In this document: positions 1-64,000 of the stretch, one piece after another | How positions within the stretch are numbered: position 1 is the stretch's first letter | Layout: every line of letters begins with the position of its first letter | NCBI GenBank assembly: GCA_022820025.1 | Contig: JAJEGF010000069.1 | Coordinates: 1 to 64,000 of the forward strand | Reading direction: 5' to 3' | DNA from: Chloroflexota bacterium | Lineage (GTDB): Bacteria; Chloroflexota; UBA11872 | Length of the DNA stretch: 64,000 bases | The notes under the pieces: model-generated | Database searches by the model: none | Told to the model about the DNA's origin: nothing | The model's input: the letters and a program-made list of their open reading frames with translations, nothing else | Position numbers and translations under genes: made by a program

Positions 1-501
1 CTGGGCGGGTTGCTGGGAAGCGGCGTGACGATTGGCGCCCTGGCAGCCGTTGGGATGACGCTGCTGCTGGAAGCGACGAGCACGCGCCGCTCGCGGCTGG
101 AGGTGACGCTGGACATGGCCTCGCTCTCAGCGATCGACGAATTCCTGGCCGGGCTGGCGTCGAGGATGGGCTGGAATGAAGCCTCAACGCTGCGGCTGCG
201 GTCAGCCGGAGAGGAAACGCTGACGGTCCTGCTGTCGCAGGAAGATTCGGCCGAGGGCTCGGTGCAGCCCCGCCTGGTCGTCGTCGCGAGGCCGCAGGAC
301 ACGGTGGTTGAGCTGGAGTTCGTGGCGACAACCCGGCACGAGAACATCGAGGATCAGCTGGCGTTTCTGACCGATGAAGCCGGCCTGCCGACGGTGGAAG
401 ATCTCTCGCTGCGCCTGTTGCGCTACCGCGCGAGCGCGGTGCGGCACCAGAAGTTTCACGGCGTGGATATCGTGACGGTGCAGGTGGAGGGGAACGCCTG
501 A
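1..501 (+). CDS. C-terminal part of a nucleobase (xanthine/uracil-type) permease with an ATPase-like regulatory tail (5' end outside window)
   Basis: The frame is open from the first base, so this is the 3' end of a longer gene. The first 25 or so codons read as a Gly/Ala/Leu-rich membrane helix (GSGVTIGALAAVGMTLLLE) resembling the last helix of NCS2 nucleobase:cation symporters. The next 140 residues look like a small histidine-kinase-type ATPase fold of the anti-sigma kind: a LEVTLDMASLSAIDEF strand-helix start followed by LRLRSAGEETLTVLL, where Glu in the EE pair would match the N-box helix. The seen part is a membrane helix plus a cytoplasmic domain; the permease assignment is inference from one helix. 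The gene ends 43 bases before mntA, with no obvious terminator. Confidence 0.5.
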   Translation: MGGLLGSGVTIGALAAVGMTLLLEATSTRRSRLEVTLDMASLSAIDEFLAGLASRMGWNEASTLRLRSAGEETLTVLLSQEDSAEGSVQPRLVVVARPQDTVVELEFVATTRHENIEDQLAFLTDEAGLPTVEDLSLRLLRYRASAVRHQKFHGVDIVTVQVEGNA

Positions 502-544
502 CACCCGGGTCGAGAGGCCGTTAGGTCGTTGTAGAGTTTGACGT

Positions 545-856
545 ATGAATGCACGAATTGACGCTCGGCAGCACGAGATCGCAGCCTTCTGTCAGCGCTG
601 GCAGATCGTGGAGTTGGCGCTGTTCGGCTCGATTCTGCGGGATGACTTTGGGCCGGAGAGCGACGTGGACTTCCTCGTGCAATTCGCACCCGCGGCTGAG
701 CCTTTGCGGAGAGACTGGCCGGCCATGGAGCGAGAGATCGCCGCAATCATGGGGCGGGACGTGGACCTGATCGAGCGACGTTCGGTTGAAGGCAGCCGCA
801 ACTACATCCGGCGGAAGTCGATTTTGGACTCGGCCCAGGTGGTCTATGCGGCGTGA
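545..856 (+). CDS. mntA: MntA-type nucleotidyltransferase antitoxin
   Basis: This 103-residue minimal nucleotidyltransferase carries the family signature: GS at residues 28-29, then the paired Asp40 and Asp42 in ESDVDFLV, and a third acidic residue around Asp74 in RDVDLIE. In characterised MntA/HepT pairs the enzyme inactivates its HEPN partner by adding AMP to a tyrosine near the toxin active site. All three expected metal-binding acids are present, so activity is plausible. The 3' end overlaps hepT by 11 bases, the usual antitoxin-first order, implying translational coupling. Start is ATG at 545; no strong Shine-Dalgarno is visible. Confidence 0.88.
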   Translation: MNARIDARQHEIAAFCQRWQIVELALFGSILRDDFGPESDVDFLVQFAPAAEPLRRDWPAMEREIAAIMGRDVDLIERRSVEGSRNYIRRKSILDSAQVVYAA

Positions 857-1190
857 CGATGCCGCGTATCTGCTGGACATGCTGCTGCACGCGCGGGACG
901 CGCGGGAATTCGTAGCGGGGCTGACGTTTCAAGACTTTGACGGCAGCCTCTTGCACCAGCGGGCTGTGATGAAGTCGGTAGAGACCATTGGCGAAGCGGC
1001 CTCCAGGGTCGGTGCGGATACCAAGCGTGCCCACCCAAAGATTCCGTGGTCGGAGATTGTGGGCATGCGCAACCGAATTGTTCATGCTTACTTTGACGTT
1101 CGGCTGGAGGTGTTGTGGCGTGTGGTTCAGGACGAAGTGCCGGTACTGATCGCTCAATTGGAGCCATTGGTTCCGCCGGAGGCCGAGTAG
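846..1190 (+). CDS. hepT: HepT-type HEPN ribonuclease toxin
   Basis: This 114-residue helical protein of the HEPN/DUF86 family has the diagnostic R-x4-H-x-Y motif at Arg75, His80 and Tyr82 (RNRIVHAY). Arg and His form the RNase site in the family, and the Tyr is the residue adenylylated by MntA in studied systems. I chose ATG at 846 because it overlaps mntA and gives the normal family length; a longer reading from 786 would run through the mntA coding region. With mntA it forms a complete type VII toxin-antitoxin module with intact motifs on both sides. Its target RNA cannot be judged from sequence. Confidence 0.88.
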   Translation: MRRDDAAYLLDMLLHARDAREFVAGLTFQDFDGSLLHQRAVMKSVETIGEAASRVGADTKRAHPKIPWSEIVGMRNRIVHAYFDVRLEVLWRVVQDEVPVLIAQLEPLVPPEAE

Positions 1191-1317
1191 TCGCCGCTGA
1201 GAACAAGCTGCGGGCGACAGTTCGACGTGCGTCGTACATGAGGCTCCGACTACAAGCTGCGTGTTGCTTGCGAATGGGAGGAAGCTCCGGCCAGCGCATT
1301 CGCTCCCGACAGGTTCC

Positions 1318-1875
1318 TCAGGGCTGGAGCCTGGTTGCGAGGTCGCCGACGCGGATGGGGCCGGATTGGATGACGCGGGTGTTGACGCCGCGGAGGCGGA
1401 GGGCCTGTCCGGCAGGGGTGCTGATGAAGCGGAGGGCATCGTGACCGAAGCGTTGGGCGAATTTGGCGCAGCCGGTGTGGGGTTCTTCGGAAATCTCGAT
1501 GACGGCTGAGCCGATGGCGAGCTGGGCGCCAGGCGGCAGGTTGTTCTCACTCATGTCGATATCGATGACGAGTTGATCGCCGGCGAGGGGCCAGCGGTCC
1601 TCGGTCCGAGCGAGCAGGGCGATGAGGCGGGCGTTGATGATGGTGACCTGGGCGGCGGGGTTGGGGCCGCCGTCGGGCGTGCGGGGGCTGCGGCGGGTGA
1701 GCCAGCTATCGCCGAGCAGGCCGGCGTCGACATCCAGCGTGCCTTCTGAGACAACGGTGCGTTGGTCGACGGCAGGTCGCTGGACGATCATGCGCAGAGG
1801 ACCGGCCTCAGCGGGCGACTGGCGTATGTGGTCGAGCCCGGCGTCAAGCTGGTCGACGGTGGCGTGCCTGGTCAT
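1318..1875 (-). CDS. MOSC domain-containing protein
   Basis: About 185 residues from the internal ATG at 1875; a longer reading to 1917 is possible but adds only an unconserved leader. The C-terminal half carries MOSC-type signatures: EISEEPHTGCAKFAQRFG, with the conserved Cys, then RGVNTRVIQSG and a closing VGDLA. MOSC domains occur in molybdenum cofactor sulfurases and related pterin- or sulfur-handling proteins; stand-alone versions like this are mostly uncharacterised. It is transcribed away from the MFS gene at 2028, with about 150 bases between the starts that would hold both promoters. No molybdenum enzyme lies next to it, so the partner is unknown. Confidence 0.75.
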   Translation of the reverse strand: MTRHATVDQLDAGLDHIRQSPAEAGPLRMIVQRPAVDQRTVVSEGTLDVDAGLLGDSWLTRRSPRTPDGGPNPAAQVTIINARLIALLARTEDRWPLAGDQLVIDIDMSENNLPPGAQLAIGSAVIEISEEPHTGCAKFAQRFGHDALRFISTPAGQALRLRGVNTRVIQSGPIRVGDLATRLQP

Positions 1876-2027
1876 TTCGGGCGAATAGTCCTTCTGAAGT
1901 CGAGGCTGGCATGCCAAGCCATGCGGGGCCCAACGGCGCGGCGGCCTCGGGCTGGTGAAAGCTCCGCCCGACGATAGCCGGATACTGAGCGGCGGCCAAC
2001 TGGCGTCCGCGGTTCAGGATAAGGGCC

Positions 2028-3236
2028 TTGAGAGCGTTCGACGCGTTTGCGAATCCGGCGTACCGGGTGTTGTGGCTGGGGTCGAACTGTATTGCCCTGG
2101 GCTCGTGGGCGGAACGGCTGGCGGTGGGCTGGCTGGTGCTGGTGCAGACGGAGTCGGTGCTGCTGTCGGCGGCGACGTTCGGGGCACGGAGCGCTCCCGG
2201 GATCATTGCCGCGCCGATTGGCGGGGCGGTGGCGGACAGGTTTCCGCGCAACCGGGTGCTGCCGATCGCGGCCCTGATCAGGGCCTGCGTGATCCTGCTG
2301 ATGGCGCTGGTGGCGCTGCGGGAGTTCTCGAACCCGTGGCCGATCTTCGTGCTAATCGCGATCGAGGGCGTGGTGAATTCCTTCGAGACGCCGGCCACGC
2401 AGGGGCTGATCACCGACATCGTGCCACGGCACGGGCGGATGAACGCGATTTCAGTTCACTCCGTGGGCGGTCGCGCGGTGGGGGCGGTGGGGGCGCTCGT
2501 GAGCGGGGTCACGGCGGAGTTGGTAGGCATCCCGACGGCGTTGCTGGCGGCGATGGGGGCCGTGGTGGTGGGCGGCGCAATCGTGCTGCTGGTTCCGACC
2601 GTGCCGCGCGCGGTGCGCGAAGTCCAGGAGCCCATCAGCCGAATCTTCCGAGACGCATTTGCGGGGCTGCGGTCAATGGTGGGGATGCCAACGGTGTCGA
2701 CGCTGCTGGGACTGGCGATCGTGGTGGAGATCTTCGGCTTTGCCTACCAGGCGGTGATGCCGGCCATGGCACGGGACGAGTTGCACGTCGCGGAGTCGGG
2801 GCTGGGTACGCTCCGGTTCGCCACGGGCATCGGCGCAGTGGCGGGCGTTGCCGCGCTGTCGTTGCTGGGGGACTTTCGCCGGAAGGGGCCGCTGTTGCTG
2901 GCGATAACGCTGGTATACGGGCTTGGTCTGCTTGGCGTGGCGCTGAGTCCCAGCCTGGCGATGGCCATTGTGCTGGTGACCCTGGTAGGAGCGATGGCGG
3001 CCGGGTTTGACGCCATGGAGTGGACGCTGCTGCAGGCCACGGTGCCCGATGACATGCGCGGCCGGGTGATTGGGGGCTGGATATTCGCCATTGGCTTCGG
3101 CTGGGTGGGGCACCTGGCGATGGGGGCCGTGGGCGAGGCCGTTGGGGTGCGCTGGGCGATTGGCGGGGCCGGGCTGGTGGTGATGACGACGGGGCTGGCG
3201 GTGCTGGCGCTGGCGCCGAAGCTGCGGCGAACCTGA
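2028..3236 (+). CDS. Major facilitator superfamily exporter
   Basis: This 402-residue protein has roughly twelve hydrophobic segments and typical MFS loop signatures, notably GGAVADRFPRNRVLP between helices 2 and 3 (the G-x-x-D-R-x-x-R motif) and an MRGRVIGGW loop in the second half. The start is TTG at 2028, preceded by a good Shine-Dalgarno stretch (GGATAAGGG). It resembles the enterobactin-exporter/MFS_3 group of drug or siderophore effluxers, but nothing nearby indicates the substrate. A second member of the same group lies at 56406-57770. The gene converges on the MutS-like gene with only 16 bases between stops. Confidence 0.85.
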   Translation: MRAFDAFANPAYRVLWLGSNCIALGSWAERLAVGWLVLVQTESVLLSAATFGARSAPGIIAAPIGGAVADRFPRNRVLPIAALIRACVILLMALVALREFSNPWPIFVLIAIEGVVNSFETPATQGLITDIVPRHGRMNAISVHSVGGRAVGAVGALVSGVTAELVGIPTALLAAMGAVVVGGAIVLLVPTVPRAVREVQEPISRIFRDAFAGLRSMVGMPTVSTLLGLAIVVEIFGFAYQAVMPAMARDELHVAESGLGTLRFATGIGAVAGVAALSLLGDFRRKGPLLLAITLVYGLGLLGVALSPSLAMAIVLVTLVGAMAAGFDAMEWTLLQATVPDDMRGRVIGGWIFAIGFGWVGHLAMGAVGEAVGVRWAIGGAGLVVMTTGLAVLALAPKLRRT

Positions 3237-3252
3237 GCCGCGGACGGGTAGG

Positions 3253-5172
3253 TCAGATCGATTCGGGAATCTCGCCCTTCGAGGCCTTGAAGGCCAGAAT
3301 CCGATTGAGGCTTTCGGCGCTGAAGCCGTGCTGAGCGGCGACGAGGAGGCCGTCGGACTCGGTCGAGACGCCAGGCTGCATGCGATAGGTGTAGCGTGCG
3401 GGCTCGACGGAGTGGTCGAGCTTGCAGGCCAGAAACCGCAGCCTGTTCTCTCCGTTGAGGCGCTCGACGAGGCCGTGGTAGTGGGTGACAAAAAAGACGG
3501 CGGCACCCGAGCGCATGAAGGAACGCAGGGCCAGTTCGGACACTACCAATCCATCCTGCGGCGAGGTGCCGCGGAAAAGCTCATCGCAGAGAGCCAGGCT
3601 GCGGTGGGTGAGCTGCTCGACGAAACGGACTGCGCGCGAGCATTCGTGGGCGAAGGTGGATTCGCCGGCTTGCACGTCACCGGGACGAATGAAGTGGGAG
3701 AGGATGTTGTCGCGCGGCTCAAGCGCGGCCTCGGTAGCCAGCATCGGGAGTCCAGCCTGGAAGAGCGCCTGCGAGATGCCGATGGAGTCCAGATAGGTGG
3801 TTTTGCCGTTGTTGTTGGCGCCGGTGATGAGGACGGTGGGTTGTCGGGAGGAGAACTCGACGTCGCTTGCGACACAGGCGTGACCGGATAGCACGGCAAG
3901 TTCGGGCGGGACAAGACCCTGGATGCGGGTTGGCGCATCGGAGGCAGGATCGACGACCGAGGGAAAGGTAACGGGGATTCCACGGGCCTGGAGGCCGCGA
4001 AAGAAGCGCACGGCGGCTGCGACGGCCTTGAGGGTGACCAGCAAGCGCTCGAAACGGCTGATGGCCGGCGGGAACTGGCGGAGGTAGAAGAGGTTGTGAT
4101 CGGATCGGACCTTTTCGAGGATGCGGAAGAGGGTGTTCTCGTCCTGCATGGCGCCGCCGGGCTCGGCCGAGATTTCGACGTAGAGCGTTCCTTCAGCGAC
4201 CGAGGGCTTGAGGCTCTCCCACGCATATCCAAGCCTCGGCGCCCCGGGTATGAAGCCGATGGCGTTGTTGGCGATGACTTTGAGCAACGGCTCGCGCGAG
4301 GTGCGGCGAAAGAAAACCGTGCTTTTGGCGACGCCGGCAGCTTCGTCAACGCCGATGACACCGGACAGGTGGTAGGTGCGGGTGAAGATCGACTCGTTCA
4401 CGACGCGGGTCAGTTGACGAAAGATCTCGCTGTCCATCTGGTACTCGAACGCGGAGCGGCGCTGGGGCGACGGATCCCAGGGATTGAGCAAGTCACCGAC
4501 GCCGAAGCCACCGGGAGTGCCGCGCTCAAGGGACTCGCCGGTCGATTCGTTGATCAGCGCATAGGTGTAGTTGAGCCGACCCTGCCGGGTGTTTCCGCCC
4601 AGCAGGCTTTCCCGCTTTGAGATGTGCACGCGTCCGGACATGCGGACCTCGAGAGCCAGCCGGGGATTGAGCTTGCGGCTCGCGCCGGACGCTTCGGCCG
4701 CGGCATCGTCCAGGGCGCTGCGTACGCCGCTCAGCCAGTCGGGGAGGGAGCCGTCCAGCGCGGCGTGCAGGCTGGTGAGAGCCTCGATATACGACTCAAA
4801 GCGTTCGAGGTGGTATTGATATCCGCCGCGCGATTCCTGGTTGGCGTCGTACGGCGCGATGTCGAGGTCCTGGACCACCTCGCTGAGCACGGGACGATCC
4901 CAGAATGTTCGAACTACGTCTTGTCGTTGGCGGATGGTCTCGGCGTCGGTCTCGAAGCCGAGGATCCAGCTTCGAAGGGCGGCGCTGACGCGCTCGGCGG
5001 CGGTGCGTGGATTGGTGTGCGCGGCGTCCGATTCGGCAGCGGCGATTGCGTCGATGAACGCGTCGAGGCCGAAGTCGGCGGGGAGCGGGATGCCGCCGGG
5101 CTGGCGGCTGGGCAGCCCGACAGGCAGTTCCCGTCGACCGGGAGTTGTGGACAGATTGCTCTGTTCGCTCAT
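3253..5172 (-). CDS. MutS-like ATPase lacking mismatch-recognition domains
   Basis: A 639-residue protein whose last 200 residues form a MutS family ATPase domain: Walker A GANNNGKTT near residues 451-459, a signature-like AGESTFAHE near 502-510, Walker B LALCDELFRGTS ending near 537, and a final THYH. The Walker A departs from the usual GPNMGGKST and the D-loop region reads DELFRGTS rather than DEIGRGTS. The N-terminal 430 residues are helical, as in MutS core and clamp regions, but no mismatch-binding domain I with the Phe-x-Glu motif is visible. It is therefore probably not the primary mismatch repair protein. Possible roles include recombination control or recognition of DNA structures. 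Start ATG at 5172. Confidence 0.75.
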   Translation of the reverse strand: MSEQSNLSTTPGRRELPVGLPSRQPGGIPLPADFGLDAFIDAIAAAESDAAHTNPRTAAERVSAALRSWILGFETDAETIRQRQDVVRTFWDRPVLSEVVQDLDIAPYDANQESRGGYQYHLERFESYIEALTSLHAALDGSLPDWLSGVRSALDDAAAEASGASRKLNPRLALEVRMSGRVHISKRESLLGGNTRQGRLNYTYALINESTGESLERGTPGGFGVGDLLNPWDPSPQRRSAFEYQMDSEIFRQLTRVVNESIFTRTYHLSGVIGVDEAAGVAKSTVFFRRTSREPLLKVIANNAIGFIPGAPRLGYAWESLKPSVAEGTLYVEISAEPGGAMQDENTLFRILEKVRSDHNLFYLRQFPPAISRFERLLVTLKAVAAAVRFFRGLQARGIPVTFPSVVDPASDAPTRIQGLVPPELAVLSGHACVASDVEFSSRQPTVLITGANNNGKTTYLDSIGISQALFQAGLPMLATEAALEPRDNILSHFIRPGDVQAGESTFAHECSRAVRFVEQLTHRSLALCDELFRGTSPQDGLVVSELALRSFMRSGAAVFFVTHYHGLVERLNGENRLRFLACKLDHSVEPARYTYRMQPGVSTESDGLLVAAQHGFSAESLNRILAFKASKGEIPESI

Positions 5173-5249
5173 GGGACAAACCCGACGTGCGAAGCCGCCG
5201 AACCGGCTTCGCTACGCTTGCCGACTCAATGTAGCTGTCGAGCCGAGGA

Positions 5250-6275
5250 ATGGCAGTTCAGATGACGGGTGAGACCGAGCGGCCGGCGGCAACCCGTCCA
5301 CCGCGCACGGGCCTCTACCGACCGCGACGCTACGCGGCCGGGCGCTCGATCGAGGAAGATCCGGTAACGCTCGACCACGAACGTCCACCCGGAAGTTCGG
5401 CCGCCCTCGCTTCGTTCGTGCTGATCCTCGCGTGGCTGATCGTCTGGTCGATTGATGTTCGGAATCCCATTCCGGCATTCGCGGGGTTCGTGCTTGGCTT
5501 TGTGGTCGTGGTGATCTTCCCGCAGGAGCGCATTGCATTCGAGCACCTGGGCCGTCGGCCCATCCTGCTGCCGGCCGCGCTGGCGTTACCACTCACGTAT
5601 GTCGTGCTGCGGGCCCGGGGGGTGGACAGCATTCTGGACACGCCGATTGTGCTGATGCTGGTTCTTCTGCTGACGCCGCTGGTGCTCGTGCTGGTGCAAA
5701 CGCGGGAGCGGGGCACGGCGCCGATACCGCTGCTGACGTTGGCCCTCATGCTTGCGTTGCCTGCGGCGGTGATCGGTTACGGGTTTGTCGAGCAGCGATT
5801 CGTGGGTGCGGAGCACGAGCCGCAAATCATCGAAGATCCGACCCTGAACAAGGTCTTCGGCTTTGGTTCGATTGGCGGGCACATCGAGTCAGTGACTAGC
5901 GAAGCGGTTGGCCATCCGGCCTTGCTATTGGTGGACAGCGTGGTCGATGGGTCTACGCCAGCGTGGCGCTCGGAGGATCCCGGTTTCCCCCAGGACATCG
6001 TCATTCGACTGAATCCGCCGCGGTCACTCGCGAGGGCGGTGCTTTACAACGCCAGCGAGGAGCCGGCGGAGTCGTGGCCTCGGCACATAGAGATTGCAAT
6101 CGACAGCGGCGGCGGGACATCGGAGTGGGTGCGGTGGCAACCGCTTCGACCGGACATCGAGAACGTGATTGATCTTCCCGACGAGGTAGCCATGACGGTC
6201 ACGGTTCGGATCACAGATTCATTCGGCTCCGATGCGTATACGTCGCTGGCGGAGGTCGTACTCATCGCACGGTGA
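5250..6275 (+). CDS. Membrane protein with C-terminal discoidin-like (F5/8 type C) domain
   Basis: This 341-residue protein has about 45 polar residues, then roughly six hydrophobic helices between residues 50 and 185, followed by an exported-looking domain. In the latter, ALLLVDSVVDGSTPAW, then an FPQDIVIRL strand and an IEIAIDSGGGTSEWVRW segment match the pattern of coagulation factor 5/8 type C carbohydrate-binding folds. I infer a membrane-anchored sugar- or surface-binding protein. Start ATG at 5250 has GAGGA directly upstream; ATG at 5262 is an alternative. It is divergent from the MutS-like gene, with 77 bases between the starts. Confidence 0.55.
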   Translation: MAVQMTGETERPAATRPPRTGLYRPRRYAAGRSIEEDPVTLDHERPPGSSAALASFVLILAWLIVWSIDVRNPIPAFAGFVLGFVVVVIFPQERIAFEHLGRRPILLPAALALPLTYVVLRARGVDSILDTPIVLMLVLLLTPLVLVLVQTRERGTAPIPLLTLALMLALPAAVIGYGFVEQRFVGAEHEPQIIEDPTLNKVFGFGSIGGHIESVTSEAVGHPALLLVDSVVDGSTPAWRSEDPGFPQDIVIRLNPPRSLARAVLYNASEEPAESWPRHIEIAIDSGGGTSEWVRWQPLRPDIENVIDLPDEVAMTVTVRITDSFGSDAYTSLAEVVLIAR

Positions 6276-6346
6276 ACCTACTGGAGCAGGCGTGGTCGGA
6301 AATGAAGTCTGTTTCAGGTGCGGCGGAAACCGGTCGTCAGTTCCGG

Positions 6347-6393
6347 GCGTTCGGCTCGCCCAATCGAATATCGAGCGGTGCCTGGCCGAACGC
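6347..6393. terminator. Possible stem-loop between convergent genes
   Basis: GCGTTCGG (6347-6354) pairs exactly with CCGAACGC (6386-6393), with about 31 bases between. It lies between the convergent stops at 6275 and 6437 and could end transcription from either side. There is no T run, so this is weak evidence. Confidence 0.25.
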
Positions 6394-6436
6394 TGGTCTG
6401 ATCGTCAAATCGCCGGCCTGGGAAGCAATCTGCTCC

Positions 6437-6889
6437 TTACTCGTCATCGAGGAAGAAGCGCTTGAGGTGGACGTTGTGTTCGAGGCGGGCTTTGAGGCTG
6501 GCGAAGAAGTGGGCCCAGCCGGAGCATTGGTCGAAGGCGCTGGCGAGGCCGGGGTCGTCGCGGCGCCAGCCGGTTTCGCTGACATGGACGGCGGTGCTGT
6601 CGTCGCGTGATTGAAAGGTGAAGCTGAATTGGGTTCGGTGGCCGACGCCCCGGGCAGCGGGCCAGTTGCAGACGATGCGTTGGTTGGGGATGACTTCTTC
6701 GACCTGGACGTCGATTTCCAGGTCGCCGAAGCGCCAAATGACGGTGGTTCCCTGGGCTAGCGGGCCGCTGGAGGCGTCGGTGAAGAAGGTGCTGATGGCG
6801 TGCTGGTCGGTGATGGCGGTGAAGACTCGTTCTACCGGCGCGTCGATGATGCAGGTGAAGGTGAAGCCGAGATTGTGTTGATCGGACAA
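6437..6889 (-). CDS. SRPBCC (AHSA1/START-like) family protein
   Basis: This 150-residue protein has an SRPBCC ligand-pocket fold: an FTFTCIIDAPVERVFTAITD opening, a central strand IWRFGDLEIDVQVEEVIPN and a C-terminal helix GWAHFFASLKARLE. The open frame extends upstream to 7057, but the extra 56 residues are Arg/Pro-rich and overlap the preceding gene. I prefer TTG at 6889 with GGGGAG about nine bases upstream, which gives the usual family length. It follows the binding-protein gene at 6943-8466 on the same strand after 53 bases. Family members bind small hydrophobic ligands; the ligand here is unknown. Confidence 0.75.
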   Translation of the reverse strand: MSDQHNLGFTFTCIIDAPVERVFTAITDQHAISTFFTDASSGPLAQGTTVIWRFGDLEIDVQVEEVIPNQRIVCNWPAARGVGHRTQFSFTFQSRDDSTAVHVSETGWRRDDPGLASAFDQCSGWAHFFASLKARLEHNVHLKRFFLDDE

Positions 6890-6942
6890 CTCAACGGCTC
6901 CCCGGTGATTCGGCAGATTTACGGCGGCAGCGGAGCACGGGA

Positions 6943-8466
6943 TTAGACGCGGGCGCCGAGTTCTTCGAGGCGCCGGGTGAGGTTGGTGAGGGCTTCGTTG
7001 GCTGAGAGCTCGTCGCGGATGATGCCGGCGTCGAGCTGGTTGACGAAGGCGCCCCATTGGGGGCGGTCGATGGTGACGTAGTTGGCGGTTTGCATTATGT
7101 CAACAACCATTTGGGCGGCCTCGTCGCTGTAGCTGGCGAAGAGGCGCTGGAGTTGGTCGGGCTCAAGGCGCTGGGCGGGGACGTTGGCGACGCGCTGGGT
7201 GTTGCGGTCGAGAGCGCGGAGGGCGTCGTAGGCGACTTTGGGTTCCTGGGTGCCGTTGCCGATGCCCATCATCATCCAAACGCTGACTGGGGCGCCGCCG
7301 GAACCGAAGCGGGGAAACGGATACAGGACGTTGTCGGGGCCCGCGCTGCGGGTCATCCAGCCGAAGCCGAGGCCGCCGAGGGACATGACGAGCATGGCGA
7401 TGCGGCCCTGGGTGTAGCGGTACCAGAGGGTGCCGCGGCTGCTGTCAGCGCTTTCGGCGAGGCCGTAGGTGGTGGCGAGGTCGTAGTAGGTTTCGGCAAT
7501 GGCCTTGGCCGGGTCCGAGCGCAAGGGGGCAAAGGTTCCCTGGCTGTCGGGGAGGGCGCCTAAGGCCGATTGGAGAAAGAGGAAGCTGGGGGTGTAGCTC
7601 CAGAGCTGGTCGGGGGCGCCCCACATGGGTTCGACGTTGAGGAGCAGGCCGAGAGCGTCGCTGCCGCCGGGGGCTTCGGGGTCGCCGTGCATGGCGAGGG
7701 CAGCTTCGACGAAGGCCTGGCCGTCCCAGGCGTCGCGGGGCGGGATCTGATAGTCGGCGGCGGCTGCGACGTCGCGGTTGACGATGGTGATCCAGGGCGC
7801 GGCGGCGACGGGGAGGGCGTATTGGACGCCCTGGACCTTGCCGGTCGCAAGAATGCCGGGCCAGTAGGCGCCGGGATTGAAGGTGGAGTCGCTGGCGAGG
7901 TGCTCGTCCAGGGGCAGGAGCTTGTTACCGGCGACGAGGTTGGCGAGGTCCCACTGCTCGAGCATGAGGAGGTCGGTGCGGGCGTTGCCGGAGCCGTCGT
8001 CCACGGTTGAGGCGTAGTCCCAGCGGTAGCCGAAGTTGGAGGGGAGCGGGGTGCGGGAGTACTTGTAACGGGAATCGGTGTCCTGACGGGCGGCGAGTTC
8101 GGCGGAGAGCAGGATGGGTTCGACGTCCCAGTTGCCGCCGGCGAAGGTGGGGAGGGCGATGGAGATGGGGCGATCAGCGCCGGCCTGGGGGAGGCTGCCC
8201 TCACGGCTGGGAGCGCGGTCGCCGGCGGTGACGACGACGGTGGGCGGGGGCGTGACGGGGGACTCGGCGCCCTCGGCGGTGGCGGCCTGGGTGCGCTGGG
8301 TGGACGGAAGGACGGGGGGCTGGATGGTGGGGATGTCGGGCTCGCCGCAGGCGGCGGCGAGGGCGCCGGCGCCGGCGGCCACGGCCAGGCCCAGGGCACG
8401 GCGGCGGGTGAGGGCGCGAGGGGCCGCGGGTGGGTGGCGGGCTTCGGTTGGTTGATGCTGGGTCAC
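6943..8466 (-). CDS. Tat-exported extracellular solute-binding lipoprotein (sugar ABC type)
   Basis: A 507-residue protein. The start is GTG at 8466, with GGAGGT seven bases upstream. The N-terminus has a twin-arginine signal (LTRRRALGL at residues 19-27) and a lipobox LAAAC with Cys40, so the protein is expected to be folded before export and lipid-anchored. After a Pro/Thr-rich spacer comes a long mature domain with features of family 1 extracellular binding proteins (AYWPGILATGKVQGVQYALP, then LAMHGDPEAPGGSDAL). No permease or ATPase lies beside it. It is divergent from the next binding protein across about 490 bases. Confidence 0.78.
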   Translation of the reverse strand: MTQHQPTEARHPPAAPRALTRRRALGLAVAAGAGALAAACGEPDIPTIQPPVLPSTQRTQAATAEGAESPVTPPPTVVVTAGDRAPSREGSLPQAGADRPISIALPTFAGGNWDVEPILLSAELAARQDTDSRYKYSRTPLPSNFGYRWDYASTVDDGSGNARTDLLMLEQWDLANLVAGNKLLPLDEHLASDSTFNPGAYWPGILATGKVQGVQYALPVAAAPWITIVNRDVAAAADYQIPPRDAWDGQAFVEAALAMHGDPEAPGGSDALGLLLNVEPMWGAPDQLWSYTPSFLFLQSALGALPDSQGTFAPLRSDPAKAIAETYYDLATTYGLAESADSSRGTLWYRYTQGRIAMLVMSLGGLGFGWMTRSAGPDNVLYPFPRFGSGGAPVSVWMMMGIGNGTQEPKVAYDALRALDRNTQRVANVPAQRLEPDQLQRLFASYSDEAAQMVVDIMQTANYVTIDRPQWGAFVNQLDAGIIRDELSANEALTNLTRRLEELGARV

Positions 8467-8956
8467 GGTGATACCTCCGCCGCCCGGGGTTCGCTGGTTG
8501 GTTGGGTCGGGACGCGTTGGCCGTCGCGGTGTTGCGAGGGGCCTGAATTTGCGTGTCCGTGCCGGCGGGTGTTGGTACCACTGTATAACGCGGTGGGGGT
8601 GGGTGGAGTTTCGTGGACCTTCGGATAGGGTGCGAGGCGGCGCGTAGCTCCTCAAGGACGCGACCAAACGGCGCGGTGCTCGTGGGTGAGGGAACGGATT
8701 GCGCCGCACGCGCGTAGGCTCTATTGGCGGCGAAGAGTCACTCGGGCAGATCGATGCGAAGCCAAAGGCCGGCTCAAACTTGGCGAAGCGGCCTGCGCAG
8801 GGCCGAAGGTCTGGCAGGTACGGTTACTTGTCGTGGGCTCGGTCTTGCGTTGCAGTCCCCTGCTCGCCCGTGGGATCGGATCCGAGAATCGGGACGACTC
8901 CCGTCGGTGCGTTGGCAGACGCCGGTGATTCCACAGATTGCCGTGCGGGACGGGGC
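8467..8956. other. Gene-free divergent region between two binding-protein genes
   Basis: These 490 bases separate oppositely oriented solute-binding protein genes and must hold both promoters. On the minus strand a TTATACAG stretch lies about 110 bases upstream of the GTG at 8466 and could be a -10 element, but I see no convincing -35. I found no clear plus-strand promoter, no conserved ORF and no strong hairpin. Confidence 0.4.
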
Positions 8957-10543
8957 ATGAGCTCGGATCGACGGATGTCGCGGCGTCGGGTTCTTGGACT
9001 CACCATGGGGCTGGGGCTTGGCGCAGCGGGAGCGGCGGTGCTGGCCGCGTGCGGAAGGACTCAGGTCGTTGACAAGATGGTCACTGTCGATGCGGAAGTC
9101 GAGCAGGCTGTCGAGAGAGTGGTCACAAAGGAAGTGGAGCAAGTTGTTGAGAAAGTGGCGACCGGTAGAGTCGGGCAAATCGAGAAAGTGCCGGTCGAGA
9201 AGAAGAAAGAGAGCAAAGTTCCAACACCGAGGCCCTCTCCAAGGCCACTTAGATGGGTCGACTATGTATGGTTCATGGCGGACGTATCAGGTCCACGCGG
9301 CAGCGCTTTGCAGTGGGGAATGGAGAGCTTTGCAAGGTGGCAGCCGGCTCTCAAGGTGAGGATTCAGGCAGCATCAGTCGACCAAGATGAGTCATTAAAC
9401 ACGATGTTCAAAGCAGGTTATGAGCCACACTTGATAATTGCCAACGAGTCGATCTTTCTACGATACCGTCAAGACGGTTTCTTAACTGAGGTCAGTCACT
9501 TGCTGTCGAAAATGGGGCTGGTCAAGGAGGATTACTACTTTGTTCCAGATTCCTATACATATAACAGCGCTGACCACTCTCTGCCGCAAACGAACCTCAT
9601 GGACGGGCCGCAGTTCGGGATGCCGTTTCAGATGGGGGTTAGTGGATTTGTGGCCAACGCTTCACTGGCTGAAGACGCTGGCGTTCGATTGCCCGACCAC
9701 GAGAACTCCTGGACGTGGGACGACTGGATCGAGTGGGACGCCATTATGACGGACCCTGAGACTGGAACGTTCGGTACATGGACGCGAGATGACTATGTGG
9801 GTCAATACATGCCTCAGATGTACTCGGCCGGTCTGAAGAAGCCGTTCGACGACGGCCTGACCAAGACCATGTTTGATCAGCCGCAAGCTCTAAGGGTATG
9901 GGAATACCTGATAGACAAGATCTACGTGCATAAGACATCACCCCGACCTGCTCAGGCTGAGGAATTCTACAAGATGCACACCAATCCGTTCGATGCTGGA
10001 TTCATCGGAATCTGGCCCTCCCGACGAGTGTCTACAGTTGGATATGGGTTGTATCGAATCAGGGAAGATTTCGAGTGGACGCTGCTGCCCGCAGTAACTG
10101 CTCCTGGCGGCGGACCGGCGGTGCACTCCTGGTCAGATCGAGCGCACCTCGTCACACGCGCTGCCGCCCTTGACCATGTGGAGGAGGCGGCCACCGTGTT
10201 GGCGGTGTTCCTGGCGGGCGAGACATTCCAGCGCCGACTTGGCATCGAGCGTGGGCATATGCCGGTGCACAAGGCCGCCCTTGGGGCGCCGGAGTCGCTG
10301 GAGCCGCCGCCGCAAGGTATGAAGTGGCTGAAGTACTACGCCGACCGGCCTGACAACCGAAACCTCTTTCCGTTCAACACATGGCGGCAGTGGTTCGACA
10401 AGCATCGAGAACTCGCCAAGAAGGGATGGACGGGGGAGCAGACGCCGGCGGAGGCGCTGGAGGCGTGCCAGGCGTGGGGGGTGGAACATCTGTCGAGGTA
10501 CGAGGGGCCGCGGCCGTTTGTGCGTGAGCCGGTGTATCCGTAG
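8957..10543 (+). CDS. Tat-exported solute-binding lipoprotein, copy 1 of a tandem pair
   Basis: This 528-residue protein has a Tat signal (SRRRVLGLTMG at residues 8-18) and lipobox LAAC with Cys32. The mature N-terminus has Val/Glu repeats (AVERVVTKEVEQVVEKV) and a charged Lys/Pro linker, then a family 1-type binding domain. Segments such as ENSWTWDDWIEWD and YVGQYMPQMYSAGLKKP recur almost unchanged in the next gene. Start is ATG at 8957; ATG at 8975 is possible and keeps the signal. The second gene follows the stop almost directly, suggesting one transcript. Ligand and transporter partners are not visible in this window. Confidence 0.78.
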   Translation: MSSDRRMSRRRVLGLTMGLGLGAAGAAVLAACGRTQVVDKMVTVDAEVEQAVERVVTKEVEQVVEKVATGRVGQIEKVPVEKKKESKVPTPRPSPRPLRWVDYVWFMADVSGPRGSALQWGMESFARWQPALKVRIQAASVDQDESLNTMFKAGYEPHLIIANESIFLRYRQDGFLTEVSHLLSKMGLVKEDYYFVPDSYTYNSADHSLPQTNLMDGPQFGMPFQMGVSGFVANASLAEDAGVRLPDHENSWTWDDWIEWDAIMTDPETGTFGTWTRDDYVGQYMPQMYSAGLKKPFDDGLTKTMFDQPQALRVWEYLIDKIYVHKTSPRPAQAEEFYKMHTNPFDAGFIGIWPSRRVSTVGYGLYRIREDFEWTLLPAVTAPGGGPAVHSWSDRAHLVTRAAALDHVEEAATVLAVFLAGETFQRRLGIERGHMPVHKAALGAPESLEPPPQGMKWLKYYADRPDNRNLFPFNTWRQWFDKHRELAKKGWTGEQTPAEALEACQAWGVEHLSRYEGPRPFVREPVYP

Positions 10544-10558
10544 GTGGGGGTGATTGGG

Positions 10559-12163
10559 ATGTCGGGCGAGGGACCGAGGGCTGTGAAGGCACAGCGGATG
10601 GGTTTGGGGTTACGGGTTTCGCGGCGTGGGGTGGTGGGGTTGGTGGGGCGGTTGGGAGTGGGGGTTGGCGGGGCGGCGTTGGGCGGGGCGGCGGCGAGTA
10701 GCCGGGCGCCCATTGCAGCGGCGGCCGATCGCGTCACGGAGCCGGAAGAGACGGCGGTTGTGACGGAGCGGCGACGTTACTCCGCGATGGTTGAAGTTCG
10801 GTATGCAACGGACCGAACGAGGGGTGTGCAGGGTGACGCCCTGAAATGGGGGCTGGAAGAGTTCGCCAAGATGCGGCCGGATATACGAGTCAACCTCCAC
10901 GTGCCTTTTGTTGGATATTCCGTCCGCGACTTTCTTCAGAGCATTGATCCACAGCTTGCAGCTCCCTCATTCACTGATTTCGGAGCCAGTGATCGCTTGC
11001 TTCAACGCATATTGCCGATTCGAGATCGGGAGCCTCTGCCCCACGTTGTGGCGCTTCGCCAGGATGAGTTTCTTGGCGTTGCGAAGTTGGACGTATTCCT
11101 TGAGATCAACGACCTTATGGCCAAGCGTGACTTCGACCAGGCTGAGGAACTATTTTTCGTGCCCGACAGCTTTACCGACAATAGCTTCGACCACTCGTTC
11201 CCGCAGCCCACGTCGATTACAGGTCGTCAGTTTGGCTTGCCGTTTGAGCTGACGATCAACGGCTTTTTGGCCAATTCGTCGCTGGCCGAGAGTGCCGGGG
11301 TGCGACTGCCGGACAGCGAGAACTCGTGGACCTGGGACGACTGGACCGAGTGGGACGCGCGGATAACAGACCCGGAAATCGGGATCTTTGGTACTTGGGC
11401 TCGGGACGATTACGCGGGCCAGTACATGCCGCAGATGTACACGAACGGGCTGAAGAAGCCTCTTGACGACGGCCTGACAGGGACCACGTTTGACCGGACG
11501 GAAGCGATGGAGGCGTGGAGCTATCTGATCGACAAGGTCTTTGCTCGTAAGACATCCCCTACGGCCACCGAAGCCCGGGTACTGGCGGGTGAGGATGAGA
11601 ATCCGTTTGCCGCCGGGAAGATTGGAATCTGGCCGACTGACCGGGTCTCGTCACTAGGGATGGAAGCAGCCCGAATCAACGGTCGATTCGCATGGACGCT
11701 GTTGCCCGCAGTCGTCGCGTCCGACGGTGGGGCGCCTGGGCATTCGTGGTCGATGCGAGCGAACTTGCTGACCGCCAGCGCCTGGCACGACGGGAGCGAT
11801 GAACAAGCTGTTCATCTAGCCGTATTCCTAGCTGGCGAGAGGTTCCAAGGGCGGGCGGGGATCGAGCGAGGATTCATGCCGGTCAATCGACGGGCCCTCG
11901 AAGCGCCCGAAGCGGAGGTTCCGCCGCCGGAAGGATTGAAGTGGCTAAAGGCGTATGCAAACCGGCCGGATAACCGGAGTCCGTATCCGTTTGAGGGATC
12001 GACGCTCTGGTGGAGATATCACCGGGAGTTGGCCAGACGAGGATGGTCCGGACGAATGTCGGCGGATGAGTCGCTGACAGCGTGCCAGGGCTGGGGCGAT
12101 CGCTACTTTCGCTTCTACTACGACGGGCCAAAGCCATTTGTGCGCGAGCCGGTGTATCCGTAG
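10559..12163 (+). CDS. Solute-binding protein, copy 2 of the tandem pair, without a lipobox cysteine
   Basis: A 534-residue paralogue of the upstream gene, with the same body motifs (ENSWTWDDWTEWD; YAGQYMPQMYTNGLKKP) and the same ending, KPFVREPVYP versus RPFVREPVYP. The leader keeps a twin-arginine pair (SRRGVVGL at residues 21-28) and a Gly/Ala hydrophobic stretch, but it has no cysteine, so the protein cannot be a standard lipoprotein. It may be released after cleavage near the Ala-rich AASSRA segment, or stay as an uncleaved anchor. Start ATG at 10559 is 15 bases after the previous stop. A tandem duplication followed by divergence of location is the simplest explanation. Confidence 0.75.
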   Translation: MSGEGPRAVKAQRMGLGLRVSRRGVVGLVGRLGVGVGGAALGGAAASSRAPIAAAADRVTEPEETAVVTERRRYSAMVEVRYATDRTRGVQGDALKWGLEEFAKMRPDIRVNLHVPFVGYSVRDFLQSIDPQLAAPSFTDFGASDRLLQRILPIRDREPLPHVVALRQDEFLGVAKLDVFLEINDLMAKRDFDQAEELFFVPDSFTDNSFDHSFPQPTSITGRQFGLPFELTINGFLANSSLAESAGVRLPDSENSWTWDDWTEWDARITDPEIGIFGTWARDDYAGQYMPQMYTNGLKKPLDDGLTGTTFDRTEAMEAWSYLIDKVFARKTSPTATEARVLAGEDENPFAAGKIGIWPTDRVSSLGMEAARINGRFAWTLLPAVVASDGGAPGHSWSMRANLLTASAWHDGSDEQAVHLAVFLAGERFQGRAGIERGFMPVNRRALEAPEAEVPPPEGLKWLKAYANRPDNRSPYPFEGSTLWWRYHRELARRGWSGRMSADESLTACQGWGDRYFRFYYDGPKPFVREPVYP

Positions 12164-12255
12164 GTGGGGTTGGGGGCGGCGTTGTACCGATTGCCACGAC
12201 AGACAGCCTGATCTCTTGGGACTTATCCTTGGCCGGCTGGTGGCTGGTCCGATAG

Positions 12256-12639
12256 TCAGCTGGCGGCAGGCTTCAAGCGTTCTTTGAACCACGCGGTAAG
12301 TTGTTCGTATCCAAAGTCTCCACGAGCCACAGCAATCACGACATCTGCCAGCGCCAAGTCCTCGACCACTAGGCGATATCCACTTCTGACTGCCAGCAAT
12401 TCCACCAGGTAGACGGCCGACCGCTTGTTGCCGTCTACAAAGCCGTGATTGGTCACGATGCCGTGAACCAGAGCGGCCGCTTTCTCATGGATGGACGGGT
12501 GGTAGCCGTGATAGGGCCGGGCGATCGCAGACTCGACGGCTGGGCGGCTGAGGATTCCCGGAGCGCCACCTGCCAGTAGCGCTTCGTCATGGGCGCAGAC
12601 TGCGTCGGCCCAGGTGACTCGGTAGTGGCCGTCAGCGAT
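12256..12639 (-). CDS. doc: Doc-type Fic-fold toxin, no canonical start codon
   Basis: The frame encodes a Fic/Doc motif, NHGFVDGNKRSAV, close to the H-x-F-x-D-G-N-K-R consensus of Doc kinases that phosphorylate elongation factor Tu. The family-like N-terminal part (HDEALLAGGAPGILSRPAVESAI) is also present, but between the preceding in-frame TAG (12652-12654) and that part there is no ATG, GTG or TTG. I give ATC at 12639, which overlaps the antitoxin stop and yields 127 residues, the normal Doc length. The first standard start (GTG at 12456) would leave 66 residues and remove the N-terminal helices. Rare-codon initiation, frameshifting from the antitoxin, or decay are all possible. Confidence 0.6.
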   Translation of the reverse strand: MADGHYRVTWADAVCAHDEALLAGGAPGILSRPAVESAIARPYHGYHPSIHEKAAALVHGIVTNHGFVDGNKRSAVYLVELLAVRSGYRLVVEDLALADVVIAVARGDFGYEQLTAWFKERLKPAAS

Positions 12640-12823
12640 TGGCCAGAATCTCTATGGCTGTCCGTCGACGAACCGAGACATCCTTGATGATTGCCTCCGA
12701 CTCCTCAGAAACAGAACTTCGCGCCACTTGACGGGAGGTAGCGAGACTCACAGCCGAACGGTTCTCGTCAGAGCCGTCGGACACGGCACTGTCAGGCTTC
12801 GGACGGGTACGCTCTTTGGTCAT
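12632..12823 (-). CDS. Small putative antitoxin preceding the Doc-type toxin
   Basis: This 63-residue, highly polar protein has many Ser, Glu and Arg residues and ends in VRRRTAIEILANR. ATG at 12823 has a strong GGGAGGAA site just upstream. Its 3' end overlaps the toxin reading frame, the arrangement expected of an antitoxin in a phd/doc-like operon. I do not recognise a Phd DNA-binding fold, so the antitoxin call rests on size, order and overlap. The 183 bases upstream (12824-13006) would hold the promoter and any autoregulatory operator. Confidence 0.5.
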   Translation of the reverse strand: MTKERTRPKPDSAVSDGSDENRSAVSLATSRQVARSSVSEESEAIIKDVSVRRRTAIEILANR

Positions 12824-13006
12824 CGATTCCTCCCTGGCCGGTCCATAACCCTAGTTTCTCCAGCTACAGCCGACAACCCGCGGCCTTGGCTCCATCGTTC
12901 TGCCAAGGGCTTGGCTTCGAGCCGAGCGCTGGTGCTGGCGCTGGAACACGAGCGGAGACAGCAGCCGACGGCGCGCATGAAGTTCAGGTGTCATCCCTGG
13001 TTCCGG

Positions 13007-14680
13007 TCAGGTCAGGGGCTGACGGGAATCTGGTTCGGCGGGGGATAGCCGGTCGGTTGGTGGTTTGTGGAGGATGAATCCCGGATAGCCATCGCCGGCG
13101 ATTTGGTTGCATCGTTTGCGGTAGGGGCCGACGCCGCCGGGGTAGGGCATGAAGACGCGGGGTTTGCCGGGGATGTTGGCGCCGAGGTACCAGGAGTTGG
13201 CGAGGACGTAGAGGGTGGTGTCGGCGACTTGGTTGACGTGGGCGACCCAGGCTTCTTCGGCCCGGGGGTCGGCTTCGGCGGTTTGGATGCCGCGCTGGCG
13301 CATCCAGGTGATGAAGTCGGCGATGAAGTCGATGTGCTGCTCGATGCTGACGGGCATGTTGCTGAGGACGGAGGGGCTGCCGGGGCCGGTGATCATGAAC
13401 ATGTTGGGGAAGCCGGCGACCTGGAGGCCGAGGTAGGTCTTTGGGCCCTCGGCCCACTTATCGCGTAGCGCCAGACCCTCGCGGCCGCGGATGTCGATCT
13501 TGAAGAAGGTGCCGGTCATGGCGTCGAAGCCGGTGGCGAAGACGATGATGTCGAAGTCGAAGTCCCGCTCGGAAGTTTGGATGCCCGTGGGCGTGATCCG
13601 CCGGATGGGGGTGGAGCGCAGGTCGACGAGGTGGACGTTGTCGCGGTTGTAGGTGGCGTAGTAGTCGGTGTCGAGGAGGGCGCGCTTGGCGCCGAAGGGG
13701 TGGTCGTGGGGGAGGAGCTTGCGGCTGGTTTCCGGGTCCTTGACGATCTGGCGGATCTTGCCGCGGATGAAGTCGGCGGCGGTGTCGTTGGCGGCCTTGT
13801 CGGTCATGACGTCGGCAAATGACCGGGCAATGAAGTCGTAGCCGCCCAGGGCCCACTGCTCCTCGTAGATCTGGTTGCGCTCAGCTTCGGGGTAGTCGAG
13901 TGCCGAACGCTCAACGGGGTCGTGGGGGCCGCCGCCCTGGCTCCAGCGGGCCTTTTCGAGGATTTCCTGGTAGTTGGGCTTGACCTCTTCCTCGATGAAC
14001 CGGCGGTCGGCGGCGCGGTGGCGGGCGGGAACGGTGAATTGAGGCGTGCGCTGGAAGACGGTAAGGCTCTCGGCCTGGCGGGCAATGACGGGGATGGACT
14101 GAACGCCACTGGAGCCGGTGCCGATGACGGCGACGCGCTTGCCCGAGAAGTCGACGGGGTCGTGCGGCCAGGCACCGGTGTGGTACCAGTCGCCCTGGAA
14201 GGAGTCCAAGCCCTTGATCGTGGGAACGTTGCCGGTGGAGATGCAGCCGATGCCGGTGATGAGGTACGTGGCGGTTAATCGGTCGCCCTGGTCGGTTTCG
14301 ATTTCCCAGCTGTTGGTGTCTTCCTGAAACGTGGCTCTGGTGACGCGGGTGTTGAACTGGATGTTGCGTCGGAGATCGAAGCGGTCGGCGACGTGCTCGA
14401 GGTAGGCGAGGATTTCGGGCTGCTCGGGGAACTTGCCGCTCCAGGTCCAGTCCTGGAGCAGTTCTTTCGAGAACGAGAAGCAGTAGATGTAGCTCTCGGA
14501 GTCGCAGCGGGCGCCGGGGTAGCGGTTCCAGTACCAGGTGCCGCCAACGCCGCTGCCGGATTCGTAGACCCGGACGGAGAGGCCCATGACGTCGCGGAGC
14601 CGGTGGAGCATGCCGAGACCGGAGAAGCCGGCGCCGATGACGACGGCGTCGAAGTCAGCGCGGCGTTCCAAACCCGTCAC
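13007..14680 (-). CDS. Flavin-dependent monooxygenase, Baeyer-Villiger type
   Basis: This 557-residue protein has an FAD-binding GAGFSG at residues 17-22, an NADPH-binding GTGSSG at 187-192 and, between them, FQGDWYHTGAWP at 161-172, matching the Baeyer-Villiger fingerprint F-x-G-x-x-x-H-T-x-x-W-P. GGTWYWNRYPGARCD near residues 46-60 is also characteristic. The family inserts oxygen next to ketones (cyclic, linear or aromatic) using NADPH and O2. The length is normal and all cofactor motifs are intact. The true substrate cannot be read from neighbours, which are a toxin module downstream and small lipoproteins upstream. Start ATG at 14680. Confidence 0.88.
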   Translation of the reverse strand: MTGLERRADFDAVVIGAGFSGLGMLHRLRDVMGLSVRVYESGSGVGGTWYWNRYPGARCDSESYIYCFSFSKELLQDWTWSGKFPEQPEILAYLEHVADRFDLRRNIQFNTRVTRATFQEDTNSWEIETDQGDRLTATYLITGIGCISTGNVPTIKGLDSFQGDWYHTGAWPHDPVDFSGKRVAVIGTGSSGVQSIPVIARQAESLTVFQRTPQFTVPARHRAADRRFIEEEVKPNYQEILEKARWSQGGGPHDPVERSALDYPEAERNQIYEEQWALGGYDFIARSFADVMTDKAANDTAADFIRGKIRQIVKDPETSRKLLPHDHPFGAKRALLDTDYYATYNRDNVHLVDLRSTPIRRITPTGIQTSERDFDFDIIVFATGFDAMTGTFFKIDIRGREGLALRDKWAEGPKTYLGLQVAGFPNMFMITGPGSPSVLSNMPVSIEQHIDFIADFITWMRQRGIQTAEADPRAEEAWVAHVNQVADTTLYVLANSWYLGANIPGKPRVFMPYPGGVGPYRKRCNQIAGDGYPGFILHKPPTDRLSPAEPDSRQPLT

Positions 14681-14808
14681 CGGATGGCCGCCACAGTTGC
14701 AGGCATGTGACCGGCTCGCACGACCTGGTTCAACGCGGTCCTACTGTACGCGCAACCAGGTTTCCGAAGTGCGCGCGAGGTTGGATGCGGTGAGCGAGGG
14801 CTCTCGGT

Positions 14809-15033
14809 CTAGCGGAAGCCGCGCATCTTGTAGTTGCCGCTGGCGTCTTTCTCGGCACCCGGGAAGGAGTAGTCGTCGCGGGTCAGTTCCTGTTCGCCGC
14901 CGCAGCCGGCGAGGGTAGTCAGCGCCCCGGCGGAAACAGCGAGCAGGGCGACGAGCCGGCGACGGGAGAGTTGGCCGGATGGGATAGGGCTGGCGTCGAT
15001 GTTGGACGGTTGGCGTCGAGCGGGCACTTTCAT
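14809..15033 (-). CDS. Tat lipoprotein with 31-residue mature peptide (FPGA-KD family, copy a)
   Basis: This 74-residue protein is mostly export signal: SRRRLVALL around residues 23-31, a hydrophobic Ala/Leu stretch and lipobox LAGC with Cys44. Only 31 residues remain after lipidation. They contain LTRDDY, then FPGAEKD at mature positions 14-20 and GNYKMR. The protein is homologous to the genes at 15155-15364 and 16682-16909, which have mature parts of identical length. It lies downstream of a Gfo/Idh/MocA oxidoreductase and copy b on the same strand, so all three could be co-transcribed. I do not recognise a described family. A membrane-anchored accessory peptide is a guess. Confidence 0.65.
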   Translation of the reverse strand: MKVPARRQPSNIDASPIPSGQLSRRRLVALLAVSAGALTTLAGCGGEQELTRDDYSFPGAEKDASGNYKMRGFR

Positions 15034-15154
15034 TCACTCCAGAACGCGCAGGTCGCGGCGCGACGGGCGGTAGTTACCGAGCCTATTGTATTGGCCGCAA
15101 ACCGAGAAGGGGTTGGCGTTGGGATCGCTGTCAACGACTTGACATCAGTGAGAG

Positions 15155-15364
15155 CTACTGAGCGTTGCGCATCTGGTAGTTGCCGGTGCTGTCCTTCCTG
15201 GCGCCTGGGAAGTCGTAGTTGTCGCGGGTGAGTTTCTTCTCACCGCCACATCCGGCCACGGCGGCGAGGCCTCCAGCGGAGGCGGCGAGCAGGATGACGA
15301 AGCGGCGGCGGGGAATCCGGCCGTCGGCGAGTTCGAGATTTCGTGGCAGGTCGGGTGCGTTCAT
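15155..15364 (-). CDS. Tat lipoprotein with 31-residue mature peptide (FPGA-KD family, copy b)
   Basis: A 69-residue protein starting at ATG 15364. It has a twin-arginine signal (PRRRFVILL at residues 18-26) and lipobox VAGC with Cys39. The mature part is 31 residues: CGGEKKLTRDNY, FPGARKD and GNYQMR in order. It is about two-thirds identical to copy a in this part, and the conserved positions lie in the mature peptide rather than only in the leader, which argues for a selected function. It starts 55 bases after the stop of the oxidoreductase at 15420-16466, so an operon is likely. Confidence 0.65.
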   Translation of the reverse strand: MNAPDLPRNLELADGRIPRRRFVILLAASAGGLAAVAGCGGEKKLTRDNYDFPGARKDSTGNYQMRNAQ

Positions 15365-15419
15365 GGGTTTGCTCCCCTGCGTGGGTGCGGTGATGAAGCC
15401 GGCGGTCGGTGCGACAACT

Positions 15420-16466
15420 CTAGACCCACCCGTGCTCCTGCGAGACGACCTGGCCGGTGGTCTGCACGTTGTATTGAGTGCCGCCGGCAAGCGTGACCTG
15501 CTGGCCGGTGATGGACGAGCGTTCCGCGGCGAAGAGGATTGCCATGATGTGGCGGCCCCACTCGCCGGAGGTGGGCGGTTCCAGGTCTTCCTCAATGCAG
15601 CGGGCGAAGGCGCGCCATTCCTCGGTCATGCCGGCGGGTGGATCCTCGAAGGGGACGCGCATCCATTCGTTGCCCCGGCCGACGGCTACGAACCGGTCGC
15701 CCGAGCCGCTGATGCGGATACCGCCCCTCGCGCAGATGATTTCGGACTGGTAGTTGGGGGCGCCGTCGCGGTAGCCGATGGCGATGGCGATGCCGGGGAC
15801 ACCGTTCTTGTAGTCGACGAAGGCGACGCCGTAGTCGTCGCCGGCCTGGTAGTGGCTCTTCGTCCCGATTCGGGCCTTGACCCGAGCGGCCTGGGAGCCG
15901 ACGAGCCAGGTCAGCCGGTCGACCATGTGGACGCCGTTGGTCATCCAGTACCCGCCGCCGTGGAAGCGGCTGCGGTACTGGGGCCGGCGGTTAGCGTAGC
16001 CCCAGTTCTTGACGGAGTAGCAGACCACGGTGATGAGGGGGCCAAGCTCGCCGGAGTCGAGGATCTCCTTGGCCTTCATGTTGGGGCCGAGGAAGTGCTG
16101 GGTGAGGCCGATCATGAGCTTGACGCCGTTGCGGCGGGCGGCCTCGATCATCTCGTCGCACTGCTCGAGCGAGAGAGCCATGGGCTTCTCGACGAGCACG
16201 TGCTTGCCGGCGTTGAGGGCGTCGACCGTGAGGCGGTGGTGGAGTTGGTGGCCGAGGGTGACGGCGACGGCGTCGACTTCGTCGTCCTTAAGCAGTTCGG
16301 TGTGGTTGGGGTAGGCGCGGGGCACTTCGTAGCGGTCGCAAAAGGCCTGGCGCGGGGCTTCGAGGAGGTCGGCAGCGGCGACGATTTCGACGTTGGGCAG
16401 AGTCTCGATGGCGTCGCCGTGGGACCGGGAAATGCCGCCGAGTCCGATAATTCCAACGCGGAGCAT
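15420..16466 (-). CDS. Gfo/Idh/MocA family oxidoreductase
   Basis: This 348-residue NAD(P)-dependent dehydrogenase has a Rossmann start MLRVGIIGLGGISRSH, the EKP motif at residues 93-95 (lysine is the catalytic or structural hallmark) and a later GVHMVDRLTWLVG segment bearing the His/Asp of the substrate site. Family members oxidise or reduce hydroxyls on sugars, inositols and related compounds. I chose ATG at 16466, where homology begins; the frame extends upstream without conserved sequence. It is divergent from the lipoprotein/GH42-like/sialidase-like operon, which suggests a role in processing the released sugar. Two micro-lipoprotein genes follow on the same strand. Confidence 0.87.
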   Translation of the reverse strand: MLRVGIIGLGGISRSHGDAIETLPNVEIVAAADLLEAPRQAFCDRYEVPRAYPNHTELLKDDEVDAVAVTLGHQLHHRLTVDALNAGKHVLVEKPMALSLEQCDEMIEAARRNGVKLMIGLTQHFLGPNMKAKEILDSGELGPLITVVCYSVKNWGYANRRPQYRSRFHGGGYWMTNGVHMVDRLTWLVGSQAARVKARIGTKSHYQAGDDYGVAFVDYKNGVPGIAIAIGYRDGAPNYQSEIICARGGIRISGSGDRFVAVGRGNEWMRVPFEDPPAGMTEEWRAFARCIEEDLEPPTSGEWGRHIMAILFAAERSSITGQQVTLAGGTQYNVQTTGQVVSQEHGWV

Positions 16467-16681
16467 GGCTGCGGCTCCCGGGTGACGGGCCGATGTTTCG
16501 TGGCCCGAATAGCCACTATATCCGGCTCGTCGACCGGCGCTATAGAGACGCAATGCCGAGCGGCGTACGCTGTAGACCGTGCAGCCCCCGGTCAGGTCGC
16601 CGCCCGGGCGCATGGATGGGTCCGACGTGCATGCACCGAACGCCGACCTGATTGCCCGCGCACTCGCACAGGAGTGAAGAG

Positions 16682-16909
16682 ATGATGGCACCTGACCGGA
16701 ACCAGGCATCCGTCGTTCACGTCGACCCTGCCAGGACGGGCGGCCGGCTGTCCCGACGCCGTCTGGCCGTGCTGTTGGCCGCCTCGGCCGGCGCCGTTGC
16801 CACGCTGGCCGCTTGCGGTGAGCCGGAGAAGCGCAAGCCGGGCGGCTTTAGCTTCCCCGGCGCCGAGAAGGACGGCGCGGGCCGGTTCAAGTCGTCGCAG
16901 ACGCTGTAG
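16682..16909 (+). CDS. Tat lipoprotein with 31-residue mature peptide (FPGA-KD family, copy c)
   Basis: A 75-residue protein from ATG 16682, with GGAGTGAAGAG just upstream. It has a Tat signal (SRRRLAVLL at residues 24-32) and lipobox LAAC with Cys45, leaving exactly 31 mature residues. FPGAEKD sits at mature positions 14-20 as in copies a and b, but the surrounding sequence has diverged (GGFS before it, GRFKSS after it). It is the first gene of the operon with the GH42-like, sialidase-like and M20 peptidase genes, the next start being 32 bases away. Placement at the head of a glycosidase operon suggests a membrane-surface role linked to sugar handling. Confidence 0.65.
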   Translation: MMAPDRNQASVVHVDPARTGGRLSRRRLAVLLAASAGAVATLAACGEPEKRKPGGFSFPGAEKDGAGRFKSSQTL

Positions 16910-16941
16910 AGGTTCCCGGCCAAGTGGAGGCGAGTCGTTCC

Positions 16942-19044
16942 ATGGCTGCCGATGAGGGGTTTGGGATTCCCGGGGTTCCGTTTCCGGTGGGGGTGGAGTA
17001 CTACCGGGCGCCGACGCCGAAGCCGGAGGTCTGGGACGAGGACCTGAGGCGGATCCGGGCTTCGGGGATGCGGATCGTGCGCAGTTTCACGATGTGGAAC
17101 TGGATGGAGCCGCGGCCGGGCCAGTACGAGCTTGACGAGTTCGACCGGCTGTTCGACCTTGCGGAGAAGCACGACCTATACGTGTGGCTGGACATGGCGC
17201 TGGCAACGCACGGGGCGGGGCCGGAGTGGATGACGCGCGACTTCCCGGACATGCGCGTGGTCAACCAGCGGGGCCGGGCGGCCACGCCGGTGGCGAGCGC
17301 GGCGATGCCGCAGGGGTCGCAGATTCACTGTTACGACCATCCGCTGTGGCGACAGTTCGGCGGGGCGCTGATCGAGCACGTCGTGACACGGTACCGCGAC
17401 CGGCCGAGCCTGCTGATCTGGGGGTTGTGGGACGGGATTGCGATTTCGTCGGCGTTCAGCCGGCAGACCGATGGACTGCCCTGTTACTGCCCGCACACGC
17501 TGGCTCGCTACGAGAATTGGCTGCGGGAGCGGTTCACGCTGGACGCGCTGAACGAGCGCTTGCTGCGTCGCTTCCGGCGCTGGGAGGACGTGGAGCCGCC
17601 GCGTTCGAACGCGAGCCTGGTGGAGATGCTGCTGTACCGGCAGTTCCACTACGAGAACCTGGCGGGGCACCTGCAGTGGATGATCGGCGAGACGAAGCGG
17701 CTGGACCCGGTGCACGAGACGCGAACGCATGGGGCCTGGTATCCGCGGCCGTGGGACGAGCGCTGCGCGGCGGTGGCGGATAGCTGGGGGATGTCGATGC
17801 CCGCGAGCAGCCTGCTGACGGTGGAGGATCCGTACCAGGTCGCGGACCGGGCGTTCAGCTTTGACTGGTCGAGGAGCGCGGGGAAACGCGGGCGCTGGTG
17901 GAACGAGGAGATCTACGCGGGGATGTCGCCGGGCGGGGTGACCTGGAAGAAGCAGGCGGACCCGCGCGAATTGACGACGCTGCTGTGGATGACGCTGGCG
18001 TGTGGGGCGGCGGGGGCGATGTTCTGGCAGTACCGACCGGAGTACATGAGCTTCGAGTCGCCGGGGTACAACCTGGCGGCGCTGGACGGGCAGCCGACCG
18101 AGCGATTCGAGGCGGTGGCGCGGGCGACCGAGCAGATCCAGGGGTTGAGCGCGCACCTGCCGCTGGAGTGCCCGCGGGCCGAGGTCGGCGTCGTCTATCA
18201 CCCCGAATCGCAGGAGATGTTCGACTACAACGACGAGGACGATCGATTCCTGGCGGACGTGCGGGGGACGTACCGGGCGTTGTGGACGCAGGGAATTACA
18301 CCGGACGTGATCTCGCCGCGGATGGACTGGTCGGGGTACCGGCAACTGTTCCTGCCGAACGTGGCGCTGATGGACGAGGCGACGCGGGAGAACGTGCGGC
18401 GGACGCTGGCCGATCCCGACGGGCCGCGGCTGGTGGCCGAGGGCAGTTTCGGGATGTACTCGGCGGACGGGCAGTCGAGCTATGGGCCGCCGGACGGGTT
18501 GGCCGAGGAGTTGGGGGTTCGGGTGGCGGACGTTTCGGCGGTTACTACGTACGACATCGAGCAGGGGCGGAACGTGCTGGAAACGCCGCATGGACCGGTG
18601 GCGATTACCTCGCCATGCGGGTACGCGGTGCTGGAGCCGCAGGGGGATACGCGAAGCATCGCGACGATCGAGGGGCAGACGGTAGGGGTGCAGTCCGCGG
18701 ACGGGCGGTTTACGTGGTACGGGTTGACGCTGTCGGCAGGGTTCGGCGACGTTGGGCAGCCGGACCTGGTGCGGGGGTTGACGTGCGAGGCGGGGGTGTC
18801 GCCGCCGGTGGCGGTTGAGGGCGATCGGGCGGTTCCGATCGTGCGGCGGTCTCGGCTGGGCGGGTGGTTGGTGTTTGTTTTCAACCTGGAGCGGGCTGAG
18901 GCTCGGTGCCGGTTGCGGCCGCGGGAGCGGATTGGTGGGGCGATGGACCTGCTGACGGGTTGCGCTATCGAGGTCGAGGACAACGGGTTCGAGTTGGTGA
19001 TTCCGCCGTGGGACGTGGCGGTGGTGCATTGCACAGACGAGTGA
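16942..19044 (+). CDS. GH42-like glycoside hydrolase lacking the usual acid/base glutamate
   Basis: This 700-residue protein has the GH42 beta-galactosidase layout: an N-terminal TIM barrel to about residue 385, then a trimerisation-like domain and a small C-terminal domain. CYCPHTLARYENWLRERF and the WWNEEIYAG segment, where the nucleophile Glu of GH42 lies, are conserved. At the position of the general acid/base, where GH42 enzymes have W-Q-x-D-N-E, this protein reads IWGLWDGI, so the Glu is replaced by Gly. It may use another residue, another reaction, or only bind sugar. No signal peptide is seen, so it is probably cytoplasmic. ATG at 16942 has GGAGG 11 bases upstream; GTG at 16924 is an alternative. 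Confidence 0.75.
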   Translation: MAADEGFGIPGVPFPVGVEYYRAPTPKPEVWDEDLRRIRASGMRIVRSFTMWNWMEPRPGQYELDEFDRLFDLAEKHDLYVWLDMALATHGAGPEWMTRDFPDMRVVNQRGRAATPVASAAMPQGSQIHCYDHPLWRQFGGALIEHVVTRYRDRPSLLIWGLWDGIAISSAFSRQTDGLPCYCPHTLARYENWLRERFTLDALNERLLRRFRRWEDVEPPRSNASLVEMLLYRQFHYENLAGHLQWMIGETKRLDPVHETRTHGAWYPRPWDERCAAVADSWGMSMPASSLLTVEDPYQVADRAFSFDWSRSAGKRGRWWNEEIYAGMSPGGVTWKKQADPRELTTLLWMTLACGAAGAMFWQYRPEYMSFESPGYNLAALDGQPTERFEAVARATEQIQGLSAHLPLECPRAEVGVVYHPESQEMFDYNDEDDRFLADVRGTYRALWTQGITPDVISPRMDWSGYRQLFLPNVALMDEATRENVRRTLADPDGPRLVAEGSFGMYSADGQSSYGPPDGLAEELGVRVADVSAVTTYDIEQGRNVLETPHGPVAITSPCGYAVLEPQGDTRSIATIEGQTVGVQSADGRFTWYGLTLSAGFGDVGQPDLVRGLTCEAGVSPPVAVEGDRAVPIVRRSRLGGWLVFVFNLERAEARCRLRPRERIGGAMDLLTGCAIEVEDNGFELVIPPWDVAVVHCTDE

Positions 19045-19054
19045 GGGACTGGCT

Positions 19055-20302
19055 TTGAGCGTTTCGGACCTGTCGTCGTATGGCGAGGACGTGCTGCGGA
19101 CGTCGCCGGACTACGTGGCCTATGTGCCGCGGGGCGGGGCGGCGAACGACTGGACGAATCAGCACTTCCTGGTGGTGCGGTCGTGGAGCGGGGCGATCCT
19201 GGCGGTGTGGACGATGGCGACTTTCGAGGGGAAGCCGGACCAGCGGGTGGTCTTTGCGCGCAGCGACGACGCCGGGGTGACATGGAGCGAGCCGCGCGTG
19301 GTGGACGGCCCGAACGGCGACGACGGACGGATTGCCTCGTGGGGGTTCCCGGTGCTGGCGCCGGAGTTGCGGCGGGTGTACGTGTTCTATACGAAGAACG
19401 TCGGCGTGGTGGACGTGCGGGAGGACACCACGGGGCTGCTGGCGTACAAGTACTCGGACGACGAGGGCAAGACCTGGAGCGAGCGGCTGAGCCTGCCGAT
19501 CGAGCGCTCGGCGATCAGTCCAACGGATCCCGATACGCCGGAGAACTGGATCTGCTACCAGACGCCGATCCTGAATCCGCGGGGCGAGGTGATCTGCGGG
19601 TTCACGCGCTGGGCGAGCACCGAGTACCACGTGGAGCCGCACCTGTTCCAGCGGCACTCGGAGTGCTGGTTCCTGCGGTTCGACAATATCCTGACGGAGG
19701 CCGATCCGGAGCGACTGCGGGTGAGCACCTGGCCGAAGTCGCCGCACGGGATCCTGGTGCCGAAGCCGGGCGACCCGGAGCACAGCATTGCCCAGGAACC
19801 GGCGATCCAGAACCTGCCGGACGGGCGAATGATCTGCCTGCTGCGAACGTTGACGGGGTATGCCTGGTGGTCGGTGTCGGAGGACGCCGGGGAGTCTTGG
19901 TCGGAGGCCGAAGTGCTGCGGTTTGCCTCGGACGGGCGGCCGGTGCCGCATCCGATTTCGCCGTGTCCGCTGTACCGGCTGAGCGATGGGCGCTACCTGC
20001 TGATCTTCCACAACAACGTAGGGACGGCGCACGGAGCGGAAGGGCCGCACGACTCGAAGCGAAACCGGCGGCCGGCGTGGTTCAGCATCGGGACGGTGCG
20101 GGAGTCGGCGGACGGGCAGCCGCTGGCGTTCAGCGAGCCGCGGGTGCTGGCGGACAACGACGGGGTGGAATTGCCACCGGAAAGACACACGCAGGTCGCG
20201 ACCTACGGCAGCCTGCTGGAGCACGAGGGACGAACCACCTGGTGGTACCCGGACCGGAAGCACTACCTGGTGGGCAAGATCATCGACGACCTGCTCGCGT
20301 GA
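19055..20302 (+). CDS. Sialidase-like (BNR/Asp-box) six-bladed propeller protein
   Basis: This 415-residue protein has at least three Asp-box repeats, SDDAGVTWSEP, SDDEGKTWSER and SEDAGESWSEA, spread along a propeller fold as in exo-alpha-sialidases and related glycosyl hydrolases. The start is TTG at 19055, 10 bases after the GH42-like stop, indicating translation as an operon. No signal peptide is seen. The classical N-terminal arginine motif of true sialidases is not evident, so the actual substrate may not be sialic acid. It could act with the neighbouring GH42-like protein and M20 peptidase on an acylated or amino sugar. Confidence 0.72.
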   Translation: MSVSDLSSYGEDVLRTSPDYVAYVPRGGAANDWTNQHFLVVRSWSGAILAVWTMATFEGKPDQRVVFARSDDAGVTWSEPRVVDGPNGDDGRIASWGFPVLAPELRRVYVFYTKNVGVVDVREDTTGLLAYKYSDDEGKTWSERLSLPIERSAISPTDPDTPENWICYQTPILNPRGEVICGFTRWASTEYHVEPHLFQRHSECWFLRFDNILTEADPERLRVSTWPKSPHGILVPKPGDPEHSIAQEPAIQNLPDGRMICLLRTLTGYAWWSVSEDAGESWSEAEVLRFASDGRPVPHPISPCPLYRLSDGRYLLIFHNNVGTAHGAEGPHDSKRNRRPAWFSIGTVRESADGQPLAFSEPRVLADNDGVELPPERHTQVATYGSLLEHEGRTTWWYPDRKHYLVGKIIDDLLA

Positions 20303-20332
20303 CGAGCCGAAGACCCGGGAGAGGCTGATCGC

Positions 20333-21457
20333 ATGTCTGTATCCGAGGCGAGCGGGGCCACGCCGTTGCTGCCGCTGAACTGGGAGCGGTTGTTGCAGGG
20401 GTTTGTGGACATCCTGAGCGTGGACAGCTACTGGGGGAACGAGGACCGGGTGGTGGCGATCATCCAGCCGCGGCTGGAGGCGGCGGGGGTGGTGTGCCGG
20501 CGGGACCAGATTGGGAACCTGATCTGTCACTGGCCGGCGAAGGGGAAAGACTCGACCCCGATCATGCTGAACGCCCACATGGATACGGTGCTGCCAACGC
20601 CGGAGATGACGCCGGTGGTGAAGGCGGACGCGGTCTACTCCGACGGGTCGAGCGTGCTGGGAGCCGACGACAAGGCGGGAGTGGCGGCGATCGTGGAAGC
20701 GGTGGCGATGGTGGACGAAGCCGGGCTGCCGCACGGGCCGATCGACCTGGTGTTCACGGTGGGGGAGGACGTGGGGCAGTTTGGGGCAGCGGCGTTCGAT
20801 CCGAACGACGTGGAGTCGCGGGTGGCGCTGGTGCTGGACTTTGGCGGTCCGGTGGGCGTGATCTGCGACCGGCAGGCGGCGTCCTGCAATCTGAACGTCA
20901 CGTTCCACGGCAACGCGGCGGCGGCGGCGCATCCGGAGACCGGCCGGAGCGCGGTGAGCATGATGTCGCGAGCCATCGACCGGATGCCGCTGGGGCCGGT
21001 GGACGACTTGACGGTGGCCAATGTGGGGCTTGTTTCAGGCGGGGAGGCGCGCAACATCATCCCGCCCGAGGCGAAGCTGGTGGCGCAAGCGCGGGCGCTG
21101 ACGCAGGCGGCGCTGGACCGGCAGGTGGCGGCGATGCGCCAGGCCGTTGAGGAGGCGGCGGCGGCGTTTGGGGGACGGGCCGAGATCGAGGCGGAGCAGC
21201 GGTTCAAGCCGACGAGGTTTGGACACGACCATCCGGCGCTGAGGGTGGCCTACGCGGGCGTTCAGTCGGCCGGGCTGGAGCCGCGGTTCGTGCATACGTT
21301 TGGCGGGAGCGACGCGCAGAATTTCAACGAGAAGGGGATCGACTCGGCGATCCTGGGGACGGGTTACCAGGACATCCACTCGGTGAACGAATGGATGCCG
21401 CACGAGGAGTTGCGCAGGCTGACGCAGGTGACGGCGCAGGTCATCCTTAACACCTAG
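20333..21457 (+). CDS. M20 family metallopeptidase (PepT-like)
   Basis: A 374-residue protein with M20 metal-site motifs in order: NAHMDTV (His ligand and Asp), LGADDKAG (bridging Asp), then TVGEDVG, where most relatives have two Glu and this one has Glu-Asp. A dimerisation domain follows, then FGGSDAQNFNEKG and DIHSVNEW near the end, the last with the final His ligand. The family removes acyl or amino-acid groups (tripeptides, acyl-amino acids). It is last in the plus-strand operon, 30 bases after the sialidase-like gene. It could deacylate a glycoconjugate product released by its neighbours; this is inference from context. Confidence 0.82.
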   Translation: MSVSEASGATPLLPLNWERLLQGFVDILSVDSYWGNEDRVVAIIQPRLEAAGVVCRRDQIGNLICHWPAKGKDSTPIMLNAHMDTVLPTPEMTPVVKADAVYSDGSSVLGADDKAGVAAIVEAVAMVDEAGLPHGPIDLVFTVGEDVGQFGAAAFDPNDVESRVALVLDFGGPVGVICDRQAASCNLNVTFHGNAAAAAHPETGRSAVSMMSRAIDRMPLGPVDDLTVANVGLVSGGEARNIIPPEAKLVAQARALTQAALDRQVAAMRQAVEEAAAAFGGRAEIEAEQRFKPTRFGHDHPALRVAYAGVQSAGLEPRFVHTFGGSDAQNFNEKGIDSAILGTGYQDIHSVNEWMPHEELRRLTQVTAQVILNT

Positions 21458-21584
21458 GCGGCAAGCCGCTCTTGCTGGGGTTGTTGGCTTCGACCGGGCC
21501 GCACGGTCATTCCAGCAGGGATGTGCCGCTCTAGTGCTCCACGGGGATGGCACGTCAAGCCGCTATTGCTGGGGTTACCAGCTT

Positions 21585-21617
21585 CGGCCGCGCCGCAGGT
21601 TTCCCGCGGCGCGGCCG
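21585..21617. terminator. Perfect 12-bp GC stem-loop between convergent genes
   Basis: CGGCCGCGCCGC (21585-21596) and GCGGCGCGGCCG (21606-21617) are exact inverted repeats around a nine-base loop. The structure lies just before the stop of the YceI-like gene (21625, minus) and after the M20 peptidase stop (21457, plus), fitting a bidirectional terminator. There is no T run. About 40 bases of sequence beginning CAAGCCGCT occur twice nearby (from about 21465 and 21555), so part of the terminator region has been duplicated. Confidence 0.5.
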
Positions 21618-21624
21618 TGTCGAT

Positions 21625-22497
21625 CTACTGGTCGACGGCGGTGGCTACGAACTTGATACCGAGGAGGACTTCCTCGCTGACGTCGGCGACGAAGGGTGGG
21701 GTGGCCACTGCCAGGTCGTAGGTGGAGCGCAGGATGGTGGCCTCGGCCGTGCCTTCCAGGCGGTCCTCGGCCACCACGGTGACCGTGGCTGCAAACCGCT
21801 CCTCGGCCGTGATGTCGCGGATCTTGAGGTCGCCGACGATGGTGAACGTGGCCGTGTCGCCGACGGATACCGAGTCGGGGAGACCCTCGAGCGCGGTGGG
21901 CGTGAAGTCCACGAACTCGTAGCGGTCCTCGGCGGAATTCAGGATGCGGGATCGAGTGGCGCGGTCGCGGCGTTCCTCATCGGTCGCCAGGGTGCGCACG
22001 TTGATGCGGATGACGCCGACCTGCGAAGCCGCGGTGTTCGCGAAGTCCAGGATGATGTCCCCGGCCACTTGGTCGGTGCGTCCGACCACGCGGAAGGGCT
22101 CGCCGCGCAGGATTTCGTCGATTTCGTAGCGGGCCTCTGACTCCTCGGAAACGATGCGGAAGAGGGTGGCGTCACCGGTGGGCTGTGCCGCGGCCGGGGC
22201 CTGCGTGGCCTCCGGCGGTGGCGCCGCCGTGGTTGGTGCAGCGGTGGCAGGGGCGGCGGTTGCAGGCGCCGCCGTGGCTGGAGCGGCCGTGGCAGGCGCG
22301 GCGGTTGCCGGAGCAGCGGTTGCCGGAGCAGCCGTGGCCGGCGGGAGGGTGAGTTGGGGGGCGGAGATGGGTTGGCTGGCCTCGCCGGTTCCGCCGGTGA
22401 AGAAAATGAACAGCCAAGCAATGCCAGCGACTGCGATGCCCAGCAGGATGGCGACGGCCGCCGCCCGGACCAATCGGTTGTTTATGAGTTCGCCCAT
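21625..22497 (-). CDS. Membrane-anchored YceI-like domain protein with Ala/Thr/Pro repeat linker
   Basis: This 290-residue protein has one N-terminal membrane helix (residues 11-33), a PATAA repeat linker (about 53-92) and a YceI-like lipocalin domain from about residue 108. The domain signature includes SEARYEIDEILRGEPFRVVGRT, GVIRINVRTLATDEERRD and the closing ILRSTYDL. YceI-type proteins bind isoprenoid or amphiphilic compounds in an eight-stranded barrel. Here it would be tethered outside the membrane on a flexible stalk. It converges on the M20 peptidase gene and is divergent from the interrupted gene starting at 22919. Start ATG at 22497. Confidence 0.78.
   Translation of the reverse strand: MGELINNRLVRAAAVAILLGIAVAGIAWLFIFFTGGTGEASQPISAPQLTLPPATAAPATAAPATAAPATAAPATAAPATAAPATAAPTTAAPPPEATQAPAAAQPTGDATLFRIVSEESEARYEIDEILRGEPFRVVGRTDQVAGDIILDFANTAASQVGVIRINVRTLATDEERRDRATRSRILNSAEDRYEFVDFTPTALEGLPDSVSVGDTATFTIVGDLKIRDITAEERFAATVTVVAEDRLEGTAEATILRSTYDLAVATPPFVADVSEEVLLGIKFVATAVDQ
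22222..22341 (-). repeat. 15-bp tandem repeats encoding PATAA units in the YceI-like protein
   Basis: About eight consecutive 15-base units encode Pro-Ala-Thr-Ala-Ala, the last with Thr for Ala. Nucleotide differences between units are mostly synonymous. The array forms the extracytoplasmic stalk and is likely to change length by slippage while keeping the frame. Confidence 0.85.
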
Positions 22498-22918
22498 CGG
22501 GATAACCCGTCCTCAACGCGACGAAGCGTTGCGCACACCGCGCCGACTGTCTGTAGTGATTGCTCCCATCATCGCAGGCTTCCGGTTCGGTTGTGCCATC
22601 GGTTTGCCTGGCGGCATCGCCGGGGCAGATGCTCGTGGCGATCAGCGGGCTGAGGGGACGCGGCGATGCCTGAGGCGCTGGAAGGTCTTGGGTTTGAGGT
22701 TGCGGGGGCTACGGCGTGCGTGTCGGCTTCGGTGGCGTGGATCGCTAAGGACCAGTGAATGTTGCTGCAATCAGCAGCTCAGCGGCCGCTGCGGCTCGTG
22801 GCGATGAGGTCGCCAATCGCGAATGCGTCGACAGCCGCAACTCCACCGCTTAGTGTGTGTGGCGCTCACGAGCACACTTGGTCGCCGCTTGCCTGAGCTG
22901 ATCAACAAGGCATCTTCC
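22498..22918. other. Divergent intergenic region with one possible small ORF
   Basis: These 421 bases separate the YceI-like gene from the interrupted secreted protein gene. CAACGC/GCGTTG (22514-22531) forms a short hairpin in the leader of the YceI-like gene. A 30-codon frame at 22666-22758 (plus; MPEALEGLGF at its start) has GAGGGG about eight bases upstream of ATG and could be a small peptide, but nothing supports it beyond the ribosome-binding site. No clear promoter was recognised. Confidence 0.3.
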
Positions 22919-25117
22919 GTGTGGCGCCATTACCGGATCTTCGTGGCACTGGTGCTGGCAACGACTGCTGTGGCCAGCACCGCAACTAGCGCCGCCGCGC
23001 AGTGGCCGACGGGGTGTGTGGAGCTGAACGACATTGTCGAGCAGCACCTGGGGAACGCTGGCAACGTGGGCATTTACCAGCGGATCCATGGAGACCAGGC
23101 CGAAGCGGCGTGCCGGGCCGACCACCGCGCGGATGTGCAATCGACCTTTGCCTGGGCGTTTGAAACCTCAGCTGCAGTGACAGCAGCGTCCGCGGCCACC
23201 GCGGCATCGACGACATCACCGTTCGCTGGGGGATGGCCGACGACGTGCGTGTATCTGAACGACGTAGTTGAGGCGCACCTGGGGAACGATGACAACGTGG
23301 GCATATATACCCGGGCGTTTGGCGATCAGGCGGAGGCGCGTTGTCAGCAGGATCATGCCGAAGACGTTCGCCAGACATTTGCATGGGTAGGCCTATGCGA
23401 AGCGGCGACCGTCGCGCGCGCGGCCCGACCCGGCTACATCCGGGCATTTGATGCCGCAGGACCGACGGTGGGCGACCTCGCCGCATCAAGTCGTCAGCTC
23501 GAGCGGCTGCTTCTCGTCATGCCATGGCTGGGCTGTTTCACCTATCCATGGCTCGTCGACGGAATCTCAGACCCCGACCAGATGGCACTCAATGGTCTCC
23601 TGCTGACTGACGGCATCGACCGCGATCTCGCAATGTAGGTGGCGAGCGCCGACTGGTTTGCCGATGGAACAAACTCCACCGATATGTACAGCGGCGAAAT
23701 GTACTCCCTCCAATACCTTCAATTGATAGCGCAGAAGAGCAAGAGCCTGGCCGATCTGCTTCAATCCTTCACATGGCTTCAGGACGATCTGACATTCGAC
23801 GAGACAGACACGCTTCGGAGTCTAAATCGAATCGCAGAGCGAGACTTACAGTTCACGCTTGACATGGCTCGCGCACCGTGGGTTAGAGATGGACTGGCAG
23901 GTTATGAAGAGGACGCACTTGGGTCGCTCGGTCGACTGTTCCTTTCGAACCCGGATCTGGCCCGGCAGCTGTTAGCAAATACCGTGCATACGCCAGTTTG
24001 GTCGAGCGATATTCGGGTTATCGGAACGTTAGAGGACTTTGCCATCCACACTGACGCCCAGGGGCACAGGACCGACCGGCACCACCGGCTTGTGAGCACG
24101 CCGTGGTTCACGGACGGCCTTGATCCTCGAGAGCGAGCACTAGTCAATGCCCTGCGCCTGGTGGGAGTGAATGACCACACGGTGGACATCGATCTTCAGA
24201 TCAATCACAACTCACTCTTCGACCGCCTGCTCGAGCAACAGCACACCAAGTCATTGACATTCTCGCTTCCATTGACCGGGCCATTCAGAATCTGGGTGTT
24301 CGACGATAAACCGATATCCGAGGACCTTAACATTCTCAGTACCTTCGCCCAGGGACTGCGCGGCGCGGAGCGAATCGTGAATACGCCATTGCCGTTCAAT
24401 GACCTCGTGATATTGATGACGCGAGGGCCTACAGGAGACTTCGGAAAAGATGAGCCCACGTCTCTCACTGGCCTTTCAGGCTTGTGGCCACAGACGGTTT
24501 TGGTGAATCAGGATGGAATTATCAGGATCCATGAAACTCGGACTAATCTGATATACCAGATTGTAGCGAGTCTCTATTTCGATGAGAGCGCAGGTCCGAA
24601 TTACGCATACTTTGATCATCCTGATCCCAGAGCTCGGCTGCTTAATCCGAAATGGCTGGCACGCAGCGCCCAAGAGTTCATCAACGCATTCGCTAATGAC
24701 TCGCAGGGATCGCGTAGTTTCGCGGATCAAAACCACGAGTGGGAAACGGAGGCTCGATCGAAGTGCGCAGAGGAAGGACAATCAAACATATATGAGCTTT
24801 CGCTGCAGAAGAGTACTGTGCTCTATAGTCGAGCAGAGCCACTGCGGCATTGTGCGGACCTTTACGGGAGGATACTGCTCTACAGGCTCTTTACGACGCT
24901 CGGCGAGGAACGGATGTCGGTAGCCATGCGTGACCTCCACGTTTTGGCGGAACTGGATGGCGGGAGGAAAAACGCCGAGGGCATTTTGACTCCAAGCGAT
25001 AAGGATATTTACCATACATTTCTCCGGCACTCACCTCCGGATCTTCGTGATGAGGTTCGGCATTGGTATCACCACTTTCACGGCGGCCCTTTCGTTCACG
25101 AGGCGTTCCAAGTCTGA
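22919..25117 (+). pseudogene. Secreted protein with two N-terminal CxLND domains, interrupted by an in-frame TAG
   Basis: Two open frames (22919-23638 and 23639-25117) are in the same frame and separated by a single TAG at 23636-23638. Sequence on both sides reads as one protein: LNGLLLTDGIDRDLAM, stop, then VASADWFADG. From GTG 22919 (CAAGG upstream) there is a signal peptide ending AAAQ, then two copies of the 53-residue CxLND domain (bases 23003-23161 and 23234-23389), then about 570 residues of mostly helical sequence. Near the end, IIRIHETRTNLIYQIV and LARSAQEFINAF are arranged like a zinc-peptidase HExxH and downstream Glu, but the second His is missing. GTG directly after the TAG could allow restart. 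The second half is visibly more A/T-rich than its surroundings. Confidence 0.65.
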
Positions 25118-25163
25118 GGCACTGACCTTGGCCTGGGCTGCCAAAGACTCCCATGCCGCGCGG

Positions 25164-25892
25164 CTAAGGTTCGCCTAGGGCATCGGCGTCGAGGGGGGTT
25201 CTGGGGAGGGTGTTGTAGCGGAAGGCGGCGTCGAGGACGCCGTTGAGTTGGCGGCGGCGGGTGCCGGCATCGACGGTATCAATGGTGGGTCGCACGGTGG
25301 CCTGCCAGTACTGCCGGGCGGCGATGGCGTAGCTGCCGAGCACATTGAGCAGTTTGAGGTGGTACGTGGTGGCGATGCCGGGTGGGGTGAGCGACTGCAG
25401 GTCCTCCTCCGTTTCCCTGGCCAGATCAGCGAGCGCCAGCAGCGCCACGAGGCGTCGTTCATTGCTAATCGTCTCCCGCCGATGGGCCACATTGATGAGA
25501 CTGGCGTAGGCGGCACCGCTCTCGAACCGGCTACGCAGCCGGTCGGTGGCATCCGAATACACGGACAGCCTGGTGGTCCCAGGCGGCTGGGTTGGGCGCG
25601 GCCCGGCGGTCGCCCCCAAGGCTCGGCCGGCACGGCGGACGGTGGTGCCGTCGATCAGCGGCAGGGCGGGCGACGCGGCGGCGGCCGTAGGCGTTGGGCT
25701 CAGTTGAACTGGATACGGCGAGGCCGTACGGCGCTCAACGGACGGCGAACCGGGCGAGGTGGTGCCGAGAACCGCGAGTAGCGCAACGGCCGCCGCCACG
25801 GCTCCAAAGACCGCCAGGGCGGCCACCGTGCCGCCGGGGATCGGCAGGCGGTGGAGGACGCCCCGTCGCGCCGCGTCCACGCGCCGGAGCAC
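25164..25892 (-). CDS. Hypothetical single-span membrane protein
   Basis: A 242-residue protein of unrecognised family. It has one hydrophobic helix (about residues 22-44, TVAALAVFGAVAAAVALLAV), a Pro/Ser/Thr-rich stretch to about residue 105, then a soluble, mainly helical C-terminal domain of roughly 135 residues (RRETISNERRLVALLALADLA near its start). It would be anchored in the membrane with the C-terminal domain outside. GTG at 25892 is six bases after the trxB stop, so it is probably co-transcribed with trxB. No catalytic motif is seen. Confidence 0.6.
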   Translation of the reverse strand: MLRRVDAARRGVLHRLPIPGGTVAALAVFGAVAAAVALLAVLGTTSPGSPSVERRTASPYPVQLSPTPTAAAASPALPLIDGTTVRRAGRALGATAGPRPTQPPGTTRLSVYSDATDRLRSRFESGAAYASLINVAHRRETISNERRLVALLALADLARETEEDLQSLTPPGIATTYHLKLLNVLGSYAIAARQYWQATVRPTIDTVDAGTRRRQLNGVLDAAFRYNTLPRTPLDADALGEP

Positions 25893-25898
25893 GTGGCG

Positions 25899-26846
25899 TT
25901 ATCCGCTGACGGCGCCGGCCGCGGCGGGCTGCTGGCTTTCGAGACGGGCGATGAACTTCTCGGCCTCCATCGCGGCCTGGCAGCCCTCACCAGCGGAGGT
26001 GATGGCCTGGCGGAAATAGTGGTCCTGGGCCTCACCGGCCACAAACACTCCTTCCACGTTGGTGTGCATGTAGCGGTTGGAGATGATGTAGCCGTCCTCG
26101 TCCATCTCCAGCTTGCCCTTGAATATCTCGGTATTCGGGTCGTGGCCGATGAAGATGAAGAGTCCTTCGGTGGGGAAGTCGGATTCTTCGCCGGAGTGGA
26201 CGTTCCTCAGGCGAAGCGACTGCACGGCCTGATCGCCCTGGACGCCGGTGACGACGGTGTCCCAGACGTAGTCGATTTTGGGTTCGGCACGGGCGCGGTC
26301 CTGTAGGTAGGGACCGGCGCGCAACTGGTCGCGTCGATGGATGACGGTGACCCTGGAAGCAAAGCGGGTGAGGAACAGGCCTTCCTGGAGGGCGCTATCG
26401 CCGCCCCCGACCACGGCGACGGGCTGGTCCTTGAAGAACGCGCCGTCGCAGGTGGCGCACACCGAGACGCCGCGGCCCCAGAGTTCCTGCTCGCCGGGAA
26501 TGCCCAAAAGGCGGGGACTGGCGCCGGTGGCGACGATGACCGAGCGCGCCTCGTAGGTAGCGGACCGGCCGGTCAGGGTGAACGGCGGGCCGTCGAAGTC
26601 GACCTCGGTGATCTGGTCGTAGACGACTTCAGCGCCAAAACGCTCGGCCTGGCCCTGCATGCGCGCGGTGAGGTCGGGCCCGGTAATTTCCTCGAAGCCC
26701 GGGTAATTCTCCACGTCGTACGTGGTGGCGATCTGGCCGCCCAGGGCGTCGCCGGTGAAGACCAGGGTGGAGAGGTTGGCGCGCGCCGCGTATATGGCGG
26801 CGGTCAGTCCAGCCGGTCCCGAACCAAGTATCGCGACATCGTGCAT
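25899..26846 (-). CDS. trxB: Thioredoxin reductase
   Basis: This 315-residue flavoprotein has the FAD motif GSGPAGLTAA (residues 8-17), the redox-active CATC pair at Cys130 and Cys133, the NADPH-binding GGGDSALQEG near 147-156 and a C-terminal FAD motif reading GEAQDHYFRQAITSAGEGC. The last usually begins GD rather than GE, a mild deviation. The enzyme passes electrons from NADPH to thioredoxin in the cytoplasm. ATG at 26846 has GGGAGG seven bases upstream and is clearly preferable to the longer frame reaching 26909. It is divergent from a binding-protein gene across 117 bases. Confidence 0.93.
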   Translation of the reverse strand: MHDVAILGSGPAGLTAAIYAARANLSTLVFTGDALGGQIATTYDVENYPGFEEITGPDLTARMQGQAERFGAEVVYDQITEVDFDGPPFTLTGRSATYEARSVIVATGASPRLLGIPGEQELWGRGVSVCATCDGAFFKDQPVAVVGGGDSALQEGLFLTRFASRVTVIHRRDQLRAGPYLQDRARAEPKIDYVWDTVVTGVQGDQAVQSLRLRNVHSGEESDFPTEGLFIFIGHDPNTEIFKGKLEMDEDGYIISNRYMHTNVEGVFVAGEAQDHYFRQAITSAGEGCQAAMEAEKFIARLESQQPAAAGAVSG

Positions 26847-26963
26847 CGGGTCCTCCCGTACCTGACGCTTGGGGAAAGCCTGGCGCCCGCTCACGTAGCA
26901 TCGTCGCATGACGACGGAGCAGATTCCGCCTGAATCCTGACATATCGGACGGATTTAACTCGC

Positions 26964-28364
26964 ATGACGATCGGACCGAGGGGCCGCGGCCTGAGCCGAC
27001 GGGATGTTCTACAGGTTGGGATGGCCGCGGGGGCCGCGCTGTGCCTGGCCGCTTGCGGCGCGCCGATCGTGGTGGAGCGGGTGGTGGTGGTTCCCGAGCT
27101 CGTGGAGCGCGAAGTGGTGGTGGAGCGCCCGGTCTTCACCGAACGCGTGGTGATTGTCGAAAAACCGGTCATCGTGGAACGCGAGGTGGTCGTGACGCGT
27201 TTCGTCACCCCGCCGCCGACGGTCGCGGCGCGGACTGAACCGGCGCCGGAACCGGCGAAAGCGACATTGCACGCGGCCATCAGTTCCGCATTGGCTCGTG
27301 GCGGCCCGCCGGACCTTGGCGCAGTCACTTCCAGCGTCGATCTCAAGCTGGAGGTGCTGGACCAGGGCGGTGACAGTCCCGGCCGACTGTTGGCGCGGGC
27401 GGCGGCCGGGGACATGCCCGACCTGCTGGTTGGGGTCCCGGGCGGTCTGGTGACGGCGCTGGATGCTCTGGAGGCACTGGCGCCAATGGATTCGGCGCTC
27501 GGCGAGGACCATGGGTTCCTGGCGGAGATGCTGGCCCTGGGTCGGCGCGAGCGTGGGATCGTGGGATTGCCCATGAGCGGGCATCCGACGTACCTGCTGG
27601 CCGGTCGACGCAGGCTCGAATGGGCCGGGGTCGCCGAGATGGGGTCCACGTACGAAGCGCTCGAGCAGACCGCGCGTCGGCTGACGGACCCCGAAACGTA
27701 TACCTACGGGTTTGGCGTGATCGCGGGACTGCCCGAACTGGAGACGGTGGCAGGGTCGGCTGGGACATTTCCGGCGGACGAGGCGGCCGTGAATGCCTGG
27801 CAGTGGTACGCGAATCAGTGGCTGCGAGAGGACACGGCGCCGCCTCCGAGCGCCTGGGATGGTCAGGGTGCGGCGGGGGAGGCCGTGCTGGACGGGCGCG
27901 TGGCTCTGACGGTTGCCCATGGCCGGGCATTGTCGCGGCTGGCCGCGCTGCCGCCGGAGCAGCACTCCGAGTGGGAGATGTCGCCCCTCCCGTCCTGGCC
28001 TGAGGCCGAGCGGCGGGTTCCGATGGCAGCGGCGTTTATCGCAGCCGGAAAGGGCGACGACGGAACAGCCGCGGACGCAGCCGTTGCTCTGGCGGGCCTG
28101 GCGTCAACATTCAACGCTGGCCCGGCAACCCCGGCGAGAACGCCGGCGCTCAACGACGAGGCGGCACGGTTGGGGCTGGAACCGGACATTCTGCTGGAGG
28201 CTCGCGACGCCTGGAGGGCGCCGCTCGTGGAATCCGCAGACTGGCAGGCTCGCACAGCGGACCTGGACGTCGCCGTGCATCACAGCCTGACGCTGGGTAA
28301 GCCGGCAGCTGAGGTAGCGGCAGAACTACAGGATCGGTCACCTGGCGCGGGCTCGGCCGGCTAG
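26964..28364 (+). CDS. Tat-exported solute-binding lipoprotein with Val/Glu repeat region
   Basis: This 466-residue protein has a twin-arginine signal (LSRRDVLQVG at residues 10-19) and lipobox LAAC with Cys31. Residues 34-72 alternate short units of the type VVERVVVV, VEREVVVE, VIVEKPVIVE, a feature seen after the lipobox in other binding proteins of this window. The remaining 370 residues resemble a family 1 extracellular binding domain (DMPDLLVGVPGGLVTALDALE), somewhat shorter than usual. No permease is adjacent. Start ATG at 26964. The next gene, lgt, encodes the enzyme that lipidates such proteins. Confidence 0.75.
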   Translation: MTIGPRGRGLSRRDVLQVGMAAGAALCLAACGAPIVVERVVVVPELVEREVVVERPVFTERVVIVEKPVIVEREVVVTRFVTPPPTVAARTEPAPEPAKATLHAAISSALARGGPPDLGAVTSSVDLKLEVLDQGGDSPGRLLARAAAGDMPDLLVGVPGGLVTALDALEALAPMDSALGEDHGFLAEMLALGRRERGIVGLPMSGHPTYLLAGRRRLEWAGVAEMGSTYEALEQTARRLTDPETYTYGFGVIAGLPELETVAGSAGTFPADEAAVNAWQWYANQWLREDTAPPPSAWDGQGAAGEAVLDGRVALTVAHGRALSRLAALPPEQHSEWEMSPLPSWPEAERRVPMAAAFIAAGKGDDGTAADAAVALAGLASTFNAGPATPARTPALNDEAARLGLEPDILLEARDAWRAPLVESADWQARTADLDVAVHHSLTLGKPAAEVAAELQDRSPGAGSAG

Positions 28365-28448
28365 CCCATCCCAGCCGCGGGCCGGGCGGTCAGCAGAACG
28401 ACTCGGCGAGTACCATGGCCCCGACGCCACTTCGCGGACCGACTACCC

Positions 28449-29234
28449 ATGCCTGCCGTCGCCATTCCCTGGGATCCCGACCTTTTCGAGATCGGGGCGT
28501 TTCGGTTTACCTGGCACTCATTGTTTTCCGTGTTGGGCATCCTGGCGGGCATCTGGGTGGCGCAGCGTCTGGGGCGTCGGACGACGATCTCCAGCGATCA
28601 AGTCACCACGCTGGCGCTGTGGGCGGTGGGCGGAGGCATCGTGGCGGCGCGTTTCCTGTTCGTGATCGACAACCTGGACCTGTTTTCCAGCGACTGGGGA
28701 CGAATCCTTGCGCTGAATGACGGGGGCATCACCGTCTGGGGCGCTCCGCTGGGCGGCGCGCTGGCGCTCTCGCTGGCCGCGTGGTGGATGAAACTGGACG
28801 TGCGCAGCGGGTTGGACATTGGAGCTCCGGGATTGATCCTGGGCATGGGGATTGGACGCCTTGGCGACCTGATCAACGGCGAGCATCACGCGCTGGCCAC
28901 CGATTTGCCGTGGGCCGTCTACTACACGCACCGCAATGCCATCGGCCAAACGACGCCGGTGCATCCGGCCACGACGTATGAAATGTTGGGAGATTTTGCG
29001 ATCTTCGGCATCGCCATGTGGCTGGCCAGCCGCTACATCGGCCGCCTGTACATCTTCTGGACGGTGCTGGCGGGCTACGGTGGCATGCGATTCGGACTAC
29101 AGTTCCTGCGCATCGATCAGCAGGAAGTCCTGTGGGGACTGCAACAGTCGCAGATTATCGGGGCTCTGGCGCTGCTGGCCTTCGCGGCATGGGTTGTGAA
29201 CCGTGCGCGAGTTCGCTGGTTGGCTCGCACCTAG
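28449..29234 (+). CDS. lgt: Prolipoprotein diacylglyceryl transferase
   Basis: A 261-residue integral membrane enzyme with about seven helices. It has the Lgt signature region GMGIGRLGDLINGEHHA (residues 132-148), containing the essential Arg and the Asn/Glu pair. It attaches diacylglycerol from phosphatidylglycerol to the lipobox cysteine, the first step for all the lipoproteins predicted here. The early ITVWGAPLGG and the late GYGGMRFGLQFLR segments are also typical. Start ATG at 28449. The downstream lipoprotein gene overlaps or directly follows it. Confidence 0.9.
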   Translation: MPAVAIPWDPDLFEIGAFRFTWHSLFSVLGILAGIWVAQRLGRRTTISSDQVTTLALWAVGGGIVAARFLFVIDNLDLFSSDWGRILALNDGGITVWGAPLGGALALSLAAWWMKLDVRSGLDIGAPGLILGMGIGRLGDLINGEHHALATDLPWAVYYTHRNAIGQTTPVHPATTYEMLGDFAIFGIAMWLASRYIGRLYIFWTVLAGYGGMRFGLQFLRIDQQEVLWGLQQSQIIGALALLAFAAWVVNRARVRWLART

Positions 29235-31737
29235 CACCCAGCCGCGCCCGTTGCGCCTGAACGTATCGCGGGCGCTCGACGGCATCGGCCCGCGGACCAG
29301 GCGCTGGCGAGCAGGGGCGGTCGCAGGACTGTTTCTAGGTGCGCTGCTCGTTGGCAGTTGCGGCGAGAGCCCGCAGCCGGAACCTGAACCACGCAACGAG
29401 GTCACGGCTCAGCAGCCCGGCCTACGGCCGCGAATGTCGCGTCCAACGACTCCAGCGGCAGCGGCACCAGCAGGTGAGTCAGCAGCGACCGCATCACCGA
29501 CAGCAACCGCGAAACCATCGCCGACGGCAATCGCGTCGCCGGCGCTCGCGACCGACAGCCGCGCCGAGCCTCGTTCCGTGACGACGGCTCCAGCATCAGG
29601 ACCGCTTGCAACGACGACATCCAGCCCGGCGCCGGAGGCGTCCGAGAGGTCCGGAACAACTCCCGCGCCAACGCCGGCCACCCGGTCCAGGCCGACGCCG
29701 ACAGCGATCGAAACGCGGGCGGCCACTCCCTCGCCAACGCCGGCCACCCAGTCCAGGCCGACGCCGACAGCGACCGAAACGCAGGCCGCCACTCCAACAG
29801 TAACGCCGGCACCGGCGGTCTTCACGAGCGTGTCGCCGGGCAGGGACCACACGTGCGCCCTCGTGTCCGGGGGCGAAGTGCATTGCTGGGGCCCAAACAA
29901 CGACGACGGGCATTTGGACGTACCCGCCGATGTCAGGTTCAGTCAGATTTCGGCCGGAAATCGATACACGTGCGGGATTCGCGTGGACGGCGGCATCACC
30001 TGCTGGGGTAATAACAACCACATGAAGCTTGAAGCGCCGGCCGGGAGGTTTACGGCGCTGGACGCAGGCTGGGATCACGCCTGTGCGCTTGGAGCGAACG
30101 GGCCGGTGTGCTGGGGATGGAACGCCAACGATCGAGCAACCCCACCACTCGACGCGCCGTTGATCGCGATCGGAGCCGGCGCCGAGCACAGCTGCGGACT
30201 GACCGTTGCCGGCGCCCTGCAGTGCTGGGGCAAGAATGACAACGGACGTGCGGACTCGCTGCCCGGGCCGTTTCGAGATCTGGCGGTGGGTACCGCGCAC
30301 ACGTGCGTACTCCGGAGCGACGGCACGCCGTTCTGTCAGGGCGAGAATGCGCAGGGCCAGTCGGACTTCCCGGCCACGCCATTCGACGCAATTACCGCGG
30401 GCGATGATCACACCTGCGGAACGCGTCGTGACGGCCCGCTGGAGTGCTGGGGCGCGGAAAGCCAGATCAGCAATGTTCGGCTTACGGCGCCGGACGGAAT
30501 CTTCGCATCGGTGAGCGCCGGATATCGACAGACGTGCGCCCTGAATAACGAGGGCCAGGCCGCGTGCTGGAACCACCCATTTGTGACAGTGCCAACGCCG
30601 CCCTACGACAGCCTGAACTTTGAGGCTGCCGTACCGGACTACAGGCAGCAACAGCCCGTGGAAGCCTTTCCGTGGCCCGGCGGCGGGCTGCTGATTGCAG
30701 ATCTCGCCGGTCAGATCGCCGTGTATGAAGGCGGTCTGGAGCCTCGGCAAATCCTCGACATCACAGACAAGATATCGACGCGAGCCGGTGAGAAGGGCCT
30801 GCTGGGGGTGGCACTGGACCCCGAGTTCGAGTCGTATCCGTATCTGTACGTGTATTACACGGCCCGCAGCGAACACGAGGGAGGAGAGCCAGGCGCCCGG
30901 CTCTCGCGCTTCCCCGTTGTCGATGGACAGGCGACGCGTGAAGACGAACTCGTCATGCTGGAACATCCGGGCCTGTACAACCTGCATCAAGGCGGCAGCC
31001 TGCGGTTCGGTCCGGACGGGATGCTCTACCTGGGCATCGGCGACGGCTTCGAGTGCAGCGAATGCGCTCGGTTCACGGACACCTTGCTCGGCAAGATTAT
31101 CCGGATTGATGTGCGCGGGGCGACCGCCGAGCAGCCGTATCGCATCCCGGACGACAACCCCATGGTCGAGGATCCGGATAGCAGGCACGAGATTTGGGCC
31201 CTGGGGTTTCGCAATCCGTGGCGGATGGCGTTTGACTCGCGGACGGACGAGCTATGGGTGGCCGACGTCGGTGCCGGGTATGAAGAAGAAGTGTCGATCG
31301 TTACCAAGGGCGCGCATATGGGATGGCCGCTGTACGAAGGTTTTCTCTGCCGACGAGGTCCCTCAGAAAACTGTGACGCGGTCGCGGAAACGACGCTGCC
31401 GATTGCGACGTACAACCACTCGCACGGCTGCGCCGTCATCGGTGGCGTGGTGTACCGCGGGGCCGCGATTCCCCAGCTTGAAGGGGCCTACCTGTTTGGT
31501 GACCTGTGCAGCGGGCGGATTTGGGCCCTTGTGGGCAAGGGGTCGGGTGACCAGGCAGTTCTGGAGATTGCGAATCTGGATGCGTTGGTGGTGTCCTTCG
31601 GCATCGACGCGGATGGCGAGGTGTTGGCGCTTGCGTTTGGCGGGCACGTGCTGCGACTCGTTGAAGCCGCGGAAGGGTACTCGGGGCCGGAGACAATCAC
31701 ACCCAGGGTGACGACGCCCCCGGTGCCGACTACCTAA
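29203..31737 (+). CDS. Lipoprotein fusing Cys-rich RCC1 repeats to a PQQ-type sugar dehydrogenase domain (copy 1)
   Basis: 844 residues if started at GTG 29203; TTG at 29251 gives a more usual 37-residue lipoprotein leader. Neither start has a clear Shine-Dalgarno. The signal ends with LVGSC (Cys53 in the long form). A Thr/Pro/Ala-rich stalk runs to about residue 205, then seven or so RCC1-like units marked HTCAL and CWG up to about 465, then a glucose/sorbosone dehydrogenase-type propeller to about 830. In the propeller, NLHQGGSLRFGPDGMLY carries the expected catalytic His and EIWALGFRNPWRM is the family hallmark. It likely oxidises or binds sugars outside the cell. A paralogue follows at 31987. 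Confidence 0.8.
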   Translation: MREFAGWLAPSTQPRPLRLNVSRALDGIGPRTRRWRAGAVAGLFLGALLVGSCGESPQPEPEPRNEVTAQQPGLRPRMSRPTTPAAAAPAGESAATASPTATAKPSPTAIASPALATDSRAEPRSVTTAPASGPLATTTSSPAPEASERSGTTPAPTPATRSRPTPTAIETRAATPSPTPATQSRPTPTATETQAATPTVTPAPAVFTSVSPGRDHTCALVSGGEVHCWGPNNDDGHLDVPADVRFSQISAGNRYTCGIRVDGGITCWGNNNHMKLEAPAGRFTALDAGWDHACALGANGPVCWGWNANDRATPPLDAPLIAIGAGAEHSCGLTVAGALQCWGKNDNGRADSLPGPFRDLAVGTAHTCVLRSDGTPFCQGENAQGQSDFPATPFDAITAGDDHTCGTRRDGPLECWGAESQISNVRLTAPDGIFASVSAGYRQTCALNNEGQAACWNHPFVTVPTPPYDSLNFEAAVPDYRQQQPVEAFPWPGGGLLIADLAGQIAVYEGGLEPRQILDITDKISTRAGEKGLLGVALDPEFESYPYLYVYYTARSEHEGGEPGARLSRFPVVDGQATREDELVMLEHPGLYNLHQGGSLRFGPDGMLYLGIGDGFECSECARFTDTLLGKIIRIDVRGATAEQPYRIPDDNPMVEDPDSRHEIWALGFRNPWRMAFDSRTDELWVADVGAGYEEEVSIVTKGAHMGWPLYEGFLCRRGPSENCDAVAETTLPIATYNHSHGCAVIGGVVYRGAAIPQLEGAYLFGDLCSGRIWALVGKGSGDQAVLEIANLDALVVSFGIDADGEVLALAFGGHVLRLVEAAEGYSGPETITPRVTTPPVPTT
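29659..29790 (+). repeat. Two 66-bp tandem repeats in the stalk of the RCC1/dehydrogenase lipoprotein
   Basis: Bases 29659-29724 and 29725-29790 are direct repeats differing at only a handful of positions, each encoding 22 residues of the Thr-Pro-Ala type (TPAPTPATRSRPTPTA and TPSPTPATQSRPTPTA begin the two units). They lengthen the flexible stalk and have kept the frame. Confidence 0.85.
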
Positions 31738-31986
31738 CGTTGCAAGACGAGCCTTCGCTCCACCCAGTTCGCGCCGCGCTAGAGTGGCCGGCCCCTCGCC
31801 AACCGCGATTCGCGCACCGGTTGCAGAGCTTCCGGGCAGGGAAGCAGGGCGGTGTGGGACGATGGCCGGATGATGTCCCTCACGTTGTCAACAGGCGTGC
31901 CCCCGGGGCGGCGCGGATCTGATTGGGAGTCCGCGGACGGCGGACAACGTGGCCAACCCAGGGGATCTCGCACCAGAACTCCCCGT

Positions 31987-34215
31987 ATGTCCAACCTGAA
32001 GAGAGCGCAACCACTGGCAGTGATTCGCACATTCGTCTGCGCCATGCTCACGTTGGCGACACTGCTGCTCGGCGCCTGCGCTGATCCCAAGGCGCCCGCG
32101 GCATCCCCAAGGCAAGGGACGTTAGTCCAGCAGCCAGCGCTTCGGCCACGGGTGGTGGAGACCGCCACCGCAGTTGCGACGACCGGCACCGCGGCTTCCG
32201 GTCCGACGGTGGCTGTCGAGGCCGATGCACCGGGATTCATCCAAGTGGCGGCTGGTGAGAATCACACGTGCGCACTACAAGATACTGGCCAGGTCGAGTG
32301 CTGGGGCACCAATGATCAGGGACAGTTGGATGTTCCGAGGGACGCGCGCTTTCAGCAGGTCACGTCCGGATGGCGGTTTTCCTGCGGAATTCAGACCGAC
32401 GGCACCCTCAACTGCTGGGGTCGCAACAACCATCAGCAAGCCGATCCGCCGGAGGGCACGTTTCAAGCGGTCGACGCCGGCTGGGACCATGCCTGTGGCC
32501 TTAGCGGCACGACTGCCGTGTGCTGGGGCCGGGATGCAAACGAGCGGGCGACGCCGCCACCCGATGTCGGTTTCACGGCGATTGGCGCAGGCGCCGAACA
32601 TAGCTGCGGGGTCTCCACGGCCGGTGACCTGGTTTGCTGGGGCAAGAACGACAACGGCCGTGCCGACTCCCGCAGCGGACCTTTTCGGGCGCTGGCCGTT
32701 GGCATCGCCCATACGTGCGTCTTGCGTGAAGACAGCACAGCGCTCTGTCAAGGGGCGAATGCCGACGGTCAGTCCACCCCGCCGCGAACCGCCTTTGCTG
32801 CGATCAGTGCCGGATCGAATCACACCTGCGGAACGATGTCTTCCCGCTACGTGGAGTGCTGGGGCGCCACGAGAGGTGACGCATCGAGAACGTCCTTTGG
32901 CCCATCGGGGCAACTTAGTTCCGTTAGCGCCGGCTGGCTGCACGCGTGCGCCACGAATCGCGACGGCCAGGTCGCATGCTGGCCGACAACCGTTCGAGAT
33001 CCTCCGCCAGCACCCTATACCAGATTGCTTCTAGCCGATATTGCACCAGGCCATACCTTTTCTCAGCCAACCGAGGTCTTTCCCTGGCCCGATGGCGGAC
33101 TTGCAATCGCCGACAGGACAGGGAGCCTTGTCGTGCTCACTCCGGATCTATCCATAACGCCTCTATTGGATCTCACTGACATTGTCAGCACATCATCAGA
33201 AGAGCGAGGACTACTAAGTGCCGCTATTCCTCCTCAGATTGAGGAGTCAAAATACGTATTCTTATTTTATACCCTAGGAGATACTAATGACAGAGCATTG
33301 CACGTCGCACGACTTTCGCGATTCCCCGTAGTCGAAGGCAAGCCGCTACGAAATCGCGAGCTCGTAATCCTTGAACTCCCAAGATATGACAAGGGCGCTG
33401 GCCACTATGGTGGAGCCATTAGATTCGGTCCGGACGGATTGCTCTACCTGGGCATTGGAGACGCATGGTGCTTCGAATGTCCGCAGGATCTTGAGTCATT
33501 ATTCGGGAAGATTATTCGAATTGACGTGCGTGAATCATCGGTTGACGCACCGTACTCGGTGCCGGAGGACAACCCAATTCCGGCCACACCAGGGACGCGT
33601 TCGGAAATCTGGGCATTCGGAATGCGGAATCCGTGGCGTATGTCATTTGATCCCAATGATGGACGGCTCTGGGTCGGAGACGTTGGTGATGCAAGCGCTG
33701 AAGAATTGAACATTGTTGAGGCTGGAGCAAATCTCGGCTGGCCGATCTACGAAGGATTTGATTGCTTTGTGCCTGGCAGTAGCACTATGGAAGACTACGA
33801 AATAGAATCCGGTCTACCATGCACAAGTAGCGAGGCATTCACAATGCCCGATATCACTTATGATCATATCGGCCGGTGTGCGATTGTTGGCGGAATCGTC
33901 TACGAGGGCACCGCAATGCCCTGGCTGCGCGGGACACACGTTTTCGGAGACTTCTGCAGCGGGGAGATCTGGGCACTTGACGGCGACGCTGAGTCGGGCT
34001 GGCGCATGGTAGAGATTGCGGATCTTGACAAGCCGCTCAGTTCGTTCGGAATGGACACCGATAAGGAGTTGTTGGTGTTGACGTTTGGCGGACCCATACT
34101 GCGGCTGGTTGAGGGTGATCCCGACTATGCGCCGTCGGTCACGCACGCGCCTGAGTGGACGATTCTGACCGATGCATCAAGCTCTATTTCCTCCTCCGCC
34201 TTTGGCAGCCCATAG
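31987..34215 (+). CDS. Lipoprotein fusing Cys-rich RCC1 repeats to a PQQ-type sugar dehydrogenase domain (copy 2)
   Basis: This 742-residue paralogue of the preceding gene starts at ATG 31987, with a Sec lipoprotein signal ending LLGAC (Cys31). It has a short stalk, RCC1-like units (HTCAL, CWGTNDQGQLDVP and so on) from about residue 78 to 340, then the propeller domain. HYGGAIRFGPDGLLYLGIGD and EIWAFGMRNPWRM keep the catalytic-region motifs. It lacks the repeated Thr/Pro stalk of copy 1. From about base 33020 to 34050 the coding sequence becomes visibly more A/T-rich than both the RCC1 half and copy 1, suggesting that the dehydrogenase half has a different history. Confidence 0.8.
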   Translation: MSNLKRAQPLAVIRTFVCAMLTLATLLLGACADPKAPAASPRQGTLVQQPALRPRVVETATAVATTGTAASGPTVAVEADAPGFIQVAAGENHTCALQDTGQVECWGTNDQGQLDVPRDARFQQVTSGWRFSCGIQTDGTLNCWGRNNHQQADPPEGTFQAVDAGWDHACGLSGTTAVCWGRDANERATPPPDVGFTAIGAGAEHSCGVSTAGDLVCWGKNDNGRADSRSGPFRALAVGIAHTCVLREDSTALCQGANADGQSTPPRTAFAAISAGSNHTCGTMSSRYVECWGATRGDASRTSFGPSGQLSSVSAGWLHACATNRDGQVACWPTTVRDPPPAPYTRLLLADIAPGHTFSQPTEVFPWPDGGLAIADRTGSLVVLTPDLSITPLLDLTDIVSTSSEERGLLSAAIPPQIEESKYVFLFYTLGDTNDRALHVARLSRFPVVEGKPLRNRELVILELPRYDKGAGHYGGAIRFGPDGLLYLGIGDAWCFECPQDLESLFGKIIRIDVRESSVDAPYSVPEDNPIPATPGTRSEIWAFGMRNPWRMSFDPNDGRLWVGDVGDASAEELNIVEAGANLGWPIYEGFDCFVPGSSTMEDYEIESGLPCTSSEAFTMPDITYDHIGRCAIVGGIVYEGTAMPWLRGTHVFGDFCSGEIWALDGDAESGWRMVEIADLDKPLSSFGMDTDKELLVLTFGGPILRLVEGDPDYAPSVTHAPEWTILTDASSSISSSAFGSP

Positions 34216-34308
34216 GGCAAGGTCGTTCAGACGCGCTCGCATTTGCCTCAGTGAGCACGGGGTGGCTTCGGAATTCCAGACCTTGCGTCCGTGTGCGACG
34301 ATGGGCGG

Positions 34309-36300
34309 ATGATTCACGCTAACGGCGCGACGTTCCCGTTTGCGGCGATCGTCGGCCAGGATCTGATGCGCCTGTCGCTGGCGCTCAATGCGATCAACCC
34401 CAGCATCGGCGGGGTGTTGATTCGTGGGGAGCGCGGGACGGCGAAGTCCACCGCAGTGCGTGGGCTGGCGGCGGTGTTGCCGGAGATCGAGGTGGCCACC
34501 TGCACGTACGGGTGCGCGCCCGGTTCGTTGAATGTCTGCGAGGAGTGCCGGGAGCGGCGGCAGAACGGAGACGTGGAGTACACGACCCGGCAGGTGCGCG
34601 TGGTGGATTTGCCGGTGTCGGCCACCGAGGACCGGGTGATCGGGACGCTGGACCTGGAAGCGGCGCTGGCGCGGGGCGAGCGCAAGTTCGAGCCGGGACT
34701 GCTGGCGGCGGCCCACCGCGGGCTGCTGTACGTGGACGAAGTCAACCTGCTGGACGACCACCTGGTGGACACGCTGCTGGACAGCGCGGCCTCGGGCACG
34801 AACCTGATCGAGCGCGAGGGCGTGCAATTCCGGCATCCATCCGAATACATCCTGGTCGGAACGATGAATCCGGAGGAAGGCGACTTGCGCCCGCAGCTGC
34901 TGGACCGGTTTGGGCTGGCGGCTGAGATTCGCGGCGATACGCAGCCGGCCATCCGGGCTGAGATCGTGCGAAGGCGGATTGCGTACGACGCCGATCCGGC
35001 GGCTTTCCTGGCCGAGTGGACCGGGGCGAGCGCGGATTTGCAGAAGCAGATTGTCCGGGCGCGCGAGTTACTGCCGTCGGTGGACGTGAGCCCCGAGATG
35101 TTGTCGCTGATCATCCACATCGCGATTGCGATGGGGGTTGACGGGCACCGGGCGGACATCGTGATGCACAAGACGGCTTCGACGATCGCGGCCTGGGAAG
35201 GGCGCACCGAGGTCACGAGAGACGACATCCGGCGCGCGGCCGAGTTGGCGCTGCCGCACCGGCGGCGACGCGATCCATTCACGCCGCCGCACCTGGATCC
35301 GGACGAACTTGACCAGGCCATCCAGTCGTTCGACGCCTCGCGCCAGGCCAGCGGGAGCGATGCCGCCGAGGCCGGGATGGAGAAGCGGCAGATGTCCGCG
35401 ACCGGCGAGGAAACGGTGGCGGCGTCGGACCAGAATCAAGGGGCGCCGACCCAGGCGGGCGCGGAGCGGCAGATTGACCCCGACTCGATTCCGGAGTCGC
35501 CAACGGTTGCGGCGCACGAGCGGTTGCCGATGACGCGGCCGCGTTCGGGGCGTCGAACCCAGCACGAGGTACAGGGACGGCGGGGGCGCTCGGTGCGCAG
35601 CCGTCACATGAAGCCGAACGACCCGCCGGACGTGGCGCTGCTGGATACGATTCGGGCAGCCGCGCTGCGCGGGATCGGCGACGGAACGCCCAACATTACG
35701 CAGGACGACATCCGGATCCGGCGGCGCATGCGCAAGGTCGGGAACCTGATGCTGTTCGTGGTGGACGGCTCGGGCAGCATGGCAGCGCAGCGTCGGATGC
35801 AACTGACCAAGTCGGCGGTGCTTTCGCTGCTGGCGGATGCTTATCAACGCCGAGATCGTGTCGGACTGGTGACCTTCCGCAAGACCGACGCGCACGAGAC
35901 CGTGCCGCCAACCAACAGCCTGGACCTGGCGCACGCCCGGATGCGGGAACTGCCCACGGGCGGACGCACGCCGCTGGCGCAGGGACTGGACCTGGCGCGA
36001 AGGGTGATCCTGCGGGAACGGGCGCGCGACGCCGAAACCAAACCGATCGTGATCCTGCTAACGGACGGCGTGGCCAACGTCGGGCTGGAGCCGGGATCTG
36101 ACCCGATTGACGATGCGATGCGGGCGGCGCGGCGACTGGCCCTGGACCGGATTCCGGCGCTGGTGATCGACGCCGACCGGCGCCGGGCGCGGCTGAGCCC
36201 GCTGCCGGACCTGGCGAAGTCGATGATGGCGGCCCACGTGCGGCTGGACGCGCTGGCGTCGGGCGAACTGACCAGCCTGATTCGGCTGGCTACCGCCTGA
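34309..36300 (+). CDS. ChlI-ChlD-type chelatase/MoxR-like AAA+ ATPase fused to a VWA domain
   Basis: A 663-residue protein joining an AAA+ ATPase (Walker A GERGTAKST near residues 41-49; LLYVDEVNLLDDH as Walker B/sensor) to a C-terminal VWA domain with an intact MIDAS motif (VVDGSGSMAAQ) and a later TDGVANVG. A Cys-rich insert CTYGCAPGSLNVCEEC near 64-79 probably binds metal, as in cobalt/magnesium chelatase ChlI-type subunits. These proteins drive metal insertion into corrins or porphyrins together with a large CobN/ChlH subunit. No such subunit or tetrapyrrole gene lies in the window, so the metal target is open. Start ATG at 34309. Confidence 0.82.
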   Translation: MIHANGATFPFAAIVGQDLMRLSLALNAINPSIGGVLIRGERGTAKSTAVRGLAAVLPEIEVATCTYGCAPGSLNVCEECRERRQNGDVEYTTRQVRVVDLPVSATEDRVIGTLDLEAALARGERKFEPGLLAAAHRGLLYVDEVNLLDDHLVDTLLDSAASGTNLIEREGVQFRHPSEYILVGTMNPEEGDLRPQLLDRFGLAAEIRGDTQPAIRAEIVRRRIAYDADPAAFLAEWTGASADLQKQIVRARELLPSVDVSPEMLSLIIHIAIAMGVDGHRADIVMHKTASTIAAWEGRTEVTRDDIRRAAELALPHRRRRDPFTPPHLDPDELDQAIQSFDASRQASGSDAAEAGMEKRQMSATGEETVAASDQNQGAPTQAGAERQIDPDSIPESPTVAAHERLPMTRPRSGRRTQHEVQGRRGRSVRSRHMKPNDPPDVALLDTIRAAALRGIGDGTPNITQDDIRIRRRMRKVGNLMLFVVDGSGSMAAQRRMQLTKSAVLSLLADAYQRRDRVGLVTFRKTDAHETVPPTNSLDLAHARMRELPTGGRTPLAQGLDLARRVILRERARDAETKPIVILLTDGVANVGLEPGSDPIDDAMRAARRLALDRIPALVIDADRRRARLSPLPDLAKSMMAAHVRLDALASGELTSLIRLATA

Positions 36301-36344
36301 GCGGAGCGGACTGAACTGGCGGATAGCTCTCCGCCGCGCTGGCG

Positions 36345-36908
36345 ATGACAAACGCACGGCCCCAACGCGTCTGGGTGTGCGGGCTGTCGGGTTCCGGCAA
36401 GACGACCGTCGCCGCGCGACTTGCCCAGACTCTGGGCGTCCCTCACGTGGAACTGGACGCGCTGCATTGGCGGCATCGCCCTGACTGGCAGATGCCCACC
36501 GACGAGCAGTTTCTGCCCGACGTTCGGCAGGCCACGGCCGGCGACGCCTGGGTGGTGGAGGGCAACTACACGCGGTCGCGGGACATCTTCTGGCCGCGGG
36601 TGGAACTGATGGTCTGGCTGGACTTGCCGCTGCGGACAGCCTGCTGGCGGGTTTTTCTGCGGACGCTGCGGCGGATCCGGAGCAACGACGAATTGCTCTG
36701 GGGCGTGCAGCGGGAGACCGTGCGCAATGCGCTGTTGACCTGGGACGGCCTGGTGCTCTGGAACCTGCGGGTGCATCGGCGGCGGCACCGGACGTACAGC
36801 GGGCTCGTGGAGGAGGCCGGAGCGCGCGGGACGGAGGTCGTGCGGTTGCGCCGCCAGCGCGCGGTCGATGCGTGGCTGGAGTGGTTTGAGCGTCGGATCA
36901 CGCCGTAG
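36345..36908 (+). CDS. Small P-loop kinase-like protein (adenylate kinase/FlaR type)
   Basis: This 187-residue protein starts with a Walker A loop GLSGSGKTT at residues 13-21. VELDALHWRHRPDW and VVEGNYTRSRDIFWPR follow, a pattern shared with the 'DNA topology modulation'/FlaR-like P-loop proteins, whose real activity is poorly defined. The ELMVWLDLPL strand and an Arg-rich region (RVFLRTLRRIR) resemble the lid of nucleotide or sugar kinases. It lies 44 bases downstream of the chelatase gene on the same strand. Start ATG at 36345. A phosphotransfer role is likely; the substrate is unknown. Confidence 0.7.
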   Translation: MTNARPQRVWVCGLSGSGKTTVAARLAQTLGVPHVELDALHWRHRPDWQMPTDEQFLPDVRQATAGDAWVVEGNYTRSRDIFWPRVELMVWLDLPLRTACWRVFLRTLRRIRSNDELLWGVQRETVRNALLTWDGLVLWNLRVHRRRHRTYSGLVEEAGARGTEVVRLRRQRAVDAWLEWFERRITP

Positions 36909-37027
36909 AGCCGAAGCTCGACGCTGGCTGACCACGTTGGATGGGCGGTATAGGCTGGGCGAATACCCGCGGCCTATGCGGCCCTCGGGTCTGCAGCCGG
37001 TGGGCCGCCGATGAATCGAGCGCGCCC

Positions 37028-38191
37028 GTGAAGATCCAATTTGTTACCCCGCTGACGTTCAACCCCGAGGTCTACTACGGCCGGGGATCCTTCAACTACT
37101 GCTACGTCAGGATCGAGACCGACAACGGGCTGGTGGGGTACGGCGAGTGTTCACTGATGCCCGGGGCCGTGGCCGGCGCGGTGGAGACGATCGGCGACTA
37201 CCTGCTGGGTCGCGATGCGCGACGGGTCGAACAGATCTGGTCCAGCATGTACTACATGTGGCACAACGTGCGCGGCGGCGTGGTCTACATGTCGGCCATG
37301 AGCGGCATCGACATTGCGCTGTGGGACATCAAGGCGAAGGCGGCGGGGCTGCCCATCTACGAGATGTTGGGCGGGCCGATCCTGACACGGCTGCGCTGTT
37401 ACCGGGGGATCGGCGGAGCGAGCACGGACGAGTTGGTGCAGAGCGCCAAAGAGGCCGTGGCCGATGGGTGGACCGCGATGAAGTTCGACCCGCTGTCGAC
37501 GGCGGGGTATCACCTGTCGCCGGCGCAGTTTGAAGAGGCCATCGCCAGGGTCGGGGCCGTGCGAGCAGCAGTGGGGCCGGACGTGGACATCATGGTCGAG
37601 ACCCACGGCCGGCTGAACCTGGCGATGATCCGCAAGCTGGCCGAGGGCATCGCCGAATTCAAGCCGATGTTCCTGGAGGAGCCATGCGGGCCGGAGTACA
37701 CGAAGGCGATGGAGAAGCTCTCGCAGGAGACCACGGTACCGCTGGCGACCGGCGAGCGGCTGTACACGCGCTGGGGGTTCCGGGAGCTCTTCGAGCGCGA
37801 GGCCGTGGCCTACGCCCAGCCGGACATCGGGCACTCCGGCGGAATCTCGGAACTGCGCAAGATCGCCAGCATGGCGGAGGCGTACGGCATCGCCGTGGCG
37901 CCGCATAACCCGTTCAGCCCGCTGAATTTCGTGGCCTCGGCGCAGGTGGACGCGTCGATTCCCAACTTCCTGATCCAGGAGAGCGGCAACTTCGGGATCG
38001 AGGGGCTGCTGAAGGAGCCGGTGCGGATCGTGGACGGGTACTACGACCTGCCGACGGGGCCGGGGCTGGGCGTGGAGCCGGACGAAGACTTCATCGCCGC
38101 CCATCCGCCGCGACCGGTGGAACCGGAACGCTGGCGGGAGCAGTCGATGGGGCGGCCCTATACGTTTGCGGGTGGTGACGACGGGCAGTAG
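37028..38191 (+). CDS. Enolase-superfamily (mandelate racemase/galactonate dehydratase-like) sugar-acid dehydratase
   Basis: A 387-residue protein with the superfamily layout: an N-terminal capping domain to about residue 125 and a (beta/alpha)7 barrel. It has a metal-site region DIMVETHGRLN, FLEEP, then ATGERLYTRWGF and a late APHNPFSPLN carrying the expected His. The HGR and GERLYTR motifs resemble galactonate and mannonate dehydratases, which convert sugar acids to 2-keto-3-deoxy acids. The first acidic ligand position reads Glu-Thr-His rather than Asp-x-His. I chose GTG at 37028, where conserved sequence begins. A Gfo/Idh/MocA gene follows after 134 bases. Confidence 0.82.
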   Translation: MKIQFVTPLTFNPEVYYGRGSFNYCYVRIETDNGLVGYGECSLMPGAVAGAVETIGDYLLGRDARRVEQIWSSMYYMWHNVRGGVVYMSAMSGIDIALWDIKAKAAGLPIYEMLGGPILTRLRCYRGIGGASTDELVQSAKEAVADGWTAMKFDPLSTAGYHLSPAQFEEAIARVGAVRAAVGPDVDIMVETHGRLNLAMIRKLAEGIAEFKPMFLEEPCGPEYTKAMEKLSQETTVPLATGERLYTRWGFRELFEREAVAYAQPDIGHSGGISELRKIASMAEAYGIAVAPHNPFSPLNFVASAQVDASIPNFLIQESGNFGIEGLLKEPVRIVDGYYDLPTGPGLGVEPDEDFIAAHPPRPVEPERWREQSMGRPYTFAGGDDGQ

Positions 38192-38325
38192 CGCGGGAGT
38201 AGCTGGGGGCGTAGCCGACGGCGGGGCTGTGGTTCGACACGGTCCTCCGAAGACTCCGGACCGGCTCACCACGAACGGACGGGGCGCGTCGAGCAGCCAG
38301 GCAATGGGCGCACAGGAGGATGAGC

Positions 38326-39327
38326 ATGGCGGCGATTCGGATGGGCATCATCGGCTGCGGCAACTTTATGTCAACTCACATTCCCCGGCTGCTGGATATC
38401 GACGACGTGGAAATCGTGGGGCTGGCCGATCCGAGCGCAGCTTCGATTGCGCGGATAAAGGCGCGGAATCCGGGGCTGCAAGGCGTGTCCGAGTTCGCGT
38501 CACACCAGGAGCTATTGCGGGAGACCGGTCCAGGCGCCGTCGAAATAGGGTCGCCGCATGCGCTGCACTTCGAGCAGATCGTGGACTCGCTGGACGCCGG
38601 CTGTCACGTTATGGCCGAGAAGCCGCTGACCTGCACGGTGGCGGAAGGCGAGGAGGCGCTGCGGCGTCGCGACCGCGCGGGGACGATCCTGATGGTGTCG
38701 TACCAGCGGCGCTATTCGCCGGCCCATCGCTACATCCAGCAGCAGATCCAGGCCGGCGCCATTGGCCGCATCCAGTTCGTAACCGGCTTGCAGCATCACG
38801 GCTGGTACTGGGAGCAGCGGGGGCAGTGGCGGCAGGACCCGGAGTTATCGGGGGGCGGGCAGTTGATCGACTGGGGCAGTCACCTGATGGACTGCGTGAT
38901 GTACGCCACGGGGCTGCGGATCAGCGCGGTGATGGCGCATGAGAACCGCTACGACCTGGACGTGGACGTGGACATGACCATCAGCGCGCGCTTCGAGAAC
39001 GGGGCCATCGGCAGCTTTGCGCACGTGGGCAACGCGGCGGCGCCGGCGGCGGAGGACATGGGCTTCTACGGCAGCGAGGGCACGCTGCTGGTGCGGGGCG
39101 TCGAGTACAACACCGTGGACGAGTTGCGGCACTACGACGCGCAGCAGGATCTCGTGGAGATTGGCGAGTTGCCGGCTCAGTCCAGCCCCGATCACAACTT
39201 CGTGGACGCGATCCTGGGGAGGGACGAGGTGCACTCCGGCGGAGAGGGTGGGCTGGACGTCTTACGTGTGAACGAGGCGTGCTGGGAGTCGGCGCGGGCT
39301 GGGCGCGAAGTTGCCGTGAGCTATTGA
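38326..39327 (+). CDS. Gfo/Idh/MocA family oxidoreductase
   Basis: This 333-residue dehydrogenase has a Rossmann GIIGCGNFMSTH start, EKP at residues 98-100 (AEKPLTC) and a substrate-side GGGQLIDWGSHLMD segment with the conserved His and Asp. The ATG at 38326 is best placed, with AGGAGG at 38314-38319 six bases upstream; ATG at 38320 overlaps that site and is unlikely. It probably oxidises a sugar or inositol hydroxyl before or after the dehydratase encoded upstream. It converges on the ABC permease operon with 71 bases between stops. Confidence 0.88.
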   Translation: MAAIRMGIIGCGNFMSTHIPRLLDIDDVEIVGLADPSAASIARIKARNPGLQGVSEFASHQELLRETGPGAVEIGSPHALHFEQIVDSLDAGCHVMAEKPLTCTVAEGEEALRRRDRAGTILMVSYQRRYSPAHRYIQQQIQAGAIGRIQFVTGLQHHGWYWEQRGQWRQDPELSGGGQLIDWGSHLMDCVMYATGLRISAVMAHENRYDLDVDVDMTISARFENGAIGSFAHVGNAAAPAAEDMGFYGSEGTLLVRGVEYNTVDELRHYDAQQDLVEIGELPAQSSPDHNFVDAILGRDEVHSGGEGGLDVLRVNEACWESARAGREVAVSY

Positions 39328-39398
39328 GACGGCCGCTGAATCTCTGAGTTTGGCAGCGTCCGCGTCAGCGACCAGCCGACTGAGCGTCGCCGACCCGG

Positions 39399-40307
39399 CT
39401 ATACCCTCCGCCGCAGGCGTGGGTTGGCCAGTTCGTCCAGTCCATGGCTGATCAGAAACAGCCCAATGAATAAGAGGACGATCACCACCATGGGCGAGAG
39501 CCACCACCACCAGAGGCCGCGAATCACGGCGGAGTGCAACTGCGACCAATAAATCGTCATGCCCAGGGTGTTGGTGGTCTGGGGGCCGAGGCCAAGGACT
39601 TCCAGGCCGATGGCGAAGAGGATGGCGGTGGACACGGCGGCAACGAAGCTCGCGCCCAGGTAGGGGAGCATGTTGGGCATCAGCTCCTTGAATATGATCT
39701 CCGGGCCGGACATGCCGTTGAAGCGGGCGATTGGGACAAAGGCGCGTTCGCGCATGCTGAGGACCTGGGAGCCAATCGCGCGGGTCGTGCCCGGCCAGGC
39801 CAGCAGGGCGATGATGATGGCCATAGACTCGACGGTGACCTGCCGCACCTGGCTGGCGACGGTGATGAGGATCAGCAGCGCGGGGATGGTGAGGGTGATG
39901 TCGGTGATGCCACGCACGGAGGTTCCGATCGGACCCCGGTAAAATCCCTGAATGAACCCCAGAGCCGACCCGATGATCAGCGCCATGAATCCCGCAATCA
40001 GGCCAATCTTCACCGTCTGCGGCGTGCCCACGATAATCAGCGCCAGCATGTCGCGGCCAAAGCTGTCGGTGCCCAGCGGGTGATCCAGGCTGGGCGACAG
40101 GTCCTTGGAGAAAGCGGTGGTGCGGGTGGCGTCCTGGTCGATGATGAAGGGCGCCAGCAAGCCAAAGACCACGATGACTGTGATGATTGACAGCCCCGCG
40201 ACCAGGGTGGGATTGCGGCGGCCGTAGGAAATCCACTCGCGCCGTCGACTCCAGGTTTCGAGCGAGCGCGACTCGGTCGTCGAGGGGGCGGCGCTAGCGG
40301 CGGACAT
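39399..40307 (-). CDS. Dpp/Opp-type ABC transporter permease (DppC-like)
   Basis: A 302-residue permease with an N-terminal cytoplasmic stretch, six membrane helices and the family's signatures: HPLGTDSFGRDML just after the first periplasmic loop and an EAA-like loop around ARFNGMSGPEIIFKELMPN. It forms a heterodimeric channel with the DppB-like protein, whose gene overlaps its start by 14 bases. The transporter is completed by the divergently encoded binding protein (41594) and ATPases (44097, 45068). In this clade such systems may import oligosaccharides as well as peptides; the sugar-enzyme context favours sugars. Confidence 0.88.
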   Translation of the reverse strand: MSAASAAPSTTESRSLETWSRRREWISYGRRNPTLVAGLSIITVIVVFGLLAPFIIDQDATRTTAFSKDLSPSLDHPLGTDSFGRDMLALIIVGTPQTVKIGLIAGFMALIIGSALGFIQGFYRGPIGTSVRGITDITLTIPALLILITVASQVRQVTVESMAIIIALLAWPGTTRAIGSQVLSMRERAFVPIARFNGMSGPEIIFKELMPNMLPYLGASFVAAVSTAILFAIGLEVLGLGPQTTNTLGMTIYWSQLHSAVIRGLWWWWLSPMVVIVLLFIGLFLISHGLDELANPRLRRRV

Positions 40308-41295
40308 AGACGATCCGGCGATCCACGAACGGGTAAATCAGGTCCAGGACAAGCATGGCCAGCGCCACCGAGACCACCAAGACAAAGACGATGCCCTGGA
40401 TCAGGAAATAGTCGGTGTTGCGGATGGCGCGCCAGAGAATCCAGCCCATCCCGGGATAGTCGAAGATCACTTCAACCAGCACCGAGCCGGCGATGATCCC
40501 GCCGAAGGTGAGAGCCAAACCGGTGACCTGGGGCAGCATGGCGTTGCGCATGGCATAGCGCAGGAAGATGCGCAGGGGCGAGAGACCCTTGGCCTCGGCC
40601 ATGATCATGTAGTCCTCGCCCATGTTGGTGACCATCATTCCGCGCATACCCAACATCCAGAATCCGGTCACCGATAACACGATGGACAGCGCGGGCAGGA
40701 TGCTGTGGTAAAGGATGTCGAGCGTGAAAGCCGGCGCAAGTTCAATCTTGGCGCCAGTGCTGTAGGCGCCGCCCAGCGGAAATAGCTTGAACGTAAACGC
40801 GAACGTAAAGATCAGGATGAGTCCCAGGAGGTAGTAGGGAATGGCAGATAGTGGCATCAAAACGGGTACAAGCCATTTCACCCAGCGGGACGATCCGGGC
40901 CAGCCGAGCAACGCCCCCAGCAGGTTTCCGACAATGAACGCAATGATGGTGGAGGCCGTGAGCAGGCCGATCGTCCAGGGCAGCCGCTGGACGATCAGGC
41001 GGCCGATGTCGGCCGGGAAGTAGGTAATCGAAGGACCGAAGTCGAAGCGCGCCACGTTCCACAGGTAGGAGAAGTACTGCTCCACCATCGGCCGGTCCAG
41101 GCCCAGGCGATTCTTGTAGGCAGCCACCACCTGGTCCATGCCCGAGGTGCGGATGCCCAGCGTCTCGAGCTGCGCGAACTGGGCCTGGATGGGATCGCCG
41201 CGCGCCAGGCGCGGGATGACGAAGTTGATCGAGGCCGCAACCCAGACGACCAGCAGGAACATGCCAACGCGTCGGAGCAGGTAGCCCAGCGACAC
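40294..41295 (-). CDS. Dpp/Opp-type ABC transporter permease (DppB-like)
   Basis: This 333-residue protein has six membrane helices. The N-terminal SLGYLLRRVGMFLLVVWVA helix, a long periplasmic loop (GLDRPMVEQYFSYLWNVARFDFG) and the EAA loop around EDYMIMAEAKGLSPLRIF are all typical of DppB. Its 3' end overlaps the DppC-like start by 14 bases, so the pair is translationally coupled. ATG at 41295 follows a leader of about 110 bases with a possible promoter and hairpin. Confidence 0.88.
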   Translation of the reverse strand: MSLGYLLRRVGMFLLVVWVAASINFVIPRLARGDPIQAQFAQLETLGIRTSGMDQVVAAYKNRLGLDRPMVEQYFSYLWNVARFDFGPSITYFPADIGRLIVQRLPWTIGLLTASTIIAFIVGNLLGALLGWPGSSRWVKWLVPVLMPLSAIPYYLLGLILIFTFAFTFKLFPLGGAYSTGAKIELAPAFTLDILYHSILPALSIVLSVTGFWMLGMRGMMVTNMGEDYMIMAEAKGLSPLRIFLRYAMRNAMLPQVTGLALTFGGIIAGSVLVEVIFDYPGMGWILWRAIRNTDYFLIQGIVFVLVVSVALAMLVLDLIYPFVDRRIVYVRR

Positions 41296-41337
41296 CGGCT
41301 CAGCCTCCTGGCTTCAGCAACGTCAGCCCGGCGCGGC

Positions 41338-41369
41338 TGGCCAGCACTCGCGGGTGGCGACGCTGGCCA
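41338..41369 (-). other. Hairpin in the probable leader of the permease operon
   Basis: TGGCCAGC (41338-41345) and GCTGGCCA (41362-41369) pair perfectly around a 16-base loop, between the proposed promoter and the DppB-like start. It might influence translation or mRNA stability; function is unknown. Confidence 0.3.
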
Positions 41370-41412
41370 AGGCTGCTGGAAGCCGGGCACTTCGGCGACG
41401 AAATCTCTGTCG

Positions 41413-41442
41413 AGTATAGGGAGCGGTCAGTCGGCCGGTCCA
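41413..41442 (-). promoter_or_regulatory. Candidate promoter for the permease operon
   Basis: On the minus strand TGGACC (41437-41442) is followed after 18 bases by TATACT (41413-41418), a five-of-six match to the -10 consensus. The start site would lie about 110 bases before the DppB-like ATG. Based on consensus match only. Confidence 0.35.
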
Positions 41443-41507
41443 TTTTCGGTAGGCGGCAAAGCAGGAACCGATGTAGCTAGGGGGTAGAGACTTCGACCTC
41501 TAAGGAT

Positions 41508-41536
41508 TTGACACAGATTCGGCATCCGCAGAACAT
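41508..41536 (+). promoter_or_regulatory. Candidate promoter for the binding protein/ATPase operon
   Basis: A perfect TTGACA at 41508-41513 is followed after 17 bases by GAACAT (41531-41536), a weak -10. It lies about 58 bases before the ATG at 41594. A weak -10 with a strong -35 is compatible with activator dependence. Confidence 0.4.
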
Positions 41537-41593
41537 GCATTCGCGCAATCGCCGCGTTCATTTGCTGGCGAATTGTCGGGGAGGATAAGGCCA

Positions 41594-43615
41594 ATGAGTT
41601 CTCTTAACAGACTAAGCCGACGGAGGCTCCTACAGTTCCTCGGCGGCGGGGCGGCGGCGGGCACAGCCGTCTTGATCGCCGCCTGCGGCGAAGACGAAGA
41701 ACCGGCGCCGACGCCGACGCCTGCCGCGACGGCCATGGCGGAAGCCACACCGGAAGCCACGCCGGAACCGACCCCCGAGCCAACTCCTGAGGCCACGGCC
41801 GCCCCCGCGCCCGCCGCGACCGCAGCCCCGGCGCGCACCGCGGCGCCGACTCGAGCCGCGACGCCTGAGCCGACCCCCGAGGCCATGACGGAAATGATGG
41901 GGGCGACCGGTCCGCGCGAGAACGTGCCGCGCAACCGGACGGTGATCGCGGAGAACATCTCGGGCCGAAACGCCAACCCCGAGGTCTTCAACCCCTTCAG
42001 CAACAGCATGACGATGCACACGGGATCGCAGCAGTTGGCGATCGAGTCCGTGATCTACATCAACCTGCAGACCGGCCAGGAAGAGCTCTGGCAGATCGAC
42101 GGGTTCGAGTACGACGAAGGCTTCAACGGCGTCACGATGAGCGTGCGCGACGGCGTGGAGTGGTCGGACGGCATGCCGTTCACGGCTCACGACATCGCGT
42201 TCACGCTGAACATGCTGCTCAATGGCACGGCGGACCTGCGCTGGGCCGTGGACGTCCAGGAGTGGGTGCAGACGGCCGAGGCCATGGACGACAAGAACGT
42301 GCACATCACGTTCAACAAGCCCAACCCGCGATTCATGTCGCAGATGTTTGCGACGCTCTATTGGTCGGTCTACATCGTTCCCAAGCACATCTGGGAGGGC
42401 AAGGATCCGGCCACGTTTACCAACTACGACCCGGACCAGGGCTGGCCTGTCTTTACCGGTCCGTACACGCTGACCTCCACCACGGAGCTTGAGACGGTCT
42501 GGGACCGGAACGACAACTGGTGGGGCGCCAAGGCGGCGCCGGCTATCGGCGGCGTGGACCGCCAGACGCCGCTGGCCCTGCCGAAGCCCGAGCGGGTGAT
42601 CTTCGTTGGCGTGGAGAACGCCGAGAAGCGTGCCGCCAGTGCCATCGCCAACGAGCAGGACACGTTCTGGCACATGCCGCGCAGCGTCTACGAGCAGGTC
42701 AACCAGGAGAACCCCAACATCAGGGCGTGGTTCCCGGACCTGCCGTACGCCTACTTCGACCCGGCGCCGCGGCACCTGGCCTTCAACCTCAAGGCCCCGC
42801 CGTTTGACAACGCGGACGTGCGCTGGGCGATCTCCTACGCGGTCGACCGCGAGAAGATCGTGGAGTTCGCCTACGAAGGGATCACCACGGTCACCGACGT
42901 GTTCTTCCCGCACACGCCGGCCATGGACGTTTTCTACCAGCACGCCGCCGACCTCTTTGAGAAGTACCCGGCCAAGGAATTCAACCTCGAGAAGAGTGCC
43001 GAACGCATGGAGGCCGCGGGCTACTCGAAGAACTCCGACGGTCTCTGGGCCGACGGCGACGGCAACACGGTGGTGATGGAAATCCACGTGCGCGGCGGCG
43101 AGGAAGACCAGCAGCGCGTCGCGCCGATCCTGGCGGATCAGTTGCGCGTGGCCGGCTTCGACTCGACGTTCAAGATCACCGAGGCGGGCGCCTTCTTCGA
43201 CGGCATCGCCCGCGGCGACATCCTGACCAACATGCAGTTGGTGGGTGGCAACACGGTCAACGTGGCCGACCCATGGGGTACCTGGCGGCTGCTACACAGC
43301 AGCCACTCGGCGCCGATCGGCGAGGTTGCAACCGGACAGCGGTCGCGCTTCGAGAACGCCGAGTTCGACGCCATCGTGGATGCCATGGCCGGATTGACCA
43401 CCAGTGACCCGGAGATGAAGAGCCTGTTCTACGACTCGATGGAGATCATTCTCCGCGAGATGCCGATCGTGTCGATTGTCCAGACGGCGTTGTTGACACC
43501 CAACAACTACACCTACTGGAGCAACTGGCCCGACATCGGCAACGATTACCAGGCGCCTTCACAGTGGTGGGGCAACTTCTACCACAGCATCCTGACGATC
43601 GAGCCCACGCAGTAG
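41594..43615 (+). CDS. Family 5 extracellular substrate-binding lipoprotein (DppA/OppA-like)
   Basis: This 673-residue protein has a Tat signal (LSRRRLLQFL at residues 7-16), lipobox IAAC with Cys31 and a Pro/Thr/Ala-rich stalk to about residue 100. The family 5 binding fold follows: VRDGVEWSDGMPFTAHDIAF is the classic signature, then ADVRWAISYAVDREKIVEFAY. It captures substrate for the permeases encoded divergently. ATG at 41594 has GGGGAGGATAAGG upstream; a start 21 bases earlier is possible. The gene is followed by a very strong hairpin and then the ATPase genes, a layout that would give more binding protein than ATPase. Confidence 0.88.
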   Translation: MSSLNRLSRRRLLQFLGGGAAAGTAVLIAACGEDEEPAPTPTPAATAMAEATPEATPEPTPEPTPEATAAPAPAATAAPARTAAPTRAATPEPTPEAMTEMMGATGPRENVPRNRTVIAENISGRNANPEVFNPFSNSMTMHTGSQQLAIESVIYINLQTGQEELWQIDGFEYDEGFNGVTMSVRDGVEWSDGMPFTAHDIAFTLNMLLNGTADLRWAVDVQEWVQTAEAMDDKNVHITFNKPNPRFMSQMFATLYWSVYIVPKHIWEGKDPATFTNYDPDQGWPVFTGPYTLTSTTELETVWDRNDNWWGAKAAPAIGGVDRQTPLALPKPERVIFVGVENAEKRAASAIANEQDTFWHMPRSVYEQVNQENPNIRAWFPDLPYAYFDPAPRHLAFNLKAPPFDNADVRWAISYAVDREKIVEFAYEGITTVTDVFFPHTPAMDVFYQHAADLFEKYPAKEFNLEKSAERMEAAGYSKNSDGLWADGDGNTVVMEIHVRGGEEDQQRVAPILADQLRVAGFDSTFKITEAGAFFDGIARGDILTNMQLVGGNTVNVADPWGTWRLLHSSHSAPIGEVATGQRSRFENAEFDAIVDAMAGLTTSDPEMKSLFYDSMEIILREMPIVSIVQTALLTPNNYTYWSNWPDIGNDYQAPSQWWGNFYHSILTIEPTQ

Positions 43616-43631
43616 CACGGGCTTCGTCGGC

Positions 43632-43665
43632 GTGGGGGGCTTCCCGGCTGCGGGAAGCCCCCCAC
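43632..43665. terminator. Strong 15-bp stem-loop after the binding-protein gene
   Basis: Bases 43632-43646 and 43651-43665 are exact 15-base inverted repeats around a GCTG tetraloop, starting 16 bases after the stop of the binding-protein gene. There is no T run. It probably terminates part of the transcripts or protects the upstream mRNA end, so that binding protein exceeds the downstream ATPases. Confidence 0.65.
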
Positions 43666-43786
43666 ACGGGTACCATCGGAACAGAGAAGTCTTCGTCCGA
43701 ACTGTTTGGTACTGCCCACAGTGCGGCGGCGCGAATAGCGTCTCGCAGGTGGGCAGCCGCATGGAAAGGATGCGGGCCGCAAACCC

Positions 43787-44038
43787 ATGACAGACAGCAC
43801 GCTCACCCGCCGCCGGATACTGGCGGCAATCCTGGTCGCGGGAGTCGCCGGCGTTGCCTGCGGTCCTTCGCCAAGCGCCTCGAACGAATCCGGGGACTCG
43901 TCGGGGTCATCGGACACCTCGGGATCGACGACCGAGCCGACCAAGACTCCAACTCTCGACTTCTTCCGCGCCGGCGGCCGAAACCCGAGCTACCCAACGC
44001 CGACTCCGCAGCCCATCCCCGGGCAGAAACAGTCCTAA
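43787..44038 (+). CDS. Small Tat lipoprotein with low-complexity mature part
   Basis: An 83-residue protein: twin-arginine signal (LTRRRILAAILVAG at residues 6-19), lipobox GVAC with Cys25, then 58 residues rich in Ser, Thr, Gly and Pro ending with a Pro/Gln tail (PTPTPQPIPGQ). It has no FPGA-KD motif and so is not a clear member of the family at 14809-16909, though its build is similar. It sits inside the ABC transporter operon between the binding protein and the ATPases. Function unknown; a surface-tethered accessory peptide for the transporter is one possibility. Confidence 0.6.
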   Translation: MTDSTLTRRRILAAILVAGVAGVACGPSPSASNESGDSSGSSDTSGSTTEPTKTPTLDFFRAGGRNPSYPTPTPQPIPGQKQS

Positions 44039-44096
44039 TAAGGCCGTGGCGGTGGGCGCGGGTGCATGACCTGATGCCACTACCGGGACGCCACCG

Positions 44097-45071
44097 TTGA
44101 ACGACGGCGCGGTTCTATCCGTCAAAGACCTGCGGGTCTACTACGACACCGACGCGGGCACGGTGAAGGCCGTCGACGGCGTCAGCTTCGAGCTGCGGCC
44201 GGGCGAGCGCCTGGGCCTGGTCGGCGAGTCCGGTTCGGGCAAGAGCACCATGGCGCTGGCCCTGATGCGGCTGCACAAGCCGCCGGCCCGCATCGCGGGG
44301 GGCGAGGTCCTGCTGGACGGCGTCGGCGACGTGATGAAGCTGGACGACGACGGCCTGCGTCGCATCCGCCTCGACCGGCTGGCACTGGTGCCGCAGGGCG
44401 CCATGAACTCCCTGAATCCGGTCATGCGAATCCGCGACCAGCTGGCCGACGGTATCCGGACCCACGAGCCCGGCGATACGCGTGACGATCTGGCCGAGCG
44501 AATCCAGGCGCAGCTGTCCCGCGTAGGGCTGGACTCCGAGGTTGGCGGGAAGTTTCCACACGAGCTGAGCGGCGGCATGAAACAGCGGGTAGCCATTGCC
44601 ATCGGCACGTCGCTGAGCCCCTCGGTGATCATCGCCGACGAACCCACCAGCGCGCTGGACGTGGTGGTGCAGCGGCAGGTAATGGAGACGCTGCGCTCGG
44701 TGCAGGAAGAGCTTGGCGCCTCGGTTCTGATCGTTGGGCACGACATGGGACTGATGGCGCAGATCGCCGACCGCATGGGCGTGATGTACGCCGGCAAGCT
44801 GGTGGAACTGGCGCCTGTGCATGACCTGTTCACCAACCCGCAGCATCCGTACACCAGGCTGTTGATCGAGAGCGTGCCGACCCTCATGGCCAAACGCGCG
44901 CTGGCCAGCATTCCGGGGGCGCCGCCGACGCTGATCAACGTGCCGCCGGGCTGCCCGTTCCATCCGCGCTGTCCGAGCGCCTTCGAGCCATGCGACTCGG
45001 AGGTGCCATTGCCGACCGCGCAGAACGGCCGCGTGGTGTCCTGTCACCTGTATCCCGGAGAAGCCGCATGA
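44097..45071 (+). CDS. Dpp/Opp-type ABC transporter ATPase (DppD-like)
   Basis: A 324-residue ATPase with Walker A GESGSGKST (residues 43-51), signature LSGGMKQR, Walker B VIIADEP and switch His in VGHDMG. A C-terminal oligopeptide/dipeptide transporter extension contains the Cys cluster GCPFHPRCPSAFEPC, which in relatives can hold an iron-sulfur cluster. The start is TTG at 44097. The stop overlaps the next gene's ATG (ATGA). Energises the permeases encoded at 39399-41295. Confidence 0.9.
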   Translation: MNDGAVLSVKDLRVYYDTDAGTVKAVDGVSFELRPGERLGLVGESGSGKSTMALALMRLHKPPARIAGGEVLLDGVGDVMKLDDDGLRRIRLDRLALVPQGAMNSLNPVMRIRDQLADGIRTHEPGDTRDDLAERIQAQLSRVGLDSEVGGKFPHELSGGMKQRVAIAIGTSLSPSVIIADEPTSALDVVVQRQVMETLRSVQEELGASVLIVGHDMGLMAQIADRMGVMYAGKLVELAPVHDLFTNPQHPYTRLLIESVPTLMAKRALASIPGAPPTLINVPPGCPFHPRCPSAFEPCDSEVPLPTAQNGRVVSCHLYPGEAA

Positions 45072-46132
45072 CCGCCTTCCTGGAGATGGCCAACGTCAGC
45101 AAGGTCTTTTCGGCCGGAATCATCCGGCGCCAGCACACGGTGGCCGTGGACGACGTGACGATGACGATCGACGAGCAGTCGCCGTCGATCCTGGCCGTGG
45201 CGGGCGAGAGCGGCAGCGGCAAGACCACGCTGGCACGGCTGCTGTTGGGAGTGATTCCGCCGTCGTCGGGCGAGGTGATCTATCGGGGCCAGTCGGTGGA
45301 CGACTTGTCGCGCGAGCAGCGCCGCACGTACCTGCGCGAGATTCAGCCGATCTTTCAGGATCCGTTCGAGTCCTATAACCCGTTCTACAAGGTGGACCAC
45401 GTCCTGACCGTGCCCGCGCAGAAGTTCCAGCTGGCCGCGACCAAACAGGAGACCACGCGGCTGATTCATGAAGCGCTGGACATGGTCGGCTTGCAGCCGG
45501 CCGAAACGCTGGGACGGTTTCCCCACCAGCTGAGCGGCGGCCAGCGCCAACGGGTGATGGTGGCCCGGGCCATGCTGCTGCGGCCGCGGCTGATCGTGGC
45601 CGATGAGCCGGTCTCGATGGTGGACGCCTCGCTGCGCGCCACGATCCTGGAGAGCATCCGGCGCATGAAGCAGGAGCTTGGGATCTCGGTGGTCTACATC
45701 ACCCACGACCTGACCACCGCCTACCAGATCGCCGACAACATCCTGGTGATGTACAAGGGGTCGGTTGTCGAAGCAGGCTCCGTGGAGCAGGTAATCCGCG
45801 ACCCCAAGCATCCGTATACGCAGTTATTGGTGTCGTCGATCCCCCAGCCCGATCCCTCGCTGCCCTGGGGCGCCGACGGCGAGATCGCCGGCGACCCGGA
45901 ATCCATGGAAGTCGCGGCCACTGGATGCAAATTTGTGGATCGCTGCCCCGTGGCCTTCGAGCCGTGCGCCGGCCAGCGTCCGCTACTTTTCCACGAACAC
46001 CTATCGCGCGCGGCGGCGTGCTTCCAATACGACAAGTCGCCGGCGCTGGAAGGCCAGAACCTGGACCTGGTCTTCGAACCGCAACTCACGTCGCAGGCGG
46101 CCGGCGGATCCGAGGGGCCGGCCGCGAACTGA
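45068..46132 (+). CDS. Dpp/Opp-type ABC transporter ATPase (DppF-like)
   Basis: This 354-residue ATPase has Walker A GESGSGKTT, the Q-loop region IFQDPFESYNPF, signature LSGGQRQR, Walker B LIVADEP and switch His in ITHDL. The C-terminal extension again has paired Cys (GCKFVDRCPVAFEPC). ATG at 45068 overlaps the DppD-like stop by four bases. The D-loop reads VSMVDASLR, where Ser-Ala-Leu-Asp is more common; otherwise it is complete. A propeller-type hydrolase gene follows after 17 bases and is probably part of the operon. Confidence 0.9.
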   Translation: MTAFLEMANVSKVFSAGIIRRQHTVAVDDVTMTIDEQSPSILAVAGESGSGKTTLARLLLGVIPPSSGEVIYRGQSVDDLSREQRRTYLREIQPIFQDPFESYNPFYKVDHVLTVPAQKFQLAATKQETTRLIHEALDMVGLQPAETLGRFPHQLSGGQRQRVMVARAMLLRPRLIVADEPVSMVDASLRATILESIRRMKQELGISVVYITHDLTTAYQIADNILVMYKGSVVEAGSVEQVIRDPKHPYTQLLVSSIPQPDPSLPWGADGEIAGDPESMEVAATGCKFVDRCPVAFEPCAGQRPLLFHEHLSRAAACFQYDKSPALEGQNLDLVFEPQLTSQAAGGSEGPAAN

Positions 46133-46149
46133 GTCGAGCGCCCGGGACC

Positions 46150-47025
46150 ATGCAAGTCGAGCGGCTGGCCGGCGGCCCGATCGTCACGCCGGAGATGGAC
46201 GCTCGAATTGGCGGCAACATCAATGGGCCGTCGTTGGTGCGGGTTCCCGATTGGATCGACGACCCGCTCGGCGCCTACTACCTGTACTTCGCGCACCACA
46301 GGGGCGCGTACATCCGGATGGCTTTTGCCGACGACCTGGAGGGTCCGTGGGCGACGTACGGGCCGGGGGTGCTGGACCTTGAAGACTCGTTCTTTGCGAG
46401 CCCGGCGTTCTCCAGCCACGTGGCATCGCCGGACGTTCACATTGACGACGCAAACCGTCAGATCCGGATGTACTACCACGGGGTCGTCGAGCGCGGCGTG
46501 CAGCGTTCTCGCGTTGCGCTGAGCGAAGACGGGATCGACTTCGAGGCCCGCGAGGAGCTATTGGGAAATCCGTACTTCCGGGTGTTTCGGTACGGCGGCT
46601 ATCACTATGCGATTGGGATGCCGGGGGTGTTCTACCGGTCACGGGACGGGCTGACGGGGTTCGTCGAGGGGCCGGCGCTGTTCAGCGAGGACATGCGTCA
46701 TTGCGCCGTGAGGCTGAAGGGGCACACGCTGAGCGTCTTCTTCTCGAACGCCGGGGATTGTCCGGAGCGGATCCTGGTGTCCGAGATCGACCTAACCCCT
46801 GACTGGATGGAGTGGCAGGAATCCAAGCCATCGCTGGTTCTTGAGCCCGAGATGGACTACGAGGGCGCGGACCTGGCGCTCGAACCGTCGCAGCGGGGAC
46901 TGACGGAGGTGCGGGTTCGGCAGCTACGGGATCCGGCGATCTTCGAGGAGAACGGCGAGACCTACCTGTTGTATTCCGTGGCCGGCGAGGCTGGTATTGC
47001 CATCGCCAGACTCCACGATCGGTAG
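46150..47025 (+). CDS. GH43/32-like five-bladed propeller protein
   Basis: A 291-residue protein with the repeated aromatic/Asp pattern of five-bladed propeller glycosidases. An early GNINGPSLVRVPDW, YYLYFAHHRGAYIRMAFADDLEGPW, a central SPDVHID and a late LRDPAIFEENGETYLLYSVAG supply acidic residues at the expected positions. No signal peptide, so probably cytoplasmic. As the last gene of the transporter operon (17 bases after the DppF-like stop) it may hydrolyse the imported glycoside. Specificity cannot be assigned. ATG at 46150. It converges on the next gene with six bases between stops. Confidence 0.62.
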   Translation: MQVERLAGGPIVTPEMDARIGGNINGPSLVRVPDWIDDPLGAYYLYFAHHRGAYIRMAFADDLEGPWATYGPGVLDLEDSFFASPAFSSHVASPDVHIDDANRQIRMYYHGVVERGVQRSRVALSEDGIDFEAREELLGNPYFRVFRYGGYHYAIGMPGVFYRSRDGLTGFVEGPALFSEDMRHCAVRLKGHTLSVFFSNAGDCPERILVSEIDLTPDWMEWQESKPSLVLEPEMDYEGADLALEPSQRGLTEVRVRQLRDPAIFEENGETYLLYSVAGEAGIAIARLHDR

Positions 47026-47031
47026 CGCCTG

Positions 47032-48123
47032 CTAGGCGAGCCTGACCTCTCCACCAGAGTCGGCTGAGGCGTAGATGGCATCGACGACTTGCTGGACGCG
47101 GAGGCCGTCGTGGCCGGTGGACCTGGGCTGGCCGCCTTCACGCACGGCGCGGACGAAGTCGGCGATGGCGGCGTGGTGGGGCCAGGGAACGGGCGGCAAG
47201 TTGTGGTGAACGCGGTCGACCCAGGAGTCGGACTCGGCGGACAAGACTCGCAGCCGGGTCGTTGACTCTTCGTTGCGGCCCAGGATGACCTCCGCTCCGG
47301 CTCGGTCGCCGGCGACCCAGATACGGTAGTACTCGTCGTCCACGATGTTCAGGGCCCAGCTGCACTCCAGCGAGAGCGTGGCGCCGCTGTCGCAGCGGAT
47401 GAGGGCAAGGGCGAAGTCGTCGACGTCCATTTCCTCGTGGTTCCAGGAGCCCCAGGGGTTGTAGCCGCCGTCGGCCTGGTTGCCGATCTTGAGGTAGGTG
47501 GCGCCGGACACCGAGACAGGTTGCGGCCCGCCCATGAGCCAGAAGGCTGTGTCGATGACATGCACGCCCACGTCGATGAGCGCGCCGCCGCCGTTGAGGG
47601 CCTTGGAGTGGAAGGCGCCCTTGGTGCGGGGCGCGAATCCTCGGCGGCGGTTCCAGGCGGCGCGGACGAAGTAGATCTCGCCCAGGTCGCCGCGCTCGAT
47701 GATCCGCTTCAGGGCGACGGCCTGGGGGATGAAGCGGCTTTGAAAGTCGACGGCCAGGATGCGGTTGGCTGCTTCGGCGGCCTCGACCATCTCGCGCGCG
47801 TCGGCCGCGTTCAGCGCCAGCGGCTTCTCGCAGAAGACGTGCTTGCCTGCCGCCAGCGCGGCCAGGGTGGCGGGGTGATGAATCGGGTTGGAGGCGCACA
47901 CGCTGACCGCGTCGACCGAGTCAAGCCTTAGCATTGCGTGGTAATCGCGAAAGACATGCGGGACTCCGAAGTCACGTTCTACGGCCGCCAGGGCTTCTTC
48001 GGACACGTCGGCCGCGGCGACAATCTCGCACTGATCGGGAATCGCCTTGTAGCCGCCGATGTGAGCCAGCCGGGCGATCTGGCCCGCGCCGATGATGCCG
48101 ATGCCCAGCTTCCGGCTGCTCAC
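47032..48123 (-). CDS. Gfo/Idh/MocA family oxidoreductase
   Basis: This 363-residue dehydrogenase has GIIGAGQIARLAH at its Rossmann start, EKP at residues 99-101 (CEKPLAL) and GGGALIDVGVHVIDTAFWL with the conserved Asp and His. The start is GTG at 48123. It is the third gene of a minus-strand operon after the TIM-barrel isomerase and the NIPSNAP protein. An isomerase/dehydrogenase pair is common in inositol- and keto-sugar pathways, so the set may interconvert an oxidised cyclic sugar. Confidence 0.88.
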   Translation of the reverse strand: MSSRKLGIGIIGAGQIARLAHIGGYKAIPDQCEIVAAADVSEEALAAVERDFGVPHVFRDYHAMLRLDSVDAVSVCASNPIHHPATLAALAAGKHVFCEKPLALNAADAREMVEAAEAANRILAVDFQSRFIPQAVALKRIIERGDLGEIYFVRAAWNRRRGFAPRTKGAFHSKALNGGGALIDVGVHVIDTAFWLMGGPQPVSVSGATYLKIGNQADGGYNPWGSWNHEEMDVDDFALALIRCDSGATLSLECSWALNIVDDEYYRIWVAGDRAGAEVILGRNEESTTRLRVLSAESDSWVDRVHHNLPPVPWPHHAAIADFVRAVREGGQPRSTGHDGLRVQQVVDAIYASADSGGEVRLA

Positions 48124-48182
48124 GGGTGCCTCAGCTTCAGGTCAGAGCCGCTCGTCGTCGGACGGCGCACCTGGGACCCTGC

Positions 48183-48503
48183 CTACTTCAGCGGGGAGAA
48201 ATACGCCGGGTCCATGAAGGTGCTGGTCACTCCCGCCACGATGGGGCCGTCCTGTTCGGAGTCGGCCTCGATGGCAGCCCAGGCGGGGTCCTGGGCGAAG
48301 GCCTCCCACTGCCGCTGCTGGGCCTCGAGGCTGTCGTAGACGTTGATGTAGATCAGGCGCGGGTTGCCGTCCACGACCTCGGTCCAGACACCGGCGATGT
48401 CGAAGCCGTGCTGACGGAAGACCTCGGACGCCCGCTCCAGTCGCGCCAGCATGGCCGGCATTCGGCCCGGCAGGATCTCGTACACGCGCAGTTCGTACAC
48501 CAT
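48183..48503 (-). CDS. NIPSNAP family protein
   Basis: This 106-residue protein has the ferredoxin-like NIPSNAP pattern: YELRVYEILPGRMPAMLARLE at the start, a middle GVWTEVVDGNPRLIYI and AQQRQWEAFAQDPAW near the end. Members often accompany catabolic operons and are thought to bind small ligands or act as subunits; the biochemical role is unsettled. It begins four bases after the stop of the TIM-barrel gene, so the two are almost certainly co-translated. Confidence 0.82.
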   Translation of the reverse strand: MVYELRVYEILPGRMPAMLARLERASEVFRQHGFDIAGVWTEVVDGNPRLIYINVYDSLEAQQRQWEAFAQDPAWAAIEADSEQDGPIVAGVTSTFMDPAYFSPLK

Positions 48504-48507
48504 TGGT

Positions 48508-49464
48508 TCAGCCTCCCAGTTCCATCTGTTCCACCCGCCGCTTCACGTCGACCCCGATTCGATCCGCCGCCTCATGCACCTTCGCAAAGTTGTGGGCGTA
48601 CGACGCCTCGTCGGGCAGGTGTTCGCAGTAGCAGGGAGTGTTGGGGTCGAGTTCGTTCAGCCGTTGCAGGTAGGTGGCCAGGTCCAGCGTGCCTTCGCCA
48701 ATGAGCACCTCGTCCCACTTGAGCGTGAGGTGCCCGTAATCCCATTGAAGGTCCTTGACGTGGGCGGAGTAGACGAAGTCACCCAGCAGGTCGAAGGTGC
48801 GGTGGATGAGGGAGGTGGTATCGAAGTAGGTGTCCATGGCGATCATGTTCACCACGTCCATTTGGAATCCGACGCGGGGATGATCCACGGCGTCATAGAA
48901 CTCGCGGATGTCTTCCGGCTGGTAGAAGAAGCTGTGGTTGAAGGGCTCGATCAGGAAGTGTGTGTGTTGCAGGTCCAGGCCGTCCATGACGCGCAGCACG
49001 ACTTCGCGCAACTCGGCCTTGTAGGCGTCCGTGAACATGTCGGGATGCGCCGTGAGCAGGCCGCCGACGGGAGCCTTGGTGCCGGGCAGGATGTGGAGGC
49101 TGCGGCACTGCATGGCGTCGGCATGCAGGAGCCCGCGGCGGATGTCGTTGATCCGCTGGTCCGTCAGTTCCCGGTCGGCCACCAGCAGGTTGTCGTTGAA
49201 GTTGGCCTCGCCGACCATGACTCCGAGTTCGCGTGCGCGTTCGCCGAAGGCCGCGCACTCGTCGCGGCTCCGGGTCCAGAGGGCGCCTGGGGCGCCAATG
49301 GCGGATAAGCCATAGCGGTCGAGTTGAGTGGCGATGTCATCGAGATCGTCGATAGAGTCCGGTCGCACGAAGCGCAGATTCGGCGGCGTCTCCGGCTTGT
49401 AACTCGGATCGCGGCGCAGGGCGACGTTCGGCTCGAAGATCGGGTAGAGGCCGCCGAGTCTCAT
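48508..49464 (-). CDS. Sugar phosphate isomerase/epimerase family TIM-barrel protein
   Basis: A 318-residue protein of the xylose isomerase-like TIM-barrel superfamily. The metal-ligand pattern is visible as Glu in FLIEPFNHSFFY, Asp/His in GFQMDVVNMI and SAHVKDLQWDYG, and a final Glu in YCEHLPDE. Relatives include inosose dehydratases and keto-sugar epimerases. It heads the minus-strand operon with the NIPSNAP and Gfo/Idh/MocA genes and is divergent from another Gfo/Idh/MocA gene across 97 bases. Start ATG at 49464. Confidence 0.82.
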   Translation of the reverse strand: MRLGGLYPIFEPNVALRRDPSYKPETPPNLRFVRPDSIDDLDDIATQLDRYGLSAIGAPGALWTRSRDECAAFGERARELGVMVGEANFNDNLLVADRELTDQRINDIRRGLLHADAMQCRSLHILPGTKAPVGGLLTAHPDMFTDAYKAELREVVLRVMDGLDLQHTHFLIEPFNHSFFYQPEDIREFYDAVDHPRVGFQMDVVNMIAMDTYFDTTSLIHRTFDLLGDFVYSAHVKDLQWDYGHLTLKWDEVLIGEGTLDLATYLQRLNELDPNTPCYCEHLPDEASYAHNFAKVHEAADRIGVDVKRRVEQMELGG

Positions 49465-49561
49465 CTCGCGCTGTCCTTTGCCGACCGTGCCACGGAGGAT
49501 CGAGTCGCCATCGCCTGCGATATCCTACCGTTAGACCGGCAGCGGGCGAAGGCCGACGCCA

Positions 49562-50668
49562 ATGCGGGCTGAAGACTCCGTGCCTGAATCCGGCCCGTCG
49601 CCGGTTCGCGTAGCGTTGGTCGGTTGCGGTCGCCATGCCAGCATCTGCATCCACCCCAGCCTGCCCTACCTGCCCCAGTTGCAGGTCGTGGCGGTCTGCG
49701 ACCTGGACGAGTCGCGAGCGAGATCCACTGCCAGGCGCCTGGGTGTCTCGGCCGTCTACACGCAGACCGAGCGGATGCTGGCGGAGCAGCAGCCCGAGGC
49801 CGCCATCGTGATCGGTCCGCCGTCCATGCAGAACCCGGTTGGCCTGGAGTGCCTGGCGCACGGCTGCCATCTCTTGATTGACAAGCCGCCCGGGCTCTGT
49901 CCGGCCGACGCCCGCCAGCTGGCCGAAGCAGCGGACGCTGCGGGATTGATCGGGCAGGTGGGCCACAACCAACGGCACTCGCCAGCCATGCGCACGGCGC
50001 GGCGTATTGCCGCTTCACCGGAGTTCGGTGAACCGACGACGGTTTTCGCCAAGTACTGCGGCGACGTGCCAACCGAGCCGTTCTGGGGCCTGGAGCCGCT
50101 GGTTCGCGGCCTCCTTTACTACCAGGCGGTACATCCGGTCGACACGTCACGCAGCATCCTGGGCGAGATCGATACGGTCACGGCCTACCAGGTTCAAAGC
50201 GGCAGCGTTCCCAGCGGCGGCCCGATCGTCGTGATGCTGGAGTTCGTCAACGGCACGCTGGCCGTGCTGGACCAGAACACGGCCACGCCCTACTTCCAGG
50301 TCCGCACCGCCATCACGGGCAGCGCCGGAACCAGCGTCGACGTGGTCGACCTGGACCGGGTCACCTACCTGCAGCGCCCCGAGGACACCGGCCACCGGCG
50401 CGTGGAACCGGCCCAACCAGAGTTCGGGATGTTTTATGAGGTGATGCCCGCCCAGACCTGGCAGGTCCCCCGGCAGTACCCGGCCGAGAAGGCCTGGGGC
50501 TACGTGGACCAACTGGCGACCTTCGCCGCCGCCGTACGGGGCGGCGAGCCCGCCAAGCCCACGCTCTGGGACGGGTATCAGAACCTGCTGGCGCTTGAGG
50601 CCATCTCCCGCAGCCTGACAACCGGCCGGCCGGTACCGATCGACGAGATCCGCACCGACCTGGGCTGA
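49562..50668 (+). CDS. Gfo/Idh/MocA family oxidoreductase with DKP in place of EKP
   Basis: This 368-residue protein has a Rossmann VRVALVGCGRHASICIH start. At the usual EKP position it reads IDKPPGL (residues 106-112), keeping Lys but with Asp for Glu. The substrate half has YYQAVHPVDTSRSI, containing the conserved His and Asp. It is divergent from the isomerase operon and probably acts on a related compound. ATG at 49562; it converges on the radical SAM gene with ten bases between stops. Confidence 0.83.
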   Translation: MRAEDSVPESGPSPVRVALVGCGRHASICIHPSLPYLPQLQVVAVCDLDESRARSTARRLGVSAVYTQTERMLAEQQPEAAIVIGPPSMQNPVGLECLAHGCHLLIDKPPGLCPADARQLAEAADAAGLIGQVGHNQRHSPAMRTARRIAASPEFGEPTTVFAKYCGDVPTEPFWGLEPLVRGLLYYQAVHPVDTSRSILGEIDTVTAYQVQSGSVPSGGPIVVMLEFVNGTLAVLDQNTATPYFQVRTAITGSAGTSVDVVDLDRVTYLQRPEDTGHRRVEPAQPEFGMFYEVMPAQTWQVPRQYPAEKAWGYVDQLATFAAAVRGGEPAKPTLWDGYQNLLALEAISRSLTTGRPVPIDEIRTDLG

Positions 50669-50678
50669 GCGTACGTCC

Positions 50679-51584
50679 CTAGAATCCGCTGGCCAGCGGC
50701 AATTGGATAGGCGCCGGTGGCGGACTGAGCGGCGGTATATCGCGGCGAGCTGGGCCAATGAACTCGCGGAGAGCGTCGGCCCGAGCCTCCAGGTCATCGT
50801 CCATCACGTCGTCCACATACGGAAACGACGAGGGATACAGGTCGGCATATAGAGGTTCCAGGTGCGGGAAGTATCGGCGCAGGTTCTGCAGGAACCAGCG
50901 CTTGGGCTCCGGCTTCAGGTGCAGCATGCGCACCCCCACCCGGCGCGCGCCGTGGTCACTAGCCAGCCGCATCAGCTCGGCGATGGCGGCGTCGGAGTCG
51001 GTCAGGCCCGGCAGCACCGGCGCCATGTTGACGCCCACGTCCAGGTTCAGGTCGGCTAACTCGCGAACCACCCGAAAGCGTTCGGCCGGCGGCGGGACGC
51101 CCGGCTCGATTCGTCGCGCCAGGTGCGCGTCGGCGATGGGGATGGAAATGGTCACGCCGGCGCCCCCTGCGCGGGCCAGGTCCTGCAGCAGGTGACGGTC
51201 GCGGCGGATCAAGGTGGACTTGGTGATGAGGCCGATGGGCGAGCGCGCCGCCAGGAACACGCGCAGGCAGGCCTGCGTGAGCCGCAGGTGGCCCTCCACC
51301 GGCTGGTAGGGATCCGTGGCGGCGCCCACCGCCACCGTTTCGCGCTTCCAGCGCGGCGAGCCGATCTGAGCGCGCAAACGTTCGGCAACATTGACCTTGA
51401 CGAAGATCACACGCTCGAAGTCGCGGCCCCCATTAAGGTCGAAGTAAGTATGGGTTTCGCGCGCGTAGCAGTACCAGCATGCGTGGCTACAGCCGCGGTA
51501 GGGATTGAGGCTCCACTTGAACGGCATGCCCCGCACGCGATTGAGCGCGTTGCGGCAGGTGATCTCGCGAATGTCCAGTCGCAC
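50679..51584 (-). CDS. Radical SAM protein of the spore photoproduct lyase-like group
   Basis: This 301-residue protein has the radical SAM cluster motif C-x3-C-x2-C in GCSHACWYCYARE (residues 31-43). NPYRGCSHACWYCYARETH and AAATDPYQPVEG-like segments are typical of the SplB-related/Rv2578c-type family found in many bacteria. The family has a conserved cluster but no firmly established substrate outside spore-formers. Start GTG at 51584. It lies upstream of two Gfo/Idh/MocA genes on the same strand only by position; the 110-base gap and reading order do not suggest coupling. Confidence 0.82.
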   Translation of the reverse strand: MRLDIREITCRNALNRVRGMPFKWSLNPYRGCSHACWYCYARETHTYFDLNGGRDFERVIFVKVNVAERLRAQIGSPRWKRETVAVGAATDPYQPVEGHLRLTQACLRVFLAARSPIGLITKSTLIRRDRHLLQDLARAGGAGVTISIPIADAHLARRIEPGVPPPAERFRVVRELADLNLDVGVNMAPVLPGLTDSDAAIAELMRLASDHGARRVGVRMLHLKPEPKRWFLQNLRRYFPHLEPLYADLYPSSFPYVDDVMDDDLEARADALREFIGPARRDIPPLSPPPAPIQLPLASGF

Positions 51585-51694
51585 GGCAGACGCCTTTCGG
51601 GACCCCTGCCCGCCAGCAGTATACCGAACAAAGAGCGAACACCATCGTTGGATGTCCGCGCCCCTGAATCGCTGCGGGGGAGCGCGGAGCGGCC

Positions 51695-52834
51695 CTAGTT
51701 GTCCGCCAGCGCCATCTGTTTGCGCGCCGCATACGGGTTCTCCCGCATTTGTAGCGGAAACCGCACCGTCTGCTGTGAAAGCCCCGCCTCGTGCACCGCC
51801 ATCACCATCTCGGCAATCCAGCGGCCGTCGATAGCATCGCAGATCGGGCGCCGATCCTGCTCCACGGCCTCGAGCAGGTCACGCGTCATGGTGGTGTGCA
51901 GCAATTGCCGGACGTCAGCCGTGCCCTCGGTGTCGCCAAGAGCCTCGGCCTCCAGCGGCGGCACCGGGACCGCCTCCCAACTGCTCTCCAATCCCGGATC
52001 CAGCTCCGGCCGCCGGTTGATCAGCAACGGCTGGCCGGTGGTGGGGCCACCGCGCAACGAGAGCATTCCGTCGGTGCCAACCAGCTCGATACCCATCTGG
52101 CGATGCATGCCGCGGCCTGTGCGGACGGAGGAAAAGGTGCCTGTAACCCCGTGCTCGAAGAGCAGCGTGGCAAAGATCTGGTCGCCGGCCATCAGCCCCA
52201 GGTTCTCGTTTCCTTCATGTGCGTCCTGGATGCCCACGGGTCGCCCGGCCTGCAGCACGTTGGCGCTCAGCTGCCGCGGGTCGCCCGCGAACTGCCGCAG
52301 CAGGTCCAGTTGGTGCACGCCCAGAACCGCCAGGTCCTCGGCGCCGCCCCGGCGGCTGTCGTTCTTGCCGGTGGCGTGCATGGCCACCAGTCGCCCGATG
52401 TCGCCCGCGCGGACCATCTCCCGCATGCGCCGTACCTTGGGATCCACGCGCCAGTTATGGGCAACCTGGATCTTCGTTCCGCCGCGCTCAGCCGCGGACA
52501 CAATGGCGTCGGCCTCGGCCGGCGTGCGCACAAAGGGCTTCTCGCAGTAGATGCCCTTCGCCCCGGCTTCGATGGCGGCAAGCATCATCTCGGAACGCTC
52601 GTGCGGCCGCCGAACGCAAACGGTCACAAAGTCCGCCTGCACTCGGTGCAGCATCTCGCGAAAGTCGCCAAACGCCTGCCGCGCTCCCAGCTGCTCGGCC
52701 TTGGCCCGGGCCACTTCCTCGTCCACATCCGCCACGGCCACCACGTCGACCTCGGGAATCAACTGCCAGGCGAGGTCCAGGTCATGTCCGTAGTTGCCCG
52801 CGCCAGTGGCTCCGATCACAACGGCGGTGTACAT
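51695..52834 (-). CDS. Gfo/Idh/MocA family oxidoreductase (tandem copy A)
   Basis: A 379-residue dehydrogenase with an unusual dinucleotide loop, VIGATGAGNYGHDLDLAWQ, in place of the plain GxGxxG, and EKP at residues 98-100 (CEKPFVR). A substrate-side LAVLGVHQLDLLRQFAGD carries the His/Asp pair. It is closely similar to the next upstream gene over its whole length, differing by no net residue. ATG at 52834. Confidence 0.87.
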   Translation of the reverse strand: MYTAVVIGATGAGNYGHDLDLAWQLIPEVDVVAVADVDEEVARAKAEQLGARQAFGDFREMLHRVQADFVTVCVRRPHERSEMMLAAIEAGAKGIYCEKPFVRTPAEADAIVSAAERGGTKIQVAHNWRVDPKVRRMREMVRAGDIGRLVAMHATGKNDSRRGGAEDLAVLGVHQLDLLRQFAGDPRQLSANVLQAGRPVGIQDAHEGNENLGLMAGDQIFATLLFEHGVTGTFSSVRTGRGMHRQMGIELVGTDGMLSLRGGPTTGQPLLINRRPELDPGLESSWEAVPVPPLEAEALGDTEGTADVRQLLHTTMTRDLLEAVEQDRRPICDAIDGRWIAEMVMAVHEAGLSQQTVRFPLQMRENPYAARKQMALADN

Positions 52835-52947
52835 CAGGTGTGCTCCGGTCTCAGCGCGTAGTGCCTTGGCGGCAGCATAGTGCCGGTACCCTTCGCCGCC
52901 CGGATGCCTTCACTAGAACTGCCCCGCGGCAAGGGCCGCGGAGCGGC

Positions 52948-54087
52948 TCAGACGTCCGCCAGCGCCATCTGCCGTCGCGCCGCATACGGGTTGTCCCGCA
53001 CCTGCAGCGGAAAACGCACCGTCTCCTGCGTCAGCCCGGCTTCGTGGACGGCCAGAACCATCTCGACCGTCCAGCGGCCGTCGATGGCGTCGCAGACCGG
53101 ACGGCGACCTTCCTCCACGGCGTGCAGCAGATCCAGGGTCATGCTGGTTTGCAGCAGCTGAAGCTCGTGCGCCGTGCCGTCGGTGTCGCCGATGGCGGCG
53201 GCGTCCAGGTCGGGAACCGGCACGGCTTCCCAGGTACTGTCGACACCCGGACTCTCGCCGGGACTCCGGTTGAGCAGCAGCTCGCGGCCGCGCTGCCCGT
53301 GGCTGCGCATGGAGATCAGGCCCTCGGTGCCAACCACTTCGATCCCGAACGCCCGGTGCATGCCGGGGCCGGTGCGCACCGACGAGATGGTGCCGACCAC
53401 GCCGTGTTCGAAGAGGTAAGTGGCGAACAGCTGATCGCCGGCGATCAGGCCGATCCGCTCGTTGCCCTCGTGCACGTCCGGCAGGCCCACCGGGCGCCCG
53501 GACTGGAACACCGCGCCGCTCATCTGGCGCGGGTCGCCCGCCACCTGGCGCATCAGGTCCATCAGGTGGACGCCCAGCACCCACAGGTCCTCGGCGCCGC
53601 CGCGGCGGTCGTCGTTCTTGCCGGTGGCGTGCACGGCCACAACGCGACCGATTTCGCCGCCGCGGATCATCTCGCGCATCAGAATTACGGCGGGATCGAT
53701 CCGCCAGGTGTGGGCCACCTGGATCTTCGTGTGGCTGCGACTTGCCGCGGCAATCACGGCGTCCGCTTCCGCCGGCGTGCGCACCAGCGGCTTCTCGCAG
53801 TAGATCCCCTTCGCCCCTGCCTCGATGGCCGTGTGAATCATCTCCGCATGCACGTCGGGCTGGCGGTTGCAGATGTTGACGAAGTCCGGCTGCACGCTTG
53901 AGAGGGCCTGGCGATAGTCCCCAAACGCCTGCGGCGCCCCCAGCTCATCCGCCTTCGCCCGTGCCGACTCCTCGTCGACATCCGCCACGGCCACCACGTC
54001 GACCTCGCGAACGAGTTGCCAGGCGAGGTCCAGATCGTGCCCGTAGTTGCCCGCGCCCGTTGCCCCGATGATGACGGCGGTGTACAT
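52948..54087 (-). CDS. Gfo/Idh/MocA family oxidoreductase (tandem copy B)
   Basis: A 379-residue paralogue of copy A with the same GATGAGNYGHDLDLAWQ loop, CEKPLVR, and LWVLGVHLMDLMRQVAGD. ATG at 54087 matches the start of copy A; a TTG three bases earlier would add one residue. The two genes are 113 bases apart, in the same direction, and clearly a tandem duplication. Similar length, conserved motifs and no frame damage indicate that both are under selection, perhaps for two stereoisomers. Confidence 0.87.
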   Translation of the reverse strand: MYTAVIIGATGAGNYGHDLDLAWQLVREVDVVAVADVDEESARAKADELGAPQAFGDYRQALSSVQPDFVNICNRQPDVHAEMIHTAIEAGAKGIYCEKPLVRTPAEADAVIAAASRSHTKIQVAHTWRIDPAVILMREMIRGGEIGRVVAVHATGKNDDRRGGAEDLWVLGVHLMDLMRQVAGDPRQMSGAVFQSGRPVGLPDVHEGNERIGLIAGDQLFATYLFEHGVVGTISSVRTGPGMHRAFGIEVVGTEGLISMRSHGQRGRELLLNRSPGESPGVDSTWEAVPVPDLDAAAIGDTDGTAHELQLLQTSMTLDLLHAVEEGRRPVCDAIDGRWTVEMVLAVHEAGLTQETVRFPLQVRDNPYAARRQMALADV

Positions 54088-54321
54088 CAAGCTCGCTCCG
54101 TGCTCAGCGCCAAATGAGTTAGGCGAAGCATAGCGCCGACGGCCTCCACAGCACGCGGGGGGTGCCGACTGGGGGGGCGCCCCCGGCCGAAAGCCGTGGC
54201 TCAGATGAGACTGCTTGGCTGGGTGATCCGCGGACTGGGGCTGCGGGCGTCGTGAAATGGCCTCCTAAATTCGTACCCGCTCCCGAAAGGAAAGAAGACT
54301 GTCCGATGCGAATCTGCGAAG

Positions 54322-54430
54322 TCAGAGACCCTTGCGGCGGGTGAAGCGGAGGCCGAACCAAGTCTGGCACATAGCGGCGATCTTTTAGCCGACAAGGCCA
54401 CGAGCGAGGCCGGTTTTTCGGCCGACGACT
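54322..54430 (-). pseudogene. Remnant of the 3' end of a DUF3052-type gene
   Basis: Read on the minus strand, VVGRKTGLARGLVG, a TAA stop at 54385-54387, then KIAAMCQTWFGLRFTRRK matches the C-terminus of the intact gene at 55540-56331 (RETGLASGLVDYKIAA, QTWSGLRFTRRK). Only about 35 codons remain and a stop has arisen inside them. The match ends at a GACGAC sequence, where homology to the HAD gene begins. Confidence 0.7.
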
Positions 54431-54745
54431 CCGTTTGCCGAGGCGATCGTCAGGCTTACGCTCTCCTTTCTAGCGGGGCTGATCAAGCCTGATCCAGCCT
54501 TGAGCCCGCAGGCATGCGAGCGTATGGACATAGGGTCAGAACAGTGCGTGTACGTCGGCGATGCGGGTAGCCGCGAGTTGTCGGGCGCAGGTGAGGTTGG
54601 GATGCGGGCGGTGCAGATCAAGTCGCCAACGGACAGGACTGTCCCGCGGAAGTCGGAACGGGCTACGGGGCGGCGTGAGGCGACTGCGGCGCGCAGCGAG
54701 CTTCCGAGTCGGATCACCGGGGATTGGCGCAGGGTCGCCGATTGA
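54422..54745 (+). pseudogene. Remnant of the 3' half of the neighbouring HAD hydrolase gene
   Basis: The plus-strand frame reads PTTPFAEAIVRLTLSF, then GLIKPDPALSPQACER and CVYVGDAGSRELSGAGEVGMRAV. This parallels the intact HAD gene downstream (PTTAFAEYIDKPLFS, GLIKPDSRIYLRACER, CVYVGDGSNQELTGAQGVGMRAV). It lacks the N-terminal half with the catalytic Asp, so it cannot be a working hydrolase. A TTG-initiated product of 81 residues is possible but unlikely to be functional. It abuts the DUF3052 remnant. Confidence 0.75.
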
Positions 54746-54774
54746 CTGCACGAAGCGAGCGGACGGAGCGGCAT

Positions 54775-55482
54775 GTGCCGATACGGGCGGTGGTGTTCGA
54801 TCTGTTCAATACGCTGACGGCGCCCGAGGGCTCGAACGTGGCGGTTTTCAGGGCGTCGGTACGGGAGATGGGGCTGGCGGCGGGGGTGGACCCCGAGGGA
54901 TTCACACGGGGCTGGTTCGAGCTCTGGCGCGAGAGTTTTGACGGGACGTTTGGGACACCCGAGGCGGGTGTGCGGGGCGTGTGCGAGGCGATGGGCGCAG
55001 CGGTGGATGAGGCGGCTGTGCGGCGGGCCGTAGAGGTTCGTGCCGATTTCTCTCGGCAGTCATTGCAGCCGCGTGCGGATGCTGTTGACACGCTTAGCCG
55101 TGTGCGGTCGATGGGCCTCAGGACGGCGCTGATCAGCGATTGTGAGGCGGACATCCCTGACCTCTGGCCGACGACGGCATTCGCCGAGTACATCGACAAG
55201 CCACTGTTCTCCTGCATGGAAGGGTTGATCAAGCCCGATTCCAGGATCTACCTGCGGGCTTGCGAGCGGCTGGGGGTTGAACCGCAGGACTGTGTGTACG
55301 TGGGCGACGGGAGCAACCAGGAGTTGACGGGCGCGCAGGGGGTCGGGATGCGAGCGGTGCTGATCAGGACACCGGAAGAGCGGGCGGCTGCGTATTATTC
55401 GGAGCGCGGATCGTGGCGGGGTGAAGCGATTGAGGCGCTGAGCGAATTGCCGGATCTAATCGCCAGGGGATTCTCACCGTGA
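54775..55482 (+). CDS. HAD family hydrolase
   Basis: A 235-residue protein with all four HAD motifs: nucleophile Asp9 in VVFDLFNTLT, motif II Ser in ALISDCEADIPD, Lys in GLIKPDSRIY and the acidic motif IV VYVGDGSNQE. The DLFNT form resembles haloacid dehalogenase-like and phosphoglycolate-type phosphatases; substrate unknown. I prefer GTG at 54775, with a GGAG site upstream, over the longer frame from 54724. A partial copy of this gene lies immediately upstream. It converges on the DUF3052-type gene. Confidence 0.83.
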   Translation: MPIRAVVFDLFNTLTAPEGSNVAVFRASVREMGLAAGVDPEGFTRGWFELWRESFDGTFGTPEAGVRGVCEAMGAAVDEAAVRRAVEVRADFSRQSLQPRADAVDTLSRVRSMGLRTALISDCEADIPDLWPTTAFAEYIDKPLFSCMEGLIKPDSRIYLRACERLGVEPQDCVYVGDGSNQELTGAQGVGMRAVLIRTPEERAAAYYSERGSWRGEAIEALSELPDLIARGFSP

Positions 55483-55500
55483 TGCGGGAGCAGCGACGAA

Positions 55501-55556
55501 GAAAGCCCAAACTCTCGTCCAGCTACGAGCGTGGGTTGGCTAGCGGTTGGGCTTTC
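55501..55556. terminator. Stem-loop shared by convergent HAD and DUF3052-type genes
   Basis: GAAAGCCCAA (55501-55510) and TTGGGCTTTC (55547-55556) are perfect ten-base inverted repeats around a 36-base loop. The right arm overlaps the last codons of the DUF3052-type gene. Read from either strand the arm ends in a short T run, which fits a bidirectional terminator. Confidence 0.5.
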
Positions 55557-56331
55557 GGCGAGTGAAGCGAAGACCGGACCAGGTTTGGTCGATGGCAGCG
55601 ATCTTGTAGTCGACCAGACCGCTGGCCAAGCCGGTTTCGCGGACGACGCGCTCGGAGAGGTCGGACGTGACGCCTGAGGCCTTCTTGGGCCAGCAAATCC
55701 AGAGGCCGCCCGGGCCGGCCTTGGCGCCGTAACGATCGATGCGCTGTCTCAGTTCGCGCTGGGAGCCGACAAACCAGACGATCAGGTCGCAGCGGCCCTG
55801 GACGCGGCGGCGGAGGACAACAGCATCGGGCAATGCGCCCAGGGTGGCTTGGAATTCGTCGGGGGCACCGGGTGTCGCGACGGCGTAGCCGGGCTTGATG
55901 CCCAGCTTGCGTGACAGGGGCGTCCCGGAGTAGCCAGCCAGCGCGGACTCCGGTACGACGGGCTGGGACGGCGGGTTGCCAATGGCCTGGCGCAGGACAG
56001 GCTGGATGTTGGACCAATCGGCGTAGGCGGCGTCGGGGAGCAGCTGGCGGACACGGACGACCTTCGTGCGGTCGCCATCGACAAAGACGAGCGGGACTCC
56101 TCGGGTGACCTTCGTCTGGCGCATGGCCACGCCAACATCGCGGCCGTGGGAGGGCAGGCGACCGAGGTCAATGATCAAGGCGTCAGGCGGATTGGCTCGA
56201 AGTGCACGCAGGCCGGCGGGGTCAAGTTGAGAGTGGTCGACTTGGAACTCGTGGGCTGGGAGGCGCGCAGCGCGTTCAGCAGATTCGGCGGCGTTCCAGT
56301 GGATCAGGCGGATTCGCAACTCGTGTCGCAT
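55540..56331 (-). CDS. Receiver-like domain fused to a DUF3052-type domain
   Basis: A 263-residue protein. The first 120 residues look like a response-regulator receiver (PPDALIIDLGRLPSHG with a candidate phospho-acceptor Asp near residue 55, then RGVPLVFVDGD). The C-terminal 130 residues match the DUF3052 pattern: GYSGTPLSRKLGIKPG, DLIVWFVGSQREL, GGLWICWPKKASG and a basic end FTRRK. DUF3052 function is unknown. No sensor kinase is adjacent, and the receiver may be a non-phosphorylated pseudo-receiver. A remnant of its 3' end occurs at 54322. Start ATG at 56331. Confidence 0.65.
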   Translation of the reverse strand: MRHELRIRLIHWNAAESAERAARLPAHEFQVDHSQLDPAGLRALRANPPDALIIDLGRLPSHGRDVGVAMRQTKVTRGVPLVFVDGDRTKVVRVRQLLPDAAYADWSNIQPVLRQAIGNPPSQPVVPESALAGYSGTPLSRKLGIKPGYAVATPGAPDEFQATLGALPDAVVLRRRVQGRCDLIVWFVGSQRELRQRIDRYGAKAGPGGLWICWPKKASGVTSDLSERVVRETGLASGLVDYKIAAIDQTWSGLRFTRRKPNR

Positions 56332-56405
56332 GGCTGCTTCTCTGACGCCTCACTGAGGCCATCGTACGGGCATCCGACCTGCGGCGGGATGTGGAGCCGG
56401 CGAGG

Positions 56406-57770
56406 TCAGGTGGCCGAGCGAGGTGCCGCCAAGCCGTCGGGATCGATTTCGTCGGGGCGCAGATGCCAGATATCGCGGACCCAGAGCGGAACGCCGATTC
56501 CAACCGCTAGCGTGGCCAGACCGCCGAGCAGGATGGCGGCTGGGTTGCCATGATTCTCGGCGACCAAGGACAGAGGCAGCAAGCCAATGGGCGAGAGGCC
56601 GAAGGTCATCATGCGTAGCGCCATGACACGCCCGCGGAGGGCGTCCGGCACGAGCAATTGCAGGGCCATCTGGTTGACCGACATGTAGACCGACTGGCTG
56701 AAACCCATGCAGACCACGACAGCGGCCGCCGCCGCAAAGGAGCGAGTGAATGACAGGAGAATCAGCAACGCACCATAGGTGAGAATTGCCGCAACCAGGG
56801 CGCGGCCCTTGTCGCGAAACCGCGAGAACGTCACAACCAGCGCCGACCCCACCAATGCGCCGATACCCAAGGCGCCCATGAGGAAACCCACGGCTTCAGG
56901 GCCTCCGGCCAAGTCCTTACGCACGAACGCCGGTAACAGAATCATCAACGGCATGCCGAAGAGGGAAGGGCCCAACGCCAGCAGCATGAGCGCGAACATG
57001 ATGCGGGTGCGGGCCACGTAGGCGAAGCCTCCGCGCATGTCGGCCCAGGTTGAGGAGCGCGGCCGCGACGTACGCGGGGGCGGGACGACCCGCAGCATGT
57101 TGAGGCTGCTCCACAGATAACCACCAACTTGGGCGAAGTAGGACGCAGCGATGCCGACGGCCCCGAGCACCAGCCCGGCTACGGCGGGACCGAAGATGCG
57201 GGCCGAGTTGAGGGTGGCACTGTGCAGGCCGATGGCGTTGGCGAGGTGCTGGCGCGGCACCAGCCCGGCCACGAGGGCGGTACGGGCGGGCACGTTGATG
57301 GCGAACATGGTGCCCACGATCAGTGACGACACAGCCAGATGTGCGACATGTACCCGATTGGTGGCCACCAGAATGCCGATCGTCAGCATCAGACCAGCCA
57401 GGATCAGTTGGGCCACCAAAACCATGCGGCGTCGATCCAGACGGTCGGCCAGCACGCCGCCCAGCGGCGAAAGTAGCAGCATGGGGACAGAACGGAAGAA
57501 CGCCAGCAGGGCCAGCGTGAACTCTGAGCCGGTGAGTTCCAGCACCAGCCACGCCTGCGCGACCTGCTGCATCCAGAAAGCAACCTGGCTGCCGACGTTG
57601 GCCTGCCAGAGCCGGGAGTACTGCTGGTAGGCCAGGGCCGGCGCAACACGGTCGCGCAGGCGAATCAGCGGCCAGAGCAGAGAATCGATGAGCGACGATC
57701 CGATCAGCGGTTGCAGCCCGAAAGCTTCGGGCCCCGGCGGAGTGTGGGGGATGAGCGGTAACTTGGGCAA
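56406..57770 (-). CDS. Major facilitator superfamily exporter
   Basis: This 454-residue protein has about twelve helices. The loop motif GGVLADRLDRRRMVL lies between helices 2 and 3, and PDALRGRVMALRMM in the second half. It belongs to the same enterobactin-exporter-like MFS_3 group as the protein at 2028-3236. The N-terminal 50 residues are an extra cytoplasmic stretch. The end is Asp/Pro-rich and soluble. It is divergent from a secreted protein gene at 57895 with 124 bases between. Substrate unknown. Confidence 0.85.
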   Translation of the reverse strand: MPKLPLIPHTPPGPEAFGLQPLIGSSLIDSLLWPLIRLRDRVAPALAYQQYSRLWQANVGSQVAFWMQQVAQAWLVLELTGSEFTLALLAFFRSVPMLLLSPLGGVLADRLDRRRMVLVAQLILAGLMLTIGILVATNRVHVAHLAVSSLIVGTMFAINVPARTALVAGLVPRQHLANAIGLHSATLNSARIFGPAVAGLVLGAVGIAASYFAQVGGYLWSSLNMLRVVPPPRTSRPRSSTWADMRGGFAYVARTRIMFALMLLALGPSLFGMPLMILLPAFVRKDLAGGPEAVGFLMGALGIGALVGSALVVTFSRFRDKGRALVAAILTYGALLILLSFTRSFAAAAAVVVCMGFSQSVYMSVNQMALQLLVPDALRGRVMALRMMTFGLSPIGLLPLSLVAENHGNPAAILLGGLATLAVGIGVPLWVRDIWHLRPDEIDPDGLAAPRSAT

Positions 57771-57894
57771 CCGGCGGCTAGCCAGGCGCCGATGCGTTCC
57801 TCCGCCTTCGCGCCCACCCGTGCCAACAGACGGCCCGCGTTGCTAGTCTGCCCGGGTTGCCAAACACGCAGCGCTTCTGAGGAATCGCGACGAC

Positions 57895-59241
57895 GTGTCA
57901 CGAAGTGGTCGGACATTCTTGGTCGCGGTCGTGGCCACTCTCGCTGCGGCGGTCCTGTCTCCCGCGGTACACGCGCAGTGGCCGACGACGTGTGTCGATT
58001 TGAATGACATCGTAGAAGCCCATTTGGGCAATGATGGCAACGTCGCCATCTACCAGCGGGTCTTTGGCGACCAGGCGGAGCAAGCCTGTCAGAACGACCA
58101 TCGTGACGATGTGCGCGGAGTATTCGCCTGGGCATTTGAAGACTCGACGCAGTCCGATTTGGCCGATCTCCCGGACTTGGCTTGGCCAACGGGCTGCGTT
58201 GAACTGAATGACATCGTCGAGGCGCACCTGGGCAACGACGGGAATGTGGGTATCTACCAGCGCGCCTTTGCCGGAGCCGCCGAGTTCGCCTGCCGAGGCG
58301 ATCACCGCGATGACGTGCGAGGCGTGTTTGCATGGGCCTTCGGCGGCACGACGGTCCTCGTCAGCCAGGACCGGCCAGAATCGGTAGCGGCAGGGTGGTC
58401 GTCAGTCGCGGTCGGCGGATTCCACAACTGTGCGATTCGGATCGATGGAACGGTCGCCTGTTGGGGGCAACAGGCGGACGCCGCCGGGGGCAACTTCGGC
58501 AAAGCGGATCCGCCCCTGGGGAATTTTCAGACAGTGAGCGCCGGACTCGATCACTCCTGCGGCGTGCGCACGGATAACTCAGTTGCCTGCTGGGGATCGA
58601 ACGTCGCCTTTAGAGATCGCCACGTCGGTCAAGCGATCCCTCCAAGCGGCACATTTCAGTCGGTGAGCGCCGGGTACTTTCACACCTGCGGAGTCAGGAC
58701 TGACGGATCGGTCGCGTGCTGGGGTGATAACGGAGCTGGCGAGGCCGTCCCGCCGGCGGGCACTTTTCGATCGGTCAGTGCTGGGGCAAATCACACCTGC
58801 GGCGTGCGAACCGACGGGACGCTCTCCTGTTGGGGATCGAATCGCCAAGGACAGAGCTCTCCCCCGAGTGGAGGTTTTCAGTCAGTCAGTGCTGGCTTCC
58901 AACACACGTGCGGAGTGCGCATTGACGAGACAGTGGCGTGCTGGGGGTCAAACGTCGACAACTGGAACCGCGTCGTCGGTCAAGCCACCGCGCCGGCGGG
59001 GACGTTTCGGTCCGTAAGCGCCGGTCTGCACCACACCTGCGGCCTGCGAACGGATCGCACGGTGGCTTGCTGGGGCTCGAACACTGAGCGAGGACTCGAT
59101 CATGTTGGTCAAGCAATGCCGCCCGCCGGCGAATTCGCAAGCGTTGATGCCGGGCACAGCCACACCTGCGGACTGAAGACCGACGCGACCATCGCCTGTT
59201 GGGGGTGGAACGGTCACGGCCAAGCATCGCCACCGGCTTAG
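57895..59241 (+). CDS. Secreted protein with two CxLND domains and RCC1-like repeats
   Basis: This 448-residue protein has a Sec signal peptide ending near AVHA-Q (residue 28) and two copies of a 53-residue domain at residues 29-81 and 97-149. Each begins WPT-x-CV-x-LNDIV, continues HLGNDGNV and ends DHRDDVRGVFAWAF. About seven Cys-rich RCC1-like units follow to the end, each with SVSAG, HTCGVRTDG and VACWG. The RCC1 units here are short and Gly/Ser-rich, as in bacterial propellers, and the Cys pairs probably form disulfides outside the cell. Start GTG at 57895. No anchor is visible, so the protein is likely released or cell-wall associated. Confidence 0.78.
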   Translation: MSRSGRTFLVAVVATLAAAVLSPAVHAQWPTTCVDLNDIVEAHLGNDGNVAIYQRVFGDQAEQACQNDHRDDVRGVFAWAFEDSTQSDLADLPDLAWPTGCVELNDIVEAHLGNDGNVGIYQRAFAGAAEFACRGDHRDDVRGVFAWAFGGTTVLVSQDRPESVAAGWSSVAVGGFHNCAIRIDGTVACWGQQADAAGGNFGKADPPLGNFQTVSAGLDHSCGVRTDNSVACWGSNVAFRDRHVGQAIPPSGTFQSVSAGYFHTCGVRTDGSVACWGDNGAGEAVPPAGTFRSVSAGANHTCGVRTDGTLSCWGSNRQGQSSPPSGGFQSVSAGFQHTCGVRIDETVACWGSNVDNWNRVVGQATAPAGTFRSVSAGLHHTCGLRTDRTVACWGSNTERGLDHVGQAMPPAGEFASVDAGHSHTCGLKTDATIACWGWNGHGQASPPA

Positions 59242-59399
59242 CTTCGAGAGCCGGGTAGACCAGTCGCCGTCCGGATTCGGCGGAGGCGACGGCTCGTCCG
59301 CTTCGGAGACCTCCCGGCAATGAGGCTCGGGCATCCAGGCGGCAGCTTTGGACGAGCCCGATTGCTCCACGACGTAGAGAGCGCCGGATGAAAGAGCCA

Positions 59400-59817
59400 C
59401 GCCGATCACGTGGCTGGAGATACGAGCGACGGCCAAGAGGAGTTCGCGACGGATGTGGCCAACGATGCGGGCCTCGGCAGTGCGCTGCTTAAGCTCCCAG
59501 GTCACGGGCCGCACGCGTCGCTGACGTTTGGGCGAGGCGACGACAGGGAGGTTGGAGATGTATCGACCATCCTCGGTTATCCCCTCAGTCTTCAGACGCG
59601 TACAAGCTGCTCGGCAACGTCACAACCCGCCAGACGGGTTGGCCGCGAACGGATGCGGCGGCAAACCTTGGCAACAAGTGGCGGACCGGCCCTCGATGTC
59701 ACGGGCGGCGTGATCGGCGTGGCGACAAAGCGAGCATGCCCGGGGATCGAGCGTGGGTACGACGAGGCGAATCTGCTGAGAGTCGGTGATTCAGCACAAC
59801 AGCTGATTCACGTCTGA
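59400..59817 (+). pseudogene. Decayed trypsin-like protease gene
   Basis: A frame around 59410-59817 reads SALLKLPGHGPH, ILGYPLSLQT, GGPALDVTGGVIGVAT and a late DEANLLR. These correspond to VALLKLPGSGHP, ILGYPLCFDT, GGPAFNLRGGVIGVAT and VESANFL of the intact protease at 60205-61644. The catalytic-Ser region has lost GNSGG (TSGGPALD remains) and the N-terminal half with the catalytic His is missing or scrambled. It is a remnant of a former copy of the neighbouring gene. Confidence 0.7.
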
Positions 59818-60000
59818 ATTGATGCCCACCGAGCGCAGACCGACTCGCCAATCGGGCCGGCGCCGGCGACCGCAAGTTGGACGGCCGTCGACGCGGGGAT
59901 CAAGCACACATGCGGAGCCCCGAGCGACGGGACAGTTGCAAGCTGGGGCTCGAATCCCGACCGGAAAGCGACCCGTCGGCCTGATCGAACGCGAGATCTT
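59818..60000 (+). pseudogene. RCC1-repeat remnant in frame with the decayed protease
   Basis: After the TGA ending the protease remnant the same frame continues IDAHRAQTDSPIGPAP and then AVDAGIKHTCGAPSDGTVAS-WGSNPD, an unmistakable RCC1-like unit with one Cys lost (ASW for ACW). This suggests that the ancestor joined a protease to RCC1 repeats. The rest of the stretch up to 60204 (about 200 bases) has no recognisable coding content; it must hold the promoter of the next gene. Confidence 0.6.
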
Positions 60001-60204
60001 CGGCGACCTCGCTTCAGAGTCTGCAGCCAGAAGCGACCCTGCCAGGCGGGACAGCCGAAACTAGAGTGGGTTATGCGAGTCTGCCGGCTCTCGCTGCCTA
60101 CTGATGTAGGCCGCTCCTCGCAGCCATCATGGGCGCAGCGCGTTAATGCGCAGTCACGGGACGGCTAGTATCGAGTCATGCGACCTCGAGTTGACCTCGT
60201 CTGA

Positions 60205-61644
60205 ATGCGGTACATCCGCGCCGCTCTGCTCGCGCTTGGTGTCGGTTTGGCAATGGCTCCCCAAGTGTTCGCTCAGTGGCCGACGACATGCGTTGAGCTC
60301 AATGACATTGTCGAAACGCACCTCGGCAACGATGCCAATGTCGGCATCTACCAGCGCGTGTTTGCCGACCACGCCGAGGAACGGTGCCAAAGCGATCACC
60401 GGGTCGACGTGCGAGGAGTCTTCGCGTGGGCCTTCGATGAAACGGGAGCGACGACGCCGAATCTGCCAGCACAGGTCTGGCCCTCCGACTGCGTGCAGCT
60501 CAACGACATTGTCGAGAACCACCTTGGCAACCGCGGCAATGTCGGCATCTATCAGCGCGCCTACGGCGAGGGAGCGGAGGTGGCGTGCAGGAGCGATCAT
60601 CGGGACGACGTCCGAAGCGTTTTTGCCTGGGCATTCGATGTCGCCACAACCACAGCCACCGGGCAACCGCTCTCCGTGGCCGAAGTGGTGCAGCGACACC
60701 AGGACGCGGTTCGCTATGTCCGGACGGCCGACGAAGCCTGCGCGAGTGCCTTCGTGGTGAGTCCGGACGGCTATCTCGTCACCAACAGTCATGTGATCAG
60801 CGGGACACGCCAGGCGACCGTGGGGACGCACGACGGACGGGAGCAGCAGGCGACCGTGGTCGCCGACGATCCGGAGTCAGACGTAGCGCTGCTCAAGCTG
60901 CCGGGTAGCGGACATCCCTTCGTGCCGTTTGGTAGCTCCACGAGCCTCGGGCTCGGCGAGGACCTCGTAATCCTCGGATATCCACTGTGCTTCGACACGC
61001 TCACAGTTACCCGTGGAATCCTGTCGGCACGGCATCTGGACTGGCTGCAGACTGATGCTGCAGCCAACCCGGGAAATAGCGGTGGACCCGCATTCAATCT
61101 GCGCGGTGGGGTCATCGGCGTGGCGACCGCCAAGCTGGGAGGCATTGATAGGGTTGAGTCGGCGAATTTCCTAATTCACGGCGATCTTGTTCGCCAGATC
61201 GTTGACGACTGGATCGCCCGCCACCGCACCGGCAACCTACCACCGCTCCCGGAACCGCAGCCCCTGCCGCACCCGTCGGAACTGATCGAGGCCGTCGGGC
61301 TGGCCACGGGTTCGGACTGCACGTCCGGACCGGATCATCCTGGCATCTGGCAAGAATCACTTCAGGGCGATCCGATGCCGGAGTACTTCTGCGTGGTCTA
61401 CCAGGTGAAGTGGTGGCCGGCGGACTGGAGTGTGGAGTCACATTGGACGTGGCCGGGGGGCGGAACCAACTCAACCGATCCGAGGCTGTGGTGCGAGCCC
61501 ATTCGGAACCGGTGTGAGGGCGGTTACATGAAGCTGGCCTGGCACAACCCGGACCGCGCCTCTGCGGACTTTGGAGGGACGCTGGACGTCGCACTGCACG
61601 TCAACGGCGATCACATTCGGACCGACCGGTTCTGGGTGTCGTAG
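60205..61644 (+). CDS. Secreted trypsin-like serine protease with two N-terminal CxLND domains
   Basis: This 479-residue protein has a signal peptide ending VFA-Q (residue 24) and two 53-residue CxLND domains at 25-77 and 92-144 (WPTTCVELNDIV, HLGNDANVGIYQR, FAWAF). A Deg/HtrA-type protease domain from about 155 to 335 has an intact triad: His196 in TNSHVI, Asp226 in ESDVALLKL and Ser292 in GNSGGPAF. A C-terminal domain from about 350 is Trp- and Cys-rich (WWPADWSVESHWTWPGGG) and of unknown type. No PDZ domain is present. Start ATG at 60205. Likely an extracellular protease; the CxLND pair may target or regulate it. Confidence 0.82.
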   Translation: MRYIRAALLALGVGLAMAPQVFAQWPTTCVELNDIVETHLGNDANVGIYQRVFADHAEERCQSDHRVDVRGVFAWAFDETGATTPNLPAQVWPSDCVQLNDIVENHLGNRGNVGIYQRAYGEGAEVACRSDHRDDVRSVFAWAFDVATTTATGQPLSVAEVVQRHQDAVRYVRTADEACASAFVVSPDGYLVTNSHVISGTRQATVGTHDGREQQATVVADDPESDVALLKLPGSGHPFVPFGSSTSLGLGEDLVILGYPLCFDTLTVTRGILSARHLDWLQTDAAANPGNSGGPAFNLRGGVIGVATAKLGGIDRVESANFLIHGDLVRQIVDDWIARHRTGNLPPLPEPQPLPHPSELIEAVGLATGSDCTSGPDHPGIWQESLQGDPMPEYFCVVYQVKWWPADWSVESHWTWPGGGTNSTDPRLWCEPIRNRCEGGYMKLAWHNPDRASADFGGTLDVALHVNGDHIRTDRFWVS

Positions 61645-62078
61645 AGCCGAAGCAGCAATCCAGAGTCGATGGCGACACTGGCCACTGCAGTCAGCAAGTC
61701 AAGCGACAGGCCGCGATGAGGTGTCCCGGCAGCTCCTTCGGTCTAGCCCAAGTTTCCACCGGCCACCGACAGTTAGCTCTCCGTAGCCAAGACTTCGTGG
61801 GTCCCCTGCCTGTCACTTGAACCGGAGCGCTGGCACGCCTCCGTGTCGATATGCCCAGAATGGACGAATGGCTCCAGGCCGACCCAGTCAAGCTTGAGGT
61901 GCGCCAGCCGCCTGACAATGCGCCACGAATACGCGACTGGATTCGCTGACGCAGGCGCGCATTGCCGGTTTCGTCGCTCGCGGTCTACGTGCTGGGGTCA
62001 GGAGCGAACATACTGGCCAAACCATCCAGGCCATCGCGGGGCAGCCAACCAGTCTGATTGGACTGCCGGGGCACGCAA
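61645..62078. other. Gene-free stretch with a possible RCC1 remnant
   Basis: These 434 bases lie between the protease gene and the end of uvrB. Near 61940-62000 the plus strand reads FADAGAHCRF and STCWGQE, resembling the AG-x-H-x-C and CWG marks of RCC1 units, so it may be another worn fragment. No strong hairpin or complete ORF is seen. Confidence 0.35.
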
Positions 62079-64000
62079 TCAGGCCCTGGCTGCTTCAAGG
62101 TCGCGGCGAAGATCGCTGATCTGGTCGCGGAGGGCGGCGGCTTTTTCGAAGGCGAGGCTGTCGGCGGCGAGGCGCATCTGGCGTTCGAGGTCCTTGATGG
62201 TTTGGGCCAGTTCCACGCGGGAAAGGTCGTTAGTGCGGCGGAAGCCGATGTCGTAGGCGGGCGACTCTTCGGCGGCCTGGGCCAGACCATCATGCCCAGC
62301 CTCCTGAGCGACGCGCTCGGTGAGGTCGCGCAGGCTCTTGACGATGGATGCGGGCGTGATGCCGTGCTGCTCGTTGTAGACCACCTGCAGACTGCGTCGC
62401 CTGTAGGTCTCGTCGATGGCGCGCTTCATGCTGTGCGTGACCAGGTCGGCATACATGATGACCCGGCCGTGCAGGTGGCGGGCGGCGCGGCCGATGGTCT
62501 GAATCAGCGAGGTCTCAGAACGCAGGAAGCCTTCTTTGTCGGCGTCCAGTATGGCGACGAGGCTTACTTCGGGCAGGTCCAAGCCCTCCCGCAGCAGGTT
62601 GATCCCGACCACGACGTCGTACACCCCGCGGCGCAGATCGCTGAGGATTTCTACGCGTTCCAGGGTGTCGATCTCGGAATGCAGGTAGTGAACCTTGACG
62701 CCGATCTCAGCCAGGTACTCGGCAAGGTCTTCGGCCATGCGCTTGGTGAGGGTGGTGACGAGCACTCGTTCGTGGACATCGACGCGCTTGTTGATCTCGG
62801 CGATCAGGTCGTCAATCTGGCCTTCGGTGGCGCGCACCTCGATAGCCGGATCGACGAGGCCGGTAGGCCGCACGATCTGTTCGACGATCTGCTCGCTGTG
62901 CTCGTATTCGTATGGCCCCGGCGTGGCGGACATGAAGACGGCAGTCTTGATGTGTTGCTCGAACTCCTCGAAGGAGAGGGGACGGTTATCGAAGGCGGAT
63001 GGCAGTCGGAAGCCGTACTCGACTAGCGCTTCCTTGCGGGCGCGGTCACCGGCCAGCATTCCGCGAACCTGGGGCAGCGTGACGTGAGACTCGTCGACGA
63101 CCAGGAGGTAGTCCTCGGGCAGGTAATCCAGCAGCACCCAGGGCGGGTCGCCGGCTTCCCGGGCGTTGAGGTGGCGGCTGTAGTTCTCGATGCCGGTGCA
63201 GCTGCCGGTCTCGCGCAGCATCTCCATGTCGAAGTTCGTGCGCTGGCGCAGGCGGGCGGCTTCCAGCACCTTGCGGCGGGCCTCGAGCCGTGCGAGTTGC
63301 TCGTCCAGTTCCTGGCCGATGGCTTCGATGGCGCGTTGCAAGCGCTCGATGGGGGTGACATAGAAGCGCGCCGGGTAGACGGTGAGGCTGGAAAGCTCCT
63401 CAAGGATTTCGCCAGTGAGCGGCTCCAGACGGACCGCCCGTTCGAGTTCATCGCCAAAGAACTCAAGCCGCAGCACGAAGTCGTCGTAGGGCGGATAGAC
63501 CTCGAGAACTTCGCCCCTTACGCGGAAACGGCCGTGCTCCAGGCTGGCGGAGGTGCGGGTGTACTGGAGGCCGACCAGGACGCGCAGCAACCTCGTACGG
63601 TCGTAGTCGGCGCCGACTTCCAGCGACAGGCTCATATCGCCGTAGTCCTCGGGCGGGGTGATGCCGTAGATACAGGAGACGGTGGCGACGACGATGACGT
63701 CGCGTCGCTCGAAGAGGGAGCGGGTGGTCGAGTAGCGCAGCTTCTCGATCTCGGCGTTGATGTCGGTCTCTTTCTCGATGTACGTGTCGCTGCGGGGGAT
63801 GTAGGCCTCGGGCTGGTAGTAGTCGTAGTAGCTGACGAAGTACTCGACGGCGTTGCGGGGAAAGAACTCCTTGAGCTCGGTAGCCAATTGGGCGGCCAGG
63901 GTCTTGTTATGGGCCAGCACCAGCGCCGGACGCTGGATGCGCTGGATGACGTTGGCGACGGTGAAGGTCTTGCCTGAGCCGGTTACGCCCAGCAAGGTCT
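62079..64000 (-). CDS. uvrB: Excinuclease ABC subunit B, 5' end outside window
   Basis: About 640 residues of UvrB, starting inside Walker A ([10 protein letters not shown]) at the right edge; only the first few dozen residues are missing. The beta-hairpin region [15 protein letters not shown], the DESH helicase motif, the late [14 protein letters not shown] and IGRAARH motifs and the C-terminal UVR domain ([11 protein letters not shown]) that binds UvrC are all present. UvrB loads at DNA lesions with UvrA and recruits UvrC in nucleotide excision repair. It converges on the secreted protease gene. The sequence is conventional, which supports correct assembly at this end. Confidence 0.95.

What the first reader, a model, noticed from the sequence alone, without database searches (positions are those of the whole stretch)
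14809..16909. Three micro-lipoproteins with mature peptides of exactly 31 residues and an invariant FPGA-x-KD core
The genes at 14809, 15155 and 16682 encode Tat signals with lipobox cysteines. After the Cys each has exactly 31 residues, with FPGA-x-KD at mature positions 14-20 and an aromatic residue at 12 and 25. Leaders vary in length (43, 38 and 44 residues) while the mature length is fixed, which points to selection on the peptide. They flank a divergent sugar-catabolism locus: two after a Gfo/Idh/MocA gene and one heading the GH42-like operon. Use of the Tat route for so small a peptide is unusual and might mean co-export with a folded partner.
Basis: partly seen in the sequence, partly recalled or inferred. 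Interest (0 to 1): 0.72.

Follow-up and report, generated by a model that had tools for sequence, protein, structure and literature searches.

The report
Genus-specific family of tiny membrane-anchored peptides
The three tiny genes are real and belong to a previously unlabelled, large family of lipid-anchored peptides found in only one genus of Chloroflexota bacteria, where they sit inside nutrient-uptake and catabolism gene clusters; what they do is unknown, but evolution keeps the peptide almost unchanged.

Summary
ORFs at 14809-15033(-), 15155-15364(-) and 16682-16909(+) encode lipobox signal peptides followed by 31 residues (Cys included) with FPGA-x-KD at positions 14-20. All three are conserved in position and sequence in about ten related genomes, and codon analysis shows protein-level purifying selection on the mature peptide. 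(1) Mature length is not fixed: close homologues have 30, 31 or 33 residues, and a homologous branch 49-55. (2) The broader invariant is lipobox-Cys + aromatic-x-F-P. (3) Tat-type lipoprotein signals are ordinary in this lineage (large solute-binding lipoproteins use them too); co-export with a folded partner is unsupported. (4) The three genes are the tip of a genus-restricted 'micro-lipoproteome': 24 sequence groups found (mature 19-58 aa), next to genes for solute-binding proteins, sulfatases, sugar dehydrogenases, GH42. In the window's genome 6 of 11 such loci lie within 5 kb of a solute-binding protein (6.7% expected). The FP family occurs in 1 of 224 sampled phylum genera and matches nothing significant in Pfam, NCBIfam or PDB sequences. 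Best mechanism (tentative): lipid-anchored linear-motif peptides on the outer face of a single membrane, docking to uptake machinery.

The parts
14809..15033 (-). micro-lipoprotein A: 43-aa twin-arginine/lipobox leader + 31-aa mature peptide CGGEQELTRDDYSFPGAEKDASGNYKMRGFR
   Evidence: orthologues; pN/pS mature 0.29
15155..15364 (-). micro-lipoprotein B: 38-aa leader + 31-aa mature peptide CGGEKKLTRDNYDFPGARKDSTGNYQMRNAQ; DNA duplicate of A (73% over 157 nt)
   Evidence: pN/pS mature 0.08
16682..16909 (+). micro-lipoprotein C: 44-aa leader + 31-aa mature peptide CGEPEKRKPGGFSFPGAEKDGAGRFKSSQTL; heads the GH42 operon
   Evidence: core-to-GH42 spacing exactly 122 nt in all 8 sequences where both are held
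13007..14680 (-). FAD-dependent Baeyer-Villiger-type monooxygenase, downstream of A
   Evidence: FMO-like 5.1e-15; NCBIfam PtlE 6e-84 but below its cut-off
15420..16466 (-). Gfo/Idh/MocA dehydrogenase, upstream of B
   Evidence: PF01408 1.4e-30
16942..19044 (+). GH42-like glycosidase, 32 nt after C
   Evidence: PF02449 3.2e-36
19055..20302 (+). BNR/sialidase-like repeat protein of the C operon
   Evidence: PF13088 2.5e-21
20333..21457 (+). M20-family peptidase of the C operon
   Evidence: PF01546 7.7e-18
8699..10543 (+). solute-binding lipoprotein (ABC uptake), same type of RR/lipobox leader
   Evidence: PF01547 9.6e-9
10544..12163 (+). second solute-binding protein, its domain 3.1 kb from A
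   Evidence: PF01547 6.3e-8

Best explanation
SHOWN: A, B and C are real, conserved micro-genes bearing lipidation signals; they belong to a genus-restricted family of operon-embedded micro-lipoproteins with an aromatic-x-F-P core, which shares the genus with other micro-lipoprotein groups without that core. The genome encodes TatC and the lipoprotein signal peptidase, and no Omp85-type outer-membrane assembly protein was found, so the mature peptides should sit lipid-anchored on the outer face of a single membrane. INFERRED: the mature part is not a folded domain but a linear motif. Each catabolic cluster carries its own variant, and the peptide docks to membrane-surface uptake machinery (a solute-binding lipoprotein or its permease), helping to assemble or position the transport complex of that cluster. 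The N-terminal segment spaces the aromatic-x-F-P motif a short distance from the lipid anchor; the C-terminal segment (KMRGFR, QMRNAQ, FKSSQTL) would give cluster specificity. I put the family identity at about 0.95 and the docking role at about 0.3.
For: Protein-level purifying selection in A, B, C and further groups; homology of the 31-aa and ~50-aa branches; fixed synteny and spacing over the genus; 6 of 11 micro-lipoprotein loci of the window's genome within 5 kb of a solute-binding protein against 6.7% expected, P about 3e-5; in the fullest loci (L032, L033, L035) two members, F and G, directly flank a solute-binding lipoprotein; AlphaFold finds no fold, mean pLDDT 64, only a 13-residue helix in the long branch; TatC and LspA present, no Omp85; absent from the sister genus although large lipoproteins there match the same signal profile.
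Against: No partner is shown. 5 of 11 loci have no solute-binding protein within 5 kb, including those next to a short-chain dehydrogenase and an aldo-keto reductase; a D-like copy persists in L039 where the solute-binding gene is absent from the locus. The association test treats loci as independent and was made on one genome. Lipidation and membrane location are predicted from sequence only; no expression data.
Confidence: 0.4

Rival explanations
1. Assembly factors for a membrane protein: like LptM of enterobacteria, a tiny lipoprotein whose first residues after Cys-Gly insert into a larger partner and stabilise it, here a permease or a membrane enzyme of the same cluster.
For: Same anatomy: Cys-Gly start and short mature part; LptM is ~6 kDa and works by binding to LptD-LptE (PMC10567701). 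Conserved short peptide with no predicted fold.
Against: No match to the LptM model beyond the signal peptide (one homologue, E 0.52); no outer-membrane assembly marker here, so the LptD partner is not expected; adjacent genes encode soluble enzymes rather than one constant membrane protein.
Confidence: 0.2
2. Secreted or shed signal: the mature peptide is released (or carried on vesicles) and works as a cell-to-cell or host-directed lipopeptide, made when the matching nutrient cluster is on.
For: Very small, conserved to the C terminus, several variants per genome, lineage close to the MAG SB0662_bin_61.
Against: No receptor, protease or quorum gene constant beside the genes; the conserved part is the mature peptide rather than the signal-peptide tail, unlike enterococcal pheromones (the pheromone comparison is from general knowledge).
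Confidence: 0.12
3. Membrane-active toxin or toxin-antidote pair, like entericidins A/B, which are tandem tiny lipoproteins.
For: Tandem tiny lipoproteins (A/B; the pair beside the short-chain dehydrogenase).
Against: No Pfam entericidin or colicin-lysis match; mature peptides are hydrophilic with balanced charge; they are tied to catabolic operons; copy number per locus varies without pairing.
Confidence: 0.06
4. One reading: Tat is used because the peptide is exported together with a folded partner.
For: Twin-arginine motif in A, B and C and TatC in the genome.
Against: Large lipoproteins of the same genome, 8 of 9 in the scanned stretches, and those of the sister genus carry the same kind of signal; some micro-lipoproteins lack RR; neighbouring enzymes differ between loci.
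Confidence: 0.05
5. Selfish or by-product sequence: spreading intergenic micro-ORFs without cellular function.
For: Copy number changes quickly between genomes and A and B are DNA duplicates.
Against: Low pN/pS in many groups, positional orthology over the genus, constant spacing to GH42; no terminal repeats flanking the genes.
Confidence: 0.04

Closest known systems
LptM (YifL; NCBIfam NF047847 SS_mature_LptM)
   Same: ~6 kDa lipoprotein, lipobox Cys followed by Gly, short mature part, lineage-restricted conservation (PMC10567701)
   Different: No significant sequence match; acts at an outer-membrane LPS translocon, and this genome shows no Omp85 outer-membrane assembly protein; not a many-copy, operon-specific set
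Entericidin A/B and Atu8019 (EcnB-like)
   Same: Tiny lipoproteins; ecnA/ecnB are tandem (PMC7296081)
   Different: No Pfam match; outer-membrane or vesicle associated; not tied to catabolic operons
Solute-binding lipoproteins of the same genome (PF01547)
   Same: Same RR + lipobox leader, same clusters
   Different: 400-600 aa folded domains; no aromatic-x-F-P core after the Cys in the N-termini I read

Membership tests
Tat-type lipoprotein | lipobox [LVI][ASTVI][GAS]C after a hydrophobic stretch | tested here: met
   LAGC, VAGC, LAAC in A, B, C
Tat-type lipoprotein | twin arginine before the hydrophobic stretch, and TatC and LspA in the genome | tested here: met
   SRRRL / PRRRF / SRRRL; TatC 1.5e-61, LspA 4.5e-25. 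Not universal over the wider micro-lipoproteins
Tat-type lipoprotein | lipid attached in the cell | not testable with these tools
   needs proteomics
LptM | match to the LptM profile over the mature N-terminus | tested here: not met
   no hit for A, B, C; one wider homologue E 0.52, mostly the signal part
LptM | outer-membrane LPS translocon partner | tested here: inconclusive
   No Omp85 in the genome (E. coli and other outer-membrane control genomes ring); LptD itself not searched
Entericidin | match to the Pfam entericidin profile | tested here: not met
   no such family among hits up to E = 1
FP micro-lipoprotein family described here | lipobox-Cys, aromatic-x-F-P core, product under 100 aa, profile match | tested here: met
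   A, B, C at E 8e-17, 2e-17, 4e-16 (A, B and C are among the rows of that profile)
   30, 31, 33 in the locus; 49-55 in the homologous branch

The most novel reading that the evidence does not exclude
One bacterial genus has evolved a repertoire of lipid-anchored 'address' peptides, one or a few per catabolic cluster, which organise substrate-specific uptake complexes on the cell surface: a peptide-barcode layer between transporter and operon that has no counterpart I know of.
Probability: 0.15. Interest if true: 0.85.

Novelty: new variant of a known kind. Interest (0 to 1): 0.55.

Why it matters
Small lipoproteins are usually met one at a time. Here a whole clade-specific set is embedded in uptake and catabolism operons, under strong selection and with no match in the family and structure-sequence libraries searched. 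It gives a tractable case of how very short genes arise, spread by duplication and become fixed beside particular metabolic functions, and a possible unknown component of nutrient uptake in an uncultivated Chloroflexota lineage.

Tried and rejected
The profile of the whole close family had no stretch conserved enough for the named-genome scan; a narrower one gave two loci: a Chloroflexi MAG, SB0662_bin_61 (true), and a Solirubrobacteraceae locus (chance: a 153-aa lipoprotein with only leader similarity). Rfam finds no RNA element at the locus, and synonymous sites vary freely, so an RNA explanation of the conservation was dropped. PDB sequence search of the profiles gave nothing convincing. 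Hits of the profile outside the genus are at noise level. Literature searches found no paper on such a family, within the open-licence library only. The two low-confidence structure models were not taken on to a fold search.

Full report
Observation. I read the three ORFs directly. A (14809-15033, minus) and B (15155-15364, minus) follow a Gfo/Idh/MocA gene and precede a flavin monooxygenase of the Baeyer-Villiger type; C (16682-16909, plus) is divergent and lies 32 nt before a GH42-like gene followed by a BNR-repeat protein and an M20 peptidase. Each has a GGAG-like sequence before its ATG, a twin-arginine leader, a lipobox and a mature part of 31 residues counting the cysteine. The stated positions of FPGA-x-KD and of the aromatic residues are correct.

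Are they genes? A protein search of 60 relatives found the locus in same-genus genomes G003 to G012, and a profile of mature peptides found 8-14 matches at E <= 1 in each of them. Order is conserved: Gfo-B-A-monooxygenase on one side and C-GH42 on the other. The distance from the C core to the GH42 start motif is exactly 122 nt in all eight sequences where both are held; A to the monooxygenase motif is 233 nt in six of seven loci where the two are adjacent (L031 differs by three nt, L039 has an insertion). Pooled pN/pS of the mature parts is 0.29, 0.08 and 0.21 for A, B and C, against 0.44, 0.61 and 0.67 in the 22 codons before the cysteine (pairs of sequences are not independent). Synonymous sites vary, so the constraint is on protein. 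No Rfam family matches the region.

Length. A and C orthologues always have 31 residues in this sample, but B orthologues have 30 or 31, and other members of the same locus 30-33. The family also has a longer branch of 49-55 residues with the same GGYxFP core followed by YIS(D/E)EER..L and a C-terminal TPxxG-like tail; profile-profile comparison gives probability 95% and E 3.7e-8 for the relation. Fixed length is therefore a local property of some orthologue groups, not a rule.

A wider set. In the fullest loci (L032, L033, L035) more such genes are threaded through the cluster: F, a solute-binding lipoprotein, G, Gfo/Idh, D, E, (a C-like copy in L032), B, A, monooxygenase, and divergently C, GH42 (L032 begins at F and L035 ends after E). 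The window shows the contracted form. Elsewhere in the genus I found micro-lipoproteins beside sulfatases (L042, L059, L054, L041, L066), a short-chain dehydrogenase (L051 and relatives), Gfo/Idh genes and a PhyH enzyme (L044), aldo-keto reductases (L045, L115) and solute-binding proteins (L099, L111, L112). In all I count 24 sequence groups with mature parts of 19-58 residues; 15 share aromatic-x-F-P and a further group has FP in the form DPFPY. Whether the groups without FP are homologous to A, B and C is not shown, and three or four groups rest on a single sequence. Because some searches used FP profiles, the share of FP groups is biased upward; a search with the signal peptide alone gave both kinds.

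Genus restriction. The FP profiles match only one genus: 1 of 13 genera in the class and 1 of 224 in 400 genomes of the phylum (that large search scores fewer candidates per genome). The signal-only profile hits many ORFs under 170 aa in the genus but, among the matches listed, essentially none in two genomes of the sister genus, where its hits are large lipoproteins. The nearest named record is a Chloroflexi MAG, SB0662_bin_61. The smallest genome of the genus, G002, shows only one remnant with an internal stop, but it is also the least complete (76%).

Tat. The genome has TatC and LspA. Eight of nine larger lipoprotein candidates in the scanned stretches of the window's genome have RR before the hydrophobic stretch (the ninth is probably a false positive), and many 400-700 aa frames match the same signal profile. 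Tat-type lipoprotein leaders are the norm here, so no special reason is needed for the micro-lipoproteins. Some of these lack RR; what all share is the lipobox.

Association. Solute-binding proteins (PF01547) number 25 in the genome. Of 11 micro-lipoprotein loci 6 lie within 5 kb of one, where 6.7% would be expected (binomial P about 3e-5; within 3 kb: 5 of 11, P 8e-5). The loci were found by sequence, not by neighbourhood. Gfo/Idh/MocA genes are too many (92) to be informative. Sulfatases (32) adjoin two of these loci.

Fold and function. AlphaFold gives no fold for the 31-residue peptide (mean pLDDT 64) and only a 13-residue helix for the long branch; the alignments are shallow and the lipid is not modelled, so this is weak support for a linear motif. 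No Pfam, NCBIfam or PDB sequence match reaches significance. No Omp85 gene was found, in line with a single membrane. The best reading is a lipid-anchored linear-motif peptide acting at the outer membrane surface together with uptake machinery. That step is inference; the identity of the family is shown.

Known things. LptM is the closest by working principle (tiny Cys-Gly lipoprotein that binds to a larger partner; PMC10567701) but the membership test on sequence fails. Entericidins (discussed in PMC7296081) are similar in size and tandem arrangement only.

Noticed in passing
L112:4237-4296 and L114:4518-4577 (mature parts): Conserved micro-lipoprotein with a mature part of only 19 residues (CGDQEVEHGKFKLRSGASW / CGDDKVEHGKFKLRSGASW), next to a solute-binding protein gene.
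   Followed up: partly
L054:2200-3099: Three tandem micro-lipoproteins with a FDYKISGDR core between a solute-binding lipoprotein and a sulfatase in the single-contig genome G001.
   Followed up: partly
G002:C44:29102-29212 (L081, L102): The small, incomplete genome G002 of the genus shows only a remnant of the family with an in-frame TAG, suggesting loss.
   Followed up: no
window 43859-44038: Another short lipobox ORF (mature about 59 aa, Ser/Thr/Pro-rich, CGPSPSASNESGDSS...), without the F-P core.
   Followed up: no
window 21625-22497: Protein with a long repeated TAAPA linker after a membrane-spanning N-terminus.
   Followed up: no
whole genome G000: 92 Gfo/Idh/MocA and 32 sulfatase matches in a 3.6 Mb genome: strong expansion of these catabolic gene families.
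   Followed up: partly

Follow-up and report, generated by a model that had tools for sequence, protein, structure and literature searches.

The S-layer homology (SLH) domain (PF00395) is about 55 residues long and is repeated at one terminus of exported proteins of many kinds, which it retains non-covalently at the surface, usually as a three-copy assembly that binds a pyruvylated wall polymer. Dockerin type I (PF00404), likewise found on exported proteins of various sorts, is small and helical and occurs in duplicate. The 53-residue domain described here, from a Chloroflexota genome, resembles SLH in its proposed role, its size and its terminal position on diverse exported proteins, and resembles dockerin in being a small helical module, duplicated, on varied exported proteins. 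It matches neither in sequence, however; there are at most two copies and two invariant cysteines, and a disulfide-compatible hairpin stands in place of the repeated calcium-loop motif of dockerin. The bacterial lipoprotein anchor (Lgt/LspA) has the same proposed outcome and the same place in homologous proteins (L146 compared with L144), but is a covalent lipid on Cys+1, and the domain proteins have signals of the signal peptidase I type, with no lipobox except for one pattern match in a decayed fragment. Excalibur (PF05901) is also small, cysteine-containing, exported and next to nucleases, but differs in sequence and position; in the SNase protein L005, which carries one domain copy and a C-terminal Excalibur, the Pfam match to the latter is confined to the C-terminal segment 230–273.

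Searches of reference collections agree with an earlier note on this DNA, which had recognised no described family. In Pfam neither the consensus nor most pairs found a match even at E ≤ 10, with scattered sub-cut-off matches on two, and NCBIfam gave none over the domain region at its own cut-offs. The best PDB sequence was the Arc repressor (E = 0.03, a 29-residue stretch with an i-Evalue of 10), which was judged a chance match, and kinship was rejected. Against solved structures Foldseek returned a best E of 4 for the pair and nothing at E ≤ 10 for the single domain. No relative was found in IMG/VR or phage records, the best BFVD fold stood at E = 3.5, and the best PHROG (E = 0.0065 over 27 residues, function unknown) was not matched by the consensus. 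Viral contigs, phages and plasmids yielded no match either, and carriage as phage or mobile-element cargo was rejected on these grounds. The domain is thus an undescribed family relative to Pfam, NCBIfam, PHROGs, PDB sequence, and PDB and BFVD folds.

Three genes and their domain pairs

The window, the whole 64,000-nucleotide stretch of DNA analysed, holds three genes with the domain and the following features, all on the forward strand.

22919–23638, forward: gene 1, with signal peptide and domain pair, then the first part of a large uncharacterised module, closed by the in-frame TAG at 23636–23638
22919–23002, forward: gene 1 signal peptide (VWRHYRIFVALVLATTAVASTATSAAAQ), cleavage likely at AAA|Q
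23003–23161, forward: gene 1, domain copy 1 (HMM E = 1.6e-33)
23234–23389, forward: gene 1, domain copy 2 (HMM E = 2.9e-32)
23639–25117, forward: gene 1 module, same-frame continuation past the TAG, 92–95% identical to the open relatives L090/L091
28449–29234, forward: Lgt, prolipoprotein diacylglyceryl transferase (comparison gene)
29251–31737, forward: RCC1 and GSDH protein that has a lipobox (LLVGSC) and lacks the domain (comparison gene)
57895–59241, forward: gene 2, signal peptide (57895–57978), domain pair and seven RCC1 repeats
57979–58137, forward: gene 2, domain copy 1 (HMM E = 9.6e-36)
58183–58341, forward: gene 2, domain copy 2 (HMM E = 1.6e-32)
59410–59960, forward: relic, lying between genes 2 and 3, of a third such gene, with trypsin-like and then RCC1-like remnants and no intact frame
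60205–61644, forward: gene 3, signal peptide (60205–60276), domain pair, Trypsin_2 (HtrA-like) protease and uncharacterised C-terminal part
60277–60435, forward: gene 3, domain copy 1 (HMM E = 1.2e-33)
60478–60636, forward: gene 3, domain copy 2 (HMM E = 8.7e-33)

The earlier note had placed six copies of about 53 residues in these genes, as adjacent pairs right after the signal peptide, and both the signal peptides and all six intervals were borne out. The copies share 60–81% identity among themselves and match the HMM at E values of 1e-35 to 3e-32 in a search within their own genome. The signal-peptide pattern of gene 1 is common to most of the 106 domain proteins, and the relic matches the trypsin module at 42% over 59416–59802. 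Gene 1 is not simply a short protein; its TAG cuts a reading frame that in the relatives L091 and L090 stays open over 748–768 aa. Among the modules that follow the pairs, RCC1 and trypsin were named correctly; the "degenerate peptidase-like" label for gene 1 is weak, as the module has no Pfam match and lacks HExxH in the window copy, while HEMAH is present in a remote homologue (L129, 24% identity in that part).

Both cysteines are invariant in 74 diverse copies. Modelling by AlphaFold (pLDDT 95.1 for the single domain, 87.8 for the pair) strongly predicts an antiparallel helical hairpin, with helices at 6–17 and 25–49 followed by FAW, in which Cys6 and Cys38 are, again on strong prediction, placed so as to form a disulfide; the model is thus compatible with the bond that had been suggested between them. 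Domain dN/dS lies at 0.04–0.13 in seven of eight groups and at 0.21 in the fn3 group, and is below that of the carried module in all eight, the trypsin group being nearly equal. The domain is therefore under stronger purifying selection than its cargo, and within the proteins tested no other part evolves as slowly.

The 3.6-Mb source genome contains 19 copies in 12 genes, and 12 of 13 species of its genus have 10–33 copies each. Beyond these, one of the four genera of a second family has the domain, the sister genus has it sporadically, and it was found nowhere else among 41 genomes of the class or 400 sampled from the phylum. Several of the Chloroflexota that carry it are known sponge symbionts. 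A match in a Rhodothermales MAG (L055) raised the prospect of horizontal spread, which was rejected: the sequence is judged misbinned because its contig is 4,865 bp long, is 97% identical over its full length to the Chloroflexota locus L065 and bears the sole copy in that MAG. A weak match in another genome (L130 in G060) is a decayed copy and was excluded from the functional members.

Carried modules and positions

The pair recurs well outside the window, on many different exported modules, and the domain, which is new, small and mobile, is exported either as a single copy or as a tandem pair. Two copies are present in 73 of 106 distinct proteins or fragments, one in 33 and more than two in none, so that the conserved pair of the earlier note is recurrent but not obligatory. 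The modules joined to the domain are RCC1, ankyrin, LRR, fn3, beta-propellers, cytochrome c, trypsin, SNase, Cache and solute-binding modules, the last including the family 5 protein SBP_bac_5, as well as PD40, BNR and GmrSD_C (HNH-like). Cytochrome c and BNR proteins with the domain are found in nearly all species of the source genus. A strictly N-terminal position does not hold: the pair is C-terminal in the cytochrome c group (11 proteins), and ankyrin proteins have a copy at each of their two ends.

Conserved N-termini ahead of variable C-termini, with SNase, GmrSD_C and protease modules among them, recall the trafficking domains of polymorphic toxins. We regard such a role as extremely improbable, since few of the C-terminal modules are toxins, the genes looked at had no noticeable small immunity gene after them, the domain sits at C-termini too, and the modules are stable orthologues across species (at least two members in 14 of 27 groups). 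A prodomain, inhibitory or aiding folding and removed after export, would account for the usual place behind the signal peptide and for the occurrence on proteases, and corresponds to the "activation unit" proposed before. This is very doubtful given that non-enzymes carry the same domain, that two groups have it at the C-terminus or at both ends, and that the most conserved part of a protein would be an unusual choice for a discarded propeptide; there is no sign of cleavage of this kind. The anchoring or targeting part of that proposal fares better, because a lipobox or transmembrane helix replaces the domain in relatives.

It is also conceivable that hairpins of different molecules pair with one another and build a surface lattice or heteromeric complexes, as in a dockerin/cohesin-like or S-layer-like scaffold. 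Copy number is one or two throughout and never above, ankyrin proteins are capped by one copy at each end, and the first copies of pairs tend to group apart from the second, as if their roles differed; they do so more than in label shuffles, on a quick tree of the domain used for clustering only. Many proteins nevertheless have a single copy, and neither dockerin nor SLH is matched, so that we consider self-assembly improbable.

Exchange with recognised anchors

A signal peptide directly precedes the domain in 91 of 106 proteins by a strict rule and in 93 by eye, plus one with its upstream part masked. A lipobox pattern was found in one of the 106, in a decayed fragment, and a later transmembrane stretch in one; judged by this stretch, they are not sortase (LPXTG) or PEP-CTERM substrates. 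From their sequences, the domain proteins appear to have signals of the signal peptidase I type and neither lipobox nor transmembrane anchor. The Lgt gene in the window indicates that lipoprotein anchoring is available to the source organism, and there the RCC1 protein with a lipobox has no domain and the one with the domain has no lipobox. In a rough count by a home-made rule over redundant loci, a lipobox occurred in 0 of 83 domain proteins versus 7 of 85 other exported proteins (Fisher p = 0.014).

Among close relatives, a clear swap is seen in two module families only. In the SBP_bac_5 family, L144 and L145 have a signal and one domain, and L146 (63% identity), which lacks the domain, has the lipobox LVLAAC and a Pro/Ala linker. 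In the trypsin family, L167–L174 have the pair, and L175 and L216 (67–70% identity) lack the domain and have an N-terminal transmembrane helix and a Pro/Thr linker. On homologous modules, then, known anchors and the domain replace one another, as would be expected of a surface-retention unit, though the cases are few. Other domain-less relatives have another exported module in place of the domain (cytochrome c L158, BNR L208); an LGFP-like identity for it was suspected by eye and set aside, Pfam giving no support. Remote BNR relatives (L209–L215) have a signal peptide only. No obvious permease adjoins the solute-binding genes in the stretches read, which leaves it uncertain that their products must sit close to the membrane. 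Omp85 is absent from all 24 genomes of the order, with controls positive in 7 of 14, and the cells are therefore probably monoderm.

On balance, we give slightly better than even credence to the domain being a non-covalent cell-surface retention unit. Sec signal peptides leave it at the very start of the mature protein, and the folded hairpin would bind a component of the cell's own outer surface, be it a wall polymer, an S-layer protein or a membrane protein, the pair perhaps increasing affinity for this putative receptor. Proteins whose signal peptide is cut off by signal peptidase I might thereby stay on the monoderm cell and not diffuse away, and the carried modules would be displayed on the bacterial surface, in sponge-derived members facing host tissue.

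Proposed surface display and the sponge host

The main rival to surface retention is host-directed binding, in which the bacterium would release the proteins and the pair would attach to a host glycan or a component of the sponge matrix, so that eukaryote-like repeats and enzymes are directed to host tissue. The cargo includes ankyrin, LRR, fn3 and PD40, classes enriched in Ircinia symbionts (PMC9531527), and the label jk18x on four named genomes is that of Caribbean Ircinia sponge MAGs (PMC9531527); restriction to few genera also fits a host ligand. Yet the domain is found as well on modules expected to serve the bacterium (cytochrome c, the Cache sensor domain, the family 5 solute-binding protein), and in relatives its position is taken by a lipobox or transmembrane helix, which leaves release toward the host rather unlikely, if well worth weighing.

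Under surface retention, we tentatively propose, at less than even confidence, that sponge-symbiotic Chloroflexota have a surface display system peculiar to their lineage, in which the new domain family, with 10–33 domains per genome, would present proteases, nucleases, redox proteins, sensors and eukaryote-like repeats on the monoderm cell through a putative receptor. Eukaryote-like repeat proteins abound in sponge symbionts, and a survey of sponge MAGs found few secretion systems for delivering them and left the route open (PMC8163846). Here there may be a concrete one: a plain Sec signal would export the ankyrin, LRR, fn3, RCC1 and propeller modules, and the domain, on the present argument, would hold them on the cell, where they could meet the host. 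If true, this would be a simple Sec-dependent path for eukaryote-like proteins in symbionts without injection systems. The domain HMM defines part of the surface proteome of uncultured Chloroflexota, and the domain is a candidate tag for labelling or capturing these bacteria. The putative receptor, if found, would reveal the anchoring chemistry of the poorly known Chloroflexota envelopes.

Domain copies, architecture and constraint

The earlier note described six copies of a Cys-containing domain of ~53 residues, paired in gene 1 (22919), gene 2 (57895) and gene 3 (60205), and all six were recovered at exactly the positions it gave (own-genome profile E 1e-35 to 3e-32; pairwise identity 60-81%). 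The signal peptides it read at the start of these genes are clear, and Pfam agrees with it on the RCC1 repeats of gene 2 (seven) and the trypsin-like module of gene 3 (Trypsin_2). Residues W2, P3, C6, D11, G18, Y26, A34, E35, C38 and H42 are invariant in 74 diverse copies. Other features of the locus are as follows.

22154-22807, + strand: open frame containing a long tandem repeat of AAVAG; a second frame lies opposite, at 21625-22497
23636-23638: in-frame TAG splitting gene 1
59410-59960: remnant of a decayed trypsin-RCC1 gene, lying between gene 2 and gene 3

The frame of gene 1 beyond the TAG is 92-95% identical to relatives with a single open frame, so that the stop is either a recent nonsense mutation or a sequencing error, or else is read through in an unusual way. 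A related locus, L031, has a decayed domain copy (L031:5400-5633) between its counterparts of genes 2 and 3, and the Trypsin_2 module and RCC1 repeats that occupy two neighbouring genes in the window form a single fused protein in loci L074, L068 and L175.

Two copies are present in 73 of 106 distinct proteins or fragments and one in the other 33; none has more. The domain starts at residue 1-2 behind the signal peptide in 91 of the 106 by a strict rule and in 93 by eye, plus one with masked upstream sequence; these signal peptides end A-x-A, typically with A followed by QWPTTC at the junction. In cytochrome c proteins (n = 11) the pair is C-terminal, behind a Pro/Thr/Ala linker; proteins of the ankyrin group bear a single copy at either end; and a short form of ~44-47 residues without the FAW end precedes Cache or GLUG modules (L016, L017, L080:1201-3510). 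By sequence, the carried modules sort into 27 groups, which include RCC1 (6-16 repeats), PD40 propellers, LRR, ankyrin, Sortilin/BNR propellers, Trypsin_2, Trypsin_2+RCC1 fusions, cytochrome c, SNase+Excalibur, fn3, Cache, SBP_bac_5, GLUG, GmrSD_C and GHL15. Another exported module also recurs: GGVxxFGFPxSDAR...RIRQYFQAAVLEYHPE, which has no Pfam match, occurs on domain-less cytochrome c, trypsin and BNR proteins (L158, L177-L182, L208) in genome G023 and the sister genus.

AlphaFold predicts a single domain (74 rows, pLDDT 95.1) with helices at 6-17 and 25-49, and a pair (57 pairs as input, mean pLDDT 87.8, pTM 0.80) with helices at 6-16, 25-53, 74-84 and 93-122. The predicted antiparallel hairpin sets Cys6 opposite Cys38, so that a disulfide between them is likely. 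Foldseek against PDB and BFVD gave no credible fold match, sequence search against PDB gave chance matches only, and Pfam, NCBIfam and PHROGs held no credibly fitting family; none of the libraries searched describes the family, and a context-based full-text search of open-licence papers returned no description of it.

Domain dN is the lowest among the compared parts in eight orthologue or homologue groups. Median dN/dS is 0.06 for the domain, 0.27 for the linker and 0.39 for the cytochrome part in the cytochrome c group, 0.04 against 0.14 for the rest in the SNase group, and 0.06 against 0.24 for the repeats in the ankyrin group; it is near parity in the trypsin group (0.129, module 0.146) and higher, with the order kept, in the fn3 group (0.21, module 0.58). 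The domain is therefore a genuine coding unit under strong constraint. In a quick tree, the two members of a pair group by position, first with first and second with second (13 label changes vs 46 with shuffled labels, a contrast inflated by near-copies).

Distribution within the order

The window genome (3.63 Mb, 92 contigs) has 12 genes with 19 domain copies. A scan of genome contigs gave 102 relatives, with 78 loci kept, 77 of them in MAGs named Chloroflexi or Chloroflexota. The remaining one, L055 in the Rhodothermales MAG Plut_88865, was rejected as a Rhodothermales member because its whole 4,865 bp is 97% identical to Chloroflexota locus L065 and it is that genome's only copy; the contig is likely a binning error in the public genome. 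Within the window's own genus 12 of 13 genomes (one per species) have 10-33 copies, the other being small and 76% complete. Four of six sister-genus genomes are without the domain, one has 4 copies and another a decayed copy. In the order's other family, copies occur in one genus (9 and 12) and are absent from three. The domain was not found in the class's 17 remaining genomes, elsewhere in a phylum-wide sample of 400 genomes, or in the viral contigs, phages and plasmids searched. The MAG labels SB0662, COS and RHO presumably denote sponge metagenomes. Four of the named MAGs bear the label jk18x, which a study of the microbiomes of Caribbean Ircinia sponges gives to its MAGs (PMC9531527).

Membrane anchors in place of the domain

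None of the order's 24 genomes has Omp85, against 7 positives among 14 control genomes, and the cells are thus probably monoderm, in which case a protein that signal peptidase I sets free would be lost from the cell unless held. The 106 domain proteins lack a lipobox or transmembrane anchor, apart from one lipobox match in a decayed fragment and one later transmembrane stretch; Lgt and ordinary lipoproteins are encoded in the same window.

The most telling evidence on mechanism is the presence of a conventional anchor where relatives of the same module carry the domain, seen in two families. The family 5 solute-binding protein has a signal peptide and the domain in L144 and L145 (two genomes of the second family), and in its 63% identical relative L146 (G023) that place is taken by the lipobox LVLAAC and a linker rich in Pro and Ala. 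The trypsin module follows a domain pair in L167-L174; in L175 and L216, relatives at 67-70% identity, a long N-terminal transmembrane helix with a Pro/Thr-rich linker is found instead of the pair, and genome G093 encodes one protein of either type. Two RCC1 proteins of the window also differ in this way: the RCC1+GSDH protein at 29251-31737 is domain-less but has a lipobox, while that of gene 2 carries the domain and lacks a lipobox. Given this replacement, we infer that the domain serves as an anchor, which would hold the cleaved protein on the cell by binding an envelope component. We disfavour reading it as a prodomain, or its proteins as polymorphic toxins; it may alternatively drive lattice or partner assembly.

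Binding to host matrix is the main alternative, since the carried modules include eukaryote-like repeats of classes enriched in sponge symbionts (PMC9531527). However, the proteins bearing the domain also include a cytochrome c, a Cache sensor and a solute-binding protein, and in relatives plain membrane anchors take the domain's place. As an envelope anchor, the domain would gain avidity from its pairing, and the carried modules would thereby be displayed on the cell. SLH-like domains, known for non-covalent surface retention of varied cargo, do the same kind of job as that proposed here. Such an anchor would bear on a question left open in PMC8163846: by what route, where injection systems are lacking, the eukaryote-like proteins of sponge symbionts come to leave the cell or coat it.
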